From Polaromonas sp. (GTDB lineage Bacteria; Pseudomonadota; Gammaproteobacteria; Burkholderiales; Burkholderiaceae_C), in contig NZ_JAUXUP010000078.1 of NCBI RefSeq assembly GCF_030680935.1, positions 1-64,000 of the forward strand: DNA of 64,000 nucleotides, given 5' to 3'. Position 1 is the first letter of the stretch; each line of letters begins with the position of its first letter. Below are positions 1 to 64,000 of this stretch, one piece after another. The notes below the pieces were generated by a model. It was given only the letters and a program-made list of their open reading frames with translations. It was not told where the DNA came from and ran no database searches. Made by a program: the position numbers and the translations under genes.

Positions 1-30
1 TCGGTTTCTTTGGTGAAGGCTTTGCTCATG
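1..30 (-). CDS. Partial gene, N-terminus only (possibly transcription elongation factor GreB)
   Basis: Only the first ten codons lie in the window. They read MSKAFTKET on the minus strand from an ATG at 28-30. This opening resembles the N-terminus of betaproteobacterial GreB, which rescues backtracked RNA polymerase, but ten residues cannot prove it. The gene lies downstream of the tRNA terminator, so it probably has its own promoter in the 31-74 gap. Confidence 0.4.
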
Positions 31-74
31 GGAGCTTGGGGGTAAAAACGTGTTCAGAGAAGAACATCGTAACG

Positions 75-107
75 AAAAAGCCCTGGAACCTTGCAGTTCC
101 AGGGCTT
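75..107 (-). terminator. Rho-independent terminator of the tRNA pair
   Basis: On the minus strand a 9-bp stem (CCCTGGAAC with GTTCCAGGG) and a six-base loop is followed by a U-run (the AAAAA at 75-79 on the plus strand). It lies just downstream of tRNA-Arg and closes the two-tRNA transcript. Confidence 0.85.
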
Positions 108-113
108 GACGTC

Positions 114-190
114 TGGTGCGGCTGGCAGGAATTGAACCCACGACCCCTTGGTTCGTAGCCAAGTACTCTATCCAACTGAGCTACAGCCGC
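114..190 (-). tRNA. tRNA-Arg (anticodon ACG)
   Basis: Read on the minus strand this is a 77-nt cloverleaf. It has a 7-bp acceptor stem (GCGGCTG with CAGCCGC), a D-arm TAGCTCAG, anticodon loop CTACGAA with anticodon ACG, a T-arm with GGTTCAATTCC, discriminator A and an encoded CCA. ACG would be deaminated to ICG by TadA and read CGU, CGC and CGA. It follows the CAT tRNA after a 27-bp spacer, so the two are probably co-transcribed. Confidence 0.95.
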
Positions 191-217
191 TAAGCCTCAA
201 ATTATAGCGTAATTGGG

Positions 218-294
218 TGGTAGGGCGTCACAGACTTGAACTGTGGACCAAAGGATTATGAGTCCTCTGCTCTAACCAACTGAGCTAACGCCCC
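218..294 (-). tRNA. tRNA with anticodon CAT (elongator Met, or Ile2)
   Basis: This is a 77-nt minus-strand cloverleaf with anticodon loop CTCATAA, discriminator A and an encoded CCA. The acceptor stem is GGGGCGT with ACGCCCT, so the first pair is a G-U wobble. It lacks initiator features. The T-arm wording (GTTCAAGTC) resembles E. coli Ile2 as much as elongator Met, so identity is uncertain; a CAT anticodon modified to lysidine would make it tRNA-Ile2. Confidence 0.9.
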
Positions 295-323
295 ACGTCG
301 CCAAGGCAGATTGTAAGGTGTCG

Positions 324-1343
324 CTACTTGCTGTGACTGAGCGCGCTGCTGACCATCTTGGCGGTGATATCGACGATCTGGATCATTTTTTCGTAGGGCA
401 TGCGCATGGGGCCGATGACACCCAGCGTGCCCACCACCTTGCCGTCCACCTCATACGGCGCCGTCACCACGGACAGCTCATGGTAAGGCACCACCTGGCT
501 TTCGCCGCCGATGTAGATACGCACGCCTTCGGCGCGGCTGGACACGTCAAGCAGGCGCATCAGCTGGGCCTTTTGCTCGAACAGGTCAAACAGCTTGCGC
601 AAATTGCCCATGTCGCCAGAAAAATCGCTGACGGCCAGCAGGTTGCGTTCACCCGAAATCACCACCTCGTCGCGCGACTCGATCGCCTCGGAGCTGACCT
701 GCACCGCCGCCTGCATCAGGCTGGCAATCTCGCCGCGCAGGGCTTCGACTTCGCGCGCCAGACGTTCACGCACTTCCTCGATGGCCATGCCGGCGTAATG
801 CGAGTTGAGGAAGTTGGCGGCTTCCACCAGCTGGGTCTGGGTGAAGTCGGTTTCGGTGAAGATGACGCGGTTTTGCACATCGCCATCGGGCGAGACGATG
901 ATGACCAGGATGCGTTTTTCCGACAAACGCAAAAATTCGATGTGGCGAAACACGGAGGTGCGGCGCGGCGCCATCACCACGCCAACAAACTGCGACAGGC
1001 TGGACAACATGTTTGCAGCGTTGCTGAAGACCTTCTGCGGCTGGTCCGGCGCCAGCCGGGGAGCGGCCAGAGGCCCCCCCGCTGAAAACTGGTCGCGCTG
1101 CACGGTCAGCATGGTGTCGACAAAAAGCCGGTAACCCCGTGCCGTCGGGATGCGGCCAGCAGAGGTGTGCGGGCTGACGATCAGGCCCAGCTCTTCCAGA
1201 TCGCTCATGACGTTGCGTATCGTCGCCGGCGACAGGTCCAGCCCGGAGGCCCTGGACAAGGTGCGCGAGCCGACTGGCTGACCGTCGGCGATGTAGCGCT
1301 CTACAAGCGCTTTTAACAACAGGCGGGCACGTTCATCAAGCAT
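324..1343 (-). CDS. hrcA: Heat-inducible transcription repressor HrcA
   Basis: The 339-residue product is normal HrcA length. It opens with a winged-helix DNA-binding domain ([18 protein letters not shown], then [11 protein letters not shown] and [17 protein letters not shown]). The central region and the C-terminal GAF-like core ([23 protein letters not shown]) follow. HrcA represses chaperone genes by binding the CIRCE inverted repeat and is stabilised by GroEL. It is divergent from nadK with a 48-bp gap in which I see no CIRCE, so autoregulation is not evident here. A perfect CIRCE lies at 33598-33624 upstream of rpoH. Confidence 0.97.
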
Positions 1344-1391
1344 GGGGCCATTCTACGAAGCTTGTTCACCATGTTGTGATGTAATTTGGCG

Positions 1392-2267
1392 ATGAAGTCG
1401 CAATTTCGTCACGTCGCCCTGATTGGCAAGTACCACGCTCAGGGGTCGCGCTCCGCGCTGGAAGAAATTGCGCACTTCCTGCACGCCCAAGGCTGCGAGG
1501 TCGCCCTCGAAAAGGACACCGCCAGCAACACCGGCCTGACGCAGTACCCCGTACTTGACGTGGCAGCCGTCGGCGCTCAGTGTGACCTGGCCCTGGTGGT
1601 CGGCGGTGACGGCACCATGCTGGGCATAGGGCGGCAGCTGGCCCAGTTTGGTGTGCCGCTGGTGGGGATCAACCAGGGTCGCCTGGGCTTCATCACCGAC
1701 ATCGCTTTTGAGGATTTTCAGACGGCGCTGGGGCCCATGCTGCGCGGTGAATTTGAAGAAGACCGGCGCTGGATGATCCAGGCCGAGGTTGTGCGTGACG
1801 GACGCTGCGTCTTCAGTGCCACAGCCATGAACGATGTGGTGGTCAACCGCGGCGCGTCGGCCGGCATGGTCGAACTCCGTGTGGAAGTCGATGGCCGTTT
1901 TGTGGCGAACCAGCGCGCCGACGGCCTGATCATCGCCACCCCCACCGGCTCCACCGCCTACGCGCTGTCGGCGGGCGGGCCGCTGCTGCATCCCTCCATT
2001 TCAGGTTGGGTCATGGTGCCAATTGCGCCTCACACGCTGTCGAACCGGCCCATCGTGCTGCCCGACACGGGTGAGATCACGGTTGAAATTGTGGCCGGCC
2101 GCGACGCCAGTGCCAACTTCGACATGCAGTCGCTGGCCAGCCTGCTGCACGGTGACCGCATCACGGTGCGGCGTTCGGATTACCAGATGCGGTTTTTGCA
2201 TCCCAGGGGCTGGAGCTACTTTGACACCCTGCGTAAAAAACTGCACTGGAACGAGGGTGTGGCATGA
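1392..2267 (+). CDS. nadK: NAD kinase
   Basis: NadK phosphorylates NAD to NADP in the cytosol. The signature [11 protein letters not shown] lies near residue 70, with [10 protein letters not shown] and the second motif [15 protein letters not shown] further on. From the ATG at 1392 the protein is 291 residues, typical for the family. An in-frame TTG two codons upstream (1386) is possible but less likely. It is followed after 54 bp by recN and then rapZ, all on the plus strand, an order common in Burkholderiales. Confidence 0.96.
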
Positions 2268-2321
2268 GCCGCCGGACCGCCCCAAGGGAAATACCGCAGT
2301 GCGCAGCGCGGAGGTTCTCCC

Positions 2322-3965
2322 ATGAGTCTTAAAAGTATTGCCCTGCGCGACTTCGTCATCGTCCGCGAACTGGCACTGGATCTTGAAGGCGGCTTCAGCG
2401 TCCTGACTGGCGAAACCGGCGCCGGCAAATCGATACTGATAGACGCTCTGCAACTGGCCCTGGGTGCACGCGCCGACGCCGGCGTAGTACGTGAGGGTGC
2501 AGAGCGCTGCGAGATCAGCGCCACCTTTGATGCGCCCGCTTCCCTGGCCGGATGGCTCGAAGAAGCCGGCTTTGCCAGTGACGACGAGTTGCTGCTGCGC
2601 CGCACGGTCGATGCCCAGGGGAAAAGCCGTGCCTGGGTCAACGGAAGCCCGGCTACGGCCACACAATTGCGTGAAATCGCCGACCTGCTGGTGGACATCC
2701 ACGGCCAGCACGCCTGGCAAAGCCTGACGCGGCCTGATGCGGTACGCGGCCTGCTTGACGCCTACGCCGGGCTGTCCACGCACGCGCTGGTGCAGCAGTG
2801 GCAGGGCTGGCGCGGCGCACACAAAACCTTGCAGGAAGCGCGCGACGCACAAGACAGCCTGCAGCGCGAACGCGAACGCCTGGCCTGGCAAATTGGCGAG
2901 CTCGACAAGCTGGCACCCGGCGCCGAGGAGTGGAACGAACTCAACACCCAGCACAGCCGGCTGTCCCATGTCCAGGCGCTGCGCGATGCCGTGCAGGCGG
3001 CGCTTGACGCCCTGCAAGAGGCCGATGACAACGCCGCCGCGCTGATCGGCCGGGCGCTCTCGTCGCTACAAAATCAGGCGCACATTGAACCCGAATTCAA
3101 GGGTCTGACTGAGGTATTGGGCAGCGCATTGGCGCAGGTTGAAGACACGGTGCATTCGCTCAATGGTTATGCCCGACACGCAGAGCTGGAGCCGCAGCGC
3201 CTGGCCGAACTTGACGAGCGCCTGGCACTATGGGTCAGCCTGGCACGGCGCTACAAACGCACACCGGCCGATCTACCCGAGCTGCTGGCCGGCTGGCGCC
3301 GGGAGCTGCGCCAGCTGGACGCAGCAGCCGATCTGGTTGGACTTGAACAGGCCGAAAAACTGGCCAGGGCGGCCTATACAGAAGAGGCGGGCAAGGTGTC
3401 GAAAGCGCGAGGCAAAGCCGCACCCCAGCTTGCCAAAGCCATTACCCAGGCCATGCAGGGCCTGGGCATGCAGGGCGGCAAGTTTGAAGTGGCACTGACA
3501 CCGCTGCCGCAACCGGCCCAGCACGGGCTGGAGCAGGCTGAGTTTCTGGTCGCCGGGCACAGCGGAAGCACGCCGCGCGCGGTTGGCAAGGTGGCCTCGG
3601 GCGGCGAGCTGTCGCGTATTGCGCTGGCCATTGCAGTGACCACCAGCGAGCTGGGCCAGGCGCAGACGCTGATTTTTGATGAGGTGGACTCCGGTGTCGG
3701 CGGGGCCGTCGCAGAAACCGTGGGCCGGCTGATGAAGCAGCTGGGCAAAGACCGTCAGGTGCTGGCCGTCACGCACCTGCCACAGGTCGCCGCCTGCGCC
3801 GATCACCACCTGCTGGTAGCCAAACGCAGCGACAAGGGCCAGACCGCCAGCAGCGTCGCCCCGGTTCATGGCGAGCAGCGCGTTGCCGAGGTTGCGCGCA
3901 TGCTGGGCGGCGAGAAACTGTCCAGCACCACACTGGCACACGCCAAGGAGATGCTGGGCCAATGA
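2322..3965 (+). CDS. recN: DNA repair protein RecN
   Basis: RecN is an SMC-like ATPase acting in double-strand-break repair. At 547 residues it has normal length. The Walker A motif GETGAGKSI is near residue 33, followed by long Gln/Glu/Arg-rich coiled-coil arms. The ABC signature ([14 protein letters not shown]), Walker B ([13 protein letters not shown]) and the late [14 protein letters not shown] motif lie in the C-terminal third. The gene ends with ATGA, overlapping the rapZ start by 4 bp, which suggests translational coupling. In many bacteria recN is LexA-controlled; I did not find a clear LexA box upstream. Confidence 0.97.
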
Positions 3966-4873
3966 GCAACGCGCCGGTTCTCGATATGGTGCTGATCACC
4001 GGCATGTCGGGGTCGGGCAAATCCGTGGCCCTGCATGCGCTCGAAGACGCCGGCTATTACTGCGTGGACAATCTGCCGCCGGAATTGCTGCTGTCTTTTG
4101 TGGCACTTGAGAAGCAGCACGGCGCGAGCAAGGTGGCCATCGCGATGGACGTGCGCAGCGCCGTCTCGCTGCCGCTGGTGCCGCAACAACTCAGGCAGAT
4201 GCGCGAGCAGGGTGTGGCCGTGCAGTCGGTGTTTCTCGATGCCAGCACCGACACGCTGGTGCGGCGCTTCTCGGAAACCCGGCGTCTGCACCCGCTGTCG
4301 CGCCGCGATGCGTCGGACCAGCAGCGCGCGCTGGTCGATGCCATCAACGAAGAGCGCGAACTGCTGGGCGAGCTGCGCGAACACGCCCATGTGATCGACA
4401 CCAGCATGATTCGTTCGTCGCAGTTGCAGGGCTACGTGAAGGCGCTGATTTCGTCGCCAGCGGCCCAGCTCACCCTGGTGTTCCAGTCCTTTGCCTTCAA
4501 GCGCGGCGTGCCGGTCGATGCCGACTATGTGTTCGACGTGCGCATGCTGCCCAACCCGCACTATGAAGCCGGCTTGCGCCACCTGACCGGCAAGGACAGC
4601 GAGGTCGTGAGCTACCTGCAGGCGCATGCCGATGTGGATGACATGTTCCGGCACATCGAGCAGTTCATCGGCCACTGGCTGCAGGCGCTGGTGCGCGACC
4701 ACCGCAGTTATGTGACGGTGGCCATCGGCTGCACCGGCGGCCAGCACCGCTCGGTTTACCTGGTGGAGCGGCTGGCATCAGCGTTCAGCGCCAACTGGGT
4801 CACGCTCAAGCGCCACCGTGAGCTCGACTCGGCCCTCCATGTCACTTCGGGACAGGCCGAAAAACGCTCCTGA
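3962..4873 (+). CDS. rapZ: RNase adapter protein RapZ
   Basis: RapZ is a nucleotide- and RNA-binding protein that, in enterics, delivers the sRNA GlmZ to RNase E and so controls GlmS. The 303-residue product has a P-loop ([18 protein letters not shown]), the following DNLPPELL motif, and the C-terminal signature [15 protein letters not shown]. It overlaps recN by 4 bp. Whether a GlmZ-like target exists in this organism is unknown. The TGA stop lies at the edge of a dispersed repeat copy (4872-4922). Confidence 0.95.
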
Positions 4874-4922
4874 TTTGATAGCTGATTGCACCCGTCGAAT
4901 AAGGGCCGGAGGCCGATTTGAC
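4872..4922 (+). repeat. Dispersed ~55-bp repeat, family 1 (copy downstream of rapZ)
   Basis: The sequence contains TTTGATAGCTGATTGCACCC, then AAGGGCCGGAGGCC and a T-rich end. This matches the block order of the other family copies (GATAGCTGcTTGCgC, then AAGGGCTnnAGGC). It overlaps the last bases of the rapZ stop codon and ends 9 bp before the stop of the convergent mutY. Confidence 0.7.
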
Positions 4923-4930
4923 TATAAACC

Positions 4931-6052
4931 TCAGGTTGAAACGGTCAAAGCATGCAGCGCCAGCAGTTTTCGGATGGGCGCTGGCAGGCCCAGGCCAAGC
5001 CATACATCGCGTGCCACCCACGCACCCTGCCCCGGAAGCTGGATGCTTTTTGCTTCACGCGCCGACACCTGCAGCAGCATCGGCGACAGGCGCATGTCCT
5101 TGTGGGTCAGCACATGCACAAAAGGTGTGACTGCACTCAGGCGAGTCTGAAACTTCACCGGCAATGCAGCCAGCAAGGCATCTTCACTGTCAAACACCGG
5201 AAAGCAATACAGCCCGCCCCAGATGCCGGGCGCCGGTCGGCGCTCCAGCCAGACGGAGCCGTCGGCTTGTTGCGCCCAAAGCAGGCTCAGCGCCATCGCG
5301 CTGCGTTTGAGCTTGCGGGTCTTGACCGGGTAGGCCTGCGGCTCGCCCGTGGCCAGACCCCGGCACAAGGCCTGCACCGGGCACAGCAAACAGGCTGGCT
5401 GGCGGATGGTGCAGACCGTTGCGCCCAGGTCCATCAAGCCCTGCGTGTAGCGCGGCATCGCGGTGCCCAGCTGGCGCTGCGGCAGCAAGGCGGTGGCAAT
5501 CGCCTGCAGTTCGCGCGCCTGGGCACTGGACGCCAGATCGCCGGCAAAAGCAGTCACCCGCGCCAGCACACGCTGGACATTGCCGTCAAAAATCGCCACT
5601 CGCTCGCCAAAGCAGAAAGCGGCAATCGCTGCCGCTGTGGATGGCCCGATGCCGGGCAGGGTTTGCAGCAGCTCGGCAGTCTGCGGAAACTGCCCGCCAT
5701 GCAAAGACACAATATCCCGCGCGCAGCGGTGCAGGTTACGGGCGCGGCTGTAATAACCCAGGCCACTCCACAGACCCAGCACCTCGTCCAGCGGCGCTGC
5801 GGCCAGATCGGCGACCGCCGGAAACCGCAGCAAAAAGCGCGTGTAGTAGTCCAGCACCGTCGCCACCTGGGTTTGCTGCAGCATGATTTCTGACAGCCAG
5901 ACGCGGTACGGGTCGCGCGTGTTCTGCCAGGGCAGACCGTGGCGGCCATGGCTTTTCTGCCAGCGCACCACATCCGCAGAAAATTGCGCCAGCAATTCGG
6001 TGGAAAGGCCGGGCAAAGCGGTGATCGGGGACGTGGCAGGGTCAGCGGGCAA
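4931..6052 (-). CDS. mutY: A/G-specific adenine glycosylase MutY
   Basis: MutY removes adenine mispaired with 8-oxoguanine. The 373-residue protein has the helix-hairpin-helix segment LPGIGPSTAAAIAAF followed by the catalytic Asp region (VAIFDGNVQRVLAR), and the early LSEIMLQQTQV helix. The iron-sulfur ligands C-x6-C-x2-C-x5-C are present (CTIRQPACLLCPVQALC). The C-terminal NUDIX-like domain begins near LWAQQADGSVWLERRP. The gene converges with rapZ. With mutM nearby, two of the three GO-system genes lie within 4 kb. Confidence 0.96.
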   Translation of the reverse strand: MPADPATSPITALPGLSTELLAQFSADVVRWQKSHGRHGLPWQNTRDPYRVWLSEIMLQQTQVATVLDYYTRFLLRFPAVADLAAAPLDEVLGLWSGLGYYSRARNLHRCARDIVSLHGGQFPQTAELLQTLPGIGPSTAAAIAAFCFGERVAIFDGNVQRVLARVTAFAGDLASSAQARELQAIATALLPQRQLGTAMPRYTQGLMDLGATVCTIRQPACLLCPVQALCRGLATGEPQAYPVKTRKLKRSAMALSLLWAQQADGSVWLERRPAPGIWGGLYCFPVFDSEDALLAALPVKFQTRLSAVTPFVHVLTHKDMRLSPMLLQVSAREAKSIQLPGQGAWVARDVWLGLGLPAPIRKLLALHALTVST

Positions 6053-6072
6053 GGCGGCAGGTCACCCGGCCT

Positions 6073-8043
6073 TCAAGCGGCCACCACTGCGGCCAGCACC
6101 GGCATGGCTGCAGCGGGCGCCTGCTGCTCATGCGGCGTCTCCAACAAGCGGGCCGTCAGTTCGTCGAGCTTGCTGTCCATCTCATTGATGGCGCCCTCAT
6201 GGGCATCAATCTCTGCAATCCGTTCGTCGAGCCCGGTGGCGGCATGCTGGATACGTTCAATCGCCTCGATACGCCGGCTGAAGTTGCGCCTGCGCTCCTT
6301 GAGCTGTGCATCCAGCTGGGAAGCGGCCGACTTGTTCCAGAGTTCGACTTCGCCGAGCGCGGTTTCATACACCACGCGCAGACGTGTCGCCAGGGCCCGG
6401 ACCAGGCGCTCGGAAAATTCGGGCTGCGCGAGTTTGAGGATGTTGGCCACCCCCAGGTACTGCAGGTGGCTGCGTTCAATCTGCTCCAGATCGACCATGA
6501 AGCGGCTCATCTCCGGCTCTTTAGGCGCCTGCAGGGAAAAACCGAATTCGGAATTGAGTTGCTTGAAAGAGCCGCCCAGCATGTTATGGATTTCTGCGCT
6601 GGTGCTTTGTGCTTTCTGCAAACCTTCGCGCAGCCGCGCAAAAGTCTGCCCATAGGCTTTCTTGACCCCCAGCTTGATGCCGGGTTGCTTGAGCGCGTCG
6701 GTCAGCTGCGCCAGCTCGGTTTTCAAAGTCGGTGTACCCAGCAGGTGAAACACCTCGCGGAGCAGCTTCAGGTGGATGGAGCGCACCGCCTGTATCTTGG
6801 CGCCGCTGGTGTTGAACTCGACCTGCTCCTGCTCAATGCGCGAGCGCATGTGCTTGATGACGGTGTCGTTTTTGCCGCGCAGGCCGCGCAACTCAATCAT
6901 CTGTTCAGCCAGGTCTCGGCGGCGGATGTGGATCACGCGCCCCGCCTCAGCCCGCAGCTCGGCAATGCCGCCGGCCACGGCCGAGCGCAGGATTTTCTGG
7001 CGCTGCCCCATCACGCCCTGGCCCAGCGCCTGCTCCAGCGCGGGCAGGCAACTGGCCTGCAGCAGCTTGTCGTCGCGAGTGACTTTGGCGACCAGGCCCT
7101 TCTGGGCCGACACCGGGATCACCTGCTCTACCGGCAAACCCAGGATTTCTGCTGATGTTGCGCGCTGGCGGTCAATCTGCGCCTGAATCTGAGCGGGTGA
7201 GCTGAGTGCATCCCACAAGGTATCGATCTTGTTGAGCACCACCAGCCGGGATTCGTTGCTCTGGTCTTCGGTGATCAGGTGCTCGCGCCAGATGGCCAGG
7301 TCGGACTTGGTGACGCCGGTATCTGCCGCCAGAATGAACACCACCGCATGCGCCTGCGGAATCAGGCTGACGGTGAGCTCCGGCTCTGCGCCTATGGCGT
7401 TGAGCCCCGGGGTGTCCAGAATGACCAGGCCCTGCTTGAGCAGCGGATGGGCGATGTTGATCAGGGCGTGGCGCCACTTGGGCACTTCAATCAGGCCGTC
7501 TGCACCCACGCGGGGGTTGTCATCGGGCGATTCGTCGTGCCAGAACCCGAGCGCGCGGGCCTCGTCGCGGCTCACATGCCGCACCTCGGCCACTTTTTCA
7601 AGCGCCTGCGCGAGCTGCACCGGGTCGTTCACATCCAGGTCAATGCGCGTCCACTTTTCCGGGACCATGCGCCACTCCATCAGTGCCTGGGGCTTGAGCC
7701 GGGTCTCAATCGGCAGCAAACGCAGGCAGGGCGGCACCTCGGCGTCGTAACCCAGTTCGGTCGGGCACATGGTGGTGCGGCCGGCGCTGGCCGGCATGAT
7801 GCGGCGACCATAACCGGCAAAAAATATCGCGTTGATCAGCTCTGACTTGCCGCGCGAAAACTCGGCCACAAAAGCCACCATGACCTTGTCGGAGCGCACC
7901 TGCGCTTCCAGCCTGAGCAAGCGCTCTTCCACCGCCGCATTGAGCAGGTCGTGGTCTTTCATCCACTCAGACAGGAGCTTGAGCCGCAAGGCAAACTCGC
8001 GCCGCCAGGCGCCGTGCTGGTCGAATTTTTCGTTAAAGGACAT
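6073..8043 (-). CDS. Dynamin-family GTPase
   Basis: The 656-residue protein (from the ATG at 8041-8043, MSFNEKFDQ) has a dynamin-type GTPase domain. The P-loop is AEFSRGKSELINAIF near residue 80, the switch I Thr lies in RTTMCPTEL, the G3 motif is VILDTPGLNA and G4 is LNKID. The C-terminal half is mostly helical and charged, with an Ala/Pro-rich tail. Bacterial dynamin-like proteins remodel or repair membranes; the substrate membrane here is unknown. It sits 20 bp upstream of mutY on the same strand, so the two may share a transcript. Confidence 0.85.
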   Translation of the reverse strand: MSFNEKFDQHGAWRREFALRLKLLSEWMKDHDLLNAAVEERLLRLEAQVRSDKVMVAFVAEFSRGKSELINAIFFAGYGRRIMPASAGRTTMCPTELGYDAEVPPCLRLLPIETRLKPQALMEWRMVPEKWTRIDLDVNDPVQLAQALEKVAEVRHVSRDEARALGFWHDESPDDNPRVGADGLIEVPKWRHALINIAHPLLKQGLVILDTPGLNAIGAEPELTVSLIPQAHAVVFILAADTGVTKSDLAIWREHLITEDQSNESRLVVLNKIDTLWDALSSPAQIQAQIDRQRATSAEILGLPVEQVIPVSAQKGLVAKVTRDDKLLQASCLPALEQALGQGVMGQRQKILRSAVAGGIAELRAEAGRVIHIRRRDLAEQMIELRGLRGKNDTVIKHMRSRIEQEQVEFNTSGAKIQAVRSIHLKLLREVFHLLGTPTLKTELAQLTDALKQPGIKLGVKKAYGQTFARLREGLQKAQSTSAEIHNMLGGSFKQLNSEFGFSLQAPKEPEMSRFMVDLEQIERSHLQYLGVANILKLAQPEFSERLVRALATRLRVVYETALGEVELWNKSAASQLDAQLKERRRNFSRRIEAIERIQHAATGLDERIAEIDAHEGAINEMDSKLDELTARLLETPHEQQAPAAAMPVLAAVVAA

Positions 8044-8118
8044 GGTGCGCCGCAGACATAGGTCAATCAATATAGCATCGCCTACCCGAAACAGGCATTG
8101 AAGTACTCCGCCCGGCGT

Positions 8119-8934
8119 TCAGGGTTTCTGGCAGTTGACACAGAAAAAGGTGGAGCGCTGGCCCTGCCGCAGGCTGCGCACCAGGCCAGCGCACACCTTG
8201 CAGGGAAGCCCGGCCCGGTCATACACCATGGCCTCCAGCTGAAAGTAGCCACTCTGGCCCTGGGCGTTGGAAAAGTCCTTCAGGGTGCTGCCGCCCTTTT
8301 CAAGCGCGCGCGCCAAAACCGTGCGAATCGCCGCATGTAACCTGGCCGCGCGCGGTTTGCTCAGACGCGCCGCCCGCACGGTGGGACGAATACCGGCCAG
8401 AAACAGCGCCTCGGAGGCGTAAATATTACCCACGCCCACCACCACATTGCCAGCCAGCAGCACCTGTTTGATCGCCGATTGCTTCGATTGCAGCGCGCGA
8501 TGAAAAGCCAGCGCATCAAAGCCATCGCTCAGAGGCTCCACCCCCAGGTGCCCCAGCAATTTGCGGGCTGCCGGGTCGTCTTCGCTGGAGGCGTACACCA
8601 CCGCACCAAAGCGGCGCGGGTCATGCAGGCGCAGACGGCCTGTGCTGGTGCGCATTTCAAAATGGTCGTGTTTGCCGGGCGGCGGCAAGTGCGTGCCAAA
8701 ACCCAGACTGCCCGACATGCCCAGATGAATCAGCAGCAGTCCGCCGGTGGTGTCCAGCAACAGGTATTTGCCGCGCCTGCGCACCTGCAGCACCGTGTGA
8801 CCCACCAGCTGCGACGGCTCGCAGCCCAGCGGCCAGCGCAGCGCTTTGCCCATCTCCAGATCCAGGATTTCGGCCCCGGCGATACGGTCGGCAAAACTCA
8901 GCCGGGTGACTTCAACTTCGGGCAATTCGGGCAT
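8119..8934 (-). CDS. mutM: Formamidopyrimidine-DNA glycosylase MutM (Fpg)
   Basis: Fpg excises 8-oxoguanine and has AP-lyase activity. The start at 8934 gives [11 protein letters not shown], in which Pro-1 (after Met removal) is the catalytic nucleophile and Glu-2 is required. The protein is 271 residues. The helix-two-turns-helix region includes [13 protein letters not shown] and a C-terminal zinc finger has the pairs CKVC and CVNC. In-frame sequence upstream of 8934 can be translated but would bury Pro-1, so this start is firm. It is divergent from the TPR gene with 61 bp between starts. Confidence 0.97.
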
Positions 8935-8995
8935 GCAATGGGGCAATCGGTCGGGAGCGCCTGTGTCGGCGCGGTGCTTCAATTATCATGGCTTG

Positions 8996-10771
8996 ATGAA
9001 CCCACTTTTCAGCGTTTTCAGCGCGCTCTGTCTGGCAGTGCCAGCGGTACTGGCCCAGACCACCCCGACGGTGCCGGCAGAACCCGCGGCCGCGCGGCCC
9101 AATGCGCCGGCGGCCAGCGTGGCCAGGCCACCGGCGGCCTCCAGCCTGGACGGTGAGTTGTTTTACCAGGTGCTGATCGGCGAAATCACCTTGCGCAATG
9201 GGGATGCCCCCGCCGGCTTTGCCCTGATTCTGGATGCTGCACGCAAAACCGGCGACGCCAAGCTGTACCAGCGCGCCACCGATATTGCCCTGCAATCACG
9301 CTCCGGCGACGCAGCGCTGCAGGCTGCCCGGGCCTGGCGCCAGGCCCAGCCTGCGTCGCGCGAGGCCAACCGCTACGTTCTGCAAATCCTGGTGGCGTTG
9401 AACCGCCTGACCGAAACCGTGGAGCACCTCAAGGCCGATGTGCAACTGGCAGCACCCGCAGAACGCACGCAGGCGATCATTAACCTGCCGCGCTTTTTTG
9501 CCCGCGTGGGCGACAAAAAACTGGCCACCGAGTTGTTTGAACAGGCGCTGGCCGCCGAGCTCAAAACCAGCACGCCCGAAAGCACTGCCGCCTGGGCCGC
9601 AGTCGGGCGCATGCGCCTTGCCGCAGGCGACATGCCTGGTGCACTGAACGCGGCAGAACGCGGACAGGCGATCAGCCCGCAAGCCGAGGCCCCGGCGCTG
9701 CTGGCGCTGGAGCTGATGGACCCGAAGATGCCCCGCGCCGAAGCGCTGGTGCAATCGTATTTGAATATCAACGCCGCGGCCCAGCCTGAAATCCGCATGG
9801 CCTATGCACGCGCCCTTCTGGACACGCAACGATATGCAGAAGCCAGCACCCAACTACAGATGGTGACGCGCGACAAGCCCGACTACCCTGAAAGCTGGCT
9901 GGTGCTGGGGTCGCTGCAACTGCAGGACAACCAGTTGGCTGCGGCGCAGGCCTCGCTGCTGCGTTACCTGGAGCTTGCCGGACAAGGAGAAGCCCAGGCC
10001 GGTCGTGGCCCGTCGCAGGCCTACCTTGCGCTGGCGCAGGTGGCTGAAAAACGCAAGGATTATGCGGCAGCGGAACTCTGGCTCAACAAAATTCCGGACT
10101 CCCAGGAGCTGGTTCAGGCCCAAACCCGGCGCGCCTCGCTGTTGGCCAAACGCGGCAAACTCAGCGAGGCCCGCCAGTTGCTCCAGCAATTGCCCGAACG
10201 CAACGCTGAAGAGGCCCGCATCAAGCTGATGGCCGAGGTCAATTTGCTGCGCGAACAAAAAGAGTACCGCAGCGCCTACGACCTGCTGGCGCAGGCCGTG
10301 GCCCGCTACCCGAACGAGCCCGAGCTTGTTTACGACCAGGCCATGCTGGCCGAAAAACTGGAGTTGCTGCCAGAAACCGAGCGTTTGCTGCGCCAGGTGA
10401 TACAACGCAAGCCGGACTATCACCACGCTTACAACGCGCTGGGGTACTCGCTGGCTGAGCGCAACATACGGTTGCCCGAGGCCAAGCAGTTGATCCTGAA
10501 AGCGCTGGAATACGCGCCACAAGACCCGTTTATCCAGGACAGCCTGGGCTGGGTCGAATTTCGCATGGGCAACAAGGCCGAGGCCCTGAAAATCCTCGAG
10601 GCTGCCTACAGGGCCAAGCCCGACTCAGAAATCGCCGCGCATTTGGGTGAGGTGCTCTGGAGCATGGGACAGCGCGACCGCGCGCTGGCGATCTGGAAAG
10701 AGGGTGCCCTACTCAATCCCGACAACGAGACCCTGCTGGGCACTCTCAAGCGCCTGCGCGTGCGGCTGTGA
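8996..10771 (+). CDS. Exported TPR-repeat protein
   Basis: The product is 591 residues. It begins with a signal peptide (MNPLFSVFSALCLAVPAVLA), then an Ala/Pro-rich linker, and the rest is a run of tetratricopeptide-type helices (for example YHHAYNALGYSLAERNI, PFIQDSLGWVEFRMGN). It should be periplasmic or membrane-anchored and act as a protein-binding scaffold. A TPR protein directly upstream of lolB is a recurrent arrangement in betaproteobacteria, which suggests a role at the outer membrane, but no function can be assigned. The stop overlaps the GTG start of lolB. Confidence 0.85.
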   Translation: MNPLFSVFSALCLAVPAVLAQTTPTVPAEPAAARPNAPAASVARPPAASSLDGELFYQVLIGEITLRNGDAPAGFALILDAARKTGDAKLYQRATDIALQSRSGDAALQAARAWRQAQPASREANRYVLQILVALNRLTETVEHLKADVQLAAPAERTQAIINLPRFFARVGDKKLATELFEQALAAELKTSTPESTAAWAAVGRMRLAAGDMPGALNAAERGQAISPQAEAPALLALELMDPKMPRAEALVQSYLNINAAAQPEIRMAYARALLDTQRYAEASTQLQMVTRDKPDYPESWLVLGSLQLQDNQLAAAQASLLRYLELAGQGEAQAGRGPSQAYLALAQVAEKRKDYAAAELWLNKIPDSQELVQAQTRRASLLAKRGKLSEARQLLQQLPERNAEEARIKLMAEVNLLREQKEYRSAYDLLAQAVARYPNEPELVYDQAMLAEKLELLPETERLLRQVIQRKPDYHHAYNALGYSLAERNIRLPEAKQLILKALEYAPQDPFIQDSLGWVEFRMGNKAEALKILEAAYRAKPDSEIAAHLGEVLWSMGQRDRALAIWKEGALLNPDNETLLGTLKRLRVRL

Positions 10772-11295
10772 AGGCGCCAGCCCGCGTGGATGCCGTCCTT
10801 ACGCGCCGTCTGGGCCTGCTGGCCAGCCTCTGGTTTGCTACCGTTTTTATAGCTGGGTGTGCACAAACACCAAGGGCTGCAGCCCCAAATGATGCTGAAG
10901 TTTCATCGTGGACCGGGCGCATCAGCCTGCAGGTACAGAGCGAACCGCCCCAGGCCTTTTTTGCCGGTTTTGAACTCAAGGGATCAGCCGCGCAGGGCGA
11001 GCTGGTACTCAACAGTCCGCTGGGCAACAGCCTGGCGTTGCTGCGCTGGTCTGCCGAAGAAGCGGTGCTTGATTCGGGCAACCAGATCCAGCGATTTGCC
11101 TCGGTGGGTGAGCTGATCGAAAAAGCCACTGGTGCGGCCCTGCCCGTGCCCGCGCTGTTTGATTGGCTGCGCGGCAAAAACACCGCCGCAGATGGCTGGA
11201 CCGCCGACCTTACCCAACAGGCCGAAGGCCGCATCTCGGCCAGCCGCAGCATACCGCTGCCGCGCGCCGACCTGCGGGTGGTGCTGGCACGGTGA
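10768..11295 (+). CDS. lolB: Outer-membrane lipoprotein receptor LolB
   Basis: LolB takes lipoproteins from LolA and inserts them into the outer membrane. The 175-residue protein starts at GTG, overlapping the previous stop by 4 bp. It has a lipoprotein signal ending in the lipobox VFIAGC, then the LolB core (SSWTGRISLQV, GELVLNSPLGNSLALLRW). Codons for residues 24-42, including the lipobox Cys, lie within a family 1 repeat copy. It is the middle gene of a TPR-lolB-ispE unit. Confidence 0.93.
   Translation: MKAPARVDAVLTRRLGLLASLWFATVFIAGCAQTPRAAAPNDAEVSSWTGRISLQVQSEPPQAFFAGFELKGSAAQGELVLNSPLGNSLALLRWSAEEAVLDSGNQIQRFASVGELIEKATGAALPVPALFDWLRGKNTAADGWTADLTQQAEGRISASRSIPLPRADLRVVLAR
10837..10893 (+). 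repeat. Dispersed ~55-bp repeat, family 1 (copy inside lolB)
   Basis: The copy runs from GCTACCGTTTTTATAGCTGG through CACCAAGGGCTGCAGCC to CAAATGAT, on the coding strand of lolB. It encodes ATVFIAGCAQTPRAAAPND, including the lipobox. The reading frame equals that of the copies in the M16 gene at 17519 and in SCO1. Confidence 0.65.
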
Positions 11296-12182
11296 TGCAG
11301 CAGCAGCCCATCCGCGCTGCCGCGCCGCTGAAGGCCCTCTACGACGTTGCGGCGCCGGCCAAACTCAATCTGTTCCTGCACATCACCGGCCGAAGGCCCG
11401 ATGGCTACCATTTGCTGCAGTCGGTTTTCATGCTCATCGACTGGTGCGACACCCTGCATTTCGAATTGCGCACCGACGGGCAGATCACACGCAGCGATCT
11501 GGGCACCGGCAGCGCAGAGGCGCTGCCGGCCGAAGACCTGGTCGTACGTGCGGCCCGGGCGCTGCAAAACGCTTCGGGCACGTCGCTGGGGGTTCACATC
11601 GGGCTGGAAAAGCGCATTCCTGCGCAGGCAGGCATGGGCGGGGGCTCATCGGACGCCGCGAGTTGCCTGCTGGCGCTTCAGCGCCTGTGGGGCGTGCGCC
11701 TGCCGCCAGCCAACTTGCAGGCCATTGCGCTGAAACTCGGCGCCGACGTGCCATTTTTTCTCTCAGGTGGCCATGCGTGGGTGGAAGGGATAGGCGAAAA
11801 GATCACGCCCCTGGCGCTGCCGGCCGCACGTTTCGTGGTGGTCAAGCCCCTTGCCGGCCTGCCGACCGACGCCATTTTCCGGGCGCCCGAGCTCAAACGC
11901 GACACAGAAACTGCTACAATCCAAGGCTTTGCTGCAAACTCAAATGGCCCTGTTTACGAATTCGGCCATAACGACTTGCAGCCAGTCGCGCAGGCCTTGT
12001 GTCCGCAGGTTGGTCAATCCCTTGATTGGCTTTCCATGCAGCATTTAAAGGGCCGCATGACTGGCTCTGGAAGTGCTGTATTTGCGCATTTGCCGCATGC
12101 GATGACGCTGGCAGTCGCCCCGGGCGACTGGCAAGTCCGCACATGCAGCAACCTGGAGGCACATCCCCTGGCTGGCTGGTAA
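11295..12182 (+). CDS. ispE: 4-diphosphocytidyl-2-C-methyl-D-erythritol kinase IspE
   Basis: IspE phosphorylates CDP-ME in the non-mevalonate isoprenoid pathway. The 295-residue protein is a GHMP kinase: PAKLNLFLHITGRRPDGYH at the N-terminus, the ATP-binding PAQAGMGGGSSDAA motif near residue 100, and the C-terminal GRMTGSGSAVFA loop. The ATG at 11295 overlaps the lolB stop by one base. The order lolB-ispE-tRNA-Gln-prs-rplY-pth is a known proteobacterial arrangement. Confidence 0.96.
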   Translation: MQQQPIRAAAPLKALYDVAAPAKLNLFLHITGRRPDGYHLLQSVFMLIDWCDTLHFELRTDGQITRSDLGTGSAEALPAEDLVVRAARALQNASGTSLGVHIGLEKRIPAQAGMGGGSSDAASCLLALQRLWGVRLPPANLQAIALKLGADVPFFLSGGHAWVEGIGEKITPLALPAARFVVVKPLAGLPTDAIFRAPELKRDTETATIQGFAANSNGPVYEFGHNDLQPVAQALCPQVGQSLDWLSMQHLKGRMTGSGSAVFAHLPHAMTLAVAPGDWQVRTCSNLEAHPLAGW

Positions 12183-12290
12183 ACCCGGCGCCATGACATG
12201 TGTTTCCGGAAACAACGGTTTATAGGTTGATTGCCCTGACCCGCCACCTGTCTGTCTGACAGGTTCGGGAAAGAAGCAGTGGACCTGTGT

Positions 12291-12367
12291 AGGGGTGTCG
12301 CCAAGTTGGTTAAGGCACCGGATTTTGATTCCGGCATTCGCAGGTTCGACTCCTTCCACCCCTGCCA
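12291..12367 (+). tRNA. tRNA-Gln (anticodon TTG)
   Basis: This is a 77-nt cloverleaf with acceptor stem AGGGGTG and CACCCCT, anticodon loop TTTTGAT with anticodon TTG, a GGTTCGACTCC T-arm, discriminator G and an encoded CCA. It lies between ispE and prs, the usual place for tRNA-Gln in this gene order. Confidence 0.95.
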
Positions 12368-12374
12368 AAATTTT

Positions 12375-12401
12375 CGGGTCCCTTGAGGGGCCCGTGTTTT
12401 T
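12375..12401 (+). terminator. Terminator of tRNA-Gln
   Basis: The stem CGGGTCCC / GGGGCCCG (one T-G pair) has a TTGA loop and is followed by TGTTTTT. It begins eight bases after the CCA end. Confidence 0.7.
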
Positions 12402-12423
12402 AGGCCCCCGATGTCGGGGGCCT
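12402..12423 (+). terminator. Second hairpin after tRNA-Gln
   Basis: A perfect 10-bp G+C-rich stem (AGGCCCCCGA with TCGGGGGCCT) is followed by GTGTTTG. It may back up the first terminator. The U-run is poor, so it could also be only a stable leader hairpin. Confidence 0.4.
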
Positions 12424-12591
12424 GTGTTTGCTGACTGCCAGTATCTGCGCTTGAATTTTCGGGTCTGCCTCCCGCAAAATCCACTCCAGGCCACATGCAC
12501 ACCCAGCAGCCAGAGGGCGTCCATGTTTAAAGTGCGTTATTGCCACCTTCCATTCAGCCTCGTTCATCTCTAGACACCAGCTGGGCCCCAC
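12424..12591 (+). other. Leader region of prs, no feature recognised
   Basis: This 168-bp stretch must contain the prs promoter, since a terminator lies upstream. No convincing sigma-70 hexamer pair or purine-repressor palindrome was identified by eye. Confidence 0.3.
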
Positions 12592-13566
12592 ATGCAACCG
12601 CACCACTCCGACTTCATGCTTTTTACAGGCAATGCCAATCCGAGCATGGCCTCTGAAATCGCGCAGCACCTGGGCATATCGCTCGGTGCGGCCCATGTAG
12701 GCCGCTTTTCAGACGGCGAAGTGACGGTCGAGATCCAGCAGAATGTGCGCGCGCGCGATGTGTTTGTGGTGCAGTCCACCTGCGCTCCAATCAATGAAAA
12801 CCTGATGGAATTGCTGATCATGGTCGATGCGCTCAAACGCGCCTCCGCCGAGCGCATTTCCGCCGTGATTCCCTACTTCGGCTACGCCCGCCAGGACCGT
12901 CGCCCGCGATCGGCACGTGTGCCCATCAGCGCCAAGGTAGTGGCCAACATGCTGCAGGCGGTGGGTGTCTCGCGTGTGCTGACCATGGACTTGCACGCCG
13001 ACCAGATACAGGGATTTTTTGACATCCCGGTGGACAACATCTATGCCTCACCGGTGCTGCTGGGCGATTTGCGCCTGAAAAACTACAACGACCTGATGGT
13101 GGTTTCACCCGACGTCGGCGGCGTGGTGCGCGCACGGGCACTGGCCAAGCAGCTCGGCTGCGACATGGCGATCATCGACAAGCGCCGGCCCAAGGCCAAT
13201 GTGTCGGAAGTGATGCACGTCATTGGTGACATCGACGGGCGCAACTGCGTGATCATGGACGACATGATTGACACGGCCGGCACGCTGGTCAAGGCAGCCG
13301 AGGTGCTGAAAGAGCGCGGCGCCAAAAAGGTTTATGCCTATTGCACGCACCCGATTTTTTCGGGCCCGGCCATTGAACGCATTGCGCAAGGTGAAGCCCT
13401 CGACGAGGTGGTCATCACCAACACCATTCCCCTGAGCCAGGCGGCCCAGGACTGCAAGAAAATTCGCCAGCTCTCCGTGGCCCCGCTGATTGCCGAAACA
13501 ATCCAGCGCATTGCCAACGGTGAGTCGGTCATGAGTTTGTTCTCGGACCAGGACAATTTGTTCTGA
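12592..13566 (+). CDS. prs: Ribose-phosphate pyrophosphokinase
   Basis: Prs makes PRPP from ribose 5-phosphate and ATP for nucleotide, histidine and tryptophan synthesis. The 324-residue protein has the family opening [19 protein letters not shown], the metal-binding [19 protein letters not shown], and the PRPP loop [12 protein letters not shown]. An alternative ATG at 12616 would give MLFTGNANP; the upstream ATG adds eight residues that resemble extensions of other betaproteobacterial Prs proteins. Confidence 0.96.
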
Positions 13567-13574
13567 TCCGGGGC

Positions 13575-13607
13575 AAAAAGCCGGCTGCATTTTTGTGCAG
13601 CTTTTTT
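13575..13607 (+). terminator. Terminator of prs
   Basis: GCTGCA and TGCAGC form a stem around a TTTTTG loop, followed by six T. A run of A (13575-13579) precedes the stem. It lies 9 bp past the prs stop. Confidence 0.75.
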
Positions 13608-13608
13608 A

Positions 13609-13750
13609 GGAAAGTTTCAGAAATTCCGTTATGGGGATGCAGGGCAAGGCGCCCGGAGCGCAGGACACCGGAATGCACTTCAGTGCATGAGGATTCCGAG
13701 CACCACGCAACGCCGCCATGCGCCCAAAGACGGGATTTATGGGACTTTCC
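13609..13750. repeat. 142-bp foldback element with imperfect terminal inverted repeats
   Basis: The ends GGAAAGTTTCAGAAATTCCG and (reverse complement of the right end) GGAAAGTCCCATAAATCCCG match at about 16 of 20 positions. Inside is a smaller palindrome, AATGCACTTCAGTGCATG. No coding capacity was seen. It lies between the prs terminator and rplY, ending 46 bp before the rplY ATG, so the rplY promoter must be in or beside it. It looks like a non-autonomous MITE or REP-type element. Confidence 0.55.
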
Positions 13751-13795
13751 ATGTCGGGGTGAGCTGGTCGCGGCCCACCTCTTTTGGAGAAGATT

Positions 13796-14494
13796 ATGAA
13801 ATTCGTCGCTTTTGAGCGCGCCAAGCAGGGTACGGGTGCGAGCCGCCGTCTCCGCATCACCGGCCGCACGCCCGGTATTGTTTATGGTGGTACCGGTGAG
13901 CCGTCGCTGATCGAACTCGATCACAACGCACTCTGGCACGCCATCAAGAAAGAAGCCTTCCACGCTTCCGTCCTCGAGATGGAAATGGGCAGCAAGACTG
14001 AAAAAGTCCTGCTGCGCGATCTGCAGATGCATCCGTTCAAGCAACTGATCCTGCACATCGACTTCCAGCGCGTTGACGCGAAAACCCGCCTGACCATGAA
14101 AGTGCCACTGCACTACAGCGGTGAAGAAGAGTCCCCAGCGGTCAAAGCCGAGAACTGTCTCGTCAACCATGTGCTGACCGAGCTGAGCATCTCCTGCCTG
14201 CCAAAAGACCTGCCTGAATTCATTGCCGTCGATCTGACCGGCCTGAAAAAAGGCAACTCGCTGCGCGCCAAGGACATCACACTGCCCAAAGGCGTGAAAC
14301 TTGTTGCCAAAGGCACCCAGGACAATCCGGTTCTGGTTTCCGTGTCGGCCGTCTCAGCCGAAGCAGAAGCCGATGCAGCAGCCGCTGCAGCAGCCGCTGC
14401 GCCAGTTGACCCGAAAGCTGCCAAAGCCGCTGCCGCCAAGGACGCCAAAGCCGGCGCCAAAGCCGATGCGGCCAAGCCTGCTGCCAAGAAGTAA
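13796..14494 (+). CDS. rplY: 50S ribosomal protein L25 (Ctc type)
   Basis: The protein binds 5S rRNA in the large subunit. At 232 residues it is the long, two-domain Ctc form. The L25 domain ([30 protein letters not shown]) is followed by the beta domain ([22 protein letters not shown]). The last 45 or so residues are an Ala/Lys/Asp-rich low-complexity tail. The ATG at 13796 follows a GGAG Shine-Dalgarno; an upstream in-frame TTG would add four residues and is unlikely. Confidence 0.95.
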
Positions 14495-14527
14495 TTTACC
14501 TCCTGCGGCAGTGGCCTGAAAAGCCAG

Positions 14528-14567
14528 CGGCCCTTGTTCTCTGCGGAGGACAAGGGCCGTTTTTCTT
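14528..14567 (+). terminator. Terminator of rplY
   Basis: A perfect 10-bp stem (CGGCCCTTGT with ACAAGGGCCG) with a 12-base loop is followed by TTTTTCTT. Confidence 0.9.
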
Positions 14568-14638
14568 GGGCGGCGGTCTGCCTTGCGATAATCCTCTGGG
14601 CAGCCACGTCGGCAGCATCTTTCAGCTTCATCCATCGC

Positions 14639-15265
14639 ATGATCAAACTTTTTGTGGGCCTGGGCAATCCGGGCACCGAATACGAGGCAACACGCCACAA
14701 CGCCGGCTTCTGGTGGACCGAGGCGCTGGCGCGTGAACTCAAACTGTCCCTGGCGCTGGACAAAAATTACCACGCCCGTGTAGCACGCACCACCATCGCC
14801 GGTCAAACCGTCTGGTTGCTGGAGCCCCTGACCTTCATGAACCTGTCCGGCAAATCCGTGGCGGCGCTGGCGCGCTTCTTCAAACTCGCGCCCGAAGAAA
14901 TCCTGGTGGCGCATGATGAGCTGGACATCGTGCCGGGCCAGGCCAAGCTCAAGTTCGGCGGCAGCCACGCCGGCCACAACGGCCTGCGCGACATCCACGC
15001 GCAGCTCGGCACCGGCGACTACTGGAGGCTGCGCATAGGTGTCGGCCATCCCGGGGTGAAGTCCGAAGTCATCAACTGGGTGCTGAAAAAGCCGTCGCAG
15101 GAGCACCGGGTGGCCATTGAGGACAGCATCACCCGCTCACTCAAGGCGGTACCGGCGCTGCTTGCCGGCGAGATGGAAAAAGCCACGATGCTGATCCACA
15201 CCAGTGCGCCGCAGCGGCCCAAGCCGCCGCGCAAGCCTGAGGCTGAAGACTCGGAAAACGATTAG
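14639..15265 (+). CDS. pth: Peptidyl-tRNA hydrolase
   Basis: Pth recycles tRNAs from drop-off peptidyl-tRNA. The 208-residue protein starts [20 protein letters not shown], which carries the catalytic His (HNAGF). [32 protein letters not shown] and HNGLRDI follow. The catalytic Asp lies in HDELD. The C-terminal tail is rich in Pro, Arg and acidic residues and slightly longer than usual. Confidence 0.96.
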
Positions 15266-15654
15266 AGGCATCACGCTGCTGCTGTGGACTGCCTTGGACA
15301 GTAGGACAGACTCCCCACTCCCACCCCTAACCCCTCCCTCGCCCCGCTGGGCGATGGAGGGGGACTTCATTTGGCCGCGTGTGCTGCTCTCGCGTGCAAA
15401 CATGACCGACTCTTGGGATTCCCGCAGAAGAAGCGCTGCGCGCTTCTTCTGCTCCGGATTTATGTCCCCGGCATTCGTTTTCTTCTCCCCCACCCGTCGG
15501 GCTGGGCCGAGGAGCGCAGGCAAAAGCGGATCAGGGCTCGCGATTGTCTGAGCCGGAGGCGAGTTCGAGCGAGACCCCGCTTTTGACGAGCACCACAGGT
15601 TGCCTGGAGCGAAGCGGAAGGACCCAGACCATCGGGTCGCCTTTTCTTTTGCTT

Positions 15655-15684
15655 ACTTTTCTTTTGGCGACGCAAAAGAAAAGT
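15655..15684. repeat. Perfect 12-bp stem hairpin in a repeat-like block
   Basis: ACTTTTCTTTTG, six-base loop GCGACG, CAAAAGAAAAGT. It is flanked by other inverted sequences (15522-15720) that I recall as common in Comamonadaceae intergenic DNA; that recollection cannot be verified here. Confidence 0.6.
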
Positions 15685-15790
15685 GAGTTGCCGCCGGGCA
15701 ACCCCCGGCTTGTAGGCACACCCAACAGTACGAGGTAACAAACATGGATCCCGGGGCCAGCCCGGGATGACGAGAAGCGGTGCGAAATTC

Positions 15791-15840
15791 GCTATAAATT
15801 CAATAGCTACTCACACCCGCCAGTCAAGGGCCAAACTCCG
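15791..15840 (+). repeat. Dispersed ~55-bp repeat, family 1 (copy near ferredoxin)
   Basis: GCTATAAATTCAATAGCTAC, then TCACACCCGCC and CAAGGGCCAAAC follow the family block order. It ends 6 bp past the stop codon of the minus-strand ferredoxin gene. Confidence 0.65.
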
Positions 15841-15846
15841 AAAAGG

Positions 15847-16128
15847 CTATAAGCCCCGAGCCTGGACGACACCAGCAGCAGACTCGGCCTGCAAACGCCG
15901 GTATTTCTGCCAAAGCGTCTCCTGGTCTTCGATGAAAGCCGGGTTCAGGGGAATACAGGCCACCGGACAGACCTGCACACACTGCGGCTCGTCAAAATGC
16001 CCCACACACTCCGTACAACGTTGCGGGTCGATCTCGTAGATCTCTTTGCCCAGATAAATCGCCTGATTGGGACACTCCGGCTCGCACACGTCGCAGTTGA
16101 TACATTCGTCGGTGATCAACAAGGCCAT
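15847..16128 (-). CDS. YfhL-type 2[4Fe-4S] ferredoxin
   Basis: This 93-residue electron carrier has two cysteine clusters. The first is CINCDVCEPECP (C-x2-C-x2-C-x3-C-P). The second begins CTEC and, after an insert (VGHFDEP), continues C-x3-CP. The insert in the second cluster is typical of the YfhL/Fdx group with low-potential clusters. It directly precedes no redox enzyme; it lies 2 bp downstream of coaD on the same strand, an arrangement seen in related genomes. Partner proteins are unknown. Confidence 0.92.
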   Translation of the reverse strand: MALLITDECINCDVCEPECPNQAIYLGKEIYEIDPQRCTECVGHFDEPQCVQVCPVACIPLNPAFIEDQETLWQKYRRLQAESAAGVVQARGL

Positions 16129-16130
16129 GC

Positions 16131-16634
16131 TCAGCCTGCCTGTTGCGGCGCGTGCGCCCCTTGCAGGGCTGCGGCCACTGCGGGGCTGACCATCTGCCCC
16201 ACGTCGCCGCCCAGCTTGCTGATCTCACGCACCAGGGTGCTGCTGATACATTGCAGCGGCGCATCAGGCAGCAAAAACACGGTTTCAACGCCAGGCTGCA
16301 GCTTGCGGTTCATGGCTGCCATCTGCGCTTCGTAGTCGAAATCGGTCAGGTTGCGAACGCCACGCACCACGGCCACCGCCTGCTGAGCCACGCAAAAATC
16401 CATGATCAGGCCGTCAAAAGGCAGGACGCTGACGTGGCCCATGGCCTGGGTTTCGTCTTTGACCTGCTGCAGCCGCTGCTCCAGGCTGAACAGCGTCTTC
16501 TTGTGGTGGGCAACGGCAACCCCGATGACGAGCCGGTCAAACAAGCCGCCAGCGCGGCGCGCGATGTCTGCATGACCGAGGGTGAAGGGGTCGAAGGTGC
16601 CGGAATAAACCGCAACGCGGGGGTTTGCTGCCAT
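16131..16634 (-). CDS. coaD: Phosphopantetheine adenylyltransferase
   Basis: CoaD makes dephospho-CoA from 4'-phosphopantetheine and ATP. The 167-residue protein starts MAANPRVAVYSGTFDPFTLGH, which contains the nucleotidyltransferase TxGH-type motif. RGVRNLTDFDYEAQM and the CISSTLVREI segment are also present. Sequence upstream of the ATG at 16634 is open but is a low-quality, Arg-rich extension over a foldback repeat, so it was excluded. Confidence 0.96.
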   Translation of the reverse strand: MAANPRVAVYSGTFDPFTLGHADIARRAGGLFDRLVIGVAVAHHKKTLFSLEQRLQQVKDETQAMGHVSVLPFDGLIMDFCVAQQAVAVVRGVRNLTDFDYEAQMAAMNRKLQPGVETVFLLPDAPLQCISSTLVREISKLGGDVGQMVSPAVAAALQGAHAPQQAG

Positions 16635-16690
16635 GCGGCAATTATGCCGCGCTACCTCAGGGGCCGCCCGCCCCTGCCGCCCGAAGGGCC

Positions 16691-16855
16691 AGGAGGCTGG
16701 GCGGCAGAAGGCGTCGAAGCGAAAAGCGGCCCCAGCGAGGACGGTTTTTGCCGGGTTTGTAGGCCCATAGCCGTAGCTATGAGGCAAAAAGACGGTGAAA
16801 AACGGACCGCTGCGGTCGCTTTGCAGCCGACGACCCTTCTGCCGCCCAGCCTCCT
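16691..16855. repeat. 165-bp foldback element between coaD and rsmD
   Basis: A perfect 21-bp inverted repeat begins AGGAGGCTGGGCGGCAGAAG at 16691-16711 and returns at 16835-16855. The interior holds further imperfect palindromic matter: the stretch around 16741-16760 partly mirrors that around 16783-16805. The right arm reaches the stop codon of rsmD. It has no coding capacity and looks like a MITE-like or structured intergenic element. Confidence 0.6.
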
Positions 16856-17522
16856 AGGCTGGTTGCCGCAAAGCCGGGGCGCGCACCAGCAAATGGTAAA
16901 ACACCGCGCCCGCCTTGCCGCTGCGGTGCACCTGCAGGCCGTAATCGGCCAGTGCCTCGTCGGCCCACGCCTGCGGTGCTTCCAGATACACATAACCGGG
17001 CTCGGCCACCGCCTGGGCGGCAGCACGAAGCGCAGGCTCGAACAGCGGCGAGTCAAACGGTGGGTCCAGAAACACCAGTTGCTGACTACCCGCAGACAAG
17101 CGGCGCAAAACCGCCAGGCCGTCGCAGCGCTCGACTTTCACCATGGTCGCATGCAATTTGTCCTGAAGCGCCTTGAGCTGAGCTGCCAGGGCGGCGTCCT
17201 GCTCGCACAGCAAGACCTCTGCGGCACCGCGCGAGGCGGCTTCAAAACCCAAAGCGCCGGTGCCGGCAAACACGTCGATGCAGCGCCAGCCGGTCAGGTC
17301 TTGCCCCAGCCAGTTGAAAACGGTTTCGCGCACGCGGTCTGGTGTGGGCCGCAAACCCGGCTTGTTGGCCACCGGCAGCTTGCTGCGTTTGTACTGCCCG
17401 CCGATGATGCGTACTTCGCCGGGCGGCACGGTTTTGCGTGCCACCACTTTGCCCGACCTGGCGCGCGTTGCGGCGGCAGTGGCGGGGGCTGGTTTGGCGC
17501 TGGAAGCGGGGGTGTATTTCAT
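16854..17522 (-). CDS. rsmD: 16S rRNA (guanine(966)-N(2))-methyltransferase RsmD
   Basis: RsmD methylates G966 of 16S rRNA. The 222-residue protein has an Ala/Lys-rich N-terminal extension, then IIGGQYKRSKLPV, GLRPTPDRVRETVFNWL, the SAM-binding IDVFAGTGALGFEAASRGA, and the catalytic motif DPPF. Its start overlaps the stop of the upstream M16 gene by 4 bp, so it is probably co-transcribed with the M16 pair. Confidence 0.94.
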   Translation of the reverse strand: MKYTPASSAKPAPATAAATRARSGKVVARKTVPPGEVRIIGGQYKRSKLPVANKPGLRPTPDRVRETVFNWLGQDLTGWRCIDVFAGTGALGFEAASRGAAEVLLCEQDAALAAQLKALQDKLHATMVKVERCDGLAVLRRLSAGSQQLVFLDPPFDSPLFEPALRAAAQAVAEPGYVYLEAPQAWADEALADYGLQVHRSGKAGAVFYHLLVRAPALRQPA

Positions 17523-18886
17523 GGTGTGGCGTTTGGAGCGGCCCCAAGAATAACAGTCACCATTTTTTCAGGCTGCAGCTTGCGTGCAAATGCGGCTCTG
17601 ACATCGGCCACGCTCACTTTGGCGATGCGTGCGGTCCAGCTGTCGAGGTAATCGAGCGGCAGGTCGTTCCAGGCGATGTTGGAGAGGTTACCGAGCAGCT
17701 TGCGGTTACTGTCGATCAACAAGGGAAACCCGCCAATCAGGTTGTCCCGTGCGGCTTGCAGCTCGGCTTCGCTGGGGCCGTCTGCCACAAACCTGGCCAG
17801 CACCTGGCGCGCCACCTCGGTGGCCTGCGCGGCCTGGTCAGGCCGGGTCTGCAGGCCCAGGGTGAAAGCACCGGCATGTCGGCCAGGCGAGAAATAGCTG
17901 GAGACGCTGTAGCTGAGGCCGCGTTTTTCGCGCACCTCTTCGGTCAGGCGCGAGACAAAGCCACCACCGCCCAGCACGTAGTTGCCAAGCGTGAGCGCAA
18001 AAAAATCCGGGTCATCGCGCTTGTAGCCGGGCTGGCCCAGCAGCACATGCGCCTGCGCCGAGTCAAACGGTATGCGTATCAACCGGGCGGCCTCCAGCGC
18101 CGCCACCTCGGGCACCGGCGGCAAGGGTGGTACGGCCGCGCAGTCGCTTGTGGGCAGCCGCGCCAGCAGACCCTTCACCAGGGCATCGGCCTGCGCACGC
18201 GTCAGCGCACCGACGATGCTGACGCGGGCGTTGCACGCCGATATGTAGCCCGCATGAAACGCGCGCATGTCGGCCACTCCAATACGGCCCAGCGTGGCCT
18301 CACTGACTTCATGCCCGTAGGGATGGTTGCGGTACACCGCCTCGGAAAATGCCCGGGCCGCCAGGTAAGCAGGCCGGGTGTAGGACTCCTTGAGCTGGGC
18401 CAGCAGGCGCTGGCGGTCACGCTGCCAGACCGCATCGGGAAACGCGGGCTCAGCGATCTGGCGCGCCGCCAGCTGGACGGCCCGCTCCAGCAAATCCGGC
18501 TCGGTGAGGCTGCGCAGCGAAAAACTGAAGCGGTCGCTGCCGGCAGAGACCCCAAATTGCGCGCCCAGATCAGCCCAGGCTTCGCCCAGCGCGTTTTCAT
18601 CCAGCGCCGGCGCGCCGTTGCGCGCGGCCACCCCTTTGGAGAGCAGGGCCGCGGTCACACCGGCCAGCCCCGCCTGGTCGGCTGCAACCCGACGGCTCCC
18701 GCCATCCATGTCGACCTGCACATCGACCATGGCAATCGCCGGGCTTTCGATCAGATACACCCTGGCGCCACCGGGCTGGGTCCAGTGCTGGATGGGAATC
18801 GCTGCCAGTGCAAATCCAGAATAAAAAAGGCCTGTAGCCCATACCAGTATTGCGCAAACAGCTCTGTTTTTGATAGCAATTTTCAC
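17519..18886 (-). CDS. M16-family peptidase, non-catalytic partner
   Basis: The start was set at a GTG (18886), giving a clean signal peptide (KIAIKNRAVCAILVWATGL...FALA); an upstream TTG at 18952 overlaps the previous stop but adds a poor N-terminus. The mature protein has the two-lobed M16 fold but lacks HxxEH, as is usual for the second subunit of such pairs. The glycine-rich loop (GNYVLGGGGFVSRLTEEVREKRGLSYS) is intact. It probably forms a periplasmic heterodimer with the adjacent catalytic subunit. Part of the signal peptide is encoded by a family 1 repeat (18820-18877). Confidence 0.85.
   Translation of the reverse strand: MKIAIKNRAVCAILVWATGLFYSGFALAAIPIQHWTQPGGARVYLIESPAIAMVDVQVDMDGGSRRVAADQAGLAGVTAALLSKGVAARNGAPALDENALGEAWADLGAQFGVSAGSDRFSFSLRSLTEPDLLERAVQLAARQIAEPAFPDAVWQRDRQRLLAQLKESYTRPAYLAARAFSEAVYRNHPYGHEVSEATLGRIGVADMRAFHAGYISACNARVSIVGALTRAQADALVKGLLARLPTSDCAAVPPLPPVPEVAALEAARLIRIPFDSAQAHVLLGQPGYKRDDPDFFALTLGNYVLGGGGFVSRLTEEVREKRGLSYSVSSYFSPGRHAGAFTLGLQTRPDQAAQATEVARQVLARFVADGPSEAELQAARDNLIGGFPLLIDSNRKLLGNLSNIAWNDLPLDYLDSWTARIAKVSVADVRAAFARKLQPEKMVTVILGAAPNATP
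18820..18877 (-). repeat. Dispersed ~55-bp repeat, family 1 (copy inside the M16 gene)
   Basis: On the minus strand it begins GCTATCAAAAACAGAGCTGT and contains TTTGCGCAA, then GGGCTACAGGCCTTTTTTAT. It lies sense in the signal-peptide region and encodes AIKNRAVCAILVWATGLFY. The same frame and similar residues (AIKxxAxCAxLVxxTG) occur in the SCO1 copy. Confidence 0.75.
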
Positions 18887-18948
18887 ATCAGTTCCCGCAG
18901 AAATCAAAAGGTGGTGGAAGCGGCGAAAGGCAAGCGGGCAAGCCGCAC

Positions 18949-20403
18949 TCAATGCCTGCTTCCCGCAGCTGGCGCTGGCCTGGCGCGAGGCGGACCCGGC
19001 GGCTGCGGCAGCAAGCTGGCCAGTGTCAACTGGTCGTCCGAAAAATAACGTGCCGCCACGGCCTGTACTTCAGCGCTGGTGATGCTGCGCAACTGGGCAA
19101 TCAGGCGCCTGTCGGTATCCAGCGGAAGGCCGTTGATCCAGTATGAGCCCAGCTCGCGCGCCTGGCTGAAAACCGCATCGAGCTTGTAGGTTTCGCTCGC
19201 CACCCATTGGGTTTTGACCCGTTGTAGCTCGGCCTGACTGACACCCTCTCGCGCAATCAGCGCTACTTGCTGGCGCAGGGCGTCGGCCACCTGCTGCGTG
19301 GTTTTTCCCTGAGCCGGTACGCCGTCCAGCGTGAACAGCTGGGGGCCACGGCCAATCAGGCCGCTGCCTGCGCCCGCACTGTCTGCCAGGCGGTTGTCAC
19401 CCTGGGTCAATGCGCGGTCCAGGCGCGCGCCGCTGTAACCGTCCAGCACGGCTGAAAGGACGGCGAGGGCCAGCGCATCGCGGTTAAAGCCGCCGTCTGA
19501 AACGGGAACGGCACCCGGCGTTTGCAGACCCGGCACCTTGTACGACAGGCTCACATAGGCCTGGCTCGCCGGGGCCTTGAAGTCCAGCTGGCGCAAGCCC
19601 GCCTGCTCCGGCTCCAGCCTGGGCTTGCGCGCAGGCACCGGCCGCGCTGCAATGCGGCCATAATATTTTTCAGCCAGTACACGCGCCTGCACGACATCCA
19701 CATCACCGGCAATCACCACCGCCGCATTGGCCGGCACGTACCATCGCCGGTAAAAGTCTCGGGCGTCGTCGGGCTTCATGGCGTCCAGATCACTCATCCA
19801 GCCAACCACAGGCCGGCGGTAGGGTGAAGCGGTGAAGATGATGGCATTGGCGGCCTCGTACATCAGCGCGCGCGGCGAATCCTCGGTACGCAGGCGGCGC
19901 TCTTCCTTGACAACTTCCAGCTCCTTGACGAACTCTTCGTCGGCCCACTGGTTGCGGGCAAAACGGTCGGCCTCCAGGCGCATCACGTCTTCCAGCTTGC
20001 CAGCGGGAATTTGCTGGTAATAACCGGTGGCGTCACGGCTGGTGAAGGCGTTTTCGCGGCCACCGAGCGCCGCGACCCGGCGCGAGAACTCACCCGGCTT
20101 CATGTCCGGCGTACCCTTGAAGAGCATGTGCTCCAGCACATGGGCCACGCCAGTGGTGCCATCGACCTCGTCCATGGCGCCGACCCGAACCCAGAGCATA
20201 TGCGCTGCCGTGGGTGCGCGCCGGTCGGTCTTGACGATGACGGTCATGCCGTTGGCCAGCTGGAACTGGCTGATTGGCGCAGCGCTTTGCGACCACGCAG
20301 GGTTTGTCAAAAAAGTGCCGAAAACCAGAGGAAGTAAGAGCTTGCACGAACGTGCCGGAAAACGGATAAACATGCCGATCAAGCCCTGCGTGGTGTGTTT
20401 CAT
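18949..20403 (-). CDS. M16-family zinc metallopeptidase, catalytic partner
   Basis: The zinc motif HVLEHMLFKGT (HxxEH) is near residue 80 and the distal Glu lies in ELEVVKEERR. From the ATG at 20403 the protein is 484 residues. An ATG at 20373 (MFIRFPARSCKLLLPLVFG, ending AWSQ) gives a more typical signal peptide and may be the real start. The protein should be periplasmic and degrade peptides. It is followed by the inactive M16 partner and is divergent from ftsY with a 28-bp gap. Confidence 0.92.
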   Translation of the reverse strand: MKHTTQGLIGMFIRFPARSCKLLLPLVFGTFLTNPAWSQSAAPISQFQLANGMTVIVKTDRRAPTAAHMLWVRVGAMDEVDGTTGVAHVLEHMLFKGTPDMKPGEFSRRVAALGGRENAFTSRDATGYYQQIPAGKLEDVMRLEADRFARNQWADEEFVKELEVVKEERRLRTEDSPRALMYEAANAIIFTASPYRRPVVGWMSDLDAMKPDDARDFYRRWYVPANAAVVIAGDVDVVQARVLAEKYYGRIAARPVPARKPRLEPEQAGLRQLDFKAPASQAYVSLSYKVPGLQTPGAVPVSDGGFNRDALALAVLSAVLDGYSGARLDRALTQGDNRLADSAGAGSGLIGRGPQLFTLDGVPAQGKTTQQVADALRQQVALIAREGVSQAELQRVKTQWVASETYKLDAVFSQARELGSYWINGLPLDTDRRLIAQLRSITSAEVQAVAARYFSDDQLTLASLLPQPPGPPRARPAPAAGSRH

Positions 20404-20431
20404 AGAATAGTGTGACTCCAAAGCCCAAGCA

Positions 20432-21538
20432 ATGTTCAGTTTCTTCAAGAAAAAAAAGCCCACACCCCCGACCGAACCTGCGCCCGTACCAGCACCGCCA
20501 CTGGTGTTACCGGACAGGGCCACGCCCGCTGCCGCCAGCGGCGGGCTGATAGGCAGTGCACTGGTCACACCTATTGCCATTCCGCTGCCAGGCGCCGTGC
20601 CGGCCGAGCGCGAGCGCTGGGTCAGCAAGCTGCGATCAGGCCTGCACAAGACCGGCGCCAGCATCTCTGGCGTTTTCACCGGCAACCGCATTGATGAAGC
20701 GCTGTATGAAGACCTGGAGTCTGCTTTGCTGATGGCAGACACGGGTGTGAGCGCCACCACCTACCTGCTGGCCGAGGTCAGGCAGCGCGTGGCAAGCAGT
20801 GGCGTCACACACCCGGTGGCCGTCAAAAATATCCTGGCCGAAGCACTGGCCAGCCTGCTCAAGCCCCTGGAACAGGCACTGGTGATTGGCGAATACAAAC
20901 CCACTGTCATCATGGTCGCCGGCGTCAATGGCGCAGGCAAAACCACATCCATCGGCAAGCTCACCCGGCACCTCGCCAGTGAAGGTGCCACAGTATTGCT
21001 GGCGGCAGCCGACACCTTCCGCGCCGCGGCCCGCGAGCAGCTGGAAGTATGGGCCGACAGAAACGCAGTGGAGATCGTCAGCCAGGAAGGCGGCGACCCG
21101 GCCGCTGTGAGTTTTGACGCGGTGAGCGCTGGCAAGGCGCGCGGCAAGGACGTGGTACTGGTCGATACCGCAGGCCGCTTGCCGACGCAGCTTCACCTGA
21201 TGGAAGAATTGCGCAAGATCAAACGCGTGGTCAGCAAGGCTGACGCAACCGCACCTCATGAGGTTCTCCTGGTGATCGACGGCAACACCGGCCAGAACGC
21301 GCTGAGCCAGGTGAAGGCCTTTGACGACATCCTGCAACTGACCGGCCTGATCGTGACCAAGCTCGATGGCACGGCCAAGGGCGGTGTGCTGGCAGCCATT
21401 GCATTGTGGGCACGCGAACGTCAGAAAACATCACCGGCATTGCGGCCTGTGCCCGTGTATTTCATAGGTGTCGGCGAAAAACTCGAAGACCTGGAAACCT
21501 TCAACGCCCGCGAGTTTGCATTGGCCCTGCTGGCCTGA
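20432..21538 (+). CDS. ftsY: Signal recognition particle receptor FtsY
   Basis: FtsY docks SRP-ribosome complexes at the membrane. The 368-residue protein has a short Lys-rich N-terminus (MFSFFKKKKP), a Pro/Ala linker, and the NG domain. The P-loop is GVNGAGKTTSIGKL, with DTFRAAAREQLEVW, VLVDTAGRLPTQ, TKLDGTAKGG and the closing IGVGEKLEDLETF. The acidic A domain of the E. coli protein is nearly absent, as in many betaproteobacteria. Confidence 0.97.
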   Translation: MFSFFKKKKPTPPTEPAPVPAPPLVLPDRATPAAASGGLIGSALVTPIAIPLPGAVPAERERWVSKLRSGLHKTGASISGVFTGNRIDEALYEDLESALLMADTGVSATTYLLAEVRQRVASSGVTHPVAVKNILAEALASLLKPLEQALVIGEYKPTVIMVAGVNGAGKTTSIGKLTRHLASEGATVLLAAADTFRAAAREQLEVWADRNAVEIVSQEGGDPAAVSFDAVSAGKARGKDVVLVDTAGRLPTQLHLMEELRKIKRVVSKADATAPHEVLLVIDGNTGQNALSQVKAFDDILQLTGLIVTKLDGTAKGGVLAAIALWARERQKTSPALRPVPVYFIGVGEKLEDLETFNAREFALALLA

Positions 21539-21546
21539 AGACGTCG

Positions 21547-22587
21547 TCAGACACCGCCCAGCCGCAGCAACAGCACACCCAACACCACAAACGCCACAAT
21601 AAACACGGTCTCGCCCAGCAGCATGGCGACCGGCTTCCAGCCGAGCTTGAGCAGGTCTTCAAAACTGGTCTTCACGCCGGCGGCGGCAATCGCCGTCACC
21701 AGCATCCAGCGCGAGACGTCCCCTGCCACCTGCGCCATGACCGGCGTGATGGTGCCCACGCTGGCCAGCATCACCATCACGATGAAGGCCAGCAGGAAGC
21801 CGGGGATCAGTGGCACTTCGGTATCCGGCGTTTTGACCGCCGGGTGATGGCGGTACAGCACCGCTATAAGCAGCACCACCGGCATCAGCAGCATCACCCG
21901 GAACAGCTTGACCACGGTGGCCACATCGCCAGCCTGCGGGCCCAGCATCATGCCCGCAGCCACCACCTGCGCCACGTCGTGGATGGAGCCGCCCAGCACG
22001 ATGCCAGCCTGCGCCGGTGCCAGGCCGATGACCTGGAGGCTGAAGGGGTAGATCACCATGGCAACCGTCGACAGCACCGTGACGCCTACCACCGCCAGCA
22101 GGGTGAAACGCTCGTTCTCGCGGGTCTGCGGCAACACCGACGACACCGCCAGCGCCGCTGACGCGCCGCAAATCGCCACAGCGCTGCCCGTCAACAAACC
22201 CTGATCGCGCGAACATCCCAGCCAGCGGGCCAGCACTACACCCAGCAAGATGGTCAGCAACACAGCCAGCACCAGCAACACGGCGGTTTGCACCCCGAGC
22301 TGCGCCACCTGCGCAAAGGTGATGCGCGCTCCCAGCAGCGCCACGCCCACGCGCAGCACCGTACGACCGCAGAAGTTGATACCCGTGACCACACGTGTAT
22401 GGCCATTGAGGAAATGAAACGCCAGCCCAATCAGCAACGCGTACAGCAGTTGCGGCCCGCCGTAATGCTCCGAAACAAAGGTGGCCGCCAGCGCAATCAC
22501 CAGGCAGACCAGCACGCCGGGAAAATGCGACGCGACCTGAGCCCGCCATCGGGCGGGCGCGTGCCGCACCGCTTGTGCCCAGCTCAT
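21547..22587 (-). CDS. UPF0324 / putative sulfate exporter (PSE) family membrane protein, SuyZ-like
   Basis: The 346-residue protein has about ten hydrophobic segments and family motifs (LLYALLIGLAFHFLNG, RVGVALLGARI, SAVAICGASAALAVSSV, GGSIHDVAQVVAAG). This family contains YeiH and SuyZ; SuyZ of Paracoccus pantotrophus is a proposed exporter of the sulfur anion released by sulfolactate degradation. The start overlaps the stop of the GntR gene by 4 bp. Next to SuyA/SuyB-like genes, export of sulfite or sulfate is the best inference. It converges with ftsY. Confidence 0.85.
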   Translation of the reverse strand: MSWAQAVRHAPARWRAQVASHFPGVLVCLVIALAATFVSEHYGGPQLLYALLIGLAFHFLNGHTRVVTGINFCGRTVLRVGVALLGARITFAQVAQLGVQTAVLLVLAVLLTILLGVVLARWLGCSRDQGLLTGSAVAICGASAALAVSSVLPQTRENERFTLLAVVGVTVLSTVAMVIYPFSLQVIGLAPAQAGIVLGGSIHDVAQVVAAGMMLGPQAGDVATVVKLFRVMLLMPVVLLIAVLYRHHPAVKTPDTEVPLIPGFLLAFIVMVMLASVGTITPVMAQVAGDVSRWMLVTAIAAAGVKTSFEDLLKLGWKPVAMLLGETVFIVAFVVLGVLLLRLGGV

Positions 22588-23408
22588 GACGCTTTCGACA
22601 ACATGCTGACGTAGTCATGCGCCTGCGTGTTGATGGATGAAATCCGGTACTCCACCGGTTTGTCGCCGAAGGTCAAGGCCAGCCGGTGCACCTCCATGAC
22701 CGGGGTACCGACCGGCAAGGCCAGAGCGCGCGCCACGGCCTTGCTGGCCGGCACAGCGCGAGCGCGCTCCTGGGCGCGCAGCACGGTGATGCCAAAGTCG
22801 GTCTGGTACAGCGCGTACACGGTGCCCGGCCTCTCGATAAAACGTTTTTCAGTGAGATTGCGAAACATCATGGCAGACAGCGCAAGACGGTCGTGCACCA
22901 CCGGACGCCCTCGCAGCGCCAGCTTGTTTTCTATCCTGAAAACCGCTTCACCCGGCTTGATGCGCAAGGCCCGGGCTTCAAGCGCATCTGCATTGTCACG
23001 CGCGAAAGCCATGCAGGTGATTTCGGGAAACTCCTGCTCCTGTGGTGTGTCATCCTCCGGATCCCAGCGCGGCTCCACATGGAAAAACTGGAACATGAAA
23101 CGCGCCCGGTTGTGTGGCGCCACGAACGTACCCTTGCCCTGGCGCCGCACCAGCACATGTTCATGCACCAGCTCGTCGACCGCATGGCGCAAGGTGCCTA
23201 TGCTGACCTGCAACGCGAGTGCCAGTGTGGCTTCGCTGGGCAGGGGTTTTCCCGGACCGTAATGCCCGTCTTCGATGATTTTCTGCAGCTCCCGCTTGAC
23301 CTGACGGTACAGCGGCAGCGACTCGTCCGCCGGGGAGGTTTGGGGGGGAACCGTTTTGTTGTTGACCTGCACCGGACTATTGGAACATTGTGGGCGGGGC
23401 TCGTACAA
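22584..23408 (-). CDS. GntR-family regulator with UTRA domain (HutC subfamily)
   Basis: The N-terminal winged helix reads GKPLPSEATLALALQVSIGTLRHAVDEL followed by VRRQGKGTFVAPHN. The C-terminal part is a UTRA ligand-binding domain. The start is uncertain: the longest frame opens at TTG (23408), and a GTG at 23372 would give MQVNNKTVPP. It is divergent from the suyA-like gene across about 82 bp and overlaps the exporter gene, so it probably senses the catabolic substrate or an intermediate and controls both directions. Confidence 0.88.
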   Translation of the reverse strand: MYEPRPQCSNSPVQVNNKTVPPQTSPADESLPLYRQVKRELQKIIEDGHYGPGKPLPSEATLALALQVSIGTLRHAVDELVHEHVLVRRQGKGTFVAPHNRARFMFQFFHVEPRWDPEDDTPQEQEFPEITCMAFARDNADALEARALRIKPGEAVFRIENKLALRGRPVVHDRLALSAMMFRNLTEKRFIERPGTVYALYQTDFGITVLRAQERARAVPASKAVARALALPVGTPVMEVHRLALTFGDKPVEYRISSINTQAHDYVSMLSKAS

Positions 23409-23424
23409 GTCATTTATATGAGTT
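23407..23424. promoter_or_regulatory. Possible GntR operator (imperfect palindrome)
   Basis: AAGTCAT-TTAT-ATGAGTT is a 7+4+7 inverted repeat with one mismatched pair, in the divergent gap between the GntR gene and the suyA-like gene. Position is the main argument; the sequence does not match a HutC consensus I know. Confidence 0.3.
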
Positions 23425-23490
23425 GATTGACAAGCTTTTGAGCGCGCCTAGACTGGCGGCTCGATTCAACTTCGGACCTCTGGAAAAACA

Positions 23491-23772
23491 ATGATTCATT
23501 TTGTATTGCATGACGCCAAGGACACCGTGGCGGTTGTGGTGGTGGAAGGTGTGAAGTCGGGCATGGACATGACCGGCTGGATCATGGACGAAGACCGCAT
23601 GATCAATGTAAAAGCGCAGCAGGACATCCCGATCGGCCACAAGGTGGCGCTGAAGGACATGGCCACGGGCGACACCGTCTGGAAGTACGGCATCGACATG
23701 GGCAAGGTCGTGGCCGACATCAAGGCCGGCCAGCACGCGCACGTGCACAACATCAAGACAAAGCGCTGGTAA
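23491..23772 (+). CDS. suyA: UxaA-family lyase small subunit (SAF domain), SuyA-like
   Basis: The 93-residue protein is a stand-alone SAF domain (MIHFVLHDAKDTVAVVVVEGV ... IPIGHKVALKDMATGDTVWKYG ... GQHAHVHNIKTKRW). In altronate and galactarate dehydratases this domain is fused to, or sits beside, a ~400-residue catalytic part. The pair here (93 + 391 residues) matches the sizes reported for (R)-3-sulfolactate sulfo-lyase SuyA (~8 kDa) and SuyB (~42 kDa), which gives pyruvate and sulfite. The flanking genes favour that role; the gene symbol is inferred from context. Confidence 0.8.
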   Translation: MIHFVLHDAKDTVAVVVVEGVKSGMDMTGWIMDEDRMINVKAQQDIPIGHKVALKDMATGDTVWKYGIDMGKVVADIKAGQHAHVHNIKTKRW

Positions 23773-23807
23773 TTTGACGGCCCATCCAGCTACTGCACGA
23801 CCCGCAT

Positions 23808-23880
23808 GCGTCGTTGCGAATCCTCGCCGGGTGTTACCCCGGCTGCGGTTCGCGCCTAGCCTGCAGACCGCTCGCGACGC
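23808..23880. repeat. REP-like hairpin between the two lyase genes
   Basis: The inner stem GCGAA...CCGGG-TGTTAC-CCCGG...TTCGC spans 23816-23853. The outer ends GCGTCG (23808-23813) and CGACGC (23875-23880) also pair. It occupies half of the 152-bp suyA-suyB gap and could tune the subunit ratio through RNA processing or partial termination. Confidence 0.6.
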
Positions 23881-23924
23881 TGGCTGAACCCCCAAAATGC
23901 CTCACAATTTTTTAAGGACTCCCC

Positions 23925-25100
23925 ATGTCAGTCATCGATAAAAACACCACCTTCCTCGGCTACCGTCGCGAAAACGGACGGGTTGGGGTTCGTAACCACG
24001 TGATCATTCTTCCGCTGGACGATTTGTCCAACGCCGCCGCCGAGGCCGTGGCCCACAACATCAAGGGCGCGATGGCCATTCCGCACCCTTACGGCCGCCT
24101 GCAGTTTGGCGCCGACCTGGAGCTGCATTTCCGCACCTTGATAGGCGCGGGCTGCAACCCCAACGTCGCAGCTGTCGTCGTCATCGGCATTGAGGACAGC
24201 TGGACCAAGAAAGTGGTGGACGGCATCGCCACGACGGGCAAGCCGGTGGTGGGCTTTGGCATTGAAGGCCATGGCGACCACGAAACCATCATGCGAGCGT
24301 CCAAAGCCGCCCGTGAGTACGTGCAGTGGGCCAGCGAAAAGCAGCGCGAGGTCTGCCCGATCTCCGAACTGTGGGTTTCCACCAAATGCGGTGAGTCGGA
24401 CACCACCTCCGGTTGCGGCGCCAACCCGACTGTCGGCAACGCTTTCGACAAGCTGCACCCGCTGGGCAATTACCTGTGCTTCGGTGAAACGTCGGAGATC
24501 ACCGGCGGTGAAAAAATTGTGGCCGAGCGCTGCGCCACCGATGCGATCCGCGATCAGTTCATGTTCATGTTCAACCGCTACCAGGCCATGATCGACCGCC
24601 ACAAAACCAGTGACCTGTCGGACTCGCAGCCGACCAAGGGCAACATCGCCGGCGGCCTGACCACCATCGAAGAGAAGGCACTGGGCAACATCCAGAAGAT
24701 CGGCAAAAAGTGCACGGTGGACGGCGTCATCGACAAGGCCGAGATGCCGACACACCCGGGGCTGTGGTTCATGGACTCGTCGAGCGCCGCCGCCGAAATG
24801 GTGACACTGTGTGCCGCCTCCGGTTATGCGGTTCACTTCTTCCCCACCGGTCAGGGCAACGTGATCGGCAACGCGATTGTCCCGGTGATCAAGATCTGCT
24901 CGAACCCGCGCACCGTTCGCTTGATGAGCGAACACATCGACGTGGATACCTCCGGCCTGCTGCAACGCGAGATCACGCTGGACCAGGCGGGTGACCAACT
25001 GCTGGAAAACATGCTGCGCACGGCCAACGGGCGCCTCACCGCAGCCGAAGCGCTGGGCCACCGGGAATTTGTGTTGACTCGCCTGTTCGAATCGGCCTGA
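23925..25100 (+). CDS. suyB: UxaA-family lyase large subunit, SuyB-like
   Basis: The 391-residue protein carries the UxaA/GarD C-terminal domain: [58 protein letters not shown] and the late [13 protein letters not shown] segment. Such enzymes are iron-dependent dehydratases or lyases. Length and split organisation match SuyB rather than fused altronate dehydratase (~490 residues). Neighbouring SlcC- and ComC-like dehydrogenases and the PSE exporter support sulfolactate sulfo-lyase; altronate or galactarate dehydratase remains possible. Confidence 0.82.
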
Positions 25101-25109
25101 ACAAGCGCC

Positions 25110-26036
25110 ATGGCACGCATCGTCATCAGCGAGTTCATGGACGAGCGCGCGGTCGCACAACTGGCGGCAGCGCACGACGTTCTGTACGACCCGTTGCTGG
25201 TGGACGACATGCCGCGCCTGATCACCGAGGCGCGAGGCGCTGAAGTCCTGATCGTGCGCAACCGCACGCAGGTCCGCAACGCCCTGCTCGCTGCGCTGCA
25301 ACGCTGCAAGGTGGTGGGCCGGCTGGGGGTCGGCCTGGACAATATCGACGTCACCGGATGCGAAGCCCAAGGCATGCGTGTGATCCCGGCCAGCGGCGCC
25401 AACGCGCTCAGTGTGGCCGAATATGTGATCACCAGCGCCATGCTGCTGTTGCGCGGGGCATATACCTCGACGCGAGCCGTGGCCGCAGGCCGGTGGCCGC
25501 GTGCGGCCCTGAGCGACGGGCGCGAGACCGCCGGCCAGACGATGGGCGTGATTGGTTTCGGCGCCATCGGCCAGACCACGGCCCGGCTGGCGCAAGCGCT
25601 GGGCATGAAGGTCATCGCTTTCGACGCAGCGCTGGCTGCGGATGCGCCGGTATTTGCGCGCGCCGGGGTGCGCAGCGTCGGCCTTGATGAGTTGGTGGCC
25701 AGTGCCGATGTGGTTACCCTGCATGTTCCGCTGGTGGACGGTACACGCGGCCTGTTAAGTGCTGCCCGCATCGCGGCCATGAAACCGGGCGCCATCCTCA
25801 TCAACACCTCGCGCGGCCATATTGTCGACCTGCCCGCCCTGGTGGCCGCGCTCCGCGCCGGACGCCTGGGTGGCGCGGCGATCGACGTGTTTGATGTCGA
25901 GCCGCTGACAAACAGCGATTTGTTGCCCGACTGCCCCAATCTCCTGTTGACGCCCCATGTATCCGGCCTCAGTGTTCAGGCCAACGAACGGGTGTCATTC
26001 ATGATTGCCGAAAAAATTCTGGAGCACCTGCACTGA
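25110..26036 (+). CDS. slcC: D-2-hydroxyacid dehydrogenase, SlcC-like ((S)-sulfolactate dehydrogenase candidate)
   Basis: The 308-residue NAD-dependent enzyme of the phosphoglycerate dehydrogenase family has the dinucleotide motif GVIGFGAIGQTTARLA, catalytic Arg in NTSRGHIVDLPAL, Glu in DVFDVEPL and His in LTPHVSG. In Chromohalobacter salexigens an SlcC of this family oxidises (S)-sulfolactate to sulfopyruvate, and ComC reduces it to the (R) form that SuyAB cleaves. It starts 9 bp after suyB and overlaps comC by 1 bp. The symbol rests on context, not on substrate evidence. Confidence 0.75.
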   Translation: MARIVISEFMDERAVAQLAAAHDVLYDPLLVDDMPRLITEARGAEVLIVRNRTQVRNALLAALQRCKVVGRLGVGLDNIDVTGCEAQGMRVIPASGANALSVAEYVITSAMLLLRGAYTSTRAVAAGRWPRAALSDGRETAGQTMGVIGFGAIGQTTARLAQALGMKVIAFDAALAADAPVFARAGVRSVGLDELVASADVVTLHVPLVDGTRGLLSAARIAAMKPGAILINTSRGHIVDLPALVAALRAGRLGGAAIDVFDVEPLTNSDLLPDCPNLLLTPHVSGLSVQANERVSFMIAEKILEHLH

Positions 26037-27058
26037 TGGCCCAACTGTCTGTCGAACAAGCAACAACGCTTGCCCTGCGGGCCTTGCGCAATGCAGGCGC
26101 CGGCGAAGTCATGGCGACCAGCACCGCGCGGGCACTGGTGCGCGCCGAAGCGCAGGGCCTGGCCTCGCACGGACTGAGCCGCGTGCCGCAATACGCCACC
26201 CATTTGCGCAACGGCCGGGCCGATGGCACAGCGCAGGCCGTCATCGTGAGCCACAAGGGCGCGGCCCTGCTGGTTGATGCAAAACAGGGCCTGGCGTTCC
26301 CCGCCTGCGATCTGGCGATTTCGACCGCCATCGACACGGCACGCTCGCTGGGCGTTTGTTTTGCCGGCGTGACCAACAGCCATCACTGCGGCGTGCTGGT
26401 GGATCACCTGCGTGCGGTTGCCGATGCCGGCATGGTCGGCCTCGGCTTTGCCAACTCGCCAGCAGCCATGCCAGCGGCGGGTGGCAAACACCCGATTTTC
26501 GGCACCAACCCGGTGGCTGCGGCTTTTCCGCGGCGCAATGCGGACGCCCTGATGATTGACCTGTCGCTCAGCGAAGTTGCGCGCGGCAAGGTGATGCTGG
26601 CTGCCAAGGAAGGCCGAGCCATTCCCCTGGGCTGGGCCCTGGACAGTCAGGGGCGCCCGACCACCGATGCAAAAGCCGCACTGGAAGGCTCCATGCTGCC
26701 GCTGGGTTCGGTCAGCAGCCCCAAGGGCTCCATGCTGGCGCTGATCATCGAGCTGCTGGTGACTGCAGTGATCGGCGCGCAATTCGGCTTTGAAGCGTCC
26801 TCGTTTTTTGTGGATGAAGGCAACGCACCGCGCATCGGTCAGGCCTTTGTGGTGATCGATCCCGGCGCGCTGGCCGGCAATGACGTTTATTACGAACGCA
26901 TGGAAACCCTGATCGGTGAAATGCTGCTTGATGACGGGGTGCGCCTGGCAGGCGCACGCAGGACAGGCCTGGAACAACAGGCGAACCAATCAGGGCTGAC
27001 GATTGCGGATGCCCTGAAGAGTCAGCTCGACATGCTGGCGGCAGAGGTCTGTGGGTGA
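26036..27058 (+). CDS. comC: Malate/L-lactate-type (Ldh2) dehydrogenase, ComC-like ((R)-sulfolactate dehydrogenase candidate)
   Basis: The 340-residue protein belongs to the LDH2/MDH2 oxidoreductase family, distinct from classical malate dehydrogenase. Family motifs are EAQGLASHGLSRVPQYATHL, the catalytic GVTNSHHCGVLVDHLR, IFGTNPVAAAFPR and PKGSMLALIIELL. ComC enzymes of this family interconvert sulfopyruvate and (R)-sulfolactate. The start codon shares one base with the slcC stop, so the two dehydrogenases are made together, as expected for a two-enzyme racemase. Confidence 0.78.
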   Translation: MAQLSVEQATTLALRALRNAGAGEVMATSTARALVRAEAQGLASHGLSRVPQYATHLRNGRADGTAQAVIVSHKGAALLVDAKQGLAFPACDLAISTAIDTARSLGVCFAGVTNSHHCGVLVDHLRAVADAGMVGLGFANSPAAMPAAGGKHPIFGTNPVAAAFPRRNADALMIDLSLSEVARGKVMLAAKEGRAIPLGWALDSQGRPTTDAKAALEGSMLPLGSVSSPKGSMLALIIELLVTAVIGAQFGFEASSFFVDEGNAPRIGQAFVVIDPGALAGNDVYYERMETLIGEMLLDDGVRLAGARRTGLEQQANQSGLTIADALKSQLDMLAAEVCG

Positions 27059-27121
27059 CGGCGCTGCCCGCAGGACAGGCGTGGCATGACAGGCTTGAAC
27101 ATTAAAAAGAAGGAGACAGAC

Positions 27122-28096
27122 ATGAAACGTAGAGACATTGTGGGCGCATCTGCTGCCGGCGCCGTGCTGGCCTCGGTTCCCGCCTGGGCGCAAGACCCGC
27201 CTTTTCCCAAACCCGGCGCCACCCTCAAATACGTCGTACCCTTCGCACCCGGCGGCCTGACCGACGTGATGGCCCGCGCCGTGGCGCAAAAGCTCACCGA
27301 AGCCTGGAAGGTTCCGGTCATTGTGGAAAACAAGGCCGGTGGCAATGCGCAGATTGGTGCCGAACAGGTAGCCAAATCGACACCGGATGGCAGCAGCTTG
27401 CTGGCCATCACCCTCACACATGCCGCCAATGTCGCGTTGTTCCCGAATGCGCCTTACAGCTTTGTCAGGGACTTGCGGCCCGTTGCGCTGCTGGCGGGTT
27501 CGCCGATGCTGGTGGTTGTACCCACGGGCAGCCCGATCAAGGATTTCAAGGACCTGGTCGCGGTCGCCAAAACCAGACAGCTCAACGCAGGTTCCAGCGG
27601 CAACGGCACGCCACCGCACTTGACCATGGCACTGTTCAACGACCTGAATAAAACGCAGATGACCCATGTGCCTTATCGTGGCGGCGCGCCCTCCATGACG
27701 GACCTGATTGGCGGCCAGCTTGACGTTATCTTTTCGAACTTTCCCGAGTCGATTGCGCACGTCAAGAGCGGAAAACTGCGCGCTCTGGCGATCTGCAGCC
27801 TGAGCCGCCACGCCATGGTGCCCGACGTGCCAACGACCATGGAAGCGGGCATGCCCGGCCTGTTCGTTGAAAACTGGACTGCCGCGATGATTCAGGCCAG
27901 AACACCGGACGTCATCGTGGACCGTTACTCGCGCGAAATGATCAAGATCATGTTCAGCGCAGAAGTTGAAGAGCGCGCCAAACAGCAGGGCTTTCGCGTC
28001 ACACCCAAGGGATCGGCCGACTTCGCCGTTTTCCTCAAAAGCGAGATCGACCGCTGGAGCCGCATCATCCGCACCGCGAAAATCACGGTCACCTGA
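27122..28096 (+). CDS. Bug-family receptor (tripartite tricarboxylate transporter, periplasmic)
   Basis: The 324-residue protein has a signal peptide with a Tat-like opening (MKRRDIVGASAAGAVLASV, then AWAQ). The Bug fold motifs follow: YVVPFAPGGLTDVMARAVAQKL, VENKAGGNAQIGAEQVAKS, and HVPYRGGAPSMTDLIGGQLD. In known sulfolactate clusters a TTT system (SlcHFG) imports the substrate. Here only an SlcH-like receptor is present and no membrane subunits are visible in the window, so the partner TctAB proteins must be elsewhere. It starts 63 bp after comC. Confidence 0.88.
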   Translation: MKRRDIVGASAAGAVLASVPAWAQDPPFPKPGATLKYVVPFAPGGLTDVMARAVAQKLTEAWKVPVIVENKAGGNAQIGAEQVAKSTPDGSSLLAITLTHAANVALFPNAPYSFVRDLRPVALLAGSPMLVVVPTGSPIKDFKDLVAVAKTRQLNAGSSGNGTPPHLTMALFNDLNKTQMTHVPYRGGAPSMTDLIGGQLDVIFSNFPESIAHVKSGKLRALAICSLSRHAMVPDVPTTMEAGMPGLFVENWTAAMIQARTPDVIVDRYSREMIKIMFSAEVEERAKQQGFRVTPKGSADFAVFLKSEIDRWSRIIRTAKITVT

Positions 28097-28183
28097 CACC
28101 TGTGAATGGATCCGGACCTGCAGGTCCACCTCCAGCGGAAAACGCAGTACTTCCCTCCTTTCGCAAACCGCCGTCATGCCTTA

Positions 28184-28209
28184 AAGTGCCCGTACCCCGG
28201 GGCTTTTTT
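28184..28209 (+). terminator. Possible terminator of the sulfolactate-type operon
   Basis: AAGTGCCC and CCGGGGC(TT) form a short imperfect stem followed by TTTTTT, 88 bp past the Bug receptor stop and just before the next gene. Confidence 0.4.
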
Positions 28210-28231
28210 GTGGCCGGAAGAAGGAAACACC

Positions 28232-28693
28232 ATGACACAGACCGTCGATTCAAGCGCCGCCGCAGAAACCCGCCAGGTGGACCGCCTTCTGGCGCACTAC
28301 GGCGAAAGCCACCAGAATCCGAAGAACGAAATCATCCACTTCATCGCCATTCCGCTGATCATGCTCAGCCTGCTCGGCATGATTTTTGGCCTGCACCCCT
28401 ATGCTGCCTACGCCTTCATCGGCGCCAGCATGGTGTATTACGCCCGACTGTCACTGGTTTTTTTCGGCACCATGGTCGTCTGGTCGGCGATATTGCTGGC
28501 GTTGGTACATGCCATGGGAGAACGGGTACTGCCGCTGTCCCTGGGGATTTTTATCGGCGCCTGGATCCTGCAATTTGTCGGGCACAGGCTTGAAGGGAAA
28601 AAGCCTTCCTTCTTCGAAGACATCCAGTACCTCTGGGTGGGACCGCTGTTTGTTCTCAGCAAGCTGTTTGGCAAGATCGGCGTTCGCTGGTAA
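28232..28693 (+). CDS. Mpo1-like (DUF962) membrane protein
   Basis: The 153-residue protein has the DUF962 layout: an N-terminal HYGESHQNPKNEIIHFIAIP (H-x5-N-x4-H type), several membrane segments, and the C-terminal QFVGHRLEGKKPSFFEDIQYLWVGP. The yeast homologue Mpo1 is a Fe-dependent 2-hydroxy fatty acid dioxygenase, and its key His residues (H..H, GH) appear conserved. The bacterial role is unknown. The ATG at 28232 follows an AAGAAGGAAA Shine-Dalgarno. It is not obviously linked to its neighbours. Confidence 0.8.
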   Translation: MTQTVDSSAAAETRQVDRLLAHYGESHQNPKNEIIHFIAIPLIMLSLLGMIFGLHPYAAYAFIGASMVYYARLSLVFFGTMVVWSAILLALVHAMGERVLPLSLGIFIGAWILQFVGHRLEGKKPSFFEDIQYLWVGPLFVLSKLFGKIGVRW

Positions 28694-28760
28694 ACGCTGG
28701 CCGGTTGAACTGGGCATTTCCGTCCGCATATGTGCTTTTCTGAATTGACCGGAATCCTAC

Positions 28761-29057
28761 GTGCCCAGTTTCATTAGCCGTGTTCTTCGTTTTATCCTGC
28801 GTTTGGTCCTGTGGGTCTTTGCGACCATTTTTGCGCTAAGCCTGCTGCTGGCCACCCTGGTACTGCTGGTGCTTGGCCTTTTGCGCGCCCTCCTCACCGG
28901 CCAAAAGCCCAAGCCCATGGTGTTTGGCCGGTTCCAGCGATTTTCCTCCCAAGCCCCGTGGACGGGCGCCGGCATGCGTGACGCCGCTCCCGGGCAGCAA
29001 GGTGAAGTGGTGGATGTCGAAGTACGCGAGATCCGGGACGACGCGCCCCGGCCCTGA
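28761..29057 (+). CDS. Small membrane protein of unknown function
   Basis: The 98-residue product from a GTG start has one long hydrophobic stretch or a hairpin (LILRLVLWVFATIFALSLL... LGLLRALL) after a basic N-terminus, and a hydrophilic C-terminus rich in Gln, Val and Asp. I do not recognise the family. It lies 67 bp after the Mpo1-like gene on the same strand. Codon use looks like that of its neighbours. Confidence 0.6.
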   Translation: MPSFISRVLRFILRLVLWVFATIFALSLLLATLVLLVLGLLRALLTGQKPKPMVFGRFQRFSSQAPWTGAGMRDAAPGQQGEVVDVEVREIRDDAPRP

Positions 29058-29151
29058 CAGCGCAGCGGTCGCCACCGTAGCCCCTGCTGCTCTTCCCCGT
29101 TAATTGAGCCCACGCCCTCATCGGTATTGGACATATCTCATTTTTCCGTTT

Positions 29152-29161
29152 TCGTATACGA
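29152..29161. promoter_or_regulatory. Candidate operator of the FCD-type GntR regulator
   Basis: The perfect 10-bp palindrome TCGTATACGA, in the wider context TTTTCGTATACGATATA, lies 27 bp before the regulator start. FCD/FadR-type GntR proteins commonly bind TNGTNNNACNA-like palindromes, which this fits. Autoregulation is inferred. Confidence 0.5.
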
Positions 29162-29188
29162 TATAACGCGTTCCAAACAGAAATTTCC

Positions 29189-29890
29189 ATGCTCCCCTGG
29201 CTCACCGAATTTCCCGCCCAGCGTTTCAACGACGTCCGCGACACCTCGCTGGCCAAGCTGGTGCGCGACGACATGCTGGCCCTGATCCTCAAAGGGGTGC
29301 TGATCCCCGGCCAGCGCATCAACGAACCCGACGTGGCCGCCCGACTGGGTGTGTCGCGGGTGCCGGTACGCGAAGCCCTGCGCGAACTTGAAAGCTCGGG
29401 TCTGGTGGTGGCCCGCAAACATGCGGGCGTGTTTGTGCGCCAGCTCGATGCGTCGGAAATCCGGGACCTGTACCAGATGCGCGGCCTGCTGGACGGTTTT
29501 GCCGGGCGACAGGCCGCGCTGCTTGTGGGGGAGCCCAAGGCGGTGCTGCTGGCCCTGCTGGACGATTCGGTCCATGCCATGAAAGAGGCCTCCGCCAGGC
29601 ATGAGGTGCAGCGCTACTACGGCGAAAATCTGCGTTTTCATTGGGCCATCATTGAAGCCGCAGGCAATCAGACTCTGACGGAAACCTACCGCAGCATCGT
29701 GCAGAAGCTGCACCTGTCGCGCCTGAAAAACCTCTCCCACGACGTCGGCATGCAGGCTTCGATTGCCGAGCATGCAGAGATAGTCCAGGTTCTGCGCCAG
29801 GGCGACCCGCAACGCTGTGAGGACCTGATGGCCCACCACGTCAGCGATGCCTTCACGCGCCTGGTCCATGCGACACCGCCTGTAGCCTGA
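29189..29890 (+). CDS. GntR-family regulator with FCD domain (FadR subfamily)
   Basis: The 233-residue protein has a winged helix near residues 25-85 (LIPGQRINEPDVAARLGVSR, VPVREALRELESSGLV) and an all-helical FCD effector domain with the usual metal-binding Asp/His spread (for example RFHWAIIEAAGN and SIAEHAEIVQ). It heads a same-strand set with a Bug receptor, an MmgE/PrpD protein and a dehydrogenase, so it probably controls them in response to the imported acid. Confidence 0.9.
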   Translation: MLPWLTEFPAQRFNDVRDTSLAKLVRDDMLALILKGVLIPGQRINEPDVAARLGVSRVPVREALRELESSGLVVARKHAGVFVRQLDASEIRDLYQMRGLLDGFAGRQAALLVGEPKAVLLALLDDSVHAMKEASARHEVQRYYGENLRFHWAIIEAAGNQTLTETYRSIVQKLHLSRLKNLSHDVGMQASIAEHAEIVQVLRQGDPQRCEDLMAHHVSDAFTRLVHATPPVA

Positions 29891-29925
29891 ATCCGGACTT
29901 TGAACGAACCACCCACGGAGACAAC

Positions 29926-30897
29926 ATGAAACGACGCACCCTTCTTCAGGCCGCCCCCGCGCTGCTGGGCCTGCCCGGCCTGGCGCGGGCACAAGCCGCT
30001 TACCCGTCCAAACCGATACGCTACATCGTGCCGGTGTCCGCCGGGGGCGGTAGCGACATGGTGGGCCGCACGGTCACCGAGCGCTGGGGCAACCTGCTCA
30101 AGCAGAGTTTCATCGTGGACAACCAAGGCGGCGGCGGCGGTGTGATCGCGTCGCAGGCCACGGCGCGCGCCGCGCCGGATGGCTACACGCTGTTGCAGGG
30201 TTATGTGGCCACGCACGGCACCAGCCCGGCCACGCGCAAGTTGCCTTATGACGCGATCAAGGACTTCACGCCTATCGGCATGATAGGCGGCACGCCCAAT
30301 GTGCTGGTGGTCAACGCCGCCCTGCCGGTCACGAACATCAAGGAGTTCATCGACTACCTGAAGAAGAACCCCGGCAAGGTCAGCTACGGCTCCGCTGGCG
30401 CCGGTTCGCTGACCCACCTGACCATGGAGCTGTTCAAGCAGCAGGTCAACTCCTTCATGGTGCACATTCCCTACCGAGGCATAGCGCCCGCGTTTACCGA
30501 CCTGATAGGTGGGCAGACCCAGGCCATGTTCCCGGGCCTGGCCGCCGCCGTGCCGCACATCCGCTCGGGCCGGGTGCGCCCACTGGCAGTGACCGGCCTG
30601 CAGCGCCATCCGCAATTCAAGGACGTGCCGACGCTGGACGAATCCGGCTTCAAGGGTTTTGACGCCCAGCAGTGGTACGGCGTGGTGGGGCCAGCCGGCA
30701 TGCCTGCGCCTATCGTCAAACAGCTCAACGATACGCTGGCCGCCGTGCTGCGGGCGCCCGACCTGCGCGAAAAACTGTCGGTGGAAGCGGTCGAGCCCAT
30801 CGTCATGACACCGGAGCAGTTTGGCGAATTCATGCGGGCCGACATTGCCCGCTGGACCAAACTGGCGCGCGACCGCGGGATCCAGCTCGACAGCTGA
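29926..30897 (+). CDS. Bug-family receptor (tripartite tricarboxylate transporter, periplasmic)
   Basis: The 323-residue protein has a Tat-like signal (MKRRTLLQAAPALLGLPGLA, then RAQA), PIRYIVPVSAGGGSDMVGRTV, VDNQGGGGGVIASQATARA and HIPYRGIAPAFTDLIGGQTQ. It should bind an organic anion, possibly the substrate of the MmgE/PrpD protein that follows. No TctA/TctB genes are nearby. The 35-bp gap to the regulator suggests one transcript. Confidence 0.88.
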   Translation: MKRRTLLQAAPALLGLPGLARAQAAYPSKPIRYIVPVSAGGGSDMVGRTVTERWGNLLKQSFIVDNQGGGGGVIASQATARAAPDGYTLLQGYVATHGTSPATRKLPYDAIKDFTPIGMIGGTPNVLVVNAALPVTNIKEFIDYLKKNPGKVSYGSAGAGSLTHLTMELFKQQVNSFMVHIPYRGIAPAFTDLIGGQTQAMFPGLAAAVPHIRSGRVRPLAVTGLQRHPQFKDVPTLDESGFKGFDAQQWYGVVGPAGMPAPIVKQLNDTLAAVLRAPDLREKLSVEAVEPIVMTPEQFGEFMRADIARWTKLARDRGIQLDS

Positions 30898-30904
30898 TCT
30901 TCAC

Positions 30905-30962
30905 AACAATACTGCTTCCTAGCCCTTTATCCACGTGCGTAAGCAGCTACATTTTTAATAGC
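30905..30962 (-). repeat. Dispersed ~55-bp repeat, family 1 (copy upstream of the PrpD gene)
   Basis: On the minus strand: GCTATTAAAAATGTAGCTGC, TTACGCACG, AAAGGGCTAGGAAGC. It fills most of the 101-bp gap between the Bug receptor and the MmgE/PrpD gene. Confidence 0.75.
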
Positions 30963-30998
30963 AATTTCCATTCCTGGCAGCTCCTGCCGAAAGACACC

Positions 30999-32378
30999 AT
31001 GGCCCGCAATACCCAGGTCGCCGCCGACCACAACGCTCCTCCCGTCACCCGGATCCTTGCCCAACACGTCGCCACCCACCCCGGCTTTCTGGACGGCGGC
31101 TGGAGCGCAGCGGTTGACCGCGAAGCCCACCGCACCTTCATGAACTGGTTGGGCTGCGCTGTCGGCGCCGCCCATCACGAAGCCGCAGACGCCGCACTGG
31201 CTGCGGTGCAGATGCTGCAGCCCGCCGCGCAGGCCAGCGTGCTGGGCCGTGCAGAAAAGGTCGATATGGCCAGCGCTGCGCTGATCAACGGCATCACCTC
31301 GCACACCTTCGACTTCGACGACACGCACCTCAAAACCATCATCCACCCGGCTGGCCCGGTCGCCTCTGCGGTGCTGGCGCTGGCCGAACACACCGGCGCC
31401 TCCGGCCGCGAGGTGATCGACGCCCTGGTGCTCGGCATCGACGTGTCCTGCCGCGTCGGCAATACGATGTACCCCGAGCACTATGACCGGGGCTGGCACA
31501 TCACCGGCTCGACCGGCACCCTGGGCGCAGCCGCCGCCTGCGCGCGCCTGCTCAAGCTCGATGTGCAGAAAACCGCGATGGCGCTGGGCATCGCCGCCTC
31601 GCAACCCATTGGCATGCGCGAGCAGTTCGGCACCATGACCAAACCTTTCCACCCGGGCGGCGCCGCGCGCGCCGGCCTGATGTCGGCCCTGCTGGCGCAG
31701 CACGGTTACACCGCCAGCCCGAAGGCGCTCGAAGCGCCGCGCGGCATGATGCAGACGGTCTCGACCAAAAACGACTGGAACGAGATCACCGGCGAGCTGG
31801 GCCAGCGATTTGAAATATCGTTCAACAGCTACAAACCCTTTGCCTGCGGCATCGTGATTCATCCGAGCATCGACGCCTGCGCGCAGTTGCGCGCCCAGGG
31901 CGTGACCCCCGATCAGATAACCCGCATTGAACTCAAGGTGCATTCGCTGGTGCTGGAGCTCACCGGCAAGAAGGAGCCGGTGGACGGCCTGCAGGCCAAG
32001 TTCAGCGTTTACCACGGCTGCGCAGCCGGCTTGACGTTTGGCCGCGCCGCCGAGGACGAGTTCTATGACGAGGTGGTGAACCGCCCCGACATGGTGGCGC
32101 TGCGCCGCAAGGTGGTGGCCACGGTAGACGATTCCATCGACGAAGCCAGTGCCGACGTGACGGCCGTGCTGACAGACGGCCGCCGGGTGCATGTGTTTGT
32201 CGAACACGCAATAGGTTCGCTGCAAAACCCGATGACCGACGCCATGCTGGAAGCCAAGTTCAGCGGCATGTCGGATGCGGTGATAGGCGCTGCCAAAACA
32301 GCCGACTTGATCCGGGCCTGTTGGGCCATAGGCACTGCGACAGATGTGCGCGCGCTGACCGCGCTGGCGCGCCCATGA
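30999..32378 (+). CDS. MmgE/PrpD family protein
   Basis: The 459-residue protein has the family segments FDFDDTHLKTIIHPAGPV, TGSTGTLGAAAACARLL, FHPGGAARAGLMSALLA and FKPYACG-like FNSYKPFACGIVIHPSIDA. Family members include 2-methylcitrate dehydratase, cis-aconitate decarboxylase and iminodisuccinate epimerase, so the chemistry cannot be fixed from sequence alone. The start at 30999 follows a family 1 repeat. It overlaps the next dehydrogenase gene by 4 bp. Confidence 0.88.
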   Translation: MARNTQVAADHNAPPVTRILAQHVATHPGFLDGGWSAAVDREAHRTFMNWLGCAVGAAHHEAADAALAAVQMLQPAAQASVLGRAEKVDMASAALINGITSHTFDFDDTHLKTIIHPAGPVASAVLALAEHTGASGREVIDALVLGIDVSCRVGNTMYPEHYDRGWHITGSTGTLGAAAACARLLKLDVQKTAMALGIAASQPIGMREQFGTMTKPFHPGGAARAGLMSALLAQHGYTASPKALEAPRGMMQTVSTKNDWNEITGELGQRFEISFNSYKPFACGIVIHPSIDACAQLRAQGVTPDQITRIELKVHSLVLELTGKKEPVDGLQAKFSVYHGCAAGLTFGRAAEDEFYDEVVNRPDMVALRRKVVATVDDSIDEASADVTAVLTDGRRVHVFVEHAIGSLQNPMTDAMLEAKFSGMSDAVIGAAKTADLIRACWAIGTATDVRALTALARP

Positions 32379-33358
32379 GCAGGCCGCATATCGTCGTCCT
32401 CGACGACACCGAACGCGCGATGCGCCGCCTGGGCGACTGGACACGCATCGATACCCAGGCCGAGGTCACCATCCACCACGCGCCGCTCACAGGTGTGGCG
32501 CTGGTCGATGCGCTCAAGAATGCCGACGCGATTGTGCTGATGCGCGACCGCACGCCCTTCACCGCCGAGCTGCTGGCGCAGTTGCCGAAACTCCGCTACC
32601 TGGTGTTCACCGGCACCCGCAATGCGAAGCTGGACCTGGCAGCCCTCGCCGGGCGCGGCATCCCGGTCAGCCACACCGAATTCGGGCCGTCCAAGGACAG
32701 CACCTGCGAGCTGACCTGGACACTGATCCTGGCCGCGACCAAGCAACTGGCCAGCCACACCGCGCGCCTGAAGGCCGGGGCCTGGCGTGGCGAGTTGTCC
32801 GAAGCCCTGCCCTGCACGCTGGCGGGCCAGCGCCTGGGCCTGATCGGGCTTGGCGAAATCGGCGGGCGCGTGGCGAAAGTCGGAAAGGCGCTGGGGATGG
32901 AAGTGGTGACCTGGAGCCCGCGCATGACGGCCGAACGCGCCGCAGAGCAGGGCGTGGCCTTTGTGCCGCTGGACGAACTGCTGGCCACCTCACCTGTCGT
33001 CAGCCTGCATCTGGTGGTGCTGGAGACCACGCGGCATCTGCTCAACGCAGCGCGGCTGGCCCTGATGCAGCCGGGCAGCCTGCTGGTGAATACCTCGCGG
33101 TCGGAGCTGATCGACACCGCGGGGCTGGTGCAGGCCCTGCGCCAGGGGCGGCCCGGATTCGCCGCACTGGACGTTTTCGACGTGGAGCCCCTGCCGGCAG
33201 ATGACCCGCTGCGCGGACTGCCCAATGTGCTTTTGACCCCGCACCTGGGTTTTGTCACTGAGCCGGTGTTCCAGCGCTTCGCCAGCGGGGTGACCGAATG
33301 TCTGCAGGCCTGGCTGGCAGGCGCGGCCCCGATACGTCCGGTGCCCGTCAAGACCTGA
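32375..33358 (+). CDS. D-2-hydroxyacid dehydrogenase
   Basis: The 327-residue NAD(P)-dependent enzyme has GLIGLGEIGGRVAKVGKALG, the Arg in NTSRSELIDTAGL, Glu in DVFDVEPLPADDPL and His in LLTPHLGFVTE. The substrate is unknown. Coupling to the PrpD-family gene by a 4-bp overlap, and a Bug receptor upstream, suggest oxidation or reduction of an imported hydroxy acid. It is not closely similar to the SlcC-like enzyme at 25110. Confidence 0.87.
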   Translation: MSRPHIVVLDDTERAMRRLGDWTRIDTQAEVTIHHAPLTGVALVDALKNADAIVLMRDRTPFTAELLAQLPKLRYLVFTGTRNAKLDLAALAGRGIPVSHTEFGPSKDSTCELTWTLILAATKQLASHTARLKAGAWRGELSEALPCTLAGQRLGLIGLGEIGGRVAKVGKALGMEVVTWSPRMTAERAAEQGVAFVPLDELLATSPVVSLHLVVLETTRHLLNAARLALMQPGSLLVNTSRSELIDTAGLVQALRQGRPGFAALDVFDVEPLPADDPLRGLPNVLLTPHLGFVTEPVFQRFASGVTECLQAWLAGAAPIRPVPVKT

Positions 33359-33366
33359 ATTCACTC

Positions 33367-33419
33367 CTAATTTGATAGCTGCTTGCGCTTTACCCATAAG
33401 GGCTGAGGCCATATTTCAG
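33367..33419 (+). repeat. Dispersed ~55-bp repeat, family 1 (copy between the dehydrogenase and rpoH)
   Basis: TAATTTGATAGCTGCTTGCG, CTTTACCCATAAGGGCTGAG and GCCATATTTCAG. This is one of the best-conserved copies. It starts 9 bp past the dehydrogenase stop. Confidence 0.8.
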
Positions 33420-33597
33420 CATCAATGGGCGGCAGGGGCGGCCAGCCCCCGGCTTGAAAACTGCAGGACGGGCCAATGGATTCCCCCGGCTTAGTCTTGT
33501 GACCTACAGCGCGGGCGGAACCAACGCGCAAAATCAGACCCTAACCCCGGGTAAGTACTTATTAGCCATACCCTATCCGGGAGATTGAACCTATTGC

Positions 33598-33624
33598 TTA
33601 GCACTCTCTCTAACAGAGTGCTAA
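33598..33624. promoter_or_regulatory. CIRCE operator (HrcA-binding site) upstream of rpoH
   Basis: TTAGCACTC, nine bases, GAGTGCTAA: an exact match to the CIRCE consensus with perfect 9-bp arms. It ends 28 bp before the rpoH start codon, a repressing position. HrcA encoded at 324-1343 is the expected ligand. Confidence 0.95.
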
Positions 33625-33652
33625 TATTGACTTCGAAAAGGAGTTTTGCTCT

Positions 33653-34597
33653 ATGACTTACGCCCTGTCCCCTCAAGCGGCCCCCGCAACCACCCAGTTG
33701 GCGGCCGCCAATCCGTGGTCCTTGCTGCCACCTCTGGGTAACCTGGACGCCTATATTTCTGCGGTCAACCGCCTGCCCATGCTGACTCTGGAGCAGGAGC
33801 AGGAGTTCGCCCGCAGCCTGAAAGACAACAACGACCTGGACGCGGCCGGAAAGCTGGTGCTGTCCCATCTGCGCCTGGTGGTAGCCACATCGCGCAAATA
33901 CCTGGGTTATGGCCTGCCCCACGCCGACCTGATCCAGGAAGGCAATATCGGCCTGATGAAAGCCGTCAAACGCTTCGATCCCGACCAGGGCGTACGCCTG
34001 GTCAGCTACGCGCTGCACTGGATCAAGGCCGAGATGCACGAGTACATCCTGAAAAACTGGCGCATGGTCAAGGTGGCCACCACCAAGGCCCAGCGCAAGC
34101 TGTTTTTCAACCTGCGTTCCATGAAACAGGGTTTCAAGGACGACGCCGATGTGGCAACACACCGTGACACGCTGACGCAGGACCAGATTGACTCGATGGC
34201 CAAAACGCTGAACGTCAAGCGCGAGGAAGTGATCGAGATGGAGCAGCGCATGTCGGGCCACGATGTGTTGCTGGACCCGAGCCCCAGCGACGACGGTGAA
34301 GAGGCGTTTGGTCCGATTGCCTATTTGTCCGATGCCACGCAGGAGCCCACCATGCTGATGGAGTCGCGCCAGCGCGACTACCTGGCCAGCGATGGCATCA
34401 CCACCGCGCTGGAAGGCCTGGACGATCGCTCACGCCGCATCGTTGAGGAGCGCTGGCTCAAGGTCAACGACGACGGTTCGGGCGGCATGACGCTGCACGA
34501 TCTGGCGGCCGAGTACAAGGTCAGCGCCGAGCGCATTCGCCAGATTGAAGTGGCAGCGATGAAGAAAATGAAAAAGGTCCTGGCGGCTTATGCCTGA
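33653..34597 (+). CDS. rpoH: RNA polymerase sigma-32 factor RpoH
   Basis: The 314-residue protein has region 2 (HLRLVVATSRKYLGYGLPHA, DLIQEGNIGLMKAVKRFDPD), the diagnostic RpoH box (QRKLFFNLRSMKQGF) and region 4 ending in SAERIRQIEVAAMKKMKKVL. It directs heat-shock transcription. AAGGAG lies 9 bp before the ATG. The CIRCE element upstream implies HrcA repression of rpoH itself. The usual RpoH thermosensor mRNA structure was not evaluated. Confidence 0.97.
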   Translation: MTYALSPQAAPATTQLAAANPWSLLPPLGNLDAYISAVNRLPMLTLEQEQEFARSLKDNNDLDAAGKLVLSHLRLVVATSRKYLGYGLPHADLIQEGNIGLMKAVKRFDPDQGVRLVSYALHWIKAEMHEYILKNWRMVKVATTKAQRKLFFNLRSMKQGFKDDADVATHRDTLTQDQIDSMAKTLNVKREEVIEMEQRMSGHDVLLDPSPSDDGEEAFGPIAYLSDATQEPTMLMESRQRDYLASDGITTALEGLDDRSRRIVEERWLKVNDDGSGGMTLHDLAAEYKVSAERIRQIEVAAMKKMKKVLAAYA

Positions 34598-34642
34598 TCA
34601 AGCCTGATCCCTTGACCGTGGTGCGGCGAAAGCGGCACCGCC

Positions 34643-34680
34643 AAAGCCTGCATACGACCATCGTATGCAGGCTTTTTTTT
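34643..34680. terminator. Terminator of rpoH (possibly bidirectional)
   Basis: A near-perfect 15-bp stem (arms 34643-34657 and 34661-34675, core AGCCTGCATACGA) with loop CCA is followed by a run of eight T. It lies between the convergent rpoH and SCO1 genes. Confidence 0.92.
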
Positions 34681-34696
34681 GACAATCGCCAGCGCC

Positions 34697-35326
34697 TCAC
34701 CCGCTCTTGAGCAAGAGCCGGATGTCCGCTGCAAGTGCTGGTGCACCGCTGCCATACCGGCTGTACAGGCGCACCTTGCCAGTCGGGTCAAACACATAAC
34801 TCCCGGCCGTGTGATCGATCGAGTAGCTGCCCGGGGTTTTGCCGTCGACCTTTTTGTAGAAAATCTTGAAGTTTTTGGCCAGCTGCGGCAGCTTGTCCAG
34901 TTCGGGGCGCAGCGCCAGAAAACCCGGATCGAAATTGGCCATGTAGGCCTTGAGCACATCCTGGGTATCGCGCTCCGGGTCAAGCGTGACAAACAGGCCT
35001 TGCAGACGTGCGCCGTCAGCGCCCAGCATTTTCCTGATTTCGGCCAGTTCGGCCATCGAAGTGGGGCAAACATCCGGGCACTGGGTGAAGCCAAAAAACA
35101 CCACCACCACCTTGCCCTGAAAATCCTTCAGGCTGCGCGCCTGCCCATTGTGGTCGGTCAGGGCAAAGTCGCGTGCATAGTCGGCGCCGGTGATGTCGAT
35201 GCTGGCAAACTGCGGTTTGGACTCGGAGCAAGCGGTCAAAAAGCCTGTAGACCCGACCAGCAAAGCGCAAGCAGCTACTGATTTAATAGCGCTTCGCCTG
35301 GCCAGAAAGAAGGGTGTCGCGCTCAT
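34697..35326 (-). CDS. SCO1/SenC copper chaperone
   Basis: SCO proteins deliver copper to the CuA site of cytochrome oxidase subunit II. The 209-residue protein starts at 35326 ([16 protein letters not shown]...), with a lipoprotein-like signal (GFLTAC), the metal site CPDVC in [17 protein letters not shown], and the conserved later His in [14 protein letters not shown]. Much of the signal peptide is encoded by a family 1 repeat copy. It overlaps the ctaB stop by 4 bp, placing it at the end of the SURF1-ctaA-ctaB set. Confidence 0.93.
35236..35290 (-). repeat. Dispersed ~55-bp repeat, family 1 (copy inside SCO1)
   Basis: On the minus strand: GCTATTAAATCAGTAGCTGC, TTGCGCTTTGC, then GGGTCTACAGGCTTTTTGA. 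It lies sense in the signal peptide and encodes [18 protein letters not shown], in the same frame as the M16 and lolB copies. Confidence 0.8.
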
Positions 35327-36240
35327 ACGAGGTAGTGGTCCAGCAGCAGGGCCGCAAATAAAACAGACAGATGAATCAGCGAAAAGCGGAATGTCTTTCG
35401 TGCCAGGGCATCGGAATAGTTGCGCCAAAGACGCCAGGCGTACCAGCTGAAACCAAAGCTCAAACCGACCGCCGCCACCAGGTACAGCCAGCCGCTCATC
35501 TTGAAAACAAAGGGCAGCAGGCAGGCAGCAAACAGAACCAGCGTGTACAAAAACACCTGCAGCCGCGTAAACGCGTTGCCGTGCGTGACAGGCAGCATCG
35601 GCAGACCGGACTTGCGGTAGTCCTCCACGCGGTACAGCGCGAGTGCCCAGAAGTGCGGCGGCGTCCAGAGAAAAATAATCAGGAAGAGGATCAGTGCCTC
35701 GGGGCTCACCGCCCCCGTCATGGCCGCCCAACCCAGTACCGGTGGCATGGCGCCGGACGCACCGCCTATCACGATATTTTGCGGCGTCAGCGGTTTGAGG
35801 ATCACGGTGTACACCACGGCGTAACCGACAAAGGTGGCAAAGGTCAGCCACATGGTCAGAGGATTGACCCAGACATATAGGATGAATGAACCCGCCGCGC
35901 ACAGGGCGCCTGAAAAAGCCAGCGTCAGCGGGTTGCTGATCTCCCCTTTGGCAGTCGCGCGCCAGGCGGTGCGCTTCATCTTCGCGTCGATCTGCTGCTC
36001 AACCAGGCAATTGAAAGCCGCTGCGGCACCGGCCACCAGCCAGATACCGGCGCAGGCCACCAGCGCAAGCTTCAGTTCAGCCCAGCCGGGCACACCCGGC
36101 ACCGCCAGCACCATGCCTATCAGCGCGCAAAAAACAATGAGTTGCACCACGCGTGGCTTGGTCAGGGCGTAAAACTGCGCGAATTTGGACGGCACAAAAG
36201 GAGTGATCGCCACGGCGGCTGAAGTATCGGAGGGGTTCAT
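35323..36240 (-). CDS. ctaB: Protoheme IX farnesyltransferase (heme O synthase)
   Basis: CtaB farnesylates heme B to heme O. The 305-residue membrane protein has [17 protein letters not shown], the prenyl-diphosphate site [15 protein letters not shown], and the second motif region around [19 protein letters not shown]. About nine membrane segments are visible. The ATG at 36240 overlaps the ctaA stop by 4 bp, and its own stop overlaps the SCO1 start by 4 bp, so the three are tightly coupled. Confidence 0.95.
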
Positions 36241-37406
36241 GGGTGGGCAGCCCTCAATTTTGGCGCAGTTGCCGCCTGCACGGCGCGATGGCTCGAAAAA
36301 AGAGCGCCGGTCAGCACCACCACCAGCGCCGCCGCGCCGCCGGTGTGCGCCACCGCGGCCAGCAGTGGCCAGCCCAGCACCACATTGCTCAGCCCGCTGG
36401 CAAACTGCCACAGCGCCAGGGCGCCGACCCAGTTTCCATATGAACGCATCGCGGGAATCCGCCTGAGCCGCCAGGCCAGCGCCAGCAGCGCAACAAATAC
36501 GAGGTAGGCAGCGAGCCGGTGCACATAGTGGATGGCGGTCAGTGCCTGGAAGCTGATGTTGTCGCCGTCCAGGCCAGCACCCAGCGCGCGCCAGAAAGTG
36601 AAGCCTTCGCGGAAGTCCATGGCCGGCCAGAAGCTTCCCTGGCAGGCGGGAAATTCGCTGCAGGCCAGCACCGCATAGTTGGTGCTGACCCAGCCGCCCA
36701 GCGCGATCTGCAGCCACAGCAACACAAATGTCGCGGCCAACAACAACCCGACCGTCCGGGGCAGTGCCACCCGCTGCGCCGCCTCGTGCGCCTGGGCGTA
36801 ACGCACGGCCTGCGCCTGCAGCAAGGCCAGCAGGACCATGCCGCCCAGCAGATGGAGGGTGACGATCAGCGGGAACAGCTTCATGGTGACGGTCAGCGCG
36901 CCGAAAGCGCCCTGGATGCAAACCCAGACCAGGGTTGCCATCGGCCACCATGCCGACAGGATGTTGGGGGTAGTGCCGTTTTCCTTCGCCTTACGGCGGC
37001 TCAGCCAGGTGACCACCGCCAGCGTCAGGATCAACACGCCGACACCGGTCGCCAGGTAGCGGTGGATCATTTCTATCCAGGCTTTGGAATGCGTCACCGG
37101 ACCGGTGGGCATGGCCGACTGCGCCGCACTGATGGGCTGCTGCGCGCCCAGGGGGCTGGCATGGCCGTAACACCCCGGCCAGTCAGGGCAGCCAAGGCCC
37201 GAGTCCGTCAGGCGGGTAAAGGCACCAAACAGCACCAGGTCGAAAGTCAGAAACAGTGTCACCAGCGTCAGCACCTGCAGTCGCCGCGCCATGGGCTGCT
37301 TCCTGTTGCGCAGCCACACCCAGGCCAGCGGGCCGAGGGCCAACACCATGCCCATGCCCATCAGGCGCAGTGCCGGGCTCAGGTTGTAAAGCTCCTGTGC
37401 GTCCAT
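36237..37406 (-). CDS. ctaA: Heme A synthase (COX15/CtaA)
   Basis: CtaA oxidises heme O to heme A. The 389-residue protein has about eight membrane segments and the conserved heme-ligand histidines in [37 protein letters not shown] and [11 protein letters not shown]. The loop [10 protein letters not shown] carries the paired cysteines seen in some COX15 proteins, and a second pair is in CSEFPACQ. It precedes ctaB in the same transcript. Confidence 0.95.
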
Positions 37407-37438
37407 TACGTGCCTCGCGCAGCCCGACGTATTGACTG

Positions 37439-37540
37439 TTCAGACAAGCAGGGGCCGCGGGTCCGGCTTCGCCGGCCCGCAGGCGCAGCGGCCACCTCGG
37501 GGGGCAGCGCAGTACGCGAAGCGACAAGCGTGGGGGCCAT
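37439..37540 (-). repeat. Dispersed ~100-bp repeat, family 2 (copy upstream of ctaA)
   Basis: Read on the minus strand it begins ATGGCCCCCACGCTTG and contains CTGCCCCCCGAGG and GCTGCGCCTGCGGGCCGGC. It aligns over its whole length with 46631-46729. It begins 2 bp after the stop codon of the gene at 37543-38289, in that gene's direction. Confidence 0.7.
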
Positions 37541-37542
37541 AT

Positions 37543-38289
37543 TCAACGCCCTTCCTTGTCCCACGACGCAGACGCGCGCAGCAGGCGTTCAAGATCACGC
37601 TTGGCCTGCGCAGCGCCTGCGGCATCCATGTTCGCCGGAAAACGCATCATCCAGTTGCCCATCGGGTCAACCACATACAGGTGGTCGGCGAGTTTGTGGC
37701 CGACCGCGGGTTGCAGCCATTGCTCCAGGCCACCCACGCGCAGCACTGTGGCGCCCTGCAGCGCAGTGTTCAGCGCATCGGGAATCGCCGCTTCATCGCT
37801 GACCAGCCAAACGCGGTCCAGCCGGTCTTTCTCGCGGCCCAGCGACTCGCGCAGCTGGCGCTGGAAATACAGATGCTGCTGGCAAACCGCATCGCAGGCT
37901 CCGCCGGCAAGACTGACCAGCAGCCACTGCCCCTTCAGCGCAGTCAACTCGATGCGCTTGCCGTCGGTCGCCACGGCCGCCAGTGCCGGCAGCGGTCGCT
38001 GCGGGTCTATCAGCTCGCCGTAGTTGCGCCTGCCGTCGGGACGGATCACGTAATAGGTGAAGTAGGAGGCAATCACCGGCGCAGCGCAGACCAGCAGCAC
38101 GGCCAGCATCTTCCAGCGTCCGGCCCGGGTGTCCGGGAGCTGCGCTGCCGTGCCCAAGTCGGGTTGCGGCATGGCATGAACAGTCAGACCCAGCGGCTGG
38201 TCCTGATGCGGGCGGGTTCCCGAGCCATCGGCCGGTGAAGGAGTATCGGTAGGTGGGTGTTGCACTTTGAAATCGCCGTTTGTTGTCAT
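37543..38289 (-). CDS. Membrane-anchored SCO-like protein of the oxidase locus
   Basis: The 248-residue protein has a Pro-rich cytoplasmic N-terminus of about 55 residues, one membrane segment (MLAVLLVCAAPVIASYFTYY), and a thioredoxin-like domain. The latter has a C-x3-C pair in GGACDAVCQQHLYFQRQ, at the position of the SCO copper site, and a later LYVVDPMGNWMMRF strand. I recognise it as a protein often found between SURF1 and ctaA. A role in copper or thiol handling during oxidase assembly is inferred. It overlaps the SURF1 stop by 4 bp. Confidence 0.75.
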   Translation of the reverse strand: MTTNGDFKVQHPPTDTPSPADGSGTRPHQDQPLGLTVHAMPQPDLGTAAQLPDTRAGRWKMLAVLLVCAAPVIASYFTYYVIRPDGRRNYGELIDPQRPLPALAAVATDGKRIELTALKGQWLLVSLAGGACDAVCQQHLYFQRQLRESLGREKDRLDRVWLVSDEAAIPDALNTALQGATVLRVGGLEQWLQPAVGHKLADHLYVVDPMGNWMMRFPANMDAAGAAQAKRDLERLLRASASWDKEGR

Positions 38290-39011
38290 GAGGCCGGGCG
38301 GCGCGGAAGAATCAGCTGAAACCAGACATAAAGACACACAATCAGCGCGCTCAGGGCAAACCACTGGAAGGCGTAACCATGGTGTTTATCCACGCCCAGG
38401 TTGGGCGCCGCCCAGTCGCGCAGCAAACCTTCACTGGCGGCATCGGTCTGCAACAGCGATGCGGGCAGCAGGGGCTGGCCAATTTCAGCGCTGAAAGCAG
38501 TCAGGTCAAGATTTTGCCGGATGCGGCCAGTTTGCACGCCGTCAAACTCATATAGCTTGGACGGTGGCGGGGCCATGCGGCCGCTGACGGTCACCAGCCC
38601 TTGCGGCGTGGACACGACTGGCAGACGGCTGCGATCCTTGAAATCACGCGGCACCCAGCCGCGCTGTACCAGCAACCAGCGTGGGCTGCCCTCCAGCGCC
38701 AACGGCGTGACCACCCAGAAGCCGGACTTGCCGGACATGGGCCGATTGTCCAGGTAAACCGTGTGCGCCTCCTGCCATACGCCTTGCAACACGGCTGGCC
38801 GATGCACTACATCTGCTATATTTTCAGTAGCTGCCAGCGCACGACCACCAAGGGCTGGAAGGACTTTTTTCTCTTCAATCGCAACTTGCAAGGTTTGTTT
38901 CTGGGCCGCCCGGCGCAGCTGCCACTGGCCCAGCGACAGGGTCACACCTGCCATCGCCACAGCAGCCACGGTGACGATCCAAAAGCGCAGTCTCTGCGTG
39001 GGTTGCCTCAT
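38286..39011 (-). CDS. SURF1-family cytochrome oxidase assembly protein
   Basis: SURF1 helps insert heme A into subunit I. The 241-residue protein has two terminal membrane segments (FWIVTVAAVAMAGVTLSLGQWQ and WFALSALIVCLYVWFQLIL). Between them are family motifs GFWVVTPLAL, LLVQRGWVPRDF and the terminal GYAFQWFAL. A family 1 repeat (38815-38870) lies antisense within codons for KKVLPALGGRALAATENIAD, a poorly conserved loop. Confidence 0.9.
   Translation of the reverse strand: MRQPTQRLRFWIVTVAAVAMAGVTLSLGQWQLRRAAQKQTLQVAIEEKKVLPALGGRALAATENIADVVHRPAVLQGVWQEAHTVYLDNRPMSGKSGFWVVTPLALEGSPRWLLVQRGWVPRDFKDRSRLPVVSTPQGLVTVSGRMAPPPSKLYEFDGVQTGRIRQNLDLTAFSAEIGQPLLPASLLQTDAASEGLLRDWAAPNLGVDKHHGYAFQWFALSALIVCLYVWFQLILPRRPAS
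38815..38870 (+). repeat. Dispersed ~55-bp repeat, family 1 (copy inside SURF1, antisense)
   Basis: GCTATATTTTCAGTAGCTGC, CAGCGCACGACCACC, AAGGGCTGGAAGGACTTTTT. It is well conserved but runs opposite to the SURF1 coding strand. Confidence 0.75.
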
Positions 39012-39029
39012 GCGCGGATAATCCAGGTC

Positions 39030-39251
39030 ATGAATTACCTCGTTGCAATTGCATTTTTGGCCATCCTCGCCAGCCTGGGATCGGCGCTGTTTTTCATGCT
39101 CCGGGGCGGCAGTGGTGCCAAGGCCAAAGGCGGCAACATGGCGCGCGCACTGGCGTTTCGGGTCGGTTTTTCGATTGTGCTGTTTGTCTGCATTCTGATT
39201 GCCTGGAAGATGGGATATATCCAGCCTACCGGCATACCGCCCGGCAAGTAA
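39030..39251 (+). CDS. DUF2909 twin-transmembrane protein
   Basis: The 73-residue protein has two membrane helices (MNYLVAIAFLAILASLGSAL and FRVGFSIVLFVCILIAWKMG) separated by a Gly/Lys-rich loop. This matches DUF2909 proteins found in proteobacterial cytochrome oxidase loci. It is divergent from SURF1 with only 18 bp between starts. Its role is unknown; proximity suggests oxidase assembly. Confidence 0.75.
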   Translation: MNYLVAIAFLAILASLGSALFFMLRGGSGAKAKGGNMARALAFRVGFSIVLFVCILIAWKMGYIQPTGIPPGK

Positions 39252-39274
39252 AAAGGCCGCACCAGCGACCTTTT
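39251..39274. terminator. Candidate bidirectional terminator
   Basis: AAAAGG-c-CGC, loop ACCA, GCG-a-CCTTTT between the convergent DUF2909 and ctaE genes. A-run on one side and T-run on the other allow use in both directions; the stem is short. Confidence 0.45.
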
Positions 39275-39295
39275 ATGCGCAGCGCGGCGTAGGCG

Positions 39296-40177
39296 TCACA
39301 GCCAGTAGACGAGAACGTACAGGCCCAGCCACACCACGTCCACAAAGTGCCAGTACCAAGCAGCGCCTTCAAAGCCAAAGTGACGCTCTGCAGTGAAATG
39401 GCCTTTTTGCAGGCGCAGCGTGATGAACAGCAGCATCAACATGCCCACAAAAACGTGGAAGCCATGGAAACCGGTCAGCATGAAAAACGTGGAGCCGTAC
39501 ACGCCCGACGATAACTTGAGGTTCAAGTCCGCGTAGGCATGTGCGTATTCATATCCCTGCACACACAGGAAGATGACCCCCAGCAACACCGTCATCCACA
39601 TGAAAGCAATTGTTTTGCCGCGGTGATTTTCACGCAGAGCGTGGTGGGCGATGGTCAAGGTGACGCCAGAGGTCAGCAACAAGGCGGTGTTGATGGTTGG
39701 CAACCAGAACGGGCCCATGGTGGTGAAAGGCTCGACGATGTCGGCGGGCGATCCGGTCACGCCAGCGGCGACGCTAGGCCAGACGGCCTTGAAGTCGGGC
39801 CAGAGCAGCGCGTTTTCCAGGCTGCCGAGAGTCGGCAGGGAGTGAGCGCGTGCCCACCACAGCGCCGTGAAGAACGCACCAAAAAACATCACCTCCGAGA
39901 AGATGAACCAACTCATGCTCCAGCGAAATGAGAGATCGATCTTGTGGCCATAAAGCCCGCCTTCGCTCTCTGCGACCGCCGCGCGGAACCAGAAAAACAG
40001 CACAGCCAACCACCAGACCATGCCCAGAGCCAGCGAGTAAGCACCCCAGCCCGCGCCGTTGATCCACTGTCCGGCACCCAGAATGACGAAGAACAGGCCG
40101 ATGGCAGCCATTACCGGATAGGCCGACGGTGCCGGGACAAAGTAATAAGGGGTTCCTGCATGTGCTGCTGAAGACAT
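39296..40177 (-). CDS. ctaE: Cytochrome c oxidase subunit III
   Basis: The 293-residue membrane protein starts MSSAAHAGTPYYFVPAPSAYPV after an AGGAG. It has seven hydrophobic segments, WFIFSEVMFFGAFFTALWWAR with the conserved Glu, and the C-terminal FHGFHVFVGMLMLL and WYWHFVDVVWLGLYVLVYWL. It lies downstream of ctaC-ctaD-ctaG-DUF2970 on the same strand. Confidence 0.95.
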   Translation of the reverse strand: MSSAAHAGTPYYFVPAPSAYPVMAAIGLFFVILGAGQWINGAGWGAYSLALGMVWWLAVLFFWFRAAVAESEGGLYGHKIDLSFRWSMSWFIFSEVMFFGAFFTALWWARAHSLPTLGSLENALLWPDFKAVWPSVAAGVTGSPADIVEPFTTMGPFWLPTINTALLLTSGVTLTIAHHALRENHRGKTIAFMWMTVLLGVIFLCVQGYEYAHAYADLNLKLSSGVYGSTFFMLTGFHGFHVFVGMLMLLFITLRLQKGHFTAERHFGFEGAAWYWHFVDVVWLGLYVLVYWL

Positions 40178-40230
40178 TTCCAACTCCTGTTTCGCTAAAT
40201 TCTGAAATTCATTTTGATCAATGGCGGGGC

Positions 40231-40443
40231 TTATTTGCCGACCACCCAGGTCGCCAGAAAAATCAGGCTACCCACAAAAACCAGCACCCCGACCAGCGCC
40301 ACAATCACAATGTGCACGGGGTTGAGCTGCGCGACATCCTGCTCATAATCACCCCGCGCGCGCAGCCCGACAAATGACCAGCTCACCGCCTTGATGGTGC
40401 GCCAGATCGAACCCTTGCGCTTGATGGGCGGGGTATGGGTCAC
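40231..40443 (-). CDS. DUF2970 small membrane protein
   Basis: The 70-residue protein has an amphipathic start (SIWRTIKAVSWSFVGLRARGDYEQD) and one membrane helix near the C-terminus. These are DUF2970 features. It overlaps ctaG by 4 bp and precedes ctaE, a location that recurs in betaproteobacteria. Its function is unknown; oxidase assembly or stability is inferred. Confidence 0.8.
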   Translation of the reverse strand: MTHTPPIKRKGSIWRTIKAVSWSFVGLRARGDYEQDVAQLNPVHIVIVALVGVLVFVGSLIFLATWVVGK

Positions 40444-41030
40444 GCGCCCGGCTCCCGCGGGGAAGCAGCCGCCACCGGCGCCGCAGGCGTCTTGCCGCCA
40501 ACTTCAAAGAAGGTGTAAGACAGCGTGATGGTGGTCACGTCTTTGGACAACTTGGGGTCAATCACAAAGGCCACGGGCCACTGCTTTTTCTCGCCCGGCG
40601 CCAGGGTGTACTGACTGAAGCAGAAACACTCCAGCTTGTTGAAGTGTGCGCCAGCCTGTGAGGGCGCGTAACTCGGGATCGCCTGCGCAGACATGGTGCG
40701 ATTCTGTACGTTCTGGAACTCATACATGACCGTGGCGAGCTCTCCCGGATGCACCTGCACCGAGCGTACGGCCGGCTTGAACTGCCACGGGCCGCGCGCG
40801 TTGGCGTCAAATTCGACAGTGATGCTGCGGCTGGTATCGACCTGGGTGTTGGCGGCCATCTTCGACGTGGCACCCGGAATCTGCCTGTCGCCAAGCGCGA
40901 GAATGTTGATGCCGGTCATCTCGCAAATGGCTTTGTAGATGGGCACCAGCGCGTAACCGAAGGCAAACATGCCGAGCACAATCACGCCCAGCTTGCCGAC
41001 CATCCTGAAATTCTCGCGCTTCAAACCCAT
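40440..41030 (-). CDS. ctaG: Cytochrome c oxidase assembly protein CtaG (Cox11)
   Basis: Cox11 delivers copper to the CuB site of subunit I. The 196-residue protein has one N-terminal membrane helix (VIVLGMFAFGYALVPIYKAIC), a periplasmic immunoglobulin-like domain, and the copper motif ECFCFSQYTLAPGE (CFCF). Its start lies 3 bp past the stop of a 37-codon gene. Confidence 0.94.
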   Translation of the reverse strand: MGLKRENFRMVGKLGVIVLGMFAFGYALVPIYKAICEMTGINILALGDRQIPGATSKMAANTQVDTSRSITVEFDANARGPWQFKPAVRSVQVHPGELATVMYEFQNVQNRTMSAQAIPSYAPSQAGAHFNKLECFCFSQYTLAPGEKKQWPVAFVIDPKLSKDVTTITLSYTFFEVGGKTPAAPVAAASPREPGA

Positions 41031-41033
41031 GGC

Positions 41034-41147
41034 TCAGCCCCGGCCCAGAAAAACGAGTTTGGCCATGAAGCCCAGAAAAAACACGACTGCGATCGAGCCG
41101 AGAATCAGCCCGAGTCGCCGGTTGTTCTTTTTCTGTTCAGGAGTCAT
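41034..41147 (-). CDS. 37-residue cytochrome oxidase small assembly protein
   Basis: The ATG is at 41145-41147 and TGA at 41034-41036. The peptide begins MTPEQKKNNRRLGLILGSIA and has one membrane helix (LGLILGSIAVVFFLGFMAKL) ending in GRG. Its place between ctaD and ctaG, 24 bp after the former and 3 bp before the latter, matches the short oxidase-associated peptides annotated in Comamonadaceae. GAGTCATGG context on the complementary strand leaves the ribosome site weak. Its role is unknown. Confidence 0.75.
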   Translation of the reverse strand: MTPEQKKNNRRLGLILGSIAVVFFLGFMAKLVFLGRG

Positions 41148-41171
41148 GGCGAGGCACTTCATGCAGGCTGA

Positions 41172-42788
41172 TCAACCGATCACGCGGGTGGCGGTCGAGT
41201 CCAGGCGAGGCGGAGTTTCAAAAGTGTGGAAGGGCGCGGGAGACGGTATTTCCCACTCCAGGCCTTCTGCGCCCTCCCAGGGTTTCTGAGGTGCTTTTTC
41301 GCCTTTGCCACGCATGGTGGGCAGAACAACGAACAGGAAGAAGTACACCTGCGCGAAGCCGAAGAAGAACGCACCCACGCTGGCGATCGCATTGAAATCG
41401 GCGAACTGCATCGGGTAGTCGGCATAACGGCGCGGCATGCCAGCCAGGCCCAGGAAGTGCATCGGGAAGAAGGTCACATTGAAGGAGATCAGCGACCACC
41501 AGAAGTGGATCTTGCCGCGGCGCTCGTTGTACATCACGCCGGTCCACTTCGGGGCCCAGTAGTAATAACCTGCGAACAGCGCATAAAGCGAGCCTGCGAC
41601 CAGCACGTAATGGAAGTGGGCCACCACGTAGTAGGTGTCCTGGAGCTGGATGTCTATCGGTGCGATCGCCAGAATCAGGCCGGTGAAACCACCCATGGTG
41701 AACACGAAAATGAAGCCGACGGCAAACAGCATGGGGGTCTCGAAAGTCATTGAGCCCTTCCACATGGTCGCGATCCAGTTGAATATCTTCACGCCTGTGG
41801 GTACCGCGATCAGCATGGTCGAGTACATGAAGAACAGCTGGCCCGTCACCGGCATACCGGTGGTAAACATGTGGTGCGCCCAGACGACAAAACTCAGAAT
41901 GGCGATCGAGCCGGTGGCGTACACCATGGAGGCGTAGCCGAACAGGCGCTTGCGGGCAAAGGCCGGGATGATCTGGCTGACGATGCCGAAGGCCGGCAAG
42001 ATCATGATGTAGACCTCGGGGTGGCCGAAGAACCAGAAGATGTGCTGGTACATCACCGGGTCGCCGCCGCCGGCGGGGTTGAAGAAGCTGGTGCCGAAAT
42101 GGCGGTCCGTCAGCGTCATGGTGATCGCGCCAGCCAGCACCGGCATGACGGCGATCAGCAGGTAGGCGGTGATCAGCCAGGTCCAGCAGAACATCGGCAT
42201 TTTCATCAAGGTCATGCCGGGTGCGCGCATGTTCAGGATGGTCACGATGATGTTGATCGAACCCATGATCGATGAAGCACCGAGGATGTGCAGGGCAAAA
42301 ATGCCGGCGTCCATGGACGGGCCCATTTGCAGTGTCAGGGGTGCGTACAGCGTCCAGCCGGCAGCGGGTGCGCCACCCGGCATGAAGAAGGAACCAACGA
42401 TCATCAGGCCGGCCGGAATCAGCAGCCAGAAGCTGAAGTTGTTCATGCGCGCAAAAGCCATGTCGGCAGCACCGATCTGCAGCGGAATCATCCAGTTTGC
42501 AAAACCAACAAAGGCCGGCATGATGGCGCCGAACACCATGATCAGGCCGTGCATGGTGGTCAACTGGTTGAACAGCTCGGGGTTGACCAGTTGCAGGCCG
42601 GGCTGGAACAGCTCGGCCCGGATGCCCAACGCCAGAATGCCGCCGACGATGAACATCGTGAAGCTGAACAGCAGGTACAGCGTTCCGATGTCCTTGTGAT
42701 TGGTCGCGTACACCCAGCGCCGCCAGCCCGTCGGGGCATGGTCGTGGTCGTCATGCGCGTGATCATGATGGTCGAGAACTGCACTCAT
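41172..42788 (-). CDS. ctaD: Cytochrome c oxidase subunit I
   Basis: The 538-residue protein is the catalytic subunit with heme a, heme a3 and CuB. It has twelve hydrophobic segments, GLIMVFGAIMP with the heme a His, WFFGHPEVYIMILPAFG with the CuB His and cross-linked Tyr, HHMFTTGMP, and YYVVAHFHYVLVAG. The N-terminus is His/Asp-rich (HHDHAHDDHDHAP), a possible metal-binding tail. The start is the ATG at 42788. It follows ctaC after 104 bp. Confidence 0.97.
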   Translation of the reverse strand: MSAVLDHHDHAHDDHDHAPTGWRRWVYATNHKDIGTLYLLFSFTMFIVGGILALGIRAELFQPGLQLVNPELFNQLTTMHGLIMVFGAIMPAFVGFANWMIPLQIGAADMAFARMNNFSFWLLIPAGLMIVGSFFMPGGAPAAGWTLYAPLTLQMGPSMDAGIFALHILGASSIMGSINIIVTILNMRAPGMTLMKMPMFCWTWLITAYLLIAVMPVLAGAITMTLTDRHFGTSFFNPAGGGDPVMYQHIFWFFGHPEVYIMILPAFGIVSQIIPAFARKRLFGYASMVYATGSIAILSFVVWAHHMFTTGMPVTGQLFFMYSTMLIAVPTGVKIFNWIATMWKGSMTFETPMLFAVGFIFVFTMGGFTGLILAIAPIDIQLQDTYYVVAHFHYVLVAGSLYALFAGYYYWAPKWTGVMYNERRGKIHFWWSLISFNVTFFPMHFLGLAGMPRRYADYPMQFADFNAIASVGAFFFGFAQVYFFLFVVLPTMRGKGEKAPQKPWEGAEGLEWEIPSPAPFHTFETPPRLDSTATRVIG

Positions 42789-42892
42789 CTTGGCTTCCTT
42801 TGGTGGCTTTTGCCTGTAGCTTTGTCTTTGCGGCGAACGGGATGGTCGGGCCGGCTGTGACGGAGTCTGTGGAAAATTACTGGGCGGCCGGC

Positions 42893-44128
42893 TTACTTGC
42901 GCGCCGCAAGAACCTCGGCGGGCTGAATCAGCTGACCGGTCTGGTTGGACCAGTTGTTCTTGGTGTAGGTCGCCACGGCGGCCAGGTCGGTATCGCTCAA
43001 GGCCTTCCATGAAGGCATGGCACCGGCGGCCGCGCCGTTGAGCAGCACGGCGATTTGTTTGCCATGGTCTGCATCCAGCACGATGGCTGAACCGTCAAGC
43101 GCCTTGATCGGGCCCGCGCCTTTGCCAGTAGCCTGGTGGCAGGCCGCGCAGTTGGCGGCGTAGACTTTTTCGCCGCGCGCCTTCAGCTCGGGCAAGGCCC
43201 AGACTTTGGCCGGATCATCAGCTTTCGCAGCAGCTTCCTTGACCTTGACGCCGACCCACTTGCTGTAGTCTTCAGCGGACAGCACCTTCACGTGAATCGG
43301 CATGTAGGCGTGCTCCTTGCCGCACAGCTCGGCGCACTGGCCGTAGTAATCGCCGATTTTTTCAGCACGGAACCAGGTGTCGCGCACAAAACCCGGAATC
43401 GCGTCCTGCTTGATGCCGAAGGCCGGCACCATGAAGGCGTGAATCACGTCGTTGGCAGTGGTAATAATGCGAATTTTGCGGTCCACCGGCACCACCAGCG
43501 GGTTGTCCACTTTCAGCAGGTAGTTGTCGAGCTCTTCACCTTTTTTCGGGCCGCCGGTGTTGGAGATTTCGCGGTGCGTGCTGTCCAGCGTGGAGACAAA
43601 ACCGATGCCTTCGCCTTCGCCCTTGATGTAGTCGTAACCCCATTTCCACTGCATGCCGGTGGCCTTGATGGTCAGGTCGGCGCTGGTGGTGTCCTTGGAT
43701 GCCACCAGCACCTTGGTGGCCGGCAGGGCCATCAGGATCACGATGACAAACGGCACAATGGTCCAGATGATCTCGACCGTGGTGGACTCATGAAAATTGG
43801 CCGATTTGTGGCCAACGGACTTTCGATGCTTCCAGATCGAATAAAACATCACACCGAAAACCGCAAGGAAAATGATCAGGCAGATGATCATCATGAACCA
43901 GTGCAACCACTGCTGCTCTTCCGCAATTTTGGTCACTGCTGGATGCAGATTCAACTGGTTGACCGCCGGACCGCCAGGCAGGTCATTGACCGCATATGCG
44001 GCCGTGCTGATCCAGGCTGCCATCGTGGCTGTAAATCCCGCGAGCTTGCGGCTTGCTTGCAAAAGCAGAAACTTCAACACTGCGCCTGCTTGCTTCATGC
44101 CTGACCCTGTTGTGGTGCGTACGTTCAT
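42893..44128 (-). CDS. ctaC: Cytochrome c oxidase subunit II with fused cytochrome c
   Basis: The protein (411 residues from the ATG at 44128; an ATG at 44098 is also possible) has a signal peptide, two membrane helices, and a CuA cupredoxin domain with HAFMVPAFGIKQDAIPG and CAELCGKEHAYM. After a linker comes a cytochrome c domain with heme motif CAACH and a Met ligand in GAMPSW. This is the caa3-type layout, in which electrons enter through a tethered cytochrome c. It is the first gene of the oxidase operon. Confidence 0.95.
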   Translation of the reverse strand: MNVRTTTGSGMKQAGAVLKFLLLQASRKLAGFTATMAAWISTAAYAVNDLPGGPAVNQLNLHPAVTKIAEEQQWLHWFMMIICLIIFLAVFGVMFYSIWKHRKSVGHKSANFHESTTVEIIWTIVPFVIVILMALPATKVLVASKDTTSADLTIKATGMQWKWGYDYIKGEGEGIGFVSTLDSTHREISNTGGPKKGEELDNYLLKVDNPLVVPVDRKIRIITTANDVIHAFMVPAFGIKQDAIPGFVRDTWFRAEKIGDYYGQCAELCGKEHAYMPIHVKVLSAEDYSKWVGVKVKEAAAKADDPAKVWALPELKARGEKVYAANCAACHQATGKGAGPIKALDGSAIVLDADHGKQIAVLLNGAAAGAMPSWKALSDTDLAAVATYTKNNWSNQTGQLIQPAEVLAARK

Positions 44129-44173
44129 CGTGATCACTTTTAATGCCTCAATTACCGACTGATTAAGCGCCTG

Positions 44174-44179
44174 ATTATA
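44174..44179 (-). promoter_or_regulatory. Candidate -10 element of the oxidase operon
   Basis: On the minus strand TATAAT lies 46 bp before the ctaC ATG. The -35 region at the proper spacing is weak (CTGGAG), so either an activator is used or this is not the start site. Confidence 0.35.
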
Positions 44180-44241
44180 AAGTTACCCTTGGCGCCCTCC
44201 AGAGCCACGCTCCGGCCTGATGCCATGTCCCCGTTGCGGAC

Positions 44242-44733
44242 TCAACAGCCACGCAGTGCGTAGCGAATTTCCCGTGCCAATGCCGGCCTCAATTCGGGAC
44301 GCACATGCCGCCCCACCCGCACCGAACGCCCCTGACCGGATACCTCGATCAGTGAACCATCGCCGCTTTTTGGCTCCACACGCACCCACTCGCGATTGAA
44401 CTCTGCCCGCTCCAGGCGCCCTGCGCTTTCCAGCTCAACCACCAGCCGGGCACCCTGCAACACAATACGCTCGCCGTCCGTGGCATGGCGGGCATACACC
44501 AGGAAAGCCACACCGACCGCCGCCAGCTCCAGCAGGGCAAAAAGCATGACGATCCGGACGCCCTGCGCCCAGAAGACTCCTGCAATGCCCAGTGAGACCA
44601 TGCACAAAGAGGCATACAGGAACGCGAGTTGAACCGGGGTCACCGAACAGTTGCGCCTGAGCAGCCACTGAGCCGCCTGCTGGCCCTGGTCGGGTACAGC
44701 GGTGAAACGGAACGCCGGGATGGGGTGCGTCAC
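44242..44733 (-). CDS. DUF2244 integral membrane protein
   Basis: The 163-residue protein has two adjacent membrane helices (LAFLYASLCMVSLGIAGVFW and IVMLFALLELAAVGVAFLVY) after a short N-terminal domain, then a C-terminal beta-rich part (REWVRVEPK ... GQGRSVRVGRHV). This is the DUF2244 layout. It lies upstream of ctaC on the same strand, as in many proteobacteria, which suggests a link to the oxidase. Biochemical role unknown. Confidence 0.85.
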   Translation of the reverse strand: MTHPIPAFRFTAVPDQGQQAAQWLLRRNCSVTPVQLAFLYASLCMVSLGIAGVFWAQGVRIVMLFALLELAAVGVAFLVYARHATDGERIVLQGARLVVELESAGRLERAEFNREWVRVEPKSGDGSLIEVSGQGRSVRVGRHVRPELRPALAREIRYALRGC

Positions 44734-44917
44734 GGGTCAACACTCAAAAAAATTGCCGCCGATCAAACAGTCTCGGCGGCGCGGTGCGCGGGAACATGCC
44801 CAAAAATCAACTTTGAATTGTAGCCGGGTTTACCCCGCCCAGGCCCGCATTCCCCCCTGAAACCCGACTAAGCTGGTCTGCTGCGAGGAACGCAGACCAA
44901 AACGCTGCGGTCCGGCA

Positions 44918-45817
44918 TCATGGCCTGCTGCGCGCGCCCTGCAGCATGGCGCGCATGTCCTGCTCCGACACCGCACTGCGCGCGCTGACTCTGACTTTGG
45001 GCTGCGCTTTGAGCGCGTGTCCGTAAATGACCTCGAAGGTCAAGGCCAGCCTGCCGTCGGCCTGACGCGGCAAGCGCTGCGCCAGCACCTGCAGCAGCTG
45101 CTTTTTCCACCCGCGGCCGCGCAGCGCACCAAACCGCTCGGGGTGGTAGTTGCGCCCCAGCTCGCGCAACTCCTGCAACAGCCGCTCAGGCGTCTCGTAG
45201 GTCAGGGTGATGCGCTCCATGTCCATCACCGGTTCCGAAAAACCGGTTTGCACCAGCATGTCGCCCCAGTCGTGCATGTCGGTCAATTGATGGCTCGCCG
45301 GCGGCCAGCCCAGCACCTGATAAATCTCGCGCAGCTCGCGCGCGCTGTCCGGCCCCAGGCAGGAAAACATCACAAAGCCACCGACCCGAAGTGCCTGGTG
45401 CCATTGAACCAGCAAGGCCTGCGGGTCGGCGGACTCGTGCAGCGCCATGTTGGCCCAGAGCATGTCCATGCTGGCAGCTTGCGGCGCTTGAAAAACCACC
45501 GCCGGCGCGAGCCAGCGCCTCGGATTCCACCATGGAATTGCTGTTATTTTCATAACTACATGCGCATGTTCTGTTTGGCTTTCAACCACAAAACACTTTG
45601 CAGCAGGATAGGCCGCTGCAATCGCCCATTGCGCCTGCAAGCCGCCACGCAGCGCCCCCCAGTGCAGCCAGGCGCGCGGCTGTAGCTTGATCCACTGCAG
45701 CCGCTCCAGCATGCGCCGCGCGACTTCTTCATGCAACCAGGGCGCTGCCGCTGGCGCAATGCGCTGCCAGCGCTCAGCGGCAACCGGGTCTACGGTGGGG
45801 GGACGATTGGCAGACAT
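44918..45817 (-). CDS. BioC-like methyltransferase-fold protein
   Basis: The 299-residue protein resembles malonyl-ACP O-methyltransferase BioC in its middle and C-terminal parts (DMLWANMALHESADPQALLV, LRVGGFVMFSCLGPDSARELRE, SHQLTDMHDWGDMLVQTGFSEPVMD). However, the usual glycine-rich SAM motif I (DxGxGxG) is replaced by WLHWGALRGGLQ, so catalytic competence is doubtful. A family 1 repeat-like sequence lies just after this region. It is divergent from comF across 42 bp. Confidence 0.7.
   Translation of the reverse strand: MSANRPPTVDPVAAERWQRIAPAAAPWLHEEVARRMLERLQWIKLQPRAWLHWGALRGGLQAQWAIAAAYPAAKCFVVESQTEHAHVVMKITAIPWWNPRRWLAPAVVFQAPQAASMDMLWANMALHESADPQALLVQWHQALRVGGFVMFSCLGPDSARELREIYQVLGWPPASHQLTDMHDWGDMLVQTGFSEPVMDMERITLTYETPERLLQELRELGRNYHPERFGALRGRGWKKQLLQVLAQRLPRQADGRLALTFEVIYGHALKAQPKVRVSARSAVSEQDMRAMLQGARSRP
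45540..45592 (+). repeat. Degenerate copy of repeat family 1 (inside the BioC-like gene, antisense)
   Basis: GCTGTTATTTTCATAACTAC, ATGCGCATG and TTGGCTTTCAACC retain the left block and weakly the right block. This is the least certain copy. Confidence 0.4.
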
Positions 45818-45859
45818 GAAGAGTCAGGCGTGGGGGATGGAGCTGATGAGGGGTGAGCG

Positions 45860-46630
45860 GTGAAGGTGAGCGCCGAGTATATTGACACGATGGCACTGCA
45901 ACCGCTTTTGCGCTTGATCGAACCGGCCTTGCGCCTGTTTCCCTCGCTTGCCAGCCAGTGCGCGGTGTGTCACAGCTGGCCGGCACGCCGTGTGTGTGCG
46001 CCGTGCATCGGCCGTTTTGTGCAAATCCTGCCGCGCTGCCGCACCTGCGCGCTGGCGCTGTCCGGCGGGCTCAGCCAGTGCGCTGCCTGCGTGCGCCAGT
46101 CACCGCCCCTGCATGCTGCTTTTGCCGCGGTAAGTTACGGCTTTCCATGGTCCGAACTTATTGCCAGCTACAAGTTCGGCACCGATGCGGCTTGGGCTTC
46201 GGTATTCGGCGAGTTGCTGATGCGTGCGCCGGGCCTGTCCGCACATCTGGCCGGACTGCAGGCCGATGACTGGCTGCTTCCCATTCCCCTGTCTGCACAG
46301 CGCTTGCAGTCACGCGGCTACAACCAGGCCTGGCAGCTTGCCAAGGCACTTGGCGCGCAAAGCGGCGCGCGGGCCAAGTCCGATGCAGGTCTGTTGCTGC
46401 GCATCAAGGACACACCGCCGCAGACCCGGCTGGAACGCCATGCTCGGCTACAAAACGTCGAGGGCGCTTTTGTCGTCGAACCGCTGCGCCGGGCCGGACT
46501 CGAAGGCCGACGTGTCGTTCTGGTCGATGACGTGATGACCAGCGGCGCTTCACTGTTCGCTGCGGCTCGCGCATTGCGTGATGCCGGCGCAAGTGAAGTC
46601 ACCGGCGTCGTATTCGCGCGAACCGAATGA
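45860..46630 (+). CDS. comF: ComF-family phosphoribosyltransferase-like protein
   Basis: The 256-residue protein has an N-terminal zinc-finger-like region with many Cys (CAVCHSWPARRVCAPC, CRTCALAL, CAAC), then a phosphoribosyltransferase fold with QSRGYNQAWQLAKAL and the PRPP loop VVLVDDVMTSGAS. ComF takes part in DNA uptake in competent bacteria. The GTG at 45860 follows AGGGG; an ATG at 45890 has a poor ribosome site. Its stop codon abuts a family 2 repeat. Confidence 0.88.
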   Translation: MKVSAEYIDTMALQPLLRLIEPALRLFPSLASQCAVCHSWPARRVCAPCIGRFVQILPRCRTCALALSGGLSQCAACVRQSPPLHAAFAAVSYGFPWSELIASYKFGTDAAWASVFGELLMRAPGLSAHLAGLQADDWLLPIPLSAQRLQSRGYNQAWQLAKALGAQSGARAKSDAGLLLRIKDTPPQTRLERHARLQNVEGAFVVEPLRRAGLEGRRVVLVDDVMTSGASLFAAARALRDAGASEVTGVVFARTE

Positions 46631-46729
46631 TGGCCCCCACGGTTGCTCACCGCGTGTACCGCCCTGCCCCCTGGGGAGCGCTGCGCCTGCGGGCCGGCAA
46701 AGGCGCACCTGCGGCCCCGGCTTGATTGA
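46631..46729 (+). repeat. Dispersed ~100-bp repeat, family 2 (copy after comF)
   Basis: It begins TGGCCCCCACGGTTG at the base after the comF stop and contains CTGCCCCCTGG and GCTGCGCCTGCGGGCCGGC. It aligns end to end with the reverse complement of 37439-37540. Confidence 0.7.
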
Positions 46730-46765
46730 AGAGAACTCGCGCCCATGGCGGGCGACAATCGGGCC

Positions 46766-47245
46766 ATGTTCAATATCGTTCTGGTCGAGCCCGAAATACC
46801 GCCAAATACCGGCAACGTCATACGCCTGGCCGCCAACACCGGCTGCCGGCTGCATCTGGTCGAGCCGCTGGGGTTTTCGATGGACGACAAACACATGCGG
46901 CGCGCCGGACTGGATTACCACGAGTACGCTGAGCTTACGCGCCATGCCCACTGGCAGGCTTTTATGGACAAAGCGCGACCGGATCCGCTCAGGATGTTTG
47001 CCATGACCACGCACGGCTCGGGGTTTGTGCACTTCACGCCTTTCACACCGGGGGATTGGTTGGTGTTTGGCGCGGAGACCCGCGGATTGCCACCCGAAGT
47101 GCGCGCAACTTTTGCGCCGTCACAGTGCTTGAAGCTGCCCATGCTGGCCGGACAGCGCAGCCTGAACCTGTCCAACGCGGTGGCGGTGACAGTGTTTGAA
47201 GCCTGGCGGCAAAATCACTTTGCCTCGCCGGCTAAGCAAACCTAG
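46766..47245 (+). CDS. trmL: tRNA (cytidine(34)-2'-O)-methyltransferase TrmL
   Basis: TrmL methylates the wobble base of tRNA-Leu. The 159-residue SPOUT enzyme has MFNIVLVEPEIPPNTGNVIR, NTGCRLHLVEPLGF, VFGAETRGLP and the knot motif RSLNLSNAVAVTVFEAWRQ. The start at 46766 was preferred to an upstream ATG because it matches the family N-terminus. It converges with a LysR gene with a 4-bp overlap. Confidence 0.95.
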   Translation: MFNIVLVEPEIPPNTGNVIRLAANTGCRLHLVEPLGFSMDDKHMRRAGLDYHEYAELTRHAHWQAFMDKARPDPLRMFAMTTHGSGFVHFTPFTPGDWLVFGAETRGLPPEVRATFAPSQCLKLPMLAGQRSLNLSNAVAVTVFEAWRQNHFASPAKQT

Positions 47246-48195
47246 GGCGACACGTTTTGACCTACGCGGGAAGGCCAGGTTCGCTCCGCTTCGGCCGCCT
47301 TCAGACGTGTCTGTTCGATCAAAAATTCCATGAACACCCTGGCCCGGGCCGGCACATATTTGCGGCTTGGCAAGGCGGCGTAAAGCGTAAAGCGGCCCGT
47401 GATCCAGGGCGCCAGCACACGCCGCAGTTGCCCGTCCCGCAGGTAGTTGGCCACCAGGTCGAGCGGCTGTGCACTGATGCCCGTGCCGTCCAGTGTGGCG
47501 CGCAGCAAGGTATCGCTGTGGTTGGCCATCATCACCGGCTTGATCTCGACCACCATTTCCCGGTCTTCTTCGTCGGGGTTGATCAGCTGCCATTCGCGCT
47601 GCCGGATGCCGGGAAGCGTGAGCCGCAGCAAGGCGTGGCTTTTCAGGTCAGCGGGCTGGCGCGGCGTGCCCGCTGAGCGCAAATAACGCGGCGAGGCACA
47701 CAACAAGCCCTCCGAGACAATCACGGGGCGTGCGATCACATTGGCGTCATACAGCCGCCCGGCGCCCAGAATCGTCAGGTCGTAGTCCTCGATCGGTGGC
47801 ACCAGCGGAGAGTCCACGGTGATGTCAAGCACCACATTCGGATAGCGGCGCCGGAACTCGGCCACCAACGGCGCAATGATGTGCACCGCCATCACTGGCT
47901 GGGTGTGGATACGCAGCAAACCGGCCAGCTCATCAGTCTGTTGCCGGGTGGAGGCCTCAGCCTGATCCACGTCGTTGAGGATGTGCCGCACCCGCAGCAG
48001 GTAGGACTGGCCAGCCTCCGTCAGCGACAGCTTGCGGGTGGTGCGCTGCAGCAGTCGGGCACCCAGGTGCTGCTCCAGGTCAGTGATCAACCGCGTCATC
48101 ACCGCCGGCGACATACCCAGCGTACGGGCCGCTGCGGAAAAACCGCCGTCGTCGACCACTTGCTGGAAGGCGCGCATGGATAAAAGTCGATCCAT
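47242..48195 (-). CDS. LysR-family regulator (copy 1 of a duplicated module)
   Basis: The 317-residue protein has an N-terminal winged helix (MDRLLSMRAFQQVVDDGGFS, MSPAVMTRLITDLEQHLG, LLQRTTRKLSLTEAG) and a substrate-binding-type C-terminal domain. It is paralogous to the regulator at 49282: the first 80 residues are clearly related. It is divergent from a DUF4148 gene across 210 bp, which contains the 24-bp shared element at 48288, so it may regulate that gene. Confidence 0.9.
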   Translation of the reverse strand: MDRLLSMRAFQQVVDDGGFSAAARTLGMSPAVMTRLITDLEQHLGARLLQRTTRKLSLTEAGQSYLLRVRHILNDVDQAEASTRQQTDELAGLLRIHTQPVMAVHIIAPLVAEFRRRYPNVVLDITVDSPLVPPIEDYDLTILGAGRLYDANVIARPVIVSEGLLCASPRYLRSAGTPRQPADLKSHALLRLTLPGIRQREWQLINPDEEDREMVVEIKPVMMANHSDTLLRATLDGTGISAQPLDLVANYLRDGQLRRVLAPWITGRFTLYAALPSRKYVPARARVFMEFLIEQTRLKAAEAERTWPSRVGQNVSP

Positions 48196-48287
48196 AGGGT
48201 AATTACCTAAATTTCAAGCGCTTATTGTTTCTTATTCAGCAAATACATATTGATTGTATTGCTATTTTTCTTTGATTATCGCAATAG

Positions 48288-48311
48288 TAAAGTTCACCCC
48301 ATCGATGAGCC
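48288..48311 (+). promoter_or_regulatory. Conserved 24-bp element upstream of DUF4148 gene 1
   Basis: TAAAGTTCAccCCATCGATG followed by AGCC. It matches 50290-50313 at 22 of 24 positions although the surrounding leader differs. It lies 95 bp before the start. It may be promoter or regulator-binding sequence. Confidence 0.5.
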
Positions 48312-48405
48312 GAAACCAATAAAAGACTCACCGAGGCTGGACAGACGGGGTCAACGATGCCCGCCATGCCCGGAAATGTTTATTAACCCCTGAGAGGAAT
48401 CCATC

Positions 48406-48699
48406 ATGAAAACATCCAAACTCTTCGCTGTTGCAGCAATCGCCGCCGTGGCTTCTTTCGGCGCTTACGCCGATGAAGCTGACGGTTCACAATTTGCCGT
48501 CAAGGTCGAAAGTAATCGCAGCCGTGCGGAAGTACAGGCCGAAGCCGTCAACAAGGTCACCACGCACAGCCAGGAGCCCGCAGGTTCGCGCGTGCTGGCC
48601 CGTGCGGCGTCTGGCACGGAGCGTACGCTTGTGCGCGCCCAGGCTGCGGAAGCCGTTCGTCTGGGCCAGATTCCCCACGGCGAAGCTGGTTACATGTAA
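48406..48699 (+). CDS. Secreted DUF4148 protein (copy 1)
   Basis: The 97-residue product has a signal peptide (MKTSKLFAVAAIAAVASFGAYA) and a short mature part with EADGSQFAVKVESNRSRAEV and the C-terminal RLGQIPHGEAGYM. These are DUF4148 features, common in Burkholderiales, with unknown function. It is strongly similar to the gene at 50402. GAGAGGAAT precedes the ATG. A terminator follows, so it is monocistronic. Confidence 0.88.
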   Translation: MKTSKLFAVAAIAAVASFGAYADEADGSQFAVKVESNRSRAEVQAEAVNKVTTHSQEPAGSRVLARAASGTERTLVRAQAAEAVRLGQIPHGEAGYM

Positions 48700-48735
48700 A
48701 TCCCGCGCCCGCGGCTTTGCGCCGTTGACAGGCTC

Positions 48736-48769
48736 ACCCGTCCGGTCGCCCCGGGCGGGTTTTTCTTTT
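48736..48769 (+). terminator. Terminator of DUF4148 gene 1
   Basis: A 10-bp stem (ACCCGTCCGG with CCGGGCGGGT, one T-G pair), loop TCGCC, followed by TTTTCTTTT. Confidence 0.85.
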
Positions 48770-48936
48770 GTGGATCAGCAGTCGAAATGCACCCGTTTTT
48801 AGGGGTGCCGATCCAATCGGATGCAGGCTGCTCCCTATACTTGATCCCACGCCTCGCTCTGGCCGCTCCTACCGGGGAGGCCACGAAATTCCCTTTCTCG
48901 CGGCTCACAAATCCGCCAGATCGTTTCAGGACTGAT

Positions 48937-49251
48937 ATGTCTCCACCTTCTATTTTTTCTACCTTGCAGGCCGATTCCGGCGTGTCCGCGTCGCACACCA
49001 GGCTCCCTCTGGAGCAGATCAGGCAACAAATGCACAGAACGCTGCACGATTGCAGCGCCAGCGTCGGCGCGCAGCGCATGATCTTCAAAATCAACCTGGC
49101 CGAAACCCCCGCCGAGCTCTGGCAGTTGCGCAGCGACGTGCATCTGTGCATCTCCCGTTTGCACGGGCAGGCGGAAGCGGCCAAACGCATCAATACATTG
49201 CTGGCGGGCTTTGCGGGCTGGATTGAGCCAGCCCAGCTGGTGCATATCTGA
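48937..49251 (+). CDS. Small helical protein of unknown function
   Basis: From the ATG at 48937 the product is 104 residues (MSPPSIFSTLQADSGVSASH...) and mostly helical, with QQMHRTLHDCSASVGAQRM and ELWQLRSDVHLCISRLHGQA. The frame is open upstream to an ATG at 48787, but that part looks non-coding. I do not recognise it. It lies between the two LysR/DUF4148 modules, so it may have been caught between duplicated units. Confidence 0.5.
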   Translation: MSPPSIFSTLQADSGVSASHTRLPLEQIRQQMHRTLHDCSASVGAQRMIFKINLAETPAELWQLRSDVHLCISRLHGQAEAAKRINTLLAGFAGWIEPAQLVHI

Positions 49252-49281
49252 ATCCTCAGGCAACAAGCGCCAACCAATTTT

Positions 49282-50199
49282 CTAGGCTTTGGGACCGCCC
49301 TGCGGCGCAAATTCCGCCAGAAAATCGAGAAAGGCGCGGGTGCGCGCCGGCATGAACTTGCGGGTCGGCAGTGCGGCATAAATCGTGAAGCGACCAAATA
49401 TCCAGCCGGGCAAAAGGTGCACCAGCGTGCCTCGTTCAATGTGCGAGGCCACCAGAAGGCGCGAAAGGAAGGTGACCCCGGCGCCATCCAGCGCGGCACG
49501 CAAAAGCACGTCGAAGCTGGTGGTCTGAAGCGCTGGCTTGAGATCCACCTCCACCGCCTCACCGCCCTGCACCGGCCGCAGGCGCGTCAATCGGCCGTAA
49601 TGACCGGAGTTTTGGGGCCACTGAAACTTCAGGTAGGTGTGCTTGCCCAGCTCGGCAGGCGATTGCGGTAAGCCCATCCGTTGGAGGTAATCGGGCGAGG
49701 CGCAGGCAATCCAGTCGGTAGTGGCCAGTGGTCGCGCCACGATATCGCCATCAAAACCCTCGTCCACCACCATGAAGGTGAGGTCAAACTCCTCAACGCG
49801 CGGTTGCGGAAAGGGGTCAATCTGCAGATCCAGCAACACCTTGGGGTGGCGCGTGTGCCAGGTAGCGATACGTGGCGACAGAAAGTAAGAAGCCAGTACG
49901 GGGGTGGCCAGCACGTGGAGCGTGCCCTGCAGCTCGCGCGTATGTGCTGCTGCAGCGGACTCGGCGTCTTGCACCTCATGCAAAATGCTTCGTACCCTCA
50001 GCAGGTAAGACTCTCCTGCGTCAGTGAGCGCCAGCTTGCGGGTTGTGCGCTGGAGCAGGCGCACGCCCAGATGCTCTTCCAGCGCCGCCACCATGCGCGT
50101 CACACCTGCGGGGGACATGTCCAGCGCCCGCGCCGCAGAAGCAAAGCCGCCCTCGTCCACGACGCGCTGGAACACCTTCATCGAGTTCAAACGATCCAT
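49282..50199 (-). CDS. LysR-family regulator (copy 2 of a duplicated module)
   Basis: The 305-residue protein starts MDRLNSMKVFQRVVDEGGFA at 50199 and has MSPAGVTRMVAALEEHLGVR and LLQRTTRKLALTDAGESYLL. It is a clear paralogue of the regulator at 47242. It is divergent from DUF4148 copy 2 across about 200 bp. An upstream in-frame start at 50220 is less likely because the family N-terminus begins MDRL. Confidence 0.9.
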   Translation of the reverse strand: MDRLNSMKVFQRVVDEGGFASAARALDMSPAGVTRMVAALEEHLGVRLLQRTTRKLALTDAGESYLLRVRSILHEVQDAESAAAAHTRELQGTLHVLATPVLASYFLSPRIATWHTRHPKVLLDLQIDPFPQPRVEEFDLTFMVVDEGFDGDIVARPLATTDWIACASPDYLQRMGLPQSPAELGKHTYLKFQWPQNSGHYGRLTRLRPVQGGEAVEVDLKPALQTTSFDVLLRAALDGAGVTFLSRLLVASHIERGTLVHLLPGWIFGRFTIYAALPTRKFMPARTRAFLDFLAEFAPQGGPKA

Positions 50200-50289
50200 G
50201 AAACAAATTGTATCGAACAATATTTACTATTGCAAATACTGAAACGGTCAATTGATGACTGTGTAGTTTTAATTTAGCCTTTCAAGGAT

Positions 50290-50313
50290 TAAAGTTCAAT
50301 CCATCGATGAGCC
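50290..50313 (+). promoter_or_regulatory. Conserved 24-bp element upstream of DUF4148 gene 2
   Basis: TAAAGTTCAatCCATCGATG followed by AGCC, the counterpart of 48288-48311, here 88 bp before the start. Confidence 0.5.
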
Positions 50314-50401
50314 ACTTACGGCCTCAGCGAAACCGGACAAGACGGGAACGATGATGCCCACCCTGTCCGGAACCCTGTACCAACCCTTGAAAGGATTCAT
50401 C

Positions 50402-50686
50402 ATGAAAACCACGAAACTGTTTGCTGTAGCCGCCCTGTCCGCCTTTGCCGCTTTTGGCGCCCACGCCGACGAGGCCGATGGTTCGCAATTTGCGATCAAC
50501 TTCAACTCCACCCGCTCGGTGGCCGAAGTCAAGGCAGAAGCCCTGACTCCGGTGAAGGTCAACAACGGCAGCACCGGCTTTATCGGCGTGACAAAGTCTG
50601 GACTGGACCGCAGCGACGTCCGCGCTGAAGCCATCTCGGCCCTGCGCAACGGGGAAATCCCCCAGGGCGAAATCGGCTACATGTAA
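50402..50686 (+). CDS. Secreted DUF4148 protein (copy 2)
   Basis: The 94-residue product has signal peptide MKTTKLFAVAALSAFAAFGA..A and mature sequence DEADGSQFAINFNSTRSVAEV ending NGEIPQGEIGYM. Copies 1 and 2 share the start, the DEADGSQFA block and the GYM end, with a divergent middle. AAAGGA precedes the ATG. It is divergent from LysR copy 2. Confidence 0.88.
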   Translation: MKTTKLFAVAALSAFAAFGAHADEADGSQFAINFNSTRSVAEVKAEALTPVKVNNGSTGFIGVTKSGLDRSDVRAEAISALRNGEIPQGEIGYM

Positions 50687-50724
50687 TTGCACGCCGCTCA
50701 CGCCGGGAGCCTCTGCGCTCCCGC

Positions 50725-50760
50725 AAAAAAGCCCGCCGCATCACTGCAGCGGGCTTTTTT
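50725..50760. terminator. Bidirectional terminator between DUF4148 gene 2 and the MaoC gene
   Basis: AAAAAAGCCCGC, a 12-base loop and GCGGGCTTTTTT form a symmetric hairpin that can end transcription from both convergent genes. Confidence 0.92.
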
Positions 50761-50805
50761 GTAATTGTGGAACGCCCGTCGTTTCAGCGCCGTCTCAAGG
50801 CCCGG

Positions 50806-51261
50806 TCAGGGGTAACGCCTGACCAGCGACTCGGCTACACACACCGGTTTGTCCGCGCCCTCGCGCTCGACCAGCACCTGCCAGACCATTTGCACGCCAC
50901 CGTTGTCAATCGGTTCGCTGGCCAGCAGGGTCATGCGGGCGCGCAAGCGGCTGCCCACGGGCACCGGCGCGGTGAAGCGCACTTTGTTCAGGCCGTAGTT
51001 CACACCCATGCGGCTTTGCACGATCTCGAACGAAGATTCGAAAAATTTTGGCAGCAGCGACAAGGTCAGAAAACCGTGAGCAATCGGGGCGCCAAAAGGC
51101 CCGGTTTTGGCCTTTTCAGGATCGACATGAATCCACTGATGGTCCCCGGTGGCTTCAGCAAACAGGTTGACCTGCGCCTGGGTGATCGTGAGCCAGTCGC
51201 TCACCGCGACTTCCTGGCCGACACAGGCCGCCAGCTCGGAAAGAGTCTGAAAAGTTTTCAT
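50806..51261 (-). CDS. MaoC-like (R)-hydratase family protein
   Basis: The 151-residue hot-dog-fold protein has the hydratase 2 motif FAEATGDHQWIHVDPEKAK with the catalytic Asp and His, GAPIAHGFLTLSLLP and NYGLNKVRFTAPVPVGS. Such proteins hydrate enoyl-CoA (PhaJ-like) or act on related thioesters. It is monocistronic, 63 bp upstream of the ParA-like gene stop. Confidence 0.9.
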   Translation of the reverse strand: MKTFQTLSELAACVGQEVAVSDWLTITQAQVNLFAEATGDHQWIHVDPEKAKTGPFGAPIAHGFLTLSLLPKFFESSFEIVQSRMGVNYGLNKVRFTAPVPVGSRLRARMTLLASEPIDNGGVQMVWQVLVEREGADKPVCVAESLVRRYP

Positions 51262-51324
51262 GCGCCAACTTTAACGCCCGCCCAGCGGCGGGCTTGTCCA
51301 GCGAGCGACATCAGGTCCGCAGGC

Positions 51325-51942
51325 TTACTGATCCAGCCAGCGGCAGATGGCCGCCCACTGTTCCAGGTCTTTTTCGACCCGGCCGGGTGCCACATCAAAC
51401 AGCGTCAGCCCGCGTGCCGCCAGGTGGATGTAGTTTTGCGTGTCGCGCAGATAGCCCAGCACCGGCAGGCCCAGACTGTCCACAAAGCTGCGCAGCTTGT
51501 CGGCCGCAATGGTGCGTGAATCCACCCGCATGCCGACTATCCCCACCTGGATTTTGCCGGCATGGCGGTGCTCGGCCAGCTGGTCAAGGAAATTTCGCGT
51601 CGCAAAAATGTCAAAAACACTGGGCTGCAGCGGCACGATCACCTTGTCGGCCAGCTTGATCACGTCGTTGAAGCGCCAGCCGTGCAAGCCGCCGGGCGTG
51701 TCCAGCACCACATGGGTCGTGCCTTTGGGCGGTTTGACAATCATGTCGGCGTTGACATCCCAGGTTGCAATCGGCCGGGCCGCAGGTGGACGCAGGCCAA
51801 GCCACAGGCGAGACGACTGCTGTCTGTCGGCATCACCCAGCATGACCGCATGGCCCTGCCTGGCAAAGTAACCCGCAGCGTTGGTGGCCAGCGTGGTTTT
51901 ACCGACGCCGCCTTTCGGATTGGCGATCACAAGCACAGGCAT
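51325..51942 (-). CDS. ParA-family ATPase (orphan)
   Basis: The 205-residue protein has a deviant Walker A motif (IANPKGGVGKTTLATNAAGY), Walker B-like HVVLDTPGGLHG and a later PLQPSVFDIFAT. It is short and has no ParB partner nearby, so it is likely a specialised positioning or regulatory ATPase, not a chromosome partition protein. It lies downstream of the Ser/Thr kinase gene on the same strand with a 153-bp gap that contains a family 1 repeat. Confidence 0.88.
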   Translation of the reverse strand: MPVLVIANPKGGVGKTTLATNAAGYFARQGHAVMLGDADRQQSSRLWLGLRPPAARPIATWDVNADMIVKPPKGTTHVVLDTPGGLHGWRFNDVIKLADKVIVPLQPSVFDIFATRNFLDQLAEHRHAGKIQVGIVGMRVDSRTIAADKLRSFVDSLGLPVLGYLRDTQNYIHLAARGLTLFDVAPGRVEKDLEQWAAICRWLDQ

Positions 51943-52025
51943 ACGAAAACTCCTGAAATTTCCATACTATGGTAACGGCAGCTCTGCCATCGTCCAAGCC
52001 CACGCCGCCAAAGACCCGAAAAGCG

Positions 52026-52083
52026 AATAAAAACAGACGTTCGCCCTTTACAGGTAAGCGTAGGCTGCTATATTTTTATGAGC
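52026..52083 (-). repeat. Dispersed ~55-bp repeat, family 1 (copy between kinase and ParA genes)
   Basis: On the minus strand: GCTCATAAAAATATAGCAGC, CTACGCTTACCTG, AAAGGGCGAACGTCTGTTTT. It begins 12 bp past the kinase stop. Confidence 0.65.
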
Positions 52084-52095
52084 AGTCCGCGCGCC

Positions 52096-54126
52096 TCAAT
52101 TGCGCTGTTCCTGCGCCTCCCGGCGCAGTTTTTCATGATTGCTGCGCTCGACGCAGACCGGGTGTTTGCTGAAAGCGGGCTTGGCGCATTGCTCGTTCAT
52201 GCAGCTTTGAAAGCCGAAAAGCACCCGGTTGTCGCAGGCCTGACGGGGGTTGGTCGGTGCAGCCGGACTGGTCGCCACCGCTGGCGCCGCGCTGGAGGCG
52301 GGGGGCGCCAATCCTTCGCCGCTGGCTGGTTTGATCGGCAGGGGCTTGGCGCCGACCGGCTTTTCAGGCACTGACGGGGTCACCCGTTTGGCAACCGGTT
52401 TGGCGGTTGGTGCGGAAGCGTTCGCGCTGGCCGGGAGGACGGCTGCCGGAGCTGAACGACCTGCCGCTGTTGCATCCGCAGACGGTGTTGCCCCAGATCC
52501 TGGGACCGATGCAGGAGCGTCGACCTGCGCCGCTGGTGACGGCGCAGAAGAACCAGACAAGCCCTTGAAAGCCATTACCGAGACCACCAGAAGCGCCACA
52601 CCGGCCAACACAATACCCGACATTTTCAGGCGCCGCCCGCTTGTTTCCGCGGTTTCGGCAGAAGTCCCAGCCCCGGCGGTCGGTTCAGCCGGCGCCCCGA
52701 TTTCAGCCTGCGACAGACTGCCGGACTCAGCGCCGGGGCCTGTTTCGCTGTCCGGCGCAGAGGACTGAGGCGAGTCCACGGCGACCGCCGCTGTACCAGA
52801 AGCCGGATTGCTTCCGGTCAGTGGCGCAGCAGCGGCGATGGCAACGCCGGGCACCACCGGTGTGCTGGCAGACGGCCCGACCGCGACTGGCGCAGCTGCG
52901 CGCGGCGCTTCTGTTTGCCCGTGTTGAACCTGCAAGCGCGTCCACTCGCTGATTTCGCCGGGCGAGCCGACCAGCGTGGTCGCCTCAGACCCGGTACCCG
53001 ATCCATCGGCCAGCACCCCACCGCCGAGTTTTCTCAGGCGGCGGCGCGCCAGGTCTGCGTAAATGCCATAGGGAAACTTGCCCAGGAAACCCTCGAGGTC
53101 TTCCAGGTCCTCCGAGTCCTTGATGTCCTTCCAGTACACCAGCTCCAGCTCCTGGGTCACGGTTGAGCCGGTGTCGGTGCCCGAGCTGCTGAGCCGGACG
53201 GTCGAGCCACCCGCGCGCGAGGCCTGCATGCCGGTATCCGTGGCCGTGCCCCCACGTCTGCCGGGCTGGCTGACCGGCGGGACCACCGTGGGGTCCAAGG
53301 CCTGGCCGCTGGCCTCCTGCAGGGCGATGGCAAAGTCCTGCGCCGTGGCAAAACGCTGCTCGCGCTTCTTGGCCAGCGCACGCGCCAGCACGGCATCAAT
53401 GGCTGCAGGCAACGAGCCGCTGAAGGTGCTGGGCGCCGCCGGCGTGTGGCCGACGATCTGCTGGATGATGGCGAAGTCGGTGTCGCCATCGAAAGGCCGC
53501 TTGCCGGTGAGCAGCTGATACAGCACCACACCCACCGCAAACAGGTCGGCGCGCGAGTCAATCGGCACGCCCTGCACCTGTTCGGGCGACATGTACTTGA
53601 GCGTGCCCACCATGGTGCCCTGGGTTCGCGTGGCTTCGCCAGAGTCCTGGATGCGCGCCACGCCGAAATCGGTCAGTTTGACCCGGCCACTGGACTCGAT
53701 CAGCAGGTTGGCCGGCTTGACGTCGCGGTGGACGATGTTTTGCCGGTGGGCGTAGTCCAGGGCTGCCAGCAGGTCGGCCACCATGCCGAGCGACTGCGTC
53801 AGGGAGTAGCGCTTGCCGCTGTCCAGATGCTGCTTGAGGTCTTCGCCCTGAATGAACTCCATGACGAGGTAAGCCATGTCGCCATGCCGGTCCGAGTCGT
53901 AGACGCTGACGATGTTCGGGTGCTGGAGACGGGCCGCAGACCGGGCCTCGGTGCGAAACCTCGCCTCGTATTCTGCAGCCGCCTCTTCGGAGAGATTCTC
54001 GACCTTGATGGTCTTGATCGCCACGCGGCGGTCCAGATTCGGATCGCGCGCCTCATACACCAACCCCATGGCGCCCTTGCCGAGCACACGGATGATGTCG
54101 TAACGACCAAGCTTGTTCAAACTCAT
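52096..54126 (-). CDS. Transmembrane Ser/Thr protein kinase (PknB type)
   Basis: The 676-residue protein has a complete N-terminal kinase domain: glycine loop [11 protein letters not shown], Lys in VAIKTIK, catalytic [17 protein letters not shown] and [11 protein letters not shown] long Ala/Pro/Ser-rich linker leads to one membrane helix near residue 510 ([19 protein letters not shown]) and a Pro/Ala-rich outer part ending in a Cys-containing tail ([17 protein letters not shown]). No PASTA domain is visible. It is adjacent to a cyclase-FHA gene; FHA domains bind phosphothreonine, so that protein is a likely substrate. Confidence 0.92.
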
Positions 54127-54219
54127 GGGAGGTGGCGATGGGGCGTGCGATTACGTCTGGAAACGAAATTTGATTCTAGTACGAGCCCGTGACCCGGAAT
54201 CGTCCCCGGGGGGGGCCTC

Positions 54220-55107
54220 TCAGCTGCCGACTGAAAAGCTGACCAGCGGGCTGCCGTCCTTGCGCTCACAGCCGGCGCTGATCTGCCCGCTGCCCACCAG
54301 ATAACACTCGGTACGACGCAGCACCACCGCTTCACTCTGGTTGCCAAAATAAACCCAGGTGCCATAGCTCGATGCATCGCTGAGCACAAACTGCCCGCCG
54401 CGCCACTCCAGCGTGGCATGCATGCGGGACACACGCGGATCGTTCAGGGTCAAGGCCGCATCCAGACCCCGGCCCAGCGAAATTTTGGCGCTTTTGGCCT
54501 GTAGCTCTACCGTCTGGTCCCCGGTCACCAGTTTGAGCACCTGTGGCGCCGCATCGGACAACATGGACCGACCCATCATGGTGGCGTCTTCGTCACGGCC
54601 GCTTTGCCACTCTACCCGGTACACATGGCTGGCTTCTGACTTGCCGCGCAGGTGCATGGGCCCCAGGCTGCGCAGTGATGCGCGCTGCAAGGGCCCGAGG
54701 GCAGCCCAGACATTCTGGGTGGTGAGGATTTGCGCCGCGCCGGCAAGGTCTGCCAGACGCGCCGCTGAATTGACGGTGTCGCCGAAGCAGTCGCCGTCGA
54801 TCTCGACGACCTCACCGGACTCGATGCCCATCTGCATCTGCACCGGCGCACCACTACCGCCGGGGCGTATCGGTTGATCCAGAAAACGCTTCTGAATGCT
54901 GATACAGGCTGCCAGCGCGTCGCCTTCTTGCGGAAACACCACAAAAAGGCCGTCGCCCAGCAACTTGACGACACGGCCGTTGTTCTGCTCAAAAATCTGG
55001 CTCAAGGCCCCTACCAGTTGGGTGACAAAACGCGAGGCCGTCTCATCGCCCAGACGCTCGAACATGCTGGTGCTGCCGACGAGGTCTGCAAAAACAACGG
55101 TGGTCAT
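54220..55107 (-). CDS. Class III adenylate/guanylate cyclase-like protein with FHA domain
   Basis: The 295-residue protein starts with a cyclase homology domain: VFADLVGSTSMFERLGD with the first metal Asp, VVKLLGDGLFVVF with the second, and GDTVNSAARLADLAG with the transition-state Asn and Arg. A C-terminal FHA domain follows (ISLGRGLDAALTLNDPRVSR, MHATLEWRGGQFVLSDASSYG). All expected catalytic positions are present by eye. It is the first gene of the cyclase-kinase-ParA row, which suggests a phosphorylation-linked nucleotide signal. Confidence 0.88.
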   Translation of the reverse strand: MTTVVFADLVGSTSMFERLGDETASRFVTQLVGALSQIFEQNNGRVVKLLGDGLFVVFPQEGDALAACISIQKRFLDQPIRPGGSGAPVQMQMGIESGEVVEIDGDCFGDTVNSAARLADLAGAAQILTTQNVWAALGPLQRASLRSLGPMHLRGKSEASHVYRVEWQSGRDEDATMMGRSMLSDAAPQVLKLVTGDQTVELQAKSAKISLGRGLDAALTLNDPRVSRMHATLEWRGGQFVLSDASSYGTWVYFGNQSEAVVLRRTECYLVGSGQISAGCERKDGSPLVSFSVGS

Positions 55108-55248
55108 GACGGAAAACAGTGCGCCGGGTACAACCCGTCAACTGCCACTTCGGACAGGACGGGTCGTAACGGGTGCGCATTTGCAGACATGTGGGGGATT
55201 TTCACAGATATTGGCCCTAGCCCAGCGTGAAGTTTTACCCCCCTGCTT

Positions 55249-56004
55249 TTACCGCAGTCCGTCCCAGAGCAGCTTGATGCCGGTGAGGAACATGCCGACA
55301 TAAAGAATCCGGTAAAACAGCGCCGGATCAATCCGCCGGGCCAGGCGCACGCCGACCCACACGCCCAGCGGTGCCAGCGGCAGCAACACCAGCGAGGTCG
55401 CCATGTTGCGCAGGTCCAGAAGGCCCAGCAGGCCGTACGGAATCCACTTGGACAGGTTGATGACAAAAAAGAAAAACGCCAGGCTGGCGGTGAAAGTCAA
55501 CGGCGCCAGCCGCAGCGGGATCACATAGGCGCTGATGGGCGGCCCGCCGGCATGGGAGATGAAACTGGTGAAGCCCGATGTCACCGCGAGCAGCGCTCCG
55601 AGCCAGCGCGGCGGCGGCGGGCTGTCGGGCCTGGGCGGGAACACCAGTCGCTGCGCGAGGAACAGCAGCGTGAAGGCGCCAACGAGGCCGGCCACGACGT
55701 TGGCCGGCATGATGCTGAACAGCAGCGTACCGACCAGGGTACCGAGCAGGCCGAAGGGCAGCAGGAACTTCACCAGCCGCATGTCGAAATTTTTGCGGAA
55801 GGCCGCCATGCCCAGGATGTCGATCAGCAGCAGGATGGGCATCAGAATGGCCGCTGCCTGCGGCACGGTGACCGCCAGCGCCATCAGCGGCACGGCCAGC
55901 GATCCGAAGCCGGCGCCAAAGCCGCTTTTGCTGACGCCCATCAGGATGACGGCAGGAACCGCAACGGCGTAGAAAAATGGATCGGTGATGAGAGGAAAGG
56001 TCAC
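55249..56004 (-). CDS. TauE/SafE-family anion exporter
   Basis: The 251-residue protein has about eight hydrophobic segments and family motifs (GVSKSGFGAGFGSLAVPLMAL, GFTSFISHAGGPPISAYVIP). TauE/SafE proteins export sulfite, sulfoacetate or other small anions. It is monocistronic and separated from the sulfolactate-type island by 27 kb, so a functional link to that island is only possible, not shown. Confidence 0.9.
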   Translation of the reverse strand: MTFPLITDPFFYAVAVPAVILMGVSKSGFGAGFGSLAVPLMALAVTVPQAAAILMPILLLIDILGMAAFRKNFDMRLVKFLLPFGLLGTLVGTLLFSIMPANVVAGLVGAFTLLFLAQRLVFPPRPDSPPPPRWLGALLAVTSGFTSFISHAGGPPISAYVIPLRLAPLTFTASLAFFFFVINLSKWIPYGLLGLLDLRNMATSLVLLPLAPLGVWVGVRLARRIDPALFYRILYVGMFLTGIKLLWDGLR

Positions 56005-56100
56005 TGGCAGGCAGGCAAATACGAGCAGAAGGGGCGATTATCAGCCTTGCGCGGCACGCCCCGCGCGCGCTGCAACGCGCCGCCGGTTTGATGTTTATGC

Positions 56101-56157
56101 ATCAAATCAGACTCCAGCCCCTACCGGGTGGTCGCAAACAGCTATATTTTCAGTAGC
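56101..56157 (-). repeat. Dispersed ~55-bp repeat, family 1 (copy between tauE-like and livF)
   Basis: On the minus strand: GCTACTGAAAATATAGCTGT, TTGCGACCACCC, AGGGGCTGGAGTCTGATTTG. It sits in the 183-bp gap, 30 bp past the livF stop. Confidence 0.75.
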
Positions 56158-56187
56158 ACCCCGGGCTGAGCGCACAGCAGCAGGTAG

Positions 56188-56904
56188 TCACTCCTGGGTT
56201 TCCAGCCCGAGGTAGGCCTTCTGGATTTCCGGTCGCGTGAGCAACTCGCTGGCCGCACCCTCCGCGACGATGCGGCCCTCCTCCATCACATAGGCGCTGC
56301 TGGCGATTTCCATGGCCATGGCCACGTTCTGCTCAACCAGCAGGACCGAGGTCCCCTGCGCATTGATCTGGCGGATGGCGCGGAACATGTCCAGCACGAT
56401 GGCCGGCGCCAGCCCGAGTGAAGGTTCGTCCAGCAGCAGCAGCGTGGGCTGCGCCATCAACGCGCGGCCGATGGCCACCATCTGCTGCTGGCCGCCCGAC
56501 AAGGCACCGGCCGGGCTGTCCAGCTTGACCTTGAGGGCCGGAAACAGCGACAGCACCTGCTCCAGGGAAACCCGGCGGTGCGCCTTGGCCTTGGGGATGA
56601 AACTGCCGAGTTCGAGGTTGTCCAGCACCGTCATCTGGGTGAACAGCCGCCGGCCTTCCGGCACGATGGCAATGCCCTCCGCGCAGAATCGGTGGCCTGG
56701 CAACTGGGTCACGTCCCTGCCGTTGTAGCGCAGGCTGCCTCCGCGCACGCGGTGCATGCCTGCAATCGCGTTGATCAGCGTGGTCTTGCCAGCGCCATTG
56801 GGGCCGACCACACACACCAGCTCACCGGGCTGGACGGTGAGCGTCACGCCCCACAGCGCCGGCGCTGCGCCGTAGTTGACCAGAATATTGTTGACTTCAA
56901 GCAT
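56188..56904 (-). CDS. livF: Branched-chain-type ABC transporter ATPase LivF
   Basis: The 238-residue ATPase has Walker A GPNGAGKTT, the signature LSGGQQQMVAIGRAL, Walker B LLLLDEPSLGLAP and the H-loop region LLVEQNVAMAM. It overlaps the LivM-LivG fusion gene by 8 bp. Substrate may be an aromatic or organic acid rather than leucine, given the catabolic genes upstream in the operon. Confidence 0.92.
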   Translation of the reverse strand: MLEVNNILVNYGAAPALWGVTLTVQPGELVCVVGPNGAGKTTLINAIAGMHRVRGGSLRYNGRDVTQLPGHRFCAEGIAIVPEGRRLFTQMTVLDNLELGSFIPKAKAHRRVSLEQVLSLFPALKVKLDSPAGALSGGQQQMVAIGRALMAQPTLLLLDEPSLGLAPAIVLDMFRAIRQINAQGTSVLLVEQNVAMAMEIASSAYVMEEGRIVAEGAASELLTRPEIQKAYLGLETQE

Positions 56905-58621
56905 GGGGTGTCCCCAGGTAGGCGCTGACCACGTCGGCGTTTTTCATGACTTCCTGCGCGGGACCCACGGCGATCAGCTTGCCGTGGTTGAGCACCGCCA
57001 CCCGGTCGGCCAGCGCCATCACGGCGCGCATCACATGTTCGACAAACACGATGGTCGCGCCGCGGTCGCGGATCTTGCGGATCAGCGTGATCGCCTCGTT
57101 GATCTCGCCCGGCGTCAGGCCCGACAACACCTCGTCGAGCAGCACCAGACGCGGGCGCGAGGCCAGCGCGCGGGTCAGCTCAAGAAATTTGCGCTGGTGC
57201 AGGTTCAGGTCGTCCGGCAGGGCGTCGGCTTTGTCCTGCAGGCCGGTGAAGGCCAGCCACTTCCAGGCCTCGGCCGTCGCTTGCTCGTGGTTGAGCGCAG
57301 CGCCGCCGAACATCGCTACCAGCGACACGTTCTGCAGCACGCTGAGGTGCGCGAAGGGCCGCGGGATCTGGTAGGTGCGCGCAATGCCGGCCTGCGCAAT
57401 GTTGTGCGCCTCCAGGCCGGCCAGCTGCCGCCCTTCAAAAAGCATCTGCCCGCCGGTGGCCGGAAAATGCCCGCTGACCACATTGATGAAGGTCGACTTG
57501 CCGGATCCGTTGGGACCCAGCAGGCCGAGGATTTCGCCTTCGTGCACCTGCAGCGTGACGCCGTCGAGGGCCTGCACGCCCTTGAAAGCCTTGGACAGCT
57601 CACGCACGTCCAGCAGCACCTTGCCGCTGGAGGCCGGTGCCGTGGCCTCCGGCCCGGCTGCCGCTGTTGCCGGTGGCACCGAGCGCTTGCCCGCCGTGCG
57701 CTTGAGGAAGTAGCCGAGGATGCCATTGGGCATGAACAGGATCACCAGCACCAGAATCACGCCCACCGCCGCCTTCCCGGCAATCGGGTTGTTGCCGGCC
57801 GTGAAGAAATACATCAGGCAAGTGATCGCCACCGCGCCCACCGCCGGGCCGGCCCAATGCCGCGTGCCGCCCAGCACACTCATGAGCACCACGGTCAGCG
57901 GTACCACGATGGTGAAGGTTTCGCCGGCTGTGACGTAGGAGACAAACAGCGCGTGAATGCCGCCGGCCAGGCCGGCCAGCGCGCAGGAAATGCCGAATGC
58001 CAGCAGCTTGTAGCGAAAGGTCGGCACACCCATGACCTCGGCCACGTCCTCGTCATCGTGGATCGCAAACAGACCCAAACCGAGCCGCGACACATGGATG
58101 CGGTAAGAAATCAGCAGGGTGGCCACCGCACCGATCAGCGCCATCAGGTAAATCGAGGAGGACGCTGTCGGACCAAGGGCCGGTATCGCCACCGCGTTGA
58201 GGTAAATGCCGGGTCCGCCGTCAATGCGTGTGTTCAGCACAATGGTGCCCACGACAAAGGTGATGGCCAGCGTCAGCAGTGCAAACAGCTCGCCGCGTAC
58301 CGACTTGACGCGAAACACCACCGCGCCCAGCGCCATGCCCAGCAGCGCCGCCAGCAGCGCGGCGGCTGGCAAGGTCCAGAGAAAAGGCCAGTTCAAATTG
58401 GCCGAGAGTCCGGCCGAGGTGTACATGCCGATACCAAAAAACGCGCCGTGGCCAAAGGAAAAATAGCCCGAGTAGCCAGACAGGATGTTCCACGACAGCG
58501 CCAGGATCATCCAGTGGCAAAGCAGGTACAAAAAGGACTCGTAAAAGGACGGCAGGCCCAGCCAGGGCACGCTGGCCAGCAGCGCCCCCGCACCGAGGAT
58601 GCCGATGATGGTCTTGTTCAT
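56897..58621 (-). CDS. LivM-LivG fusion: ABC permease joined to ATPase
   Basis: The 574-residue protein has an N-terminal LivM-type permease of about 310 residues (LSWNILSGYSGYFSFGHGAF, GLGLFAIHDDEDVAEVMGVP, GGTRHWAGPAVGAV). An Ala/Pro linker (PPATAAAGPEATAPASS) leads to a LivG ATPase with GPNGSGKSTFINVVSGHF, QRKFLELTRALASRPRLVLL and DEVLSGLTPGEI. No frameshift is involved; the frame is continuous. The ATPase signature LSGG is replaced by DLNLHQRKFLE, which is usual in LivG. The start is the ATG at 58621. Confidence 0.9.
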   Translation of the reverse strand: MNKTIIGILGAGALLASVPWLGLPSFYESFLYLLCHWMILALSWNILSGYSGYFSFGHGAFFGIGMYTSAGLSANLNWPFLWTLPAAALLAALLGMALGAVVFRVKSVRGELFALLTLAITFVVGTIVLNTRIDGGPGIYLNAVAIPALGPTASSSIYLMALIGAVATLLISYRIHVSRLGLGLFAIHDDEDVAEVMGVPTFRYKLLAFGISCALAGLAGGIHALFVSYVTAGETFTIVVPLTVVLMSVLGGTRHWAGPAVGAVAITCLMYFFTAGNNPIAGKAAVGVILVLVILFMPNGILGYFLKRTAGKRSVPPATAAAGPEATAPASSGKVLLDVRELSKAFKGVQALDGVTLQVHEGEILGLLGPNGSGKSTFINVVSGHFPATGGQMLFEGRQLAGLEAHNIAQAGIARTYQIPRPFAHLSVLQNVSLVAMFGGAALNHEQATAEAWKWLAFTGLQDKADALPDDLNLHQRKFLELTRALASRPRLVLLDEVLSGLTPGEINEAITLIRKIRDRGATIVFVEHVMRAVMALADRVAVLNHGKLIAVGPAQEVMKNADVVSAYLGTPHA

Positions 58622-58623
58622 GA

Positions 58624-59481
58624 CTACAGCTTTCCGGGACGAAACAGCAGCATCACGATCAGCAGTGAAAAGCTCACGATGGGCGCCCATGAAGGCGCGG
58701 CCACCGCCATGGTGATGGCTTCGCTGACACCGATGATGATGCCGGCCACCAGTGGTCCGAGCGCGCTGCCGAGGCCACCGAGCATGACCGCCGCGAACAC
58801 CACGCCGACCCAGGCAAAAATCTGCGACGGCGTGAGCGTGAAGGTCAGGGCCAGGCAGATCCCGGCGACGGCTGCCAGCGCCGCGCATATGCCGGCCAGC
58901 ATCAGCGACATGCCTTTCTGGTTGATGCCAAAAGCCGAGGCAATCGGCCCGTCCTCGGCCATGGCGCGCAAGGCCTTGCCGAGGTCGGTGTAACGCATGG
59001 CCGCCCAGATCAGCAGCGACAGGCTCACCGCAATCACCAGGGTCACCAGTTCCGGCACAGGAATGTAGAGCGATCCCAAGATGAACTTCTGGTCGTTGTA
59101 ATGCGTCTCGAGCCGGCGGAAGTCGGCCGTCCAGATCGCCTGGATGATGCTTTCCATGACCACCGTGATGCCGAAGGTGACCAGCAGCGAGTTGAAAGGC
59201 GAGATCGCAAAACGCGACAACACCCACTGCATGCCGACACCGAATGCAAAAAACAGCGGCGGCAGGATCAGCAATGTGAGCAAGGGGTCCACATGCCACA
59301 CCGTGGCCATGTGGTAGCTCATATAGGCGGCCAGAAACACCAGGCCGAAGTGGGCCAGGTTGATCTGGCGCAGCATGCCCCAGGTCAGACCCAGGCCGAG
59401 ACCGATCAGGCCATAGAGGCCGCCGATGAAGATCCCCGAGAGGATGGACTGGGCGAGCAGGTTGAAACTCGGGAAACTCAT
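58624..59481 (-). CDS. livH: Branched-chain-type ABC transporter permease LivH
   Basis: The 285-residue protein has about eight membrane segments and LivH motifs (GLYGLIGLGLGLTWGMLRQINLAH-type opening, DLGKALRAMAEDGPIASAFG with the EAA-like loop, and the late GVVFAAVMLGGLGSALGPLV). It lies 2 bp upstream of the LivM-LivG fusion gene and 16 bp downstream of the binding-protein gene. Confidence 0.92.
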   Translation of the reverse strand: MSFPSFNLLAQSILSGIFIGGLYGLIGLGLGLTWGMLRQINLAHFGLVFLAAYMSYHMATVWHVDPLLTLLILPPLFFAFGVGMQWVLSRFAISPFNSLLVTFGITVVMESIIQAIWTADFRRLETHYNDQKFILGSLYIPVPELVTLVIAVSLSLLIWAAMRYTDLGKALRAMAEDGPIASAFGINQKGMSLMLAGICAALAAVAGICLALTFTLTPSQIFAWVGVVFAAVMLGGLGSALGPLVAGIIIGVSEAITMAVAAPSWAPIVSFSLLIVMLLFRPGKL

Positions 59482-59497
59482 GGACGGCTCGCGGAGA

Positions 59498-60697
59498 TCA
59501 GTTGACTTGCAGCTTGGCGCCGGCAGGGGCGAACTGTGCAGGATGGATCACGACCCATTTTCCGTTTTGCACCTGCTTGATCTTCATCAGGTCGTCCCCG
59601 TAATTGCCGGGGCCGTCGAAACGCAGGCGGCCGTGGATGGTGTCCACGCGGTTCTTGCGCAACCAGGCACCAATCGCCTTGTCGTCAAAGCTGTTGGCAC
59701 CGCGCACGCCGGCTTCCAGGATTTGCCAGGCGGAGTAGGAGGCAGCGGCCTGCACTTCCACCGAGGTATCAGGCAGGTTGGCCTTGGTGGCGCGTTCATT
59801 GAACAGCTTGACAAATTCGGCCGCCACCGGATTGGTGGTGAAGGGCGCATGCTCCTCGAAGATGGTCAGCGACAGCGCGTTCTTGCCGTCCGGCGACTTG
59901 GTCATGGGGCCGGGCGCAGGATAGGTATGAAAGTGGAGCGGCGGCACATAGTCAATTTTTTTCATCGCGTCGAGCAGCATGTTGCCTTCCAGCCCGATGT
60001 CACCAATCCAGACCAGATCCGGCTTGGCGTCCTTGACACGCGCGGCAATCGGTCCGAAATCGCGATTGCCGAAATCCCATTCAAGGAACAGCACTTCCTG
60101 CAAGCCGCGTTTTTTGGCGATTTCCCGCGCCCCCAGAGACATGAAGTGAATCGACGGAAACTTGCTCGTCACAAAGGCCACCGTTTTCGGTGGCTTGGGC
60201 GCGGCAGCCAGCGCATCGAACACCGAGTTCGGTACCGTGGTGCCGGGGTCAGAGCCCAGCGACCAGGCCGGGAACGCCATGTCGTACTTGGCCAACGCCG
60301 GAATGCCAAAAGTGTGGTGCACCAGGACCTTGTTGTAACGCTGGGCAACACCCATGGCTGAAAGAATCGCGCCGGTCGCGTAAGGGCCCATCAACAGGTC
60401 CACCTTGTCCGAAGTGACCAGCTGCTCGTACAGCGTGCGGGCCAGTTCCGGTTTGGACTGGTCGTCCTTGACAATCCACTCGACCTTGCGGCCCAGCAGA
60501 CCACCCTTGGCATTGAGCTGCTCCACATAAATCTCGCCGACCAGCTTGTGCGTCAACGCCGTGGTGGCCAGCGGTCCGGTCAGCGCCAGCGTGCTGCCGA
60601 TGCGCAGGGGTCCGGGCGCCTGCGCGGAGGCCGGCAAACCGGCCAGCAGTGCTGCGCTTGCGGCAGCTGAGGTCAAAAGTGCTTTCAGGAATTTCAT
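59498..60697 (-). CDS. livK: ABC transporter substrate-binding protein (LivK type)
   Basis: The 399-residue periplasmic protein has a signal peptide (MKFLKALLTSAAASAALLAG, then PASAQA) and the peripla-BP-6 fold (LRIGSTLALTGPLATTALTH, AKGGLLGRKVEWIVKDDQSK). Its ligand is unknown; proteins of this family in catabolic operons often bind aromatic acids. It heads the transporter half of the operon. Confidence 0.9.
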   Translation of the reverse strand: MKFLKALLTSAAASAALLAGLPASAQAPGPLRIGSTLALTGPLATTALTHKLVGEIYVEQLNAKGGLLGRKVEWIVKDDQSKPELARTLYEQLVTSDKVDLLMGPYATGAILSAMGVAQRYNKVLVHHTFGIPALAKYDMAFPAWSLGSDPGTTVPNSVFDALAAAPKPPKTVAFVTSKFPSIHFMSLGAREIAKKRGLQEVLFLEWDFGNRDFGPIAARVKDAKPDLVWIGDIGLEGNMLLDAMKKIDYVPPLHFHTYPAPGPMTKSPDGKNALSLTIFEEHAPFTTNPVAAEFVKLFNERATKANLPDTSVEVQAAASYSAWQILEAGVRGANSFDDKAIGAWLRKNRVDTIHGRLRFDGPGNYGDDLMKIKQVQNGKWVVIHPAQFAPAGAKLQVN

Positions 60698-60745
60698 GGT
60701 TTGTCTCCAGTTGATTTGTGGTTAGGGTCGCGGAAAACCTGTGTC

Positions 60746-61750
60746 TCAGTCGATCTGCGCGCCCGAGCGCTTGACCAGCTCGGACCATTTCGAAATTTCG
60801 GTACGGCCGAATGCGGCCAGCTCATCCGGCTTCATGCTGCGCAGCTCCAGGCCTTGCGCACCGAGCTTCGCTGCGACCTCGCCATTGGCCAATACCTGGC
60901 TGGCCGCATCGCGCAGCCGCGCCAGCACCGGCGCAGGCGTGGCGGCGGGCGCATAAAGCATGAACCACGCGACCAGGTCAAACTCGCCCGCGCCCTGCTC
61001 GCTGATCGAAGGCACATCCGGTACGGCCGCGCTGCGTTTGCTGCTCGATGCGCCCAGCGCACGCAGCTTGCCGGACTTGATGTGCGGCATCACAGCGGCC
61101 GGGTGGTAGAACATGAACTGCACCTGCCCGCCCATCACGTCAGACATGGCGAGGCCGCCCTCCTTGTAGGGCACATGCACCATCTCGCCACCCAGCCTGG
61201 CCTTGAGCAGCTCACCGGCCAGGTGGCCCGAGGTGCCGTTGCCGGCCGAAGCAAAGCTCACCCCGCCCGCCTTGCCCGCCTGTGCGCCGATGTCTTTCAC
61301 CGATTTCAGTGGCGAGTTCGCCGCCACCACCAGCAGGGTCGGCGTATAGCCGGCAAAAGCCACCGGGGCAAAATCTCTCAAAGGGTCGTAGGGCAGCTTT
61401 TTGTACAGTGAAGCATTGATGGCGTGGGTACCCACCGTGCCCATGACGATGGTGTAGCCGTCAGCCGCTGACTTGGCCACCAGGTCGGAGCCAATGACGC
61501 CGCCAGCGCCGGCACGGTTTTCCACCACCACCATCTGGCCCAGCGGTTTGGCCAGGGCCTCCGCGAAAACGCGCGAAACGATGTCCGTGGTGGTGCCGGG
61601 GCCAAAAGGCACGATGAGCTTGACGGGCCGCGATGGATAGTCCTGGGCCAGCGCAAATGCCGGCGCCAGGCCAAGGCCAGCGGTCGCTACGGCAGCCAGC
61701 AAGCTAAGGCGCGCCAGTGCCCGTCGCGAATCAAAGGAACAGAGGGTCAT
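60746..61750 (-). CDS. Bug-family receptor (tripartite tricarboxylate transporter, periplasmic)
   Basis: The 334-residue protein has a signal peptide (ARLSLLAAVATAGLGLAPAFA), KLIVPFGPGTTTDIVSRVFA, VENRAGAGGVIGSDLVAKS and HVPYKEGGLAMSDVMGGQVQ. The start at 61750 overlaps the CaiB-family gene stop by 4 bp. Having both a Bug receptor and a full ABC system in one operon suggests two uptake routes or two substrates. Confidence 0.9.
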   Translation of the reverse strand: MTLCSFDSRRALARLSLLAAVATAGLGLAPAFALAQDYPSRPVKLIVPFGPGTTTDIVSRVFAEALAKPLGQMVVVENRAGAGGVIGSDLVAKSAADGYTIVMGTVGTHAINASLYKKLPYDPLRDFAPVAFAGYTPTLLVVAANSPLKSVKDIGAQAGKAGGVSFASAGNGTSGHLAGELLKARLGGEMVHVPYKEGGLAMSDVMGGQVQFMFYHPAAVMPHIKSGKLRALGASSSKRSAAVPDVPSISEQGAGEFDLVAWFMLYAPAATPAPVLARLRDAASQVLANGEVAAKLGAQGLELRSMKPDELAAFGRTEISKWSELVKRSGAQID

Positions 61751-62913
61751 GATGTGGTTTCCTGGTGCGGTGTGGCGGCGCGGGCTGTCCAGCCGCCGCG
61801 GAGTTCTGCGTTGTGCGCGCCCAGCAGGGGCGGCGCGGTGATGGCCAGCGCACGCTGGCCATCGAAGGAGACCGGCGAACGCACGCTGCGGTAGGTGCCG
61901 GCCACCGGATGCGGCGCCTCCACGAAGAGCTGCAGGTGCCGGGCCTGCGGGTCGTCGGGCACCTCGGCCGTGGTGTACATGGGCGCGTACGGCACGTCCT
62001 GCGCTTCCAGGCGGCGGCACCACTCGGCACGGTCGCGCTGCGCAAAAATAGGCCCCAGCACGGCAATCATGTCCTCCTGGTGTTTGATGCGCGCCTCGCG
62101 CGTGGCGAAGCGCTCATCCTCGAAGATGTCCGGCTTTTCCATCGCCGCAGCCAGGCCCTGCCAGAACTTGGGCGGCGAGGACATGTGCAGGGCGATCCAT
62201 TTGCCGTCGGAACACTTCATCACATAGGACTGCGACACGCTGGGCCGGCTGAACGGGCCCATGACCTCGTTCTCGGAAAACAGGTGCTGGAAGGCGTCAA
62301 TGTTGAAGTGCGTCATGGCTTCGAACATCGAAACCTCCACCTTGCGGCCCACGCCCGTGGCATGGCGTTCATGCAAGGCCCCGAGAATGCCGTAGGCCGC
62401 GTAAAGGCCGGTCAGCGAATCGGCCATGGCCGGTCCCAGCACACGCGGGTCCTTGGGGTTGATCAGCAAGCCGAGGAAGCCGCTGACTGCCTGGGCGACG
62501 GTGTCGTAAGTCGGCCGCTGCGCCGACGGGCCGGTGGCACCGAAACCGCTGATGGCGCAATAAATCAGCCGCGGGTTGAGCTTGCGCAGGCGCTCTTCGC
62601 CGGCGCCTATCTGTTCGGCCACACCGGGCCGGAAGTTCTGGATGTAAACATCCGCCTCCTTGACCAGTCCATCGAACTGCGCCAGGTCGTCGGCCTGTTT
62701 GGTGTTCAGCGTGATGCTGCGCTTGTTCCGGTTGTAGGTCTGGAAGTGGGGGCTGTAAAGGCCGCCCTTGAAGGCGCGGAACGGGTCGCCCGTGCCCGGC
62801 AACTCGACCTTGACCACATCGGCGCCGAGGTCGGCCAGCAGCATGGACGCGGCCGGCCCGGTGATGAAGGTGCCGTGTTCGAGCACCCGCACACCCGCGA
62901 GAACCTTGCTCAT
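61747..62913 (-). CDS. CaiB/BaiF-family (class III) CoA-transferase
   Basis: The 388-residue enzyme has the family opening LAGVRVLEHGTFITGPAASM, LADLGADVVKVELPGTGDPF, NRNKRSITLN and the catalytic Asp region (PTYDTVAQAVSGF, MADSLTGLYAAYGIL). It moves CoA between organic acids and so can activate a di- or hydroxy-acid. Its 4-bp overlaps with the lyase-like gene upstream and the Bug gene downstream show tight coupling. The acid is not known. Confidence 0.9.
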   Translation of the reverse strand: MSKVLAGVRVLEHGTFITGPAASMLLADLGADVVKVELPGTGDPFRAFKGGLYSPHFQTYNRNKRSITLNTKQADDLAQFDGLVKEADVYIQNFRPGVAEQIGAGEERLRKLNPRLIYCAISGFGATGPSAQRPTYDTVAQAVSGFLGLLINPKDPRVLGPAMADSLTGLYAAYGILGALHERHATGVGRKVEVSMFEAMTHFNIDAFQHLFSENEVMGPFSRPSVSQSYVMKCSDGKWIALHMSSPPKFWQGLAAAMEKPDIFEDERFATREARIKHQEDMIAVLGPIFAQRDRAEWCRRLEAQDVPYAPMYTTAEVPDDPQARHLQLFVEAPHPVAGTYRSVRSPVSFDGQRALAITAPPLLGAHNAELRGGWTARAATPHQETTS

Positions 62914-63713
62914 GTCTGGCGCTCCGCCGGCATCTCGCCGGTGTATTCCAGCTCGCGCGTGGCCTGGTAGGACAGCGCGAAGCCGATGGGGTCGGTCAGC
63001 TCCTCGTTGAGGTGGGCAATCAGGCTGGCGGTGCGCGCCAGCATGGGCACACCCTTGAGCGCATTCACCGGAAAGTCCACGCCTAGCAGCACGGCGGGAA
63101 TGGCACCCGACACATTGAGCCGCAGTTCCTTGCCGACCACTTCCGGAATGATGGCCTCGATGGCGCGTGCAATCTCCACATAACGCTGTCCGCCACCGGC
63201 TTGGGCCGAGACCTCAAACAACTTGCCGACACGCGGGTCCAGCGTTTTGTGTTCGGGGTGGCCGTAACCGGCAATCGGCTGCTTGCGGGCACGCAGGTCG
63301 GCCACGACCACGCGGGCGGCTGCGGTGATGTCGCCCTGGTGCCTGGCGGCTTCCTTCTCGACCGCGAGGAACAGGCGCCCTGCGGTTTCAGACGCACCGA
63401 GGATCACCGAGCCGGAGCCCAGGATGCCGGCAGCCACCGCGCCCTGCATCGCGTCGGGGGCGGCAGCCAGCGTCATGCGCGCGGCCTGCACACTGGGCAC
63501 CAGGCCGTGTTCGGCGATGGCCACCAGCGTGGCATTGAGCACCGCGCTGGTCGCGGCATCGGCGCGGCGGCCGGTGACCAGCAGGAAGAAATAGTCGCCG
63601 AAGTTGATCTGTCCTATCAGTTCGTGGGCGAGGTCCGCGCCGCGAACAACAATGGTGTTTTCGTTCGAGGTGCAGATGGCGGAGCGGGGCACGGTGGCCT
63701 TGCCGATTTTCAA
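62910..63713 (-). CDS. Citrate-synthase-fold, citryl-CoA lyase-like protein
   Basis: The 267-residue protein is a short citrate-synthase-superfamily member. It has EHGLVPSVQAARMTL (first active-site His region), GYGHPEHKTLDPR (second His, as GxGH...DPR) and GVDFPVNALKGVPMLARTAS with a candidate third acid. Citryl-CoA lyases of this size cleave citryl-CoA to acetyl-CoA and oxaloacetate. Coupled to a CoA-transferase, it could cleave a related hydroxyacyl-CoA. The true substrate is not established. Confidence 0.82.
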   Translation of the reverse strand: MKIGKATVPRSAICTSNENTIVVRGADLAHELIGQINFGDYFFLLVTGRRADAATSAVLNATLVAIAEHGLVPSVQAARMTLAAAPDAMQGAVAAGILGSGSVILGASETAGRLFLAVEKEAARHQGDITAAARVVVADLRARKQPIAGYGHPEHKTLDPRVGKLFEVSAQAGGGQRYVEIARAIEAIIPEVVGKELRLNVSGAIPAVLLGVDFPVNALKGVPMLARTASLIAHLNEELTDPIGFALSYQATRELEYTGEMPAERQT

Positions 63714-63748
63714 GAAAGTTCTCCAGTCAAAAAAAGGGGCGCCGTGGC

Positions 63749-64000
63749 TCAGGCGCTGGTCACCAGCCGGAAGTCGTACTTCGCGCTGTGGAAAGGTGTG
63801 TCCAGGGTGCGGCCGTCGGGGGCCAGGCCGGCCGGGTGTGTATCGAAGTCCACGATCAGGCTGTTGCGCACGCCAAACACGGCGTCCGAATCGATGTAAG
63901 GGCTGTCGGAGACAAAGATGTGGGTTGTCAACCGTTCGTGGCCAGGCGCACTCAGCATCATGTGCATGTGGCCGGGCCGGTTCGGATGCCGGCCCATGCG
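63749..64000 (-). CDS. Intradiol ring-cleavage dioxygenase, C-terminal part
   Basis: The C-terminal 83 codons lie in the window and the gene continues past 64000. GRHPNRPGHMHMMLSAPGHERL contains the conserved Fe(III)-ligand histidines (H-x-H), and DSDAVFGVRNSLIVDF matches hydroxyquinol or catechol 1,2-dioxygenases. These enzymes cleave catechols between the hydroxyls. It precedes the lyase gene by 35 bp and is probably near the start of the operon. The specific catechol cannot be told. Confidence 0.82.
   Translation of the reverse strand, partial: RMGRHPNRPGHMHMMLSAPGHERLTTHIFVSDSPYIDSDAVFGVRNSLIVDFDTHPAGLAPDGRTLDTPFHSAKYDFRLVTSA

Follow-up and report, generated by a model that had tools for sequence, protein, structure and literature searches.

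Copies of a dispersed hairpin repeat probably form part of the export signals of LolB, SCO1 and an M16-family protein in Polaromonas and related genera

The window, the whole 64,000-nucleotide stretch of Polaromonas DNA that we analysed, contains copies of a dispersed repeat of about 50 to 55 nt. Sense copies lie at the starts of lolB, a gene of the M16 family and a SCO1/SenC gene, and further copies lie between or within other genes (Table 1). An Rfam search of the window returned three tRNAs only, with no match to the repeat above the gathering score, and a loose regular-expression scan of it was uninformative. Genes were called with a home-made caller, which preferred the GTG at 10786 as the start of lolB and placed the starts of M16 and SCO1 downstream of the repeat.

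Table 1. Host genes and repeat copies in the window
Feature	Positions	Strand	Evidence and remarks
lolB	10768..11295	+	Pfam PF03550, 52.3 bits
M16-family gene	17519..18886	-	Pfam PF05193, 127.4 bits; start inferred from upstream starts in orthologues
SCO1/SenC gene	34697..35326	-	Pfam PF02630, 143.6 bits; start inferred from upstream starts in orthologues
Repeat copy in lolB	10836..10885	+ (sense)	Predicted to encode lipobox I-A-G-C of LolB; leave-three-out nhmmer 31.5 bits, E 1.3e-7
Repeat copy in M16 gene	18824..18878	- (sense to M16)	Predicted to encode signal core; leave-three-out 40.4 bits, E 2.2e-10
Repeat copy in SCO1	35240..35290	- (sense)	Predicted h-region just before lipobox L-T-A-C; leave-three-out 25.9 bits, E 7.3e-6
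Repeat copy 3' of a gene that we take to be RapZ-like	4866..4919	+	8-nt overlap with the called end of that gene; 44.2 bits
Intergenic repeat copy, 3' of a presumably ferredoxin-like gene	15791..15834	+	26.7 bits
Intergenic repeat copy	30919..30963	-	36.2 bits
Intergenic repeat copy	33364..33416	+	43.0 bits
Repeat copy inside gene 38286-39011(-), which we take to be SURF1-like	38814..38867	+	Antisense, in-frame read-through; 38.3 bits; orthologue alignment
Weak intergenic repeat copy	52030..52077	-	18.6 bits
Repeat copy upstream of gene 55249-56004(-)	56104..56158	-	39.0 bits

The consensus of the repeat is 55 nt long, with 49% GC. A profile search found 127 copies in 863 kb of the window's genome (G000) and 412 in eight genomes together, against none in the reversed control, and the repeat is abundant in most Comamonadaceae genomes sampled. 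Intergenic copies are in the majority (69 of 127 in G000; 83 of 131 in a second genome, G015), while 42 of the 127 in G000 lie within called genes and are read through in frame. Folds predicted without shuffled controls give two hairpins each for the consensus of G064 and of G010, an AT-rich hairpin and two smaller ones for that of G000, and one long hairpin for that of G015. Like MITEs and RPEs, the repeat is thus short, dispersed and present in many copies, with predicted stem-loops and in-frame copies inside called genes. Six of its core strings (14 to 15 nt) were looked for in the CC-licensed PMC literature, and none occurred there.

A single sense frame of the consensus is free of stops and reads AIKLIAACA..., a short peptide that is basic and then hydrophobic. 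The copies in lolB, M16 and SCO1 all use this one frame, as the first-pass annotation had reported together with their positions (correct to within a few bases) and their residues (correct as quoted). Because both remaining sense frames hold stops, the coincidence is nearly forced and carries little weight. Across the eight genomes, 41 of the 62 sense copies within called genes are in the AIKLIAACA frame, yet 16 are in another (5 are unresolved).

The N-terminus of LolB reads (GTG)KAPARVDAVLTRRLGLLASLW[FATVFIAGCAQTPRAAAP]NDAEV and that of the M16 protein (GTG)K[IAIKNRAVCAILVWATGLF]YSGFALAAIPIQHW, and the N-terminus of SCO1 ends in ...TACSESK after its repeat-encoded stretch. We scored signals by a crude rule, under which removal of the repeat residues lowered the score of M16 from 2.28 to 1.12 and left no signal in SCO1 (from 1.85) or LolB (from 2.24). 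The proposal that a hydrophobic repeat translation could act as an export signal is therefore upheld at the level of prediction: the sequences support a reading in which the repeat supplies the hydrophobic core of the signal in M16 and in SCO1, and the lipobox in LolB.

Since the frame's translation is itself signal-like, some resemblance between signal-peptide codons and the repeat would be expected by chance or convergence. The rounds in which copies were collected had been seeded with six copies from the window, these three among them, and the leave-three-out scores in Table 1 come from a profile of the other 111 aligned copies. With that profile the three copies ranked 97 (lolB), 56 (M16) and 111 (SCO1) among the 176 hits listed for the 863 kb, and the best hit in reversed sequence had an E value of 0.3. 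Synonymous recoding of each gene gave maxima of 15.2 bits for lolB, 18.4 for SCO1 and 18.3 for M16, and none of 500 recodings per gene equalled the real score under either of two codon-usage models; 842 N-termini recoded five times each reached at most 7.4 bits. Real scores beyond all synonymous recodings show homology at the DNA level rather than a by-product of signal-like protein, and we rejected a chance match for the three window copies, an explanation that we regard as hardly credible. The weakest orthologue hits described below (11 to 18 bits) do fall within the range of the recoded N-termini of the three genes, which extends to 18.4 bits.

Enrichment at N-termini in general, which the first-pass annotation had proposed as a test, is present but small. 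Outside lolB, M16 and SCO1, sense copies inside genes started within the first 30 residues in 10 of 51 cases against 4.9 expected (simulated p 0.019), a modest excess of about twofold. Adding the 'Next' class, for which a start codon was chosen upstream of the called start, gave 20 of 61 against 5.9 expected for sense and 24 of 76 against 8.9 for antisense copies; because this class includes spurious extensions, we quote the enrichment from the 'inside' class. Signal-like N-termini accompanied 6 of the 10 copies at a cut-off of 1.6 and 7 of 10 at 1.45, the cut-off having been lowered in one count after a case of 1.48 appeared; 21 to 27% of all called genes pass at 1.6. In a Polaromonas genome rich in the repeat (G064), we cut 30 loci around exact matches, and none of the 40 copies that they contained was clearly a signal peptide. 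Antisense N-terminal copies also exist in G000, for example at C20:127615 and C16:33041.

An origin of these signals by repeat insertion in G000 itself is not supported. Sense copies were found at the same site in other genera, in 11 of 28 loci for lolB, 13 of 28 for SCO1 and 16 of 28 for M16 when weak hits are included; those scoring at least 19 bits numbered 6, 8 and 13, respectively, with a best score of 37.6 bits (M16 of G072). Among 90 orthologue loci (30 per gene, our own included), 45 N-terminal copies had E < 0.05. The copies in the three genes are accordingly old residents and not insertions peculiar to G000. Nor is persistence peculiar to signal copies, as the sites at 15791 and 56104 are also occupied in the same-genus genome G099 (22.0 and 43.3 bits) and these intergenic copies have been kept in place. 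In SCO1 the copy is present in 31 of 80 named loci. Where orthologues lack the repeat, the same residues would speak against an origin by insertion, and for SCO1 they were found in part: 25 of the 49 named rows without a DNA match keep a repeat-like residue pattern, which may be a decayed remnant of the repeat or a signal older than it. Judged by eye, the N-termini of orthologues with no DNA match also resemble signals, and it is more likely for this reason that the repeat replaced signals than that it created export. Of the earlier suggestion that insertion had created or replaced signal peptides, replacement is thus the half that we retain. In DUF547, used out of sample, strong DNA matches were confined to G064 and G047; among six further loci, one scored 13.7 bits and five scored below 9 with any of four profiles.

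Unexpectedly, the signal copies of some lineages carry the genome's own repeat variant. In G064 the M16 and SCO1 signals are near-identical (IKNIA[AV]PAIFYWAA). By our own count, 10 of the first 12 copies in this genome lie within three changes of CCCGCGATATTCTATTGG, from which the M16 copy differs by none and the SCO1 copy by one; the 26-mer of this variant has 567 matches in the whole genome and none in the control. G064 also holds further cases of the repeat in a signal or first helix. We compared signal copies with the non-signal variants of several genomes, bearing in mind that the copies were gathered with a G000-derived profile, which favours the rows of G000 itself and under-counts divergent variants. 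The profile of a copy's own genome was best for 12 of 19 signal copies with 8 profiles (raw; 9 of 16 without G000) and for 12 of 23 with 10 profiles (9 of 20 without G000), two of which, those of G023 and G070, were built on two copies each. With 8 profiles, 3 of 20,000 permutations of the labels gave a centred mean of own-genome affinity as high as the real one, but after centring the own profile was best in only 10 of 19, and in none of the three G000 copies.

The preference is uneven among genomes. It was absent from G004, G072 and G010 (0 of 2 each) and from lolB of G099 in the raw 8-profile test, and from G004, G023, G070, G072 and G099 (0 of 2 each) and M16 of G010 in the 10-profile test. 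The M16 copy of G099, omitted from both tests since the G000 profile misses it, scored 30.8 with its own profile against at most 14.5 with four others; for SCO1 of G099 the own profile was best in the 8-profile test and that of G047 marginally better in another comparison. The lolB copy of G099 scored 26.7 with the G000 profile against 10.1 with its own, and its sequence reads as plain descent. Signal copies therefore follow their genome's own non-signal variant in several genomes and fail to do so in several lineages.

Could a single old insertion in each gene, passed on by vertical descent, explain these patterns throughout, with N-terminal codon constraint (AT-rich, rare codons, little mRNA structure) preserving the similarity? 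By our own count on the alignment, 15 of 21 SCO1 rows are in the same register up to the mature Cys, and by eye G000 and G099 have gene-specific letters in common in lolB and M16. The fraction of identical residues with the same codon also stays at 0.69 to 0.74 across divergence in the repeat part while falling from 0.70 to 0.55 in the mature part, figures on which we do not lean because the rows were chosen for a DNA match and are biased. Vertical inheritance leaves unexplained both the abundant G064 stretch in two of that genome's signals and the own-genome preference in the permutation test, and constraint on 5' codons is not expected to extend to the 3' arm (GGGCTACAGGCC); as a full account we consider it unlikely. 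Slightly better placed, though still rather unlikely, are independent insertions in each lineage, at the same tolerant spot, from the variant active there. By our own count, 27 residues separate the repeat from the lipobox Cys in G064 SCO1, where most rows have 21, and its n-region is different as well. Rows with the repeat label are dispersed over the SCO1 tree, with 17 changes against a shuffled mean of 25.5, a tree that does not fix how many insertions occurred. The single register of most SCO1 rows, nearly matched in M16, is difficult to reconcile with this alternative, and codon-exact recurrence would be unexpected at random.

We therefore favour, as the probable explanation, a dispersed hairpin repeat that took over old signals and was later locally re-written in some lineages. 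An in-frame copy at the N-terminus of an exported protein would serve as h-region (M16, SCO1) or lipobox (LolB), which is feasible because a signal peptide needs little beyond charge, hydrophobicity and a cleavage site. The takeover of pre-existing signals would have been ancient, in ancestors of these genera, and the repeat-derived signal would have been retained since it was functional; in some lineages the copy may then have been re-written through exchange with, or renewed insertion of, a local variant. The old presence of the repeat at lolB, SCO1 and M16 would also suit the reverse direction, in which the family arose from signal-peptide sequence and then spread, but signal coding explains neither the intergenic majority nor the hairpin-forming consensus, and we think this quite improbable. 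A broader idea, which we put forward tentatively as a serious possibility, is that the non-coding repeats are a living reservoir whose exchange keeps re-writing the signals of unrelated conserved proteins, in concerted evolution within a genome. The genes described here offer a case, open to counting, of repeat DNA that appears to have been incorporated into conserved envelope proteins and kept there while genera diverged. They make concerted evolution of coding signal peptides and non-coding repeats testable, and they warn that likeness of signal peptides in Comamonadaceae can be unrelated to protein ancestry.

Several known repeat families resemble this one in part. REP/RAYT elements (GTAG- and CGTC-tagged palindromes, PMC3733652) are likewise short palindromic repeats in many copies, and G000 carries a RAYT-like Y1_Tnp gene (C20:83839-84129, 43.7 bits). 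Such a match occurs in 11 of 12 genomes searched, the repeat-poor G042 included. The only listed copy in C20:79-89 kb of G000 (position 87987) lies 3.8 kb away from the Y1_Tnp gene; the G047 gene has no repeat in the 2.2 kb covered, and that of G064 has one roughly 0.6 kb upstream and none downstream in the 2.3 kb covered. With the repeat not beside the gene in G000 or G047, we consider a RAYT link unsupported. GTAG or CGTC stands at neither end of the 55-nt consensus, whose ends may differ from the true ends of the element. The BRE (Hot et al. 2011, PMC3110155) is described as dispersed in Bordetella and Comamonadaceae, Polaromonas among them, with some coding copies; its described size, composition and copy number differ: about 90 bp, 69% GC (Bordetella) and at most 29 copies per genome, against 55 nt, 49% GC and 127 copies per 863 kb here. 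Rickettsia palindromic elements (Ogata et al. 2000, as summarised in PMC2229807) also lie both in frame within conserved protein genes and between genes; at 105 to 146 bp, against some 50 to 55 nt here, they appear in that summary as tolerated insertions and not as signal peptides.

The first-pass annotation had called the route from repeat to signal peptide unusual, and for this there is a precedent (Delihas 2007, PMC2759123). In Yersinia, the enterobacterial repeat RU-2/YPAL lies in the gene YPO1552, for which related proteins of other genera are described with unrelated signals, and the small putative protein YE2643 likewise has a repeat frame, together with a predicted signal (PMC2759123; reviewed in PMC2229807). 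No paper in the CC-licensed PMC literature combined palindromic repetitive elements, bacterial signal peptides and exaptation. In the Yersinia accounts, the RU-2/YPAL cases are putative proteins of small size whose function is unknown, and YPO1552 is conserved between Y. pestis and Y. pseudotuberculosis. What is new relative to this precedent is that the repeat lies in envelope proteins conserved among genera, and that in some lineages its signal copies follow the genome's own variant.

The dispersed repeat was described with a DNA profile seeded from copies in the window (64 kb, 62.5% GC) and iterated over 863 kb (the window plus 40 stretches of ~20 kb each) of its genome, G000 (3.85 Mb, 82 contigs). 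In the fold of the 55-nt consensus (TGCTATTAAATTAATAGCTGCTTGCGCACGTCCGGTAAGGGCTGGAGGCCGATTT; G or C at 27/55 positions), GC-rich pairing comes after an AT-rich hairpin. At E < 0.01 there were 127 nonoverlapping copies, which our home-made gene caller placed between genes (74), within genes (42, about one-third, in either orientation), or across a gene 3' end (9) or 5' end (2).

The first-pass annotation had reported sense copies at the N-termini of lolB, an M16 gene, and SCO1. With these three omitted, a profile of 111 aligned copies still detected all of them (E values from 2.2e-10 to 7.3e-6; best E of the reversed-sequence control, 0.3). The match was lost when codons were recoded synonymously: under two codon-usage models, 0 of 500 recodings of each gene reached the real score, and recoded N-termini across the sample (842 x 5) peaked at 7.4 bits. 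The shared reading frame, by comparison, holds for 3/3 copies but is no strong evidence, because the consensus has a single stop-free sense frame (AIKLIAACARPVRAGGRF) and its other two sense frames hold stops. Other frames are open in some of the copies: among 62 sense copies within called genes of eight genomes, 41 were in the consensus frame, 16 in another, and 5 without an assigned frame, and in the first 30 residues 19 of 21 were in the consensus frame.

Repeat copies and other features in the window and in other stretches (C-numbers) of the same genome
Feature	Position	Strand	Detail
lolB copy (LolB, Pfam PF03550)	10836..10885	+	31.5 bits, E 1.3e-7; encodes I-A-G-C of lipobox
M16 copy (Pfam PF05193)	18824..18878	-	40.4 bits, E 2.2e-10; encodes core of signal
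SCO1 copy (SCO1/SenC, Pfam PF02630)	35240..35290	-	25.9 bits, E 7.3e-6; encodes h-region directly ahead of the gene's own L-T-A-C
Intergenic copy	15791-15834		3' of ferredoxin-like gene (presumed name)
Intergenic copy	56104-56158		upstream of gene 55249-56004
Antisense copy in SURF1-like gene (presumed name; 38286-39011, -)	38814-38867		38.3 bits; in-frame read-through
Two adjoining pairs of similar genes	47242-48699, 49282-50686		both pairs hit the same places in G047
116-nt segments	48388, 50384		73% identical
Called genes with a copy (examples)	C20:11860-15798, C77:86448-89666, C56:104234-105880		
N-terminal sense copy with hydrophobic segment	C39:26012		
RAYT-like Y1_Tnp protein	C20:83476-84171		single match in genome

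Orthologs were sought in 100 genomes from 99 genera of the family, the own genome among them. Distant paralogs included, 94, 96, and 91 genomes had a match for the three proteins, and the best 30 loci per protein were examined. With the leave-three-out profile (E < 0.05), an N-terminal sense copy was present at 13/30 (lolB), 15/30 (SCO1), and 17/30 (M16) of these, own included, and in the same gene order a same-site sense copy at 11/28, 13/28, and 16/28 loci of other genera. Of the other-genus copies, 6, 8, and 13 scored at least 19 bits and the weakest 11 to 12 bits; the M16 copy of G072 reached 37.6 bits in a protein 62% identical. The frame was identical in the rows whose translations were inspected. 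For SCO1, whose nearest named records are from Polaromonas (identity up to 82%), 31 of 80 named loci had a DNA match, in Polaromonas, Rhodoferax, Acidovorax, Simplicispira, and others; none was found in the rows of Hydrogenophaga (n = 3), Limnohabitans (n = 2), or Tepidimonas (n = 1). Among the 49 rows without a match, 25 retained a loosely defined repeat-like residue pattern and the other 24 lacked it, so that these residues may outlast DNA similarity or in part predate the repeat, and a few rows (e.g., loci L119 and L129) have short, different signals. On a tree of 81 SCO1 rows, the repeat label required 17 changes, versus 25.5 for shuffled labels; it is clustered, yet with many losses or gains. 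Across many genera, SCO1 signals carry R-R or K-R directly before the repeat and A-[LI]-K from it, a putative twin-arginine-like motif.

Same-site copies in other genera, together with differing signals elsewhere, argue that the signal copies are old and occupy sites at which other orthologs carry different signals. As for the first-pass proposal that insertion may have created or replaced signal peptides, these copies are not insertions peculiar to this genome, and the repeat more probably replaced signals than created them.

The form of the repeat varies between genomes. In G064, 10 of 12 first-seen copies lie within three changes of CCCGCGATATTCTATTGG, the M16 (MITIKNIAAPAIFYWAAAVF, identical) and SCO1 (MLKAIKNIAVPAIFYWAAALF, a single change) N-termini among them, and two are more diverged; genome-wide, the 26-mer matches 567 times when as many as 3 mismatches are allowed (control, 0). 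We scored signal copies against profiles of each genome's other copies. With ten profiles, the own genome was best for 12/23 copies (2.3 expected by chance): 3/3 in each of G000, G015, and G064, 2/2 in G047, 1/2 in G010, and 0/2 in each of G004, G023, G070, G072, and G099, with 22 further copies left out whose genomes had no profile. When eight profiles drawn from more DNA were used, without G023 and G070, which had too few copies, it was best for 12/19 on raw scores (G000, G015, and G064, 3/3 each; G047, 2/2; G099, 1/2; others, 0/6) and for 10/19 when centered, none of the three G000 copies then ranking first; 3 of 20,000 genome-label permutations reached the observed mean. Ranks of G004, G010, G015, and G072 are blurred by a similar variant common to them. 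Since the signal copies were gathered with a G000-derived profile, the counts are biased toward G000; without it, the own profile was best for 9/20 (ten profiles) and 9/16 (eight). Copies of the same-genus G099 point both ways: its lolB fits the G000 profile better than its own and its SCO1 fits that of G047 equally well, but its M16 scores 30.8 bits with its own profile versus at most 14.5 with four others. The outcome is mixed: many rows show inheritance, and in G064 and G047 clearly, and in G015 probably, the signal copies agree with the local variant.

Both intergenic copies in the table occupy the same place in G099. The ferredoxin-side copies differ in letters, and each fits its own profile best (26.3 versus 12.2 and 45.6 versus 24.3 bits); at the other site the G000 copy prefers its own profile (37.9 versus 12.5), whereas the G099 copy prefers that of G000 (43.7 versus 37.9). 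Letter turnover at kept sites is thus neither confined to coding copies nor universal. In the SURF1-like gene, KVLPALGGRALAATENIA is ungapped against 3/7 orthologs (G099, G047, and G042), and the other four are longer there by 2 to 13 residues, none shorter, which speaks for an old insertion or an in-place replacement and against a recent one. Rickettsia palindromic elements likewise lie within genes; insertion was compared with orthologs here for this one gene.

On the simplest account, the sense frame of the element is already a fair signal peptide, so that a copy which opens an exported protein may be tolerated or useful and so stay, and some copies could then be refreshed by exchange between copies (conversion) or renewed insertion. 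The repeat-to-lipobox spacing in SCO1 of G064, 27 residues versus 21 in 15/21 aligned rows (hand count), favors a separate insertion; the nearly kept register at M16 favors in-place replacement. No mover was found: RAYT-like matches occur in 11/12 family genomes searched, and the repeat was not beside the RAYT-like gene in G000 or G047.

Eight genomes yielded 412 copies (reversed control, 0). Besides the G000 case in the table, sense N-terminal copies with a hydrophobic segment occur in DUF547, cupredoxin-like, and PBP1C-like proteins and the first helix of a LivM-like permease (G064), a DUF547 and a small secreted-looking protein (G047), a HupE/UreJ-like protein (G099), and a cytochrome-c-like protein (G015). 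DUF547 and BPD_transp_2 were assigned by Pfam (G047 DUF547 also by sequence match); the cupredoxin-, PBP1C-, HupE/UreJ-, and cytochrome-c-like names are presumed from sequence. Another 60 kb from G064 held 13 copies (some shared with the 30-locus set) and one more case, MHHQPLLRPLT[AMKWIAAPAIFYWATA]ALAAQ. Outside the sample, the DUF547 loci of six more genomes were scored: one matched at the DNA level (13.7 bits) and five stayed below 9 with any of four profiles, although that of G040 reads VNRRNAITLIAKYSILAGASGAFGQ.

For the enrichment count, N-terminal copies of lolB, M16, and SCO1 were left out, because several stretches had been chosen around those genes. The N-terminal enrichment was modest: 10/51 sense in-gene copies started in the first 30 residues (4.9 expected; P = 0.019), 7 of them signal-like by a crude rule at a cutoff of 1.45 and 6 at 1.6, but of 40 copies at 30 G064 loci around exact-match copies, 33 lay between genes and none was clearly a signal peptide. 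Antisense copies stood at 11/63 (7.1 expected; P = 0.07), 5 signal-like. Given the modest excess and the G064 loci, signal copies are a retained minority.

The route, initially called unusual, has precedent in the parts of the literature covered: an enterobacterial repeat contributes to the signal peptide predicted for YPO1552, and genes of Rickettsia contain RPEs in frame (Delihas 2007, PMC2759123; review, PMC2229807), so that the idea of a repeat-derived signal peptide is already known. In that same part of the literature, we found no precedent for a repeat that serves several conserved proteins in different genera or for agreement with genome-specific variants. As far as these sources describe it, the YPO1552 repeat resembles ours in forming part of a (predicted) signal peptide where other genera have unrelated signals; those two features set the present case apart.
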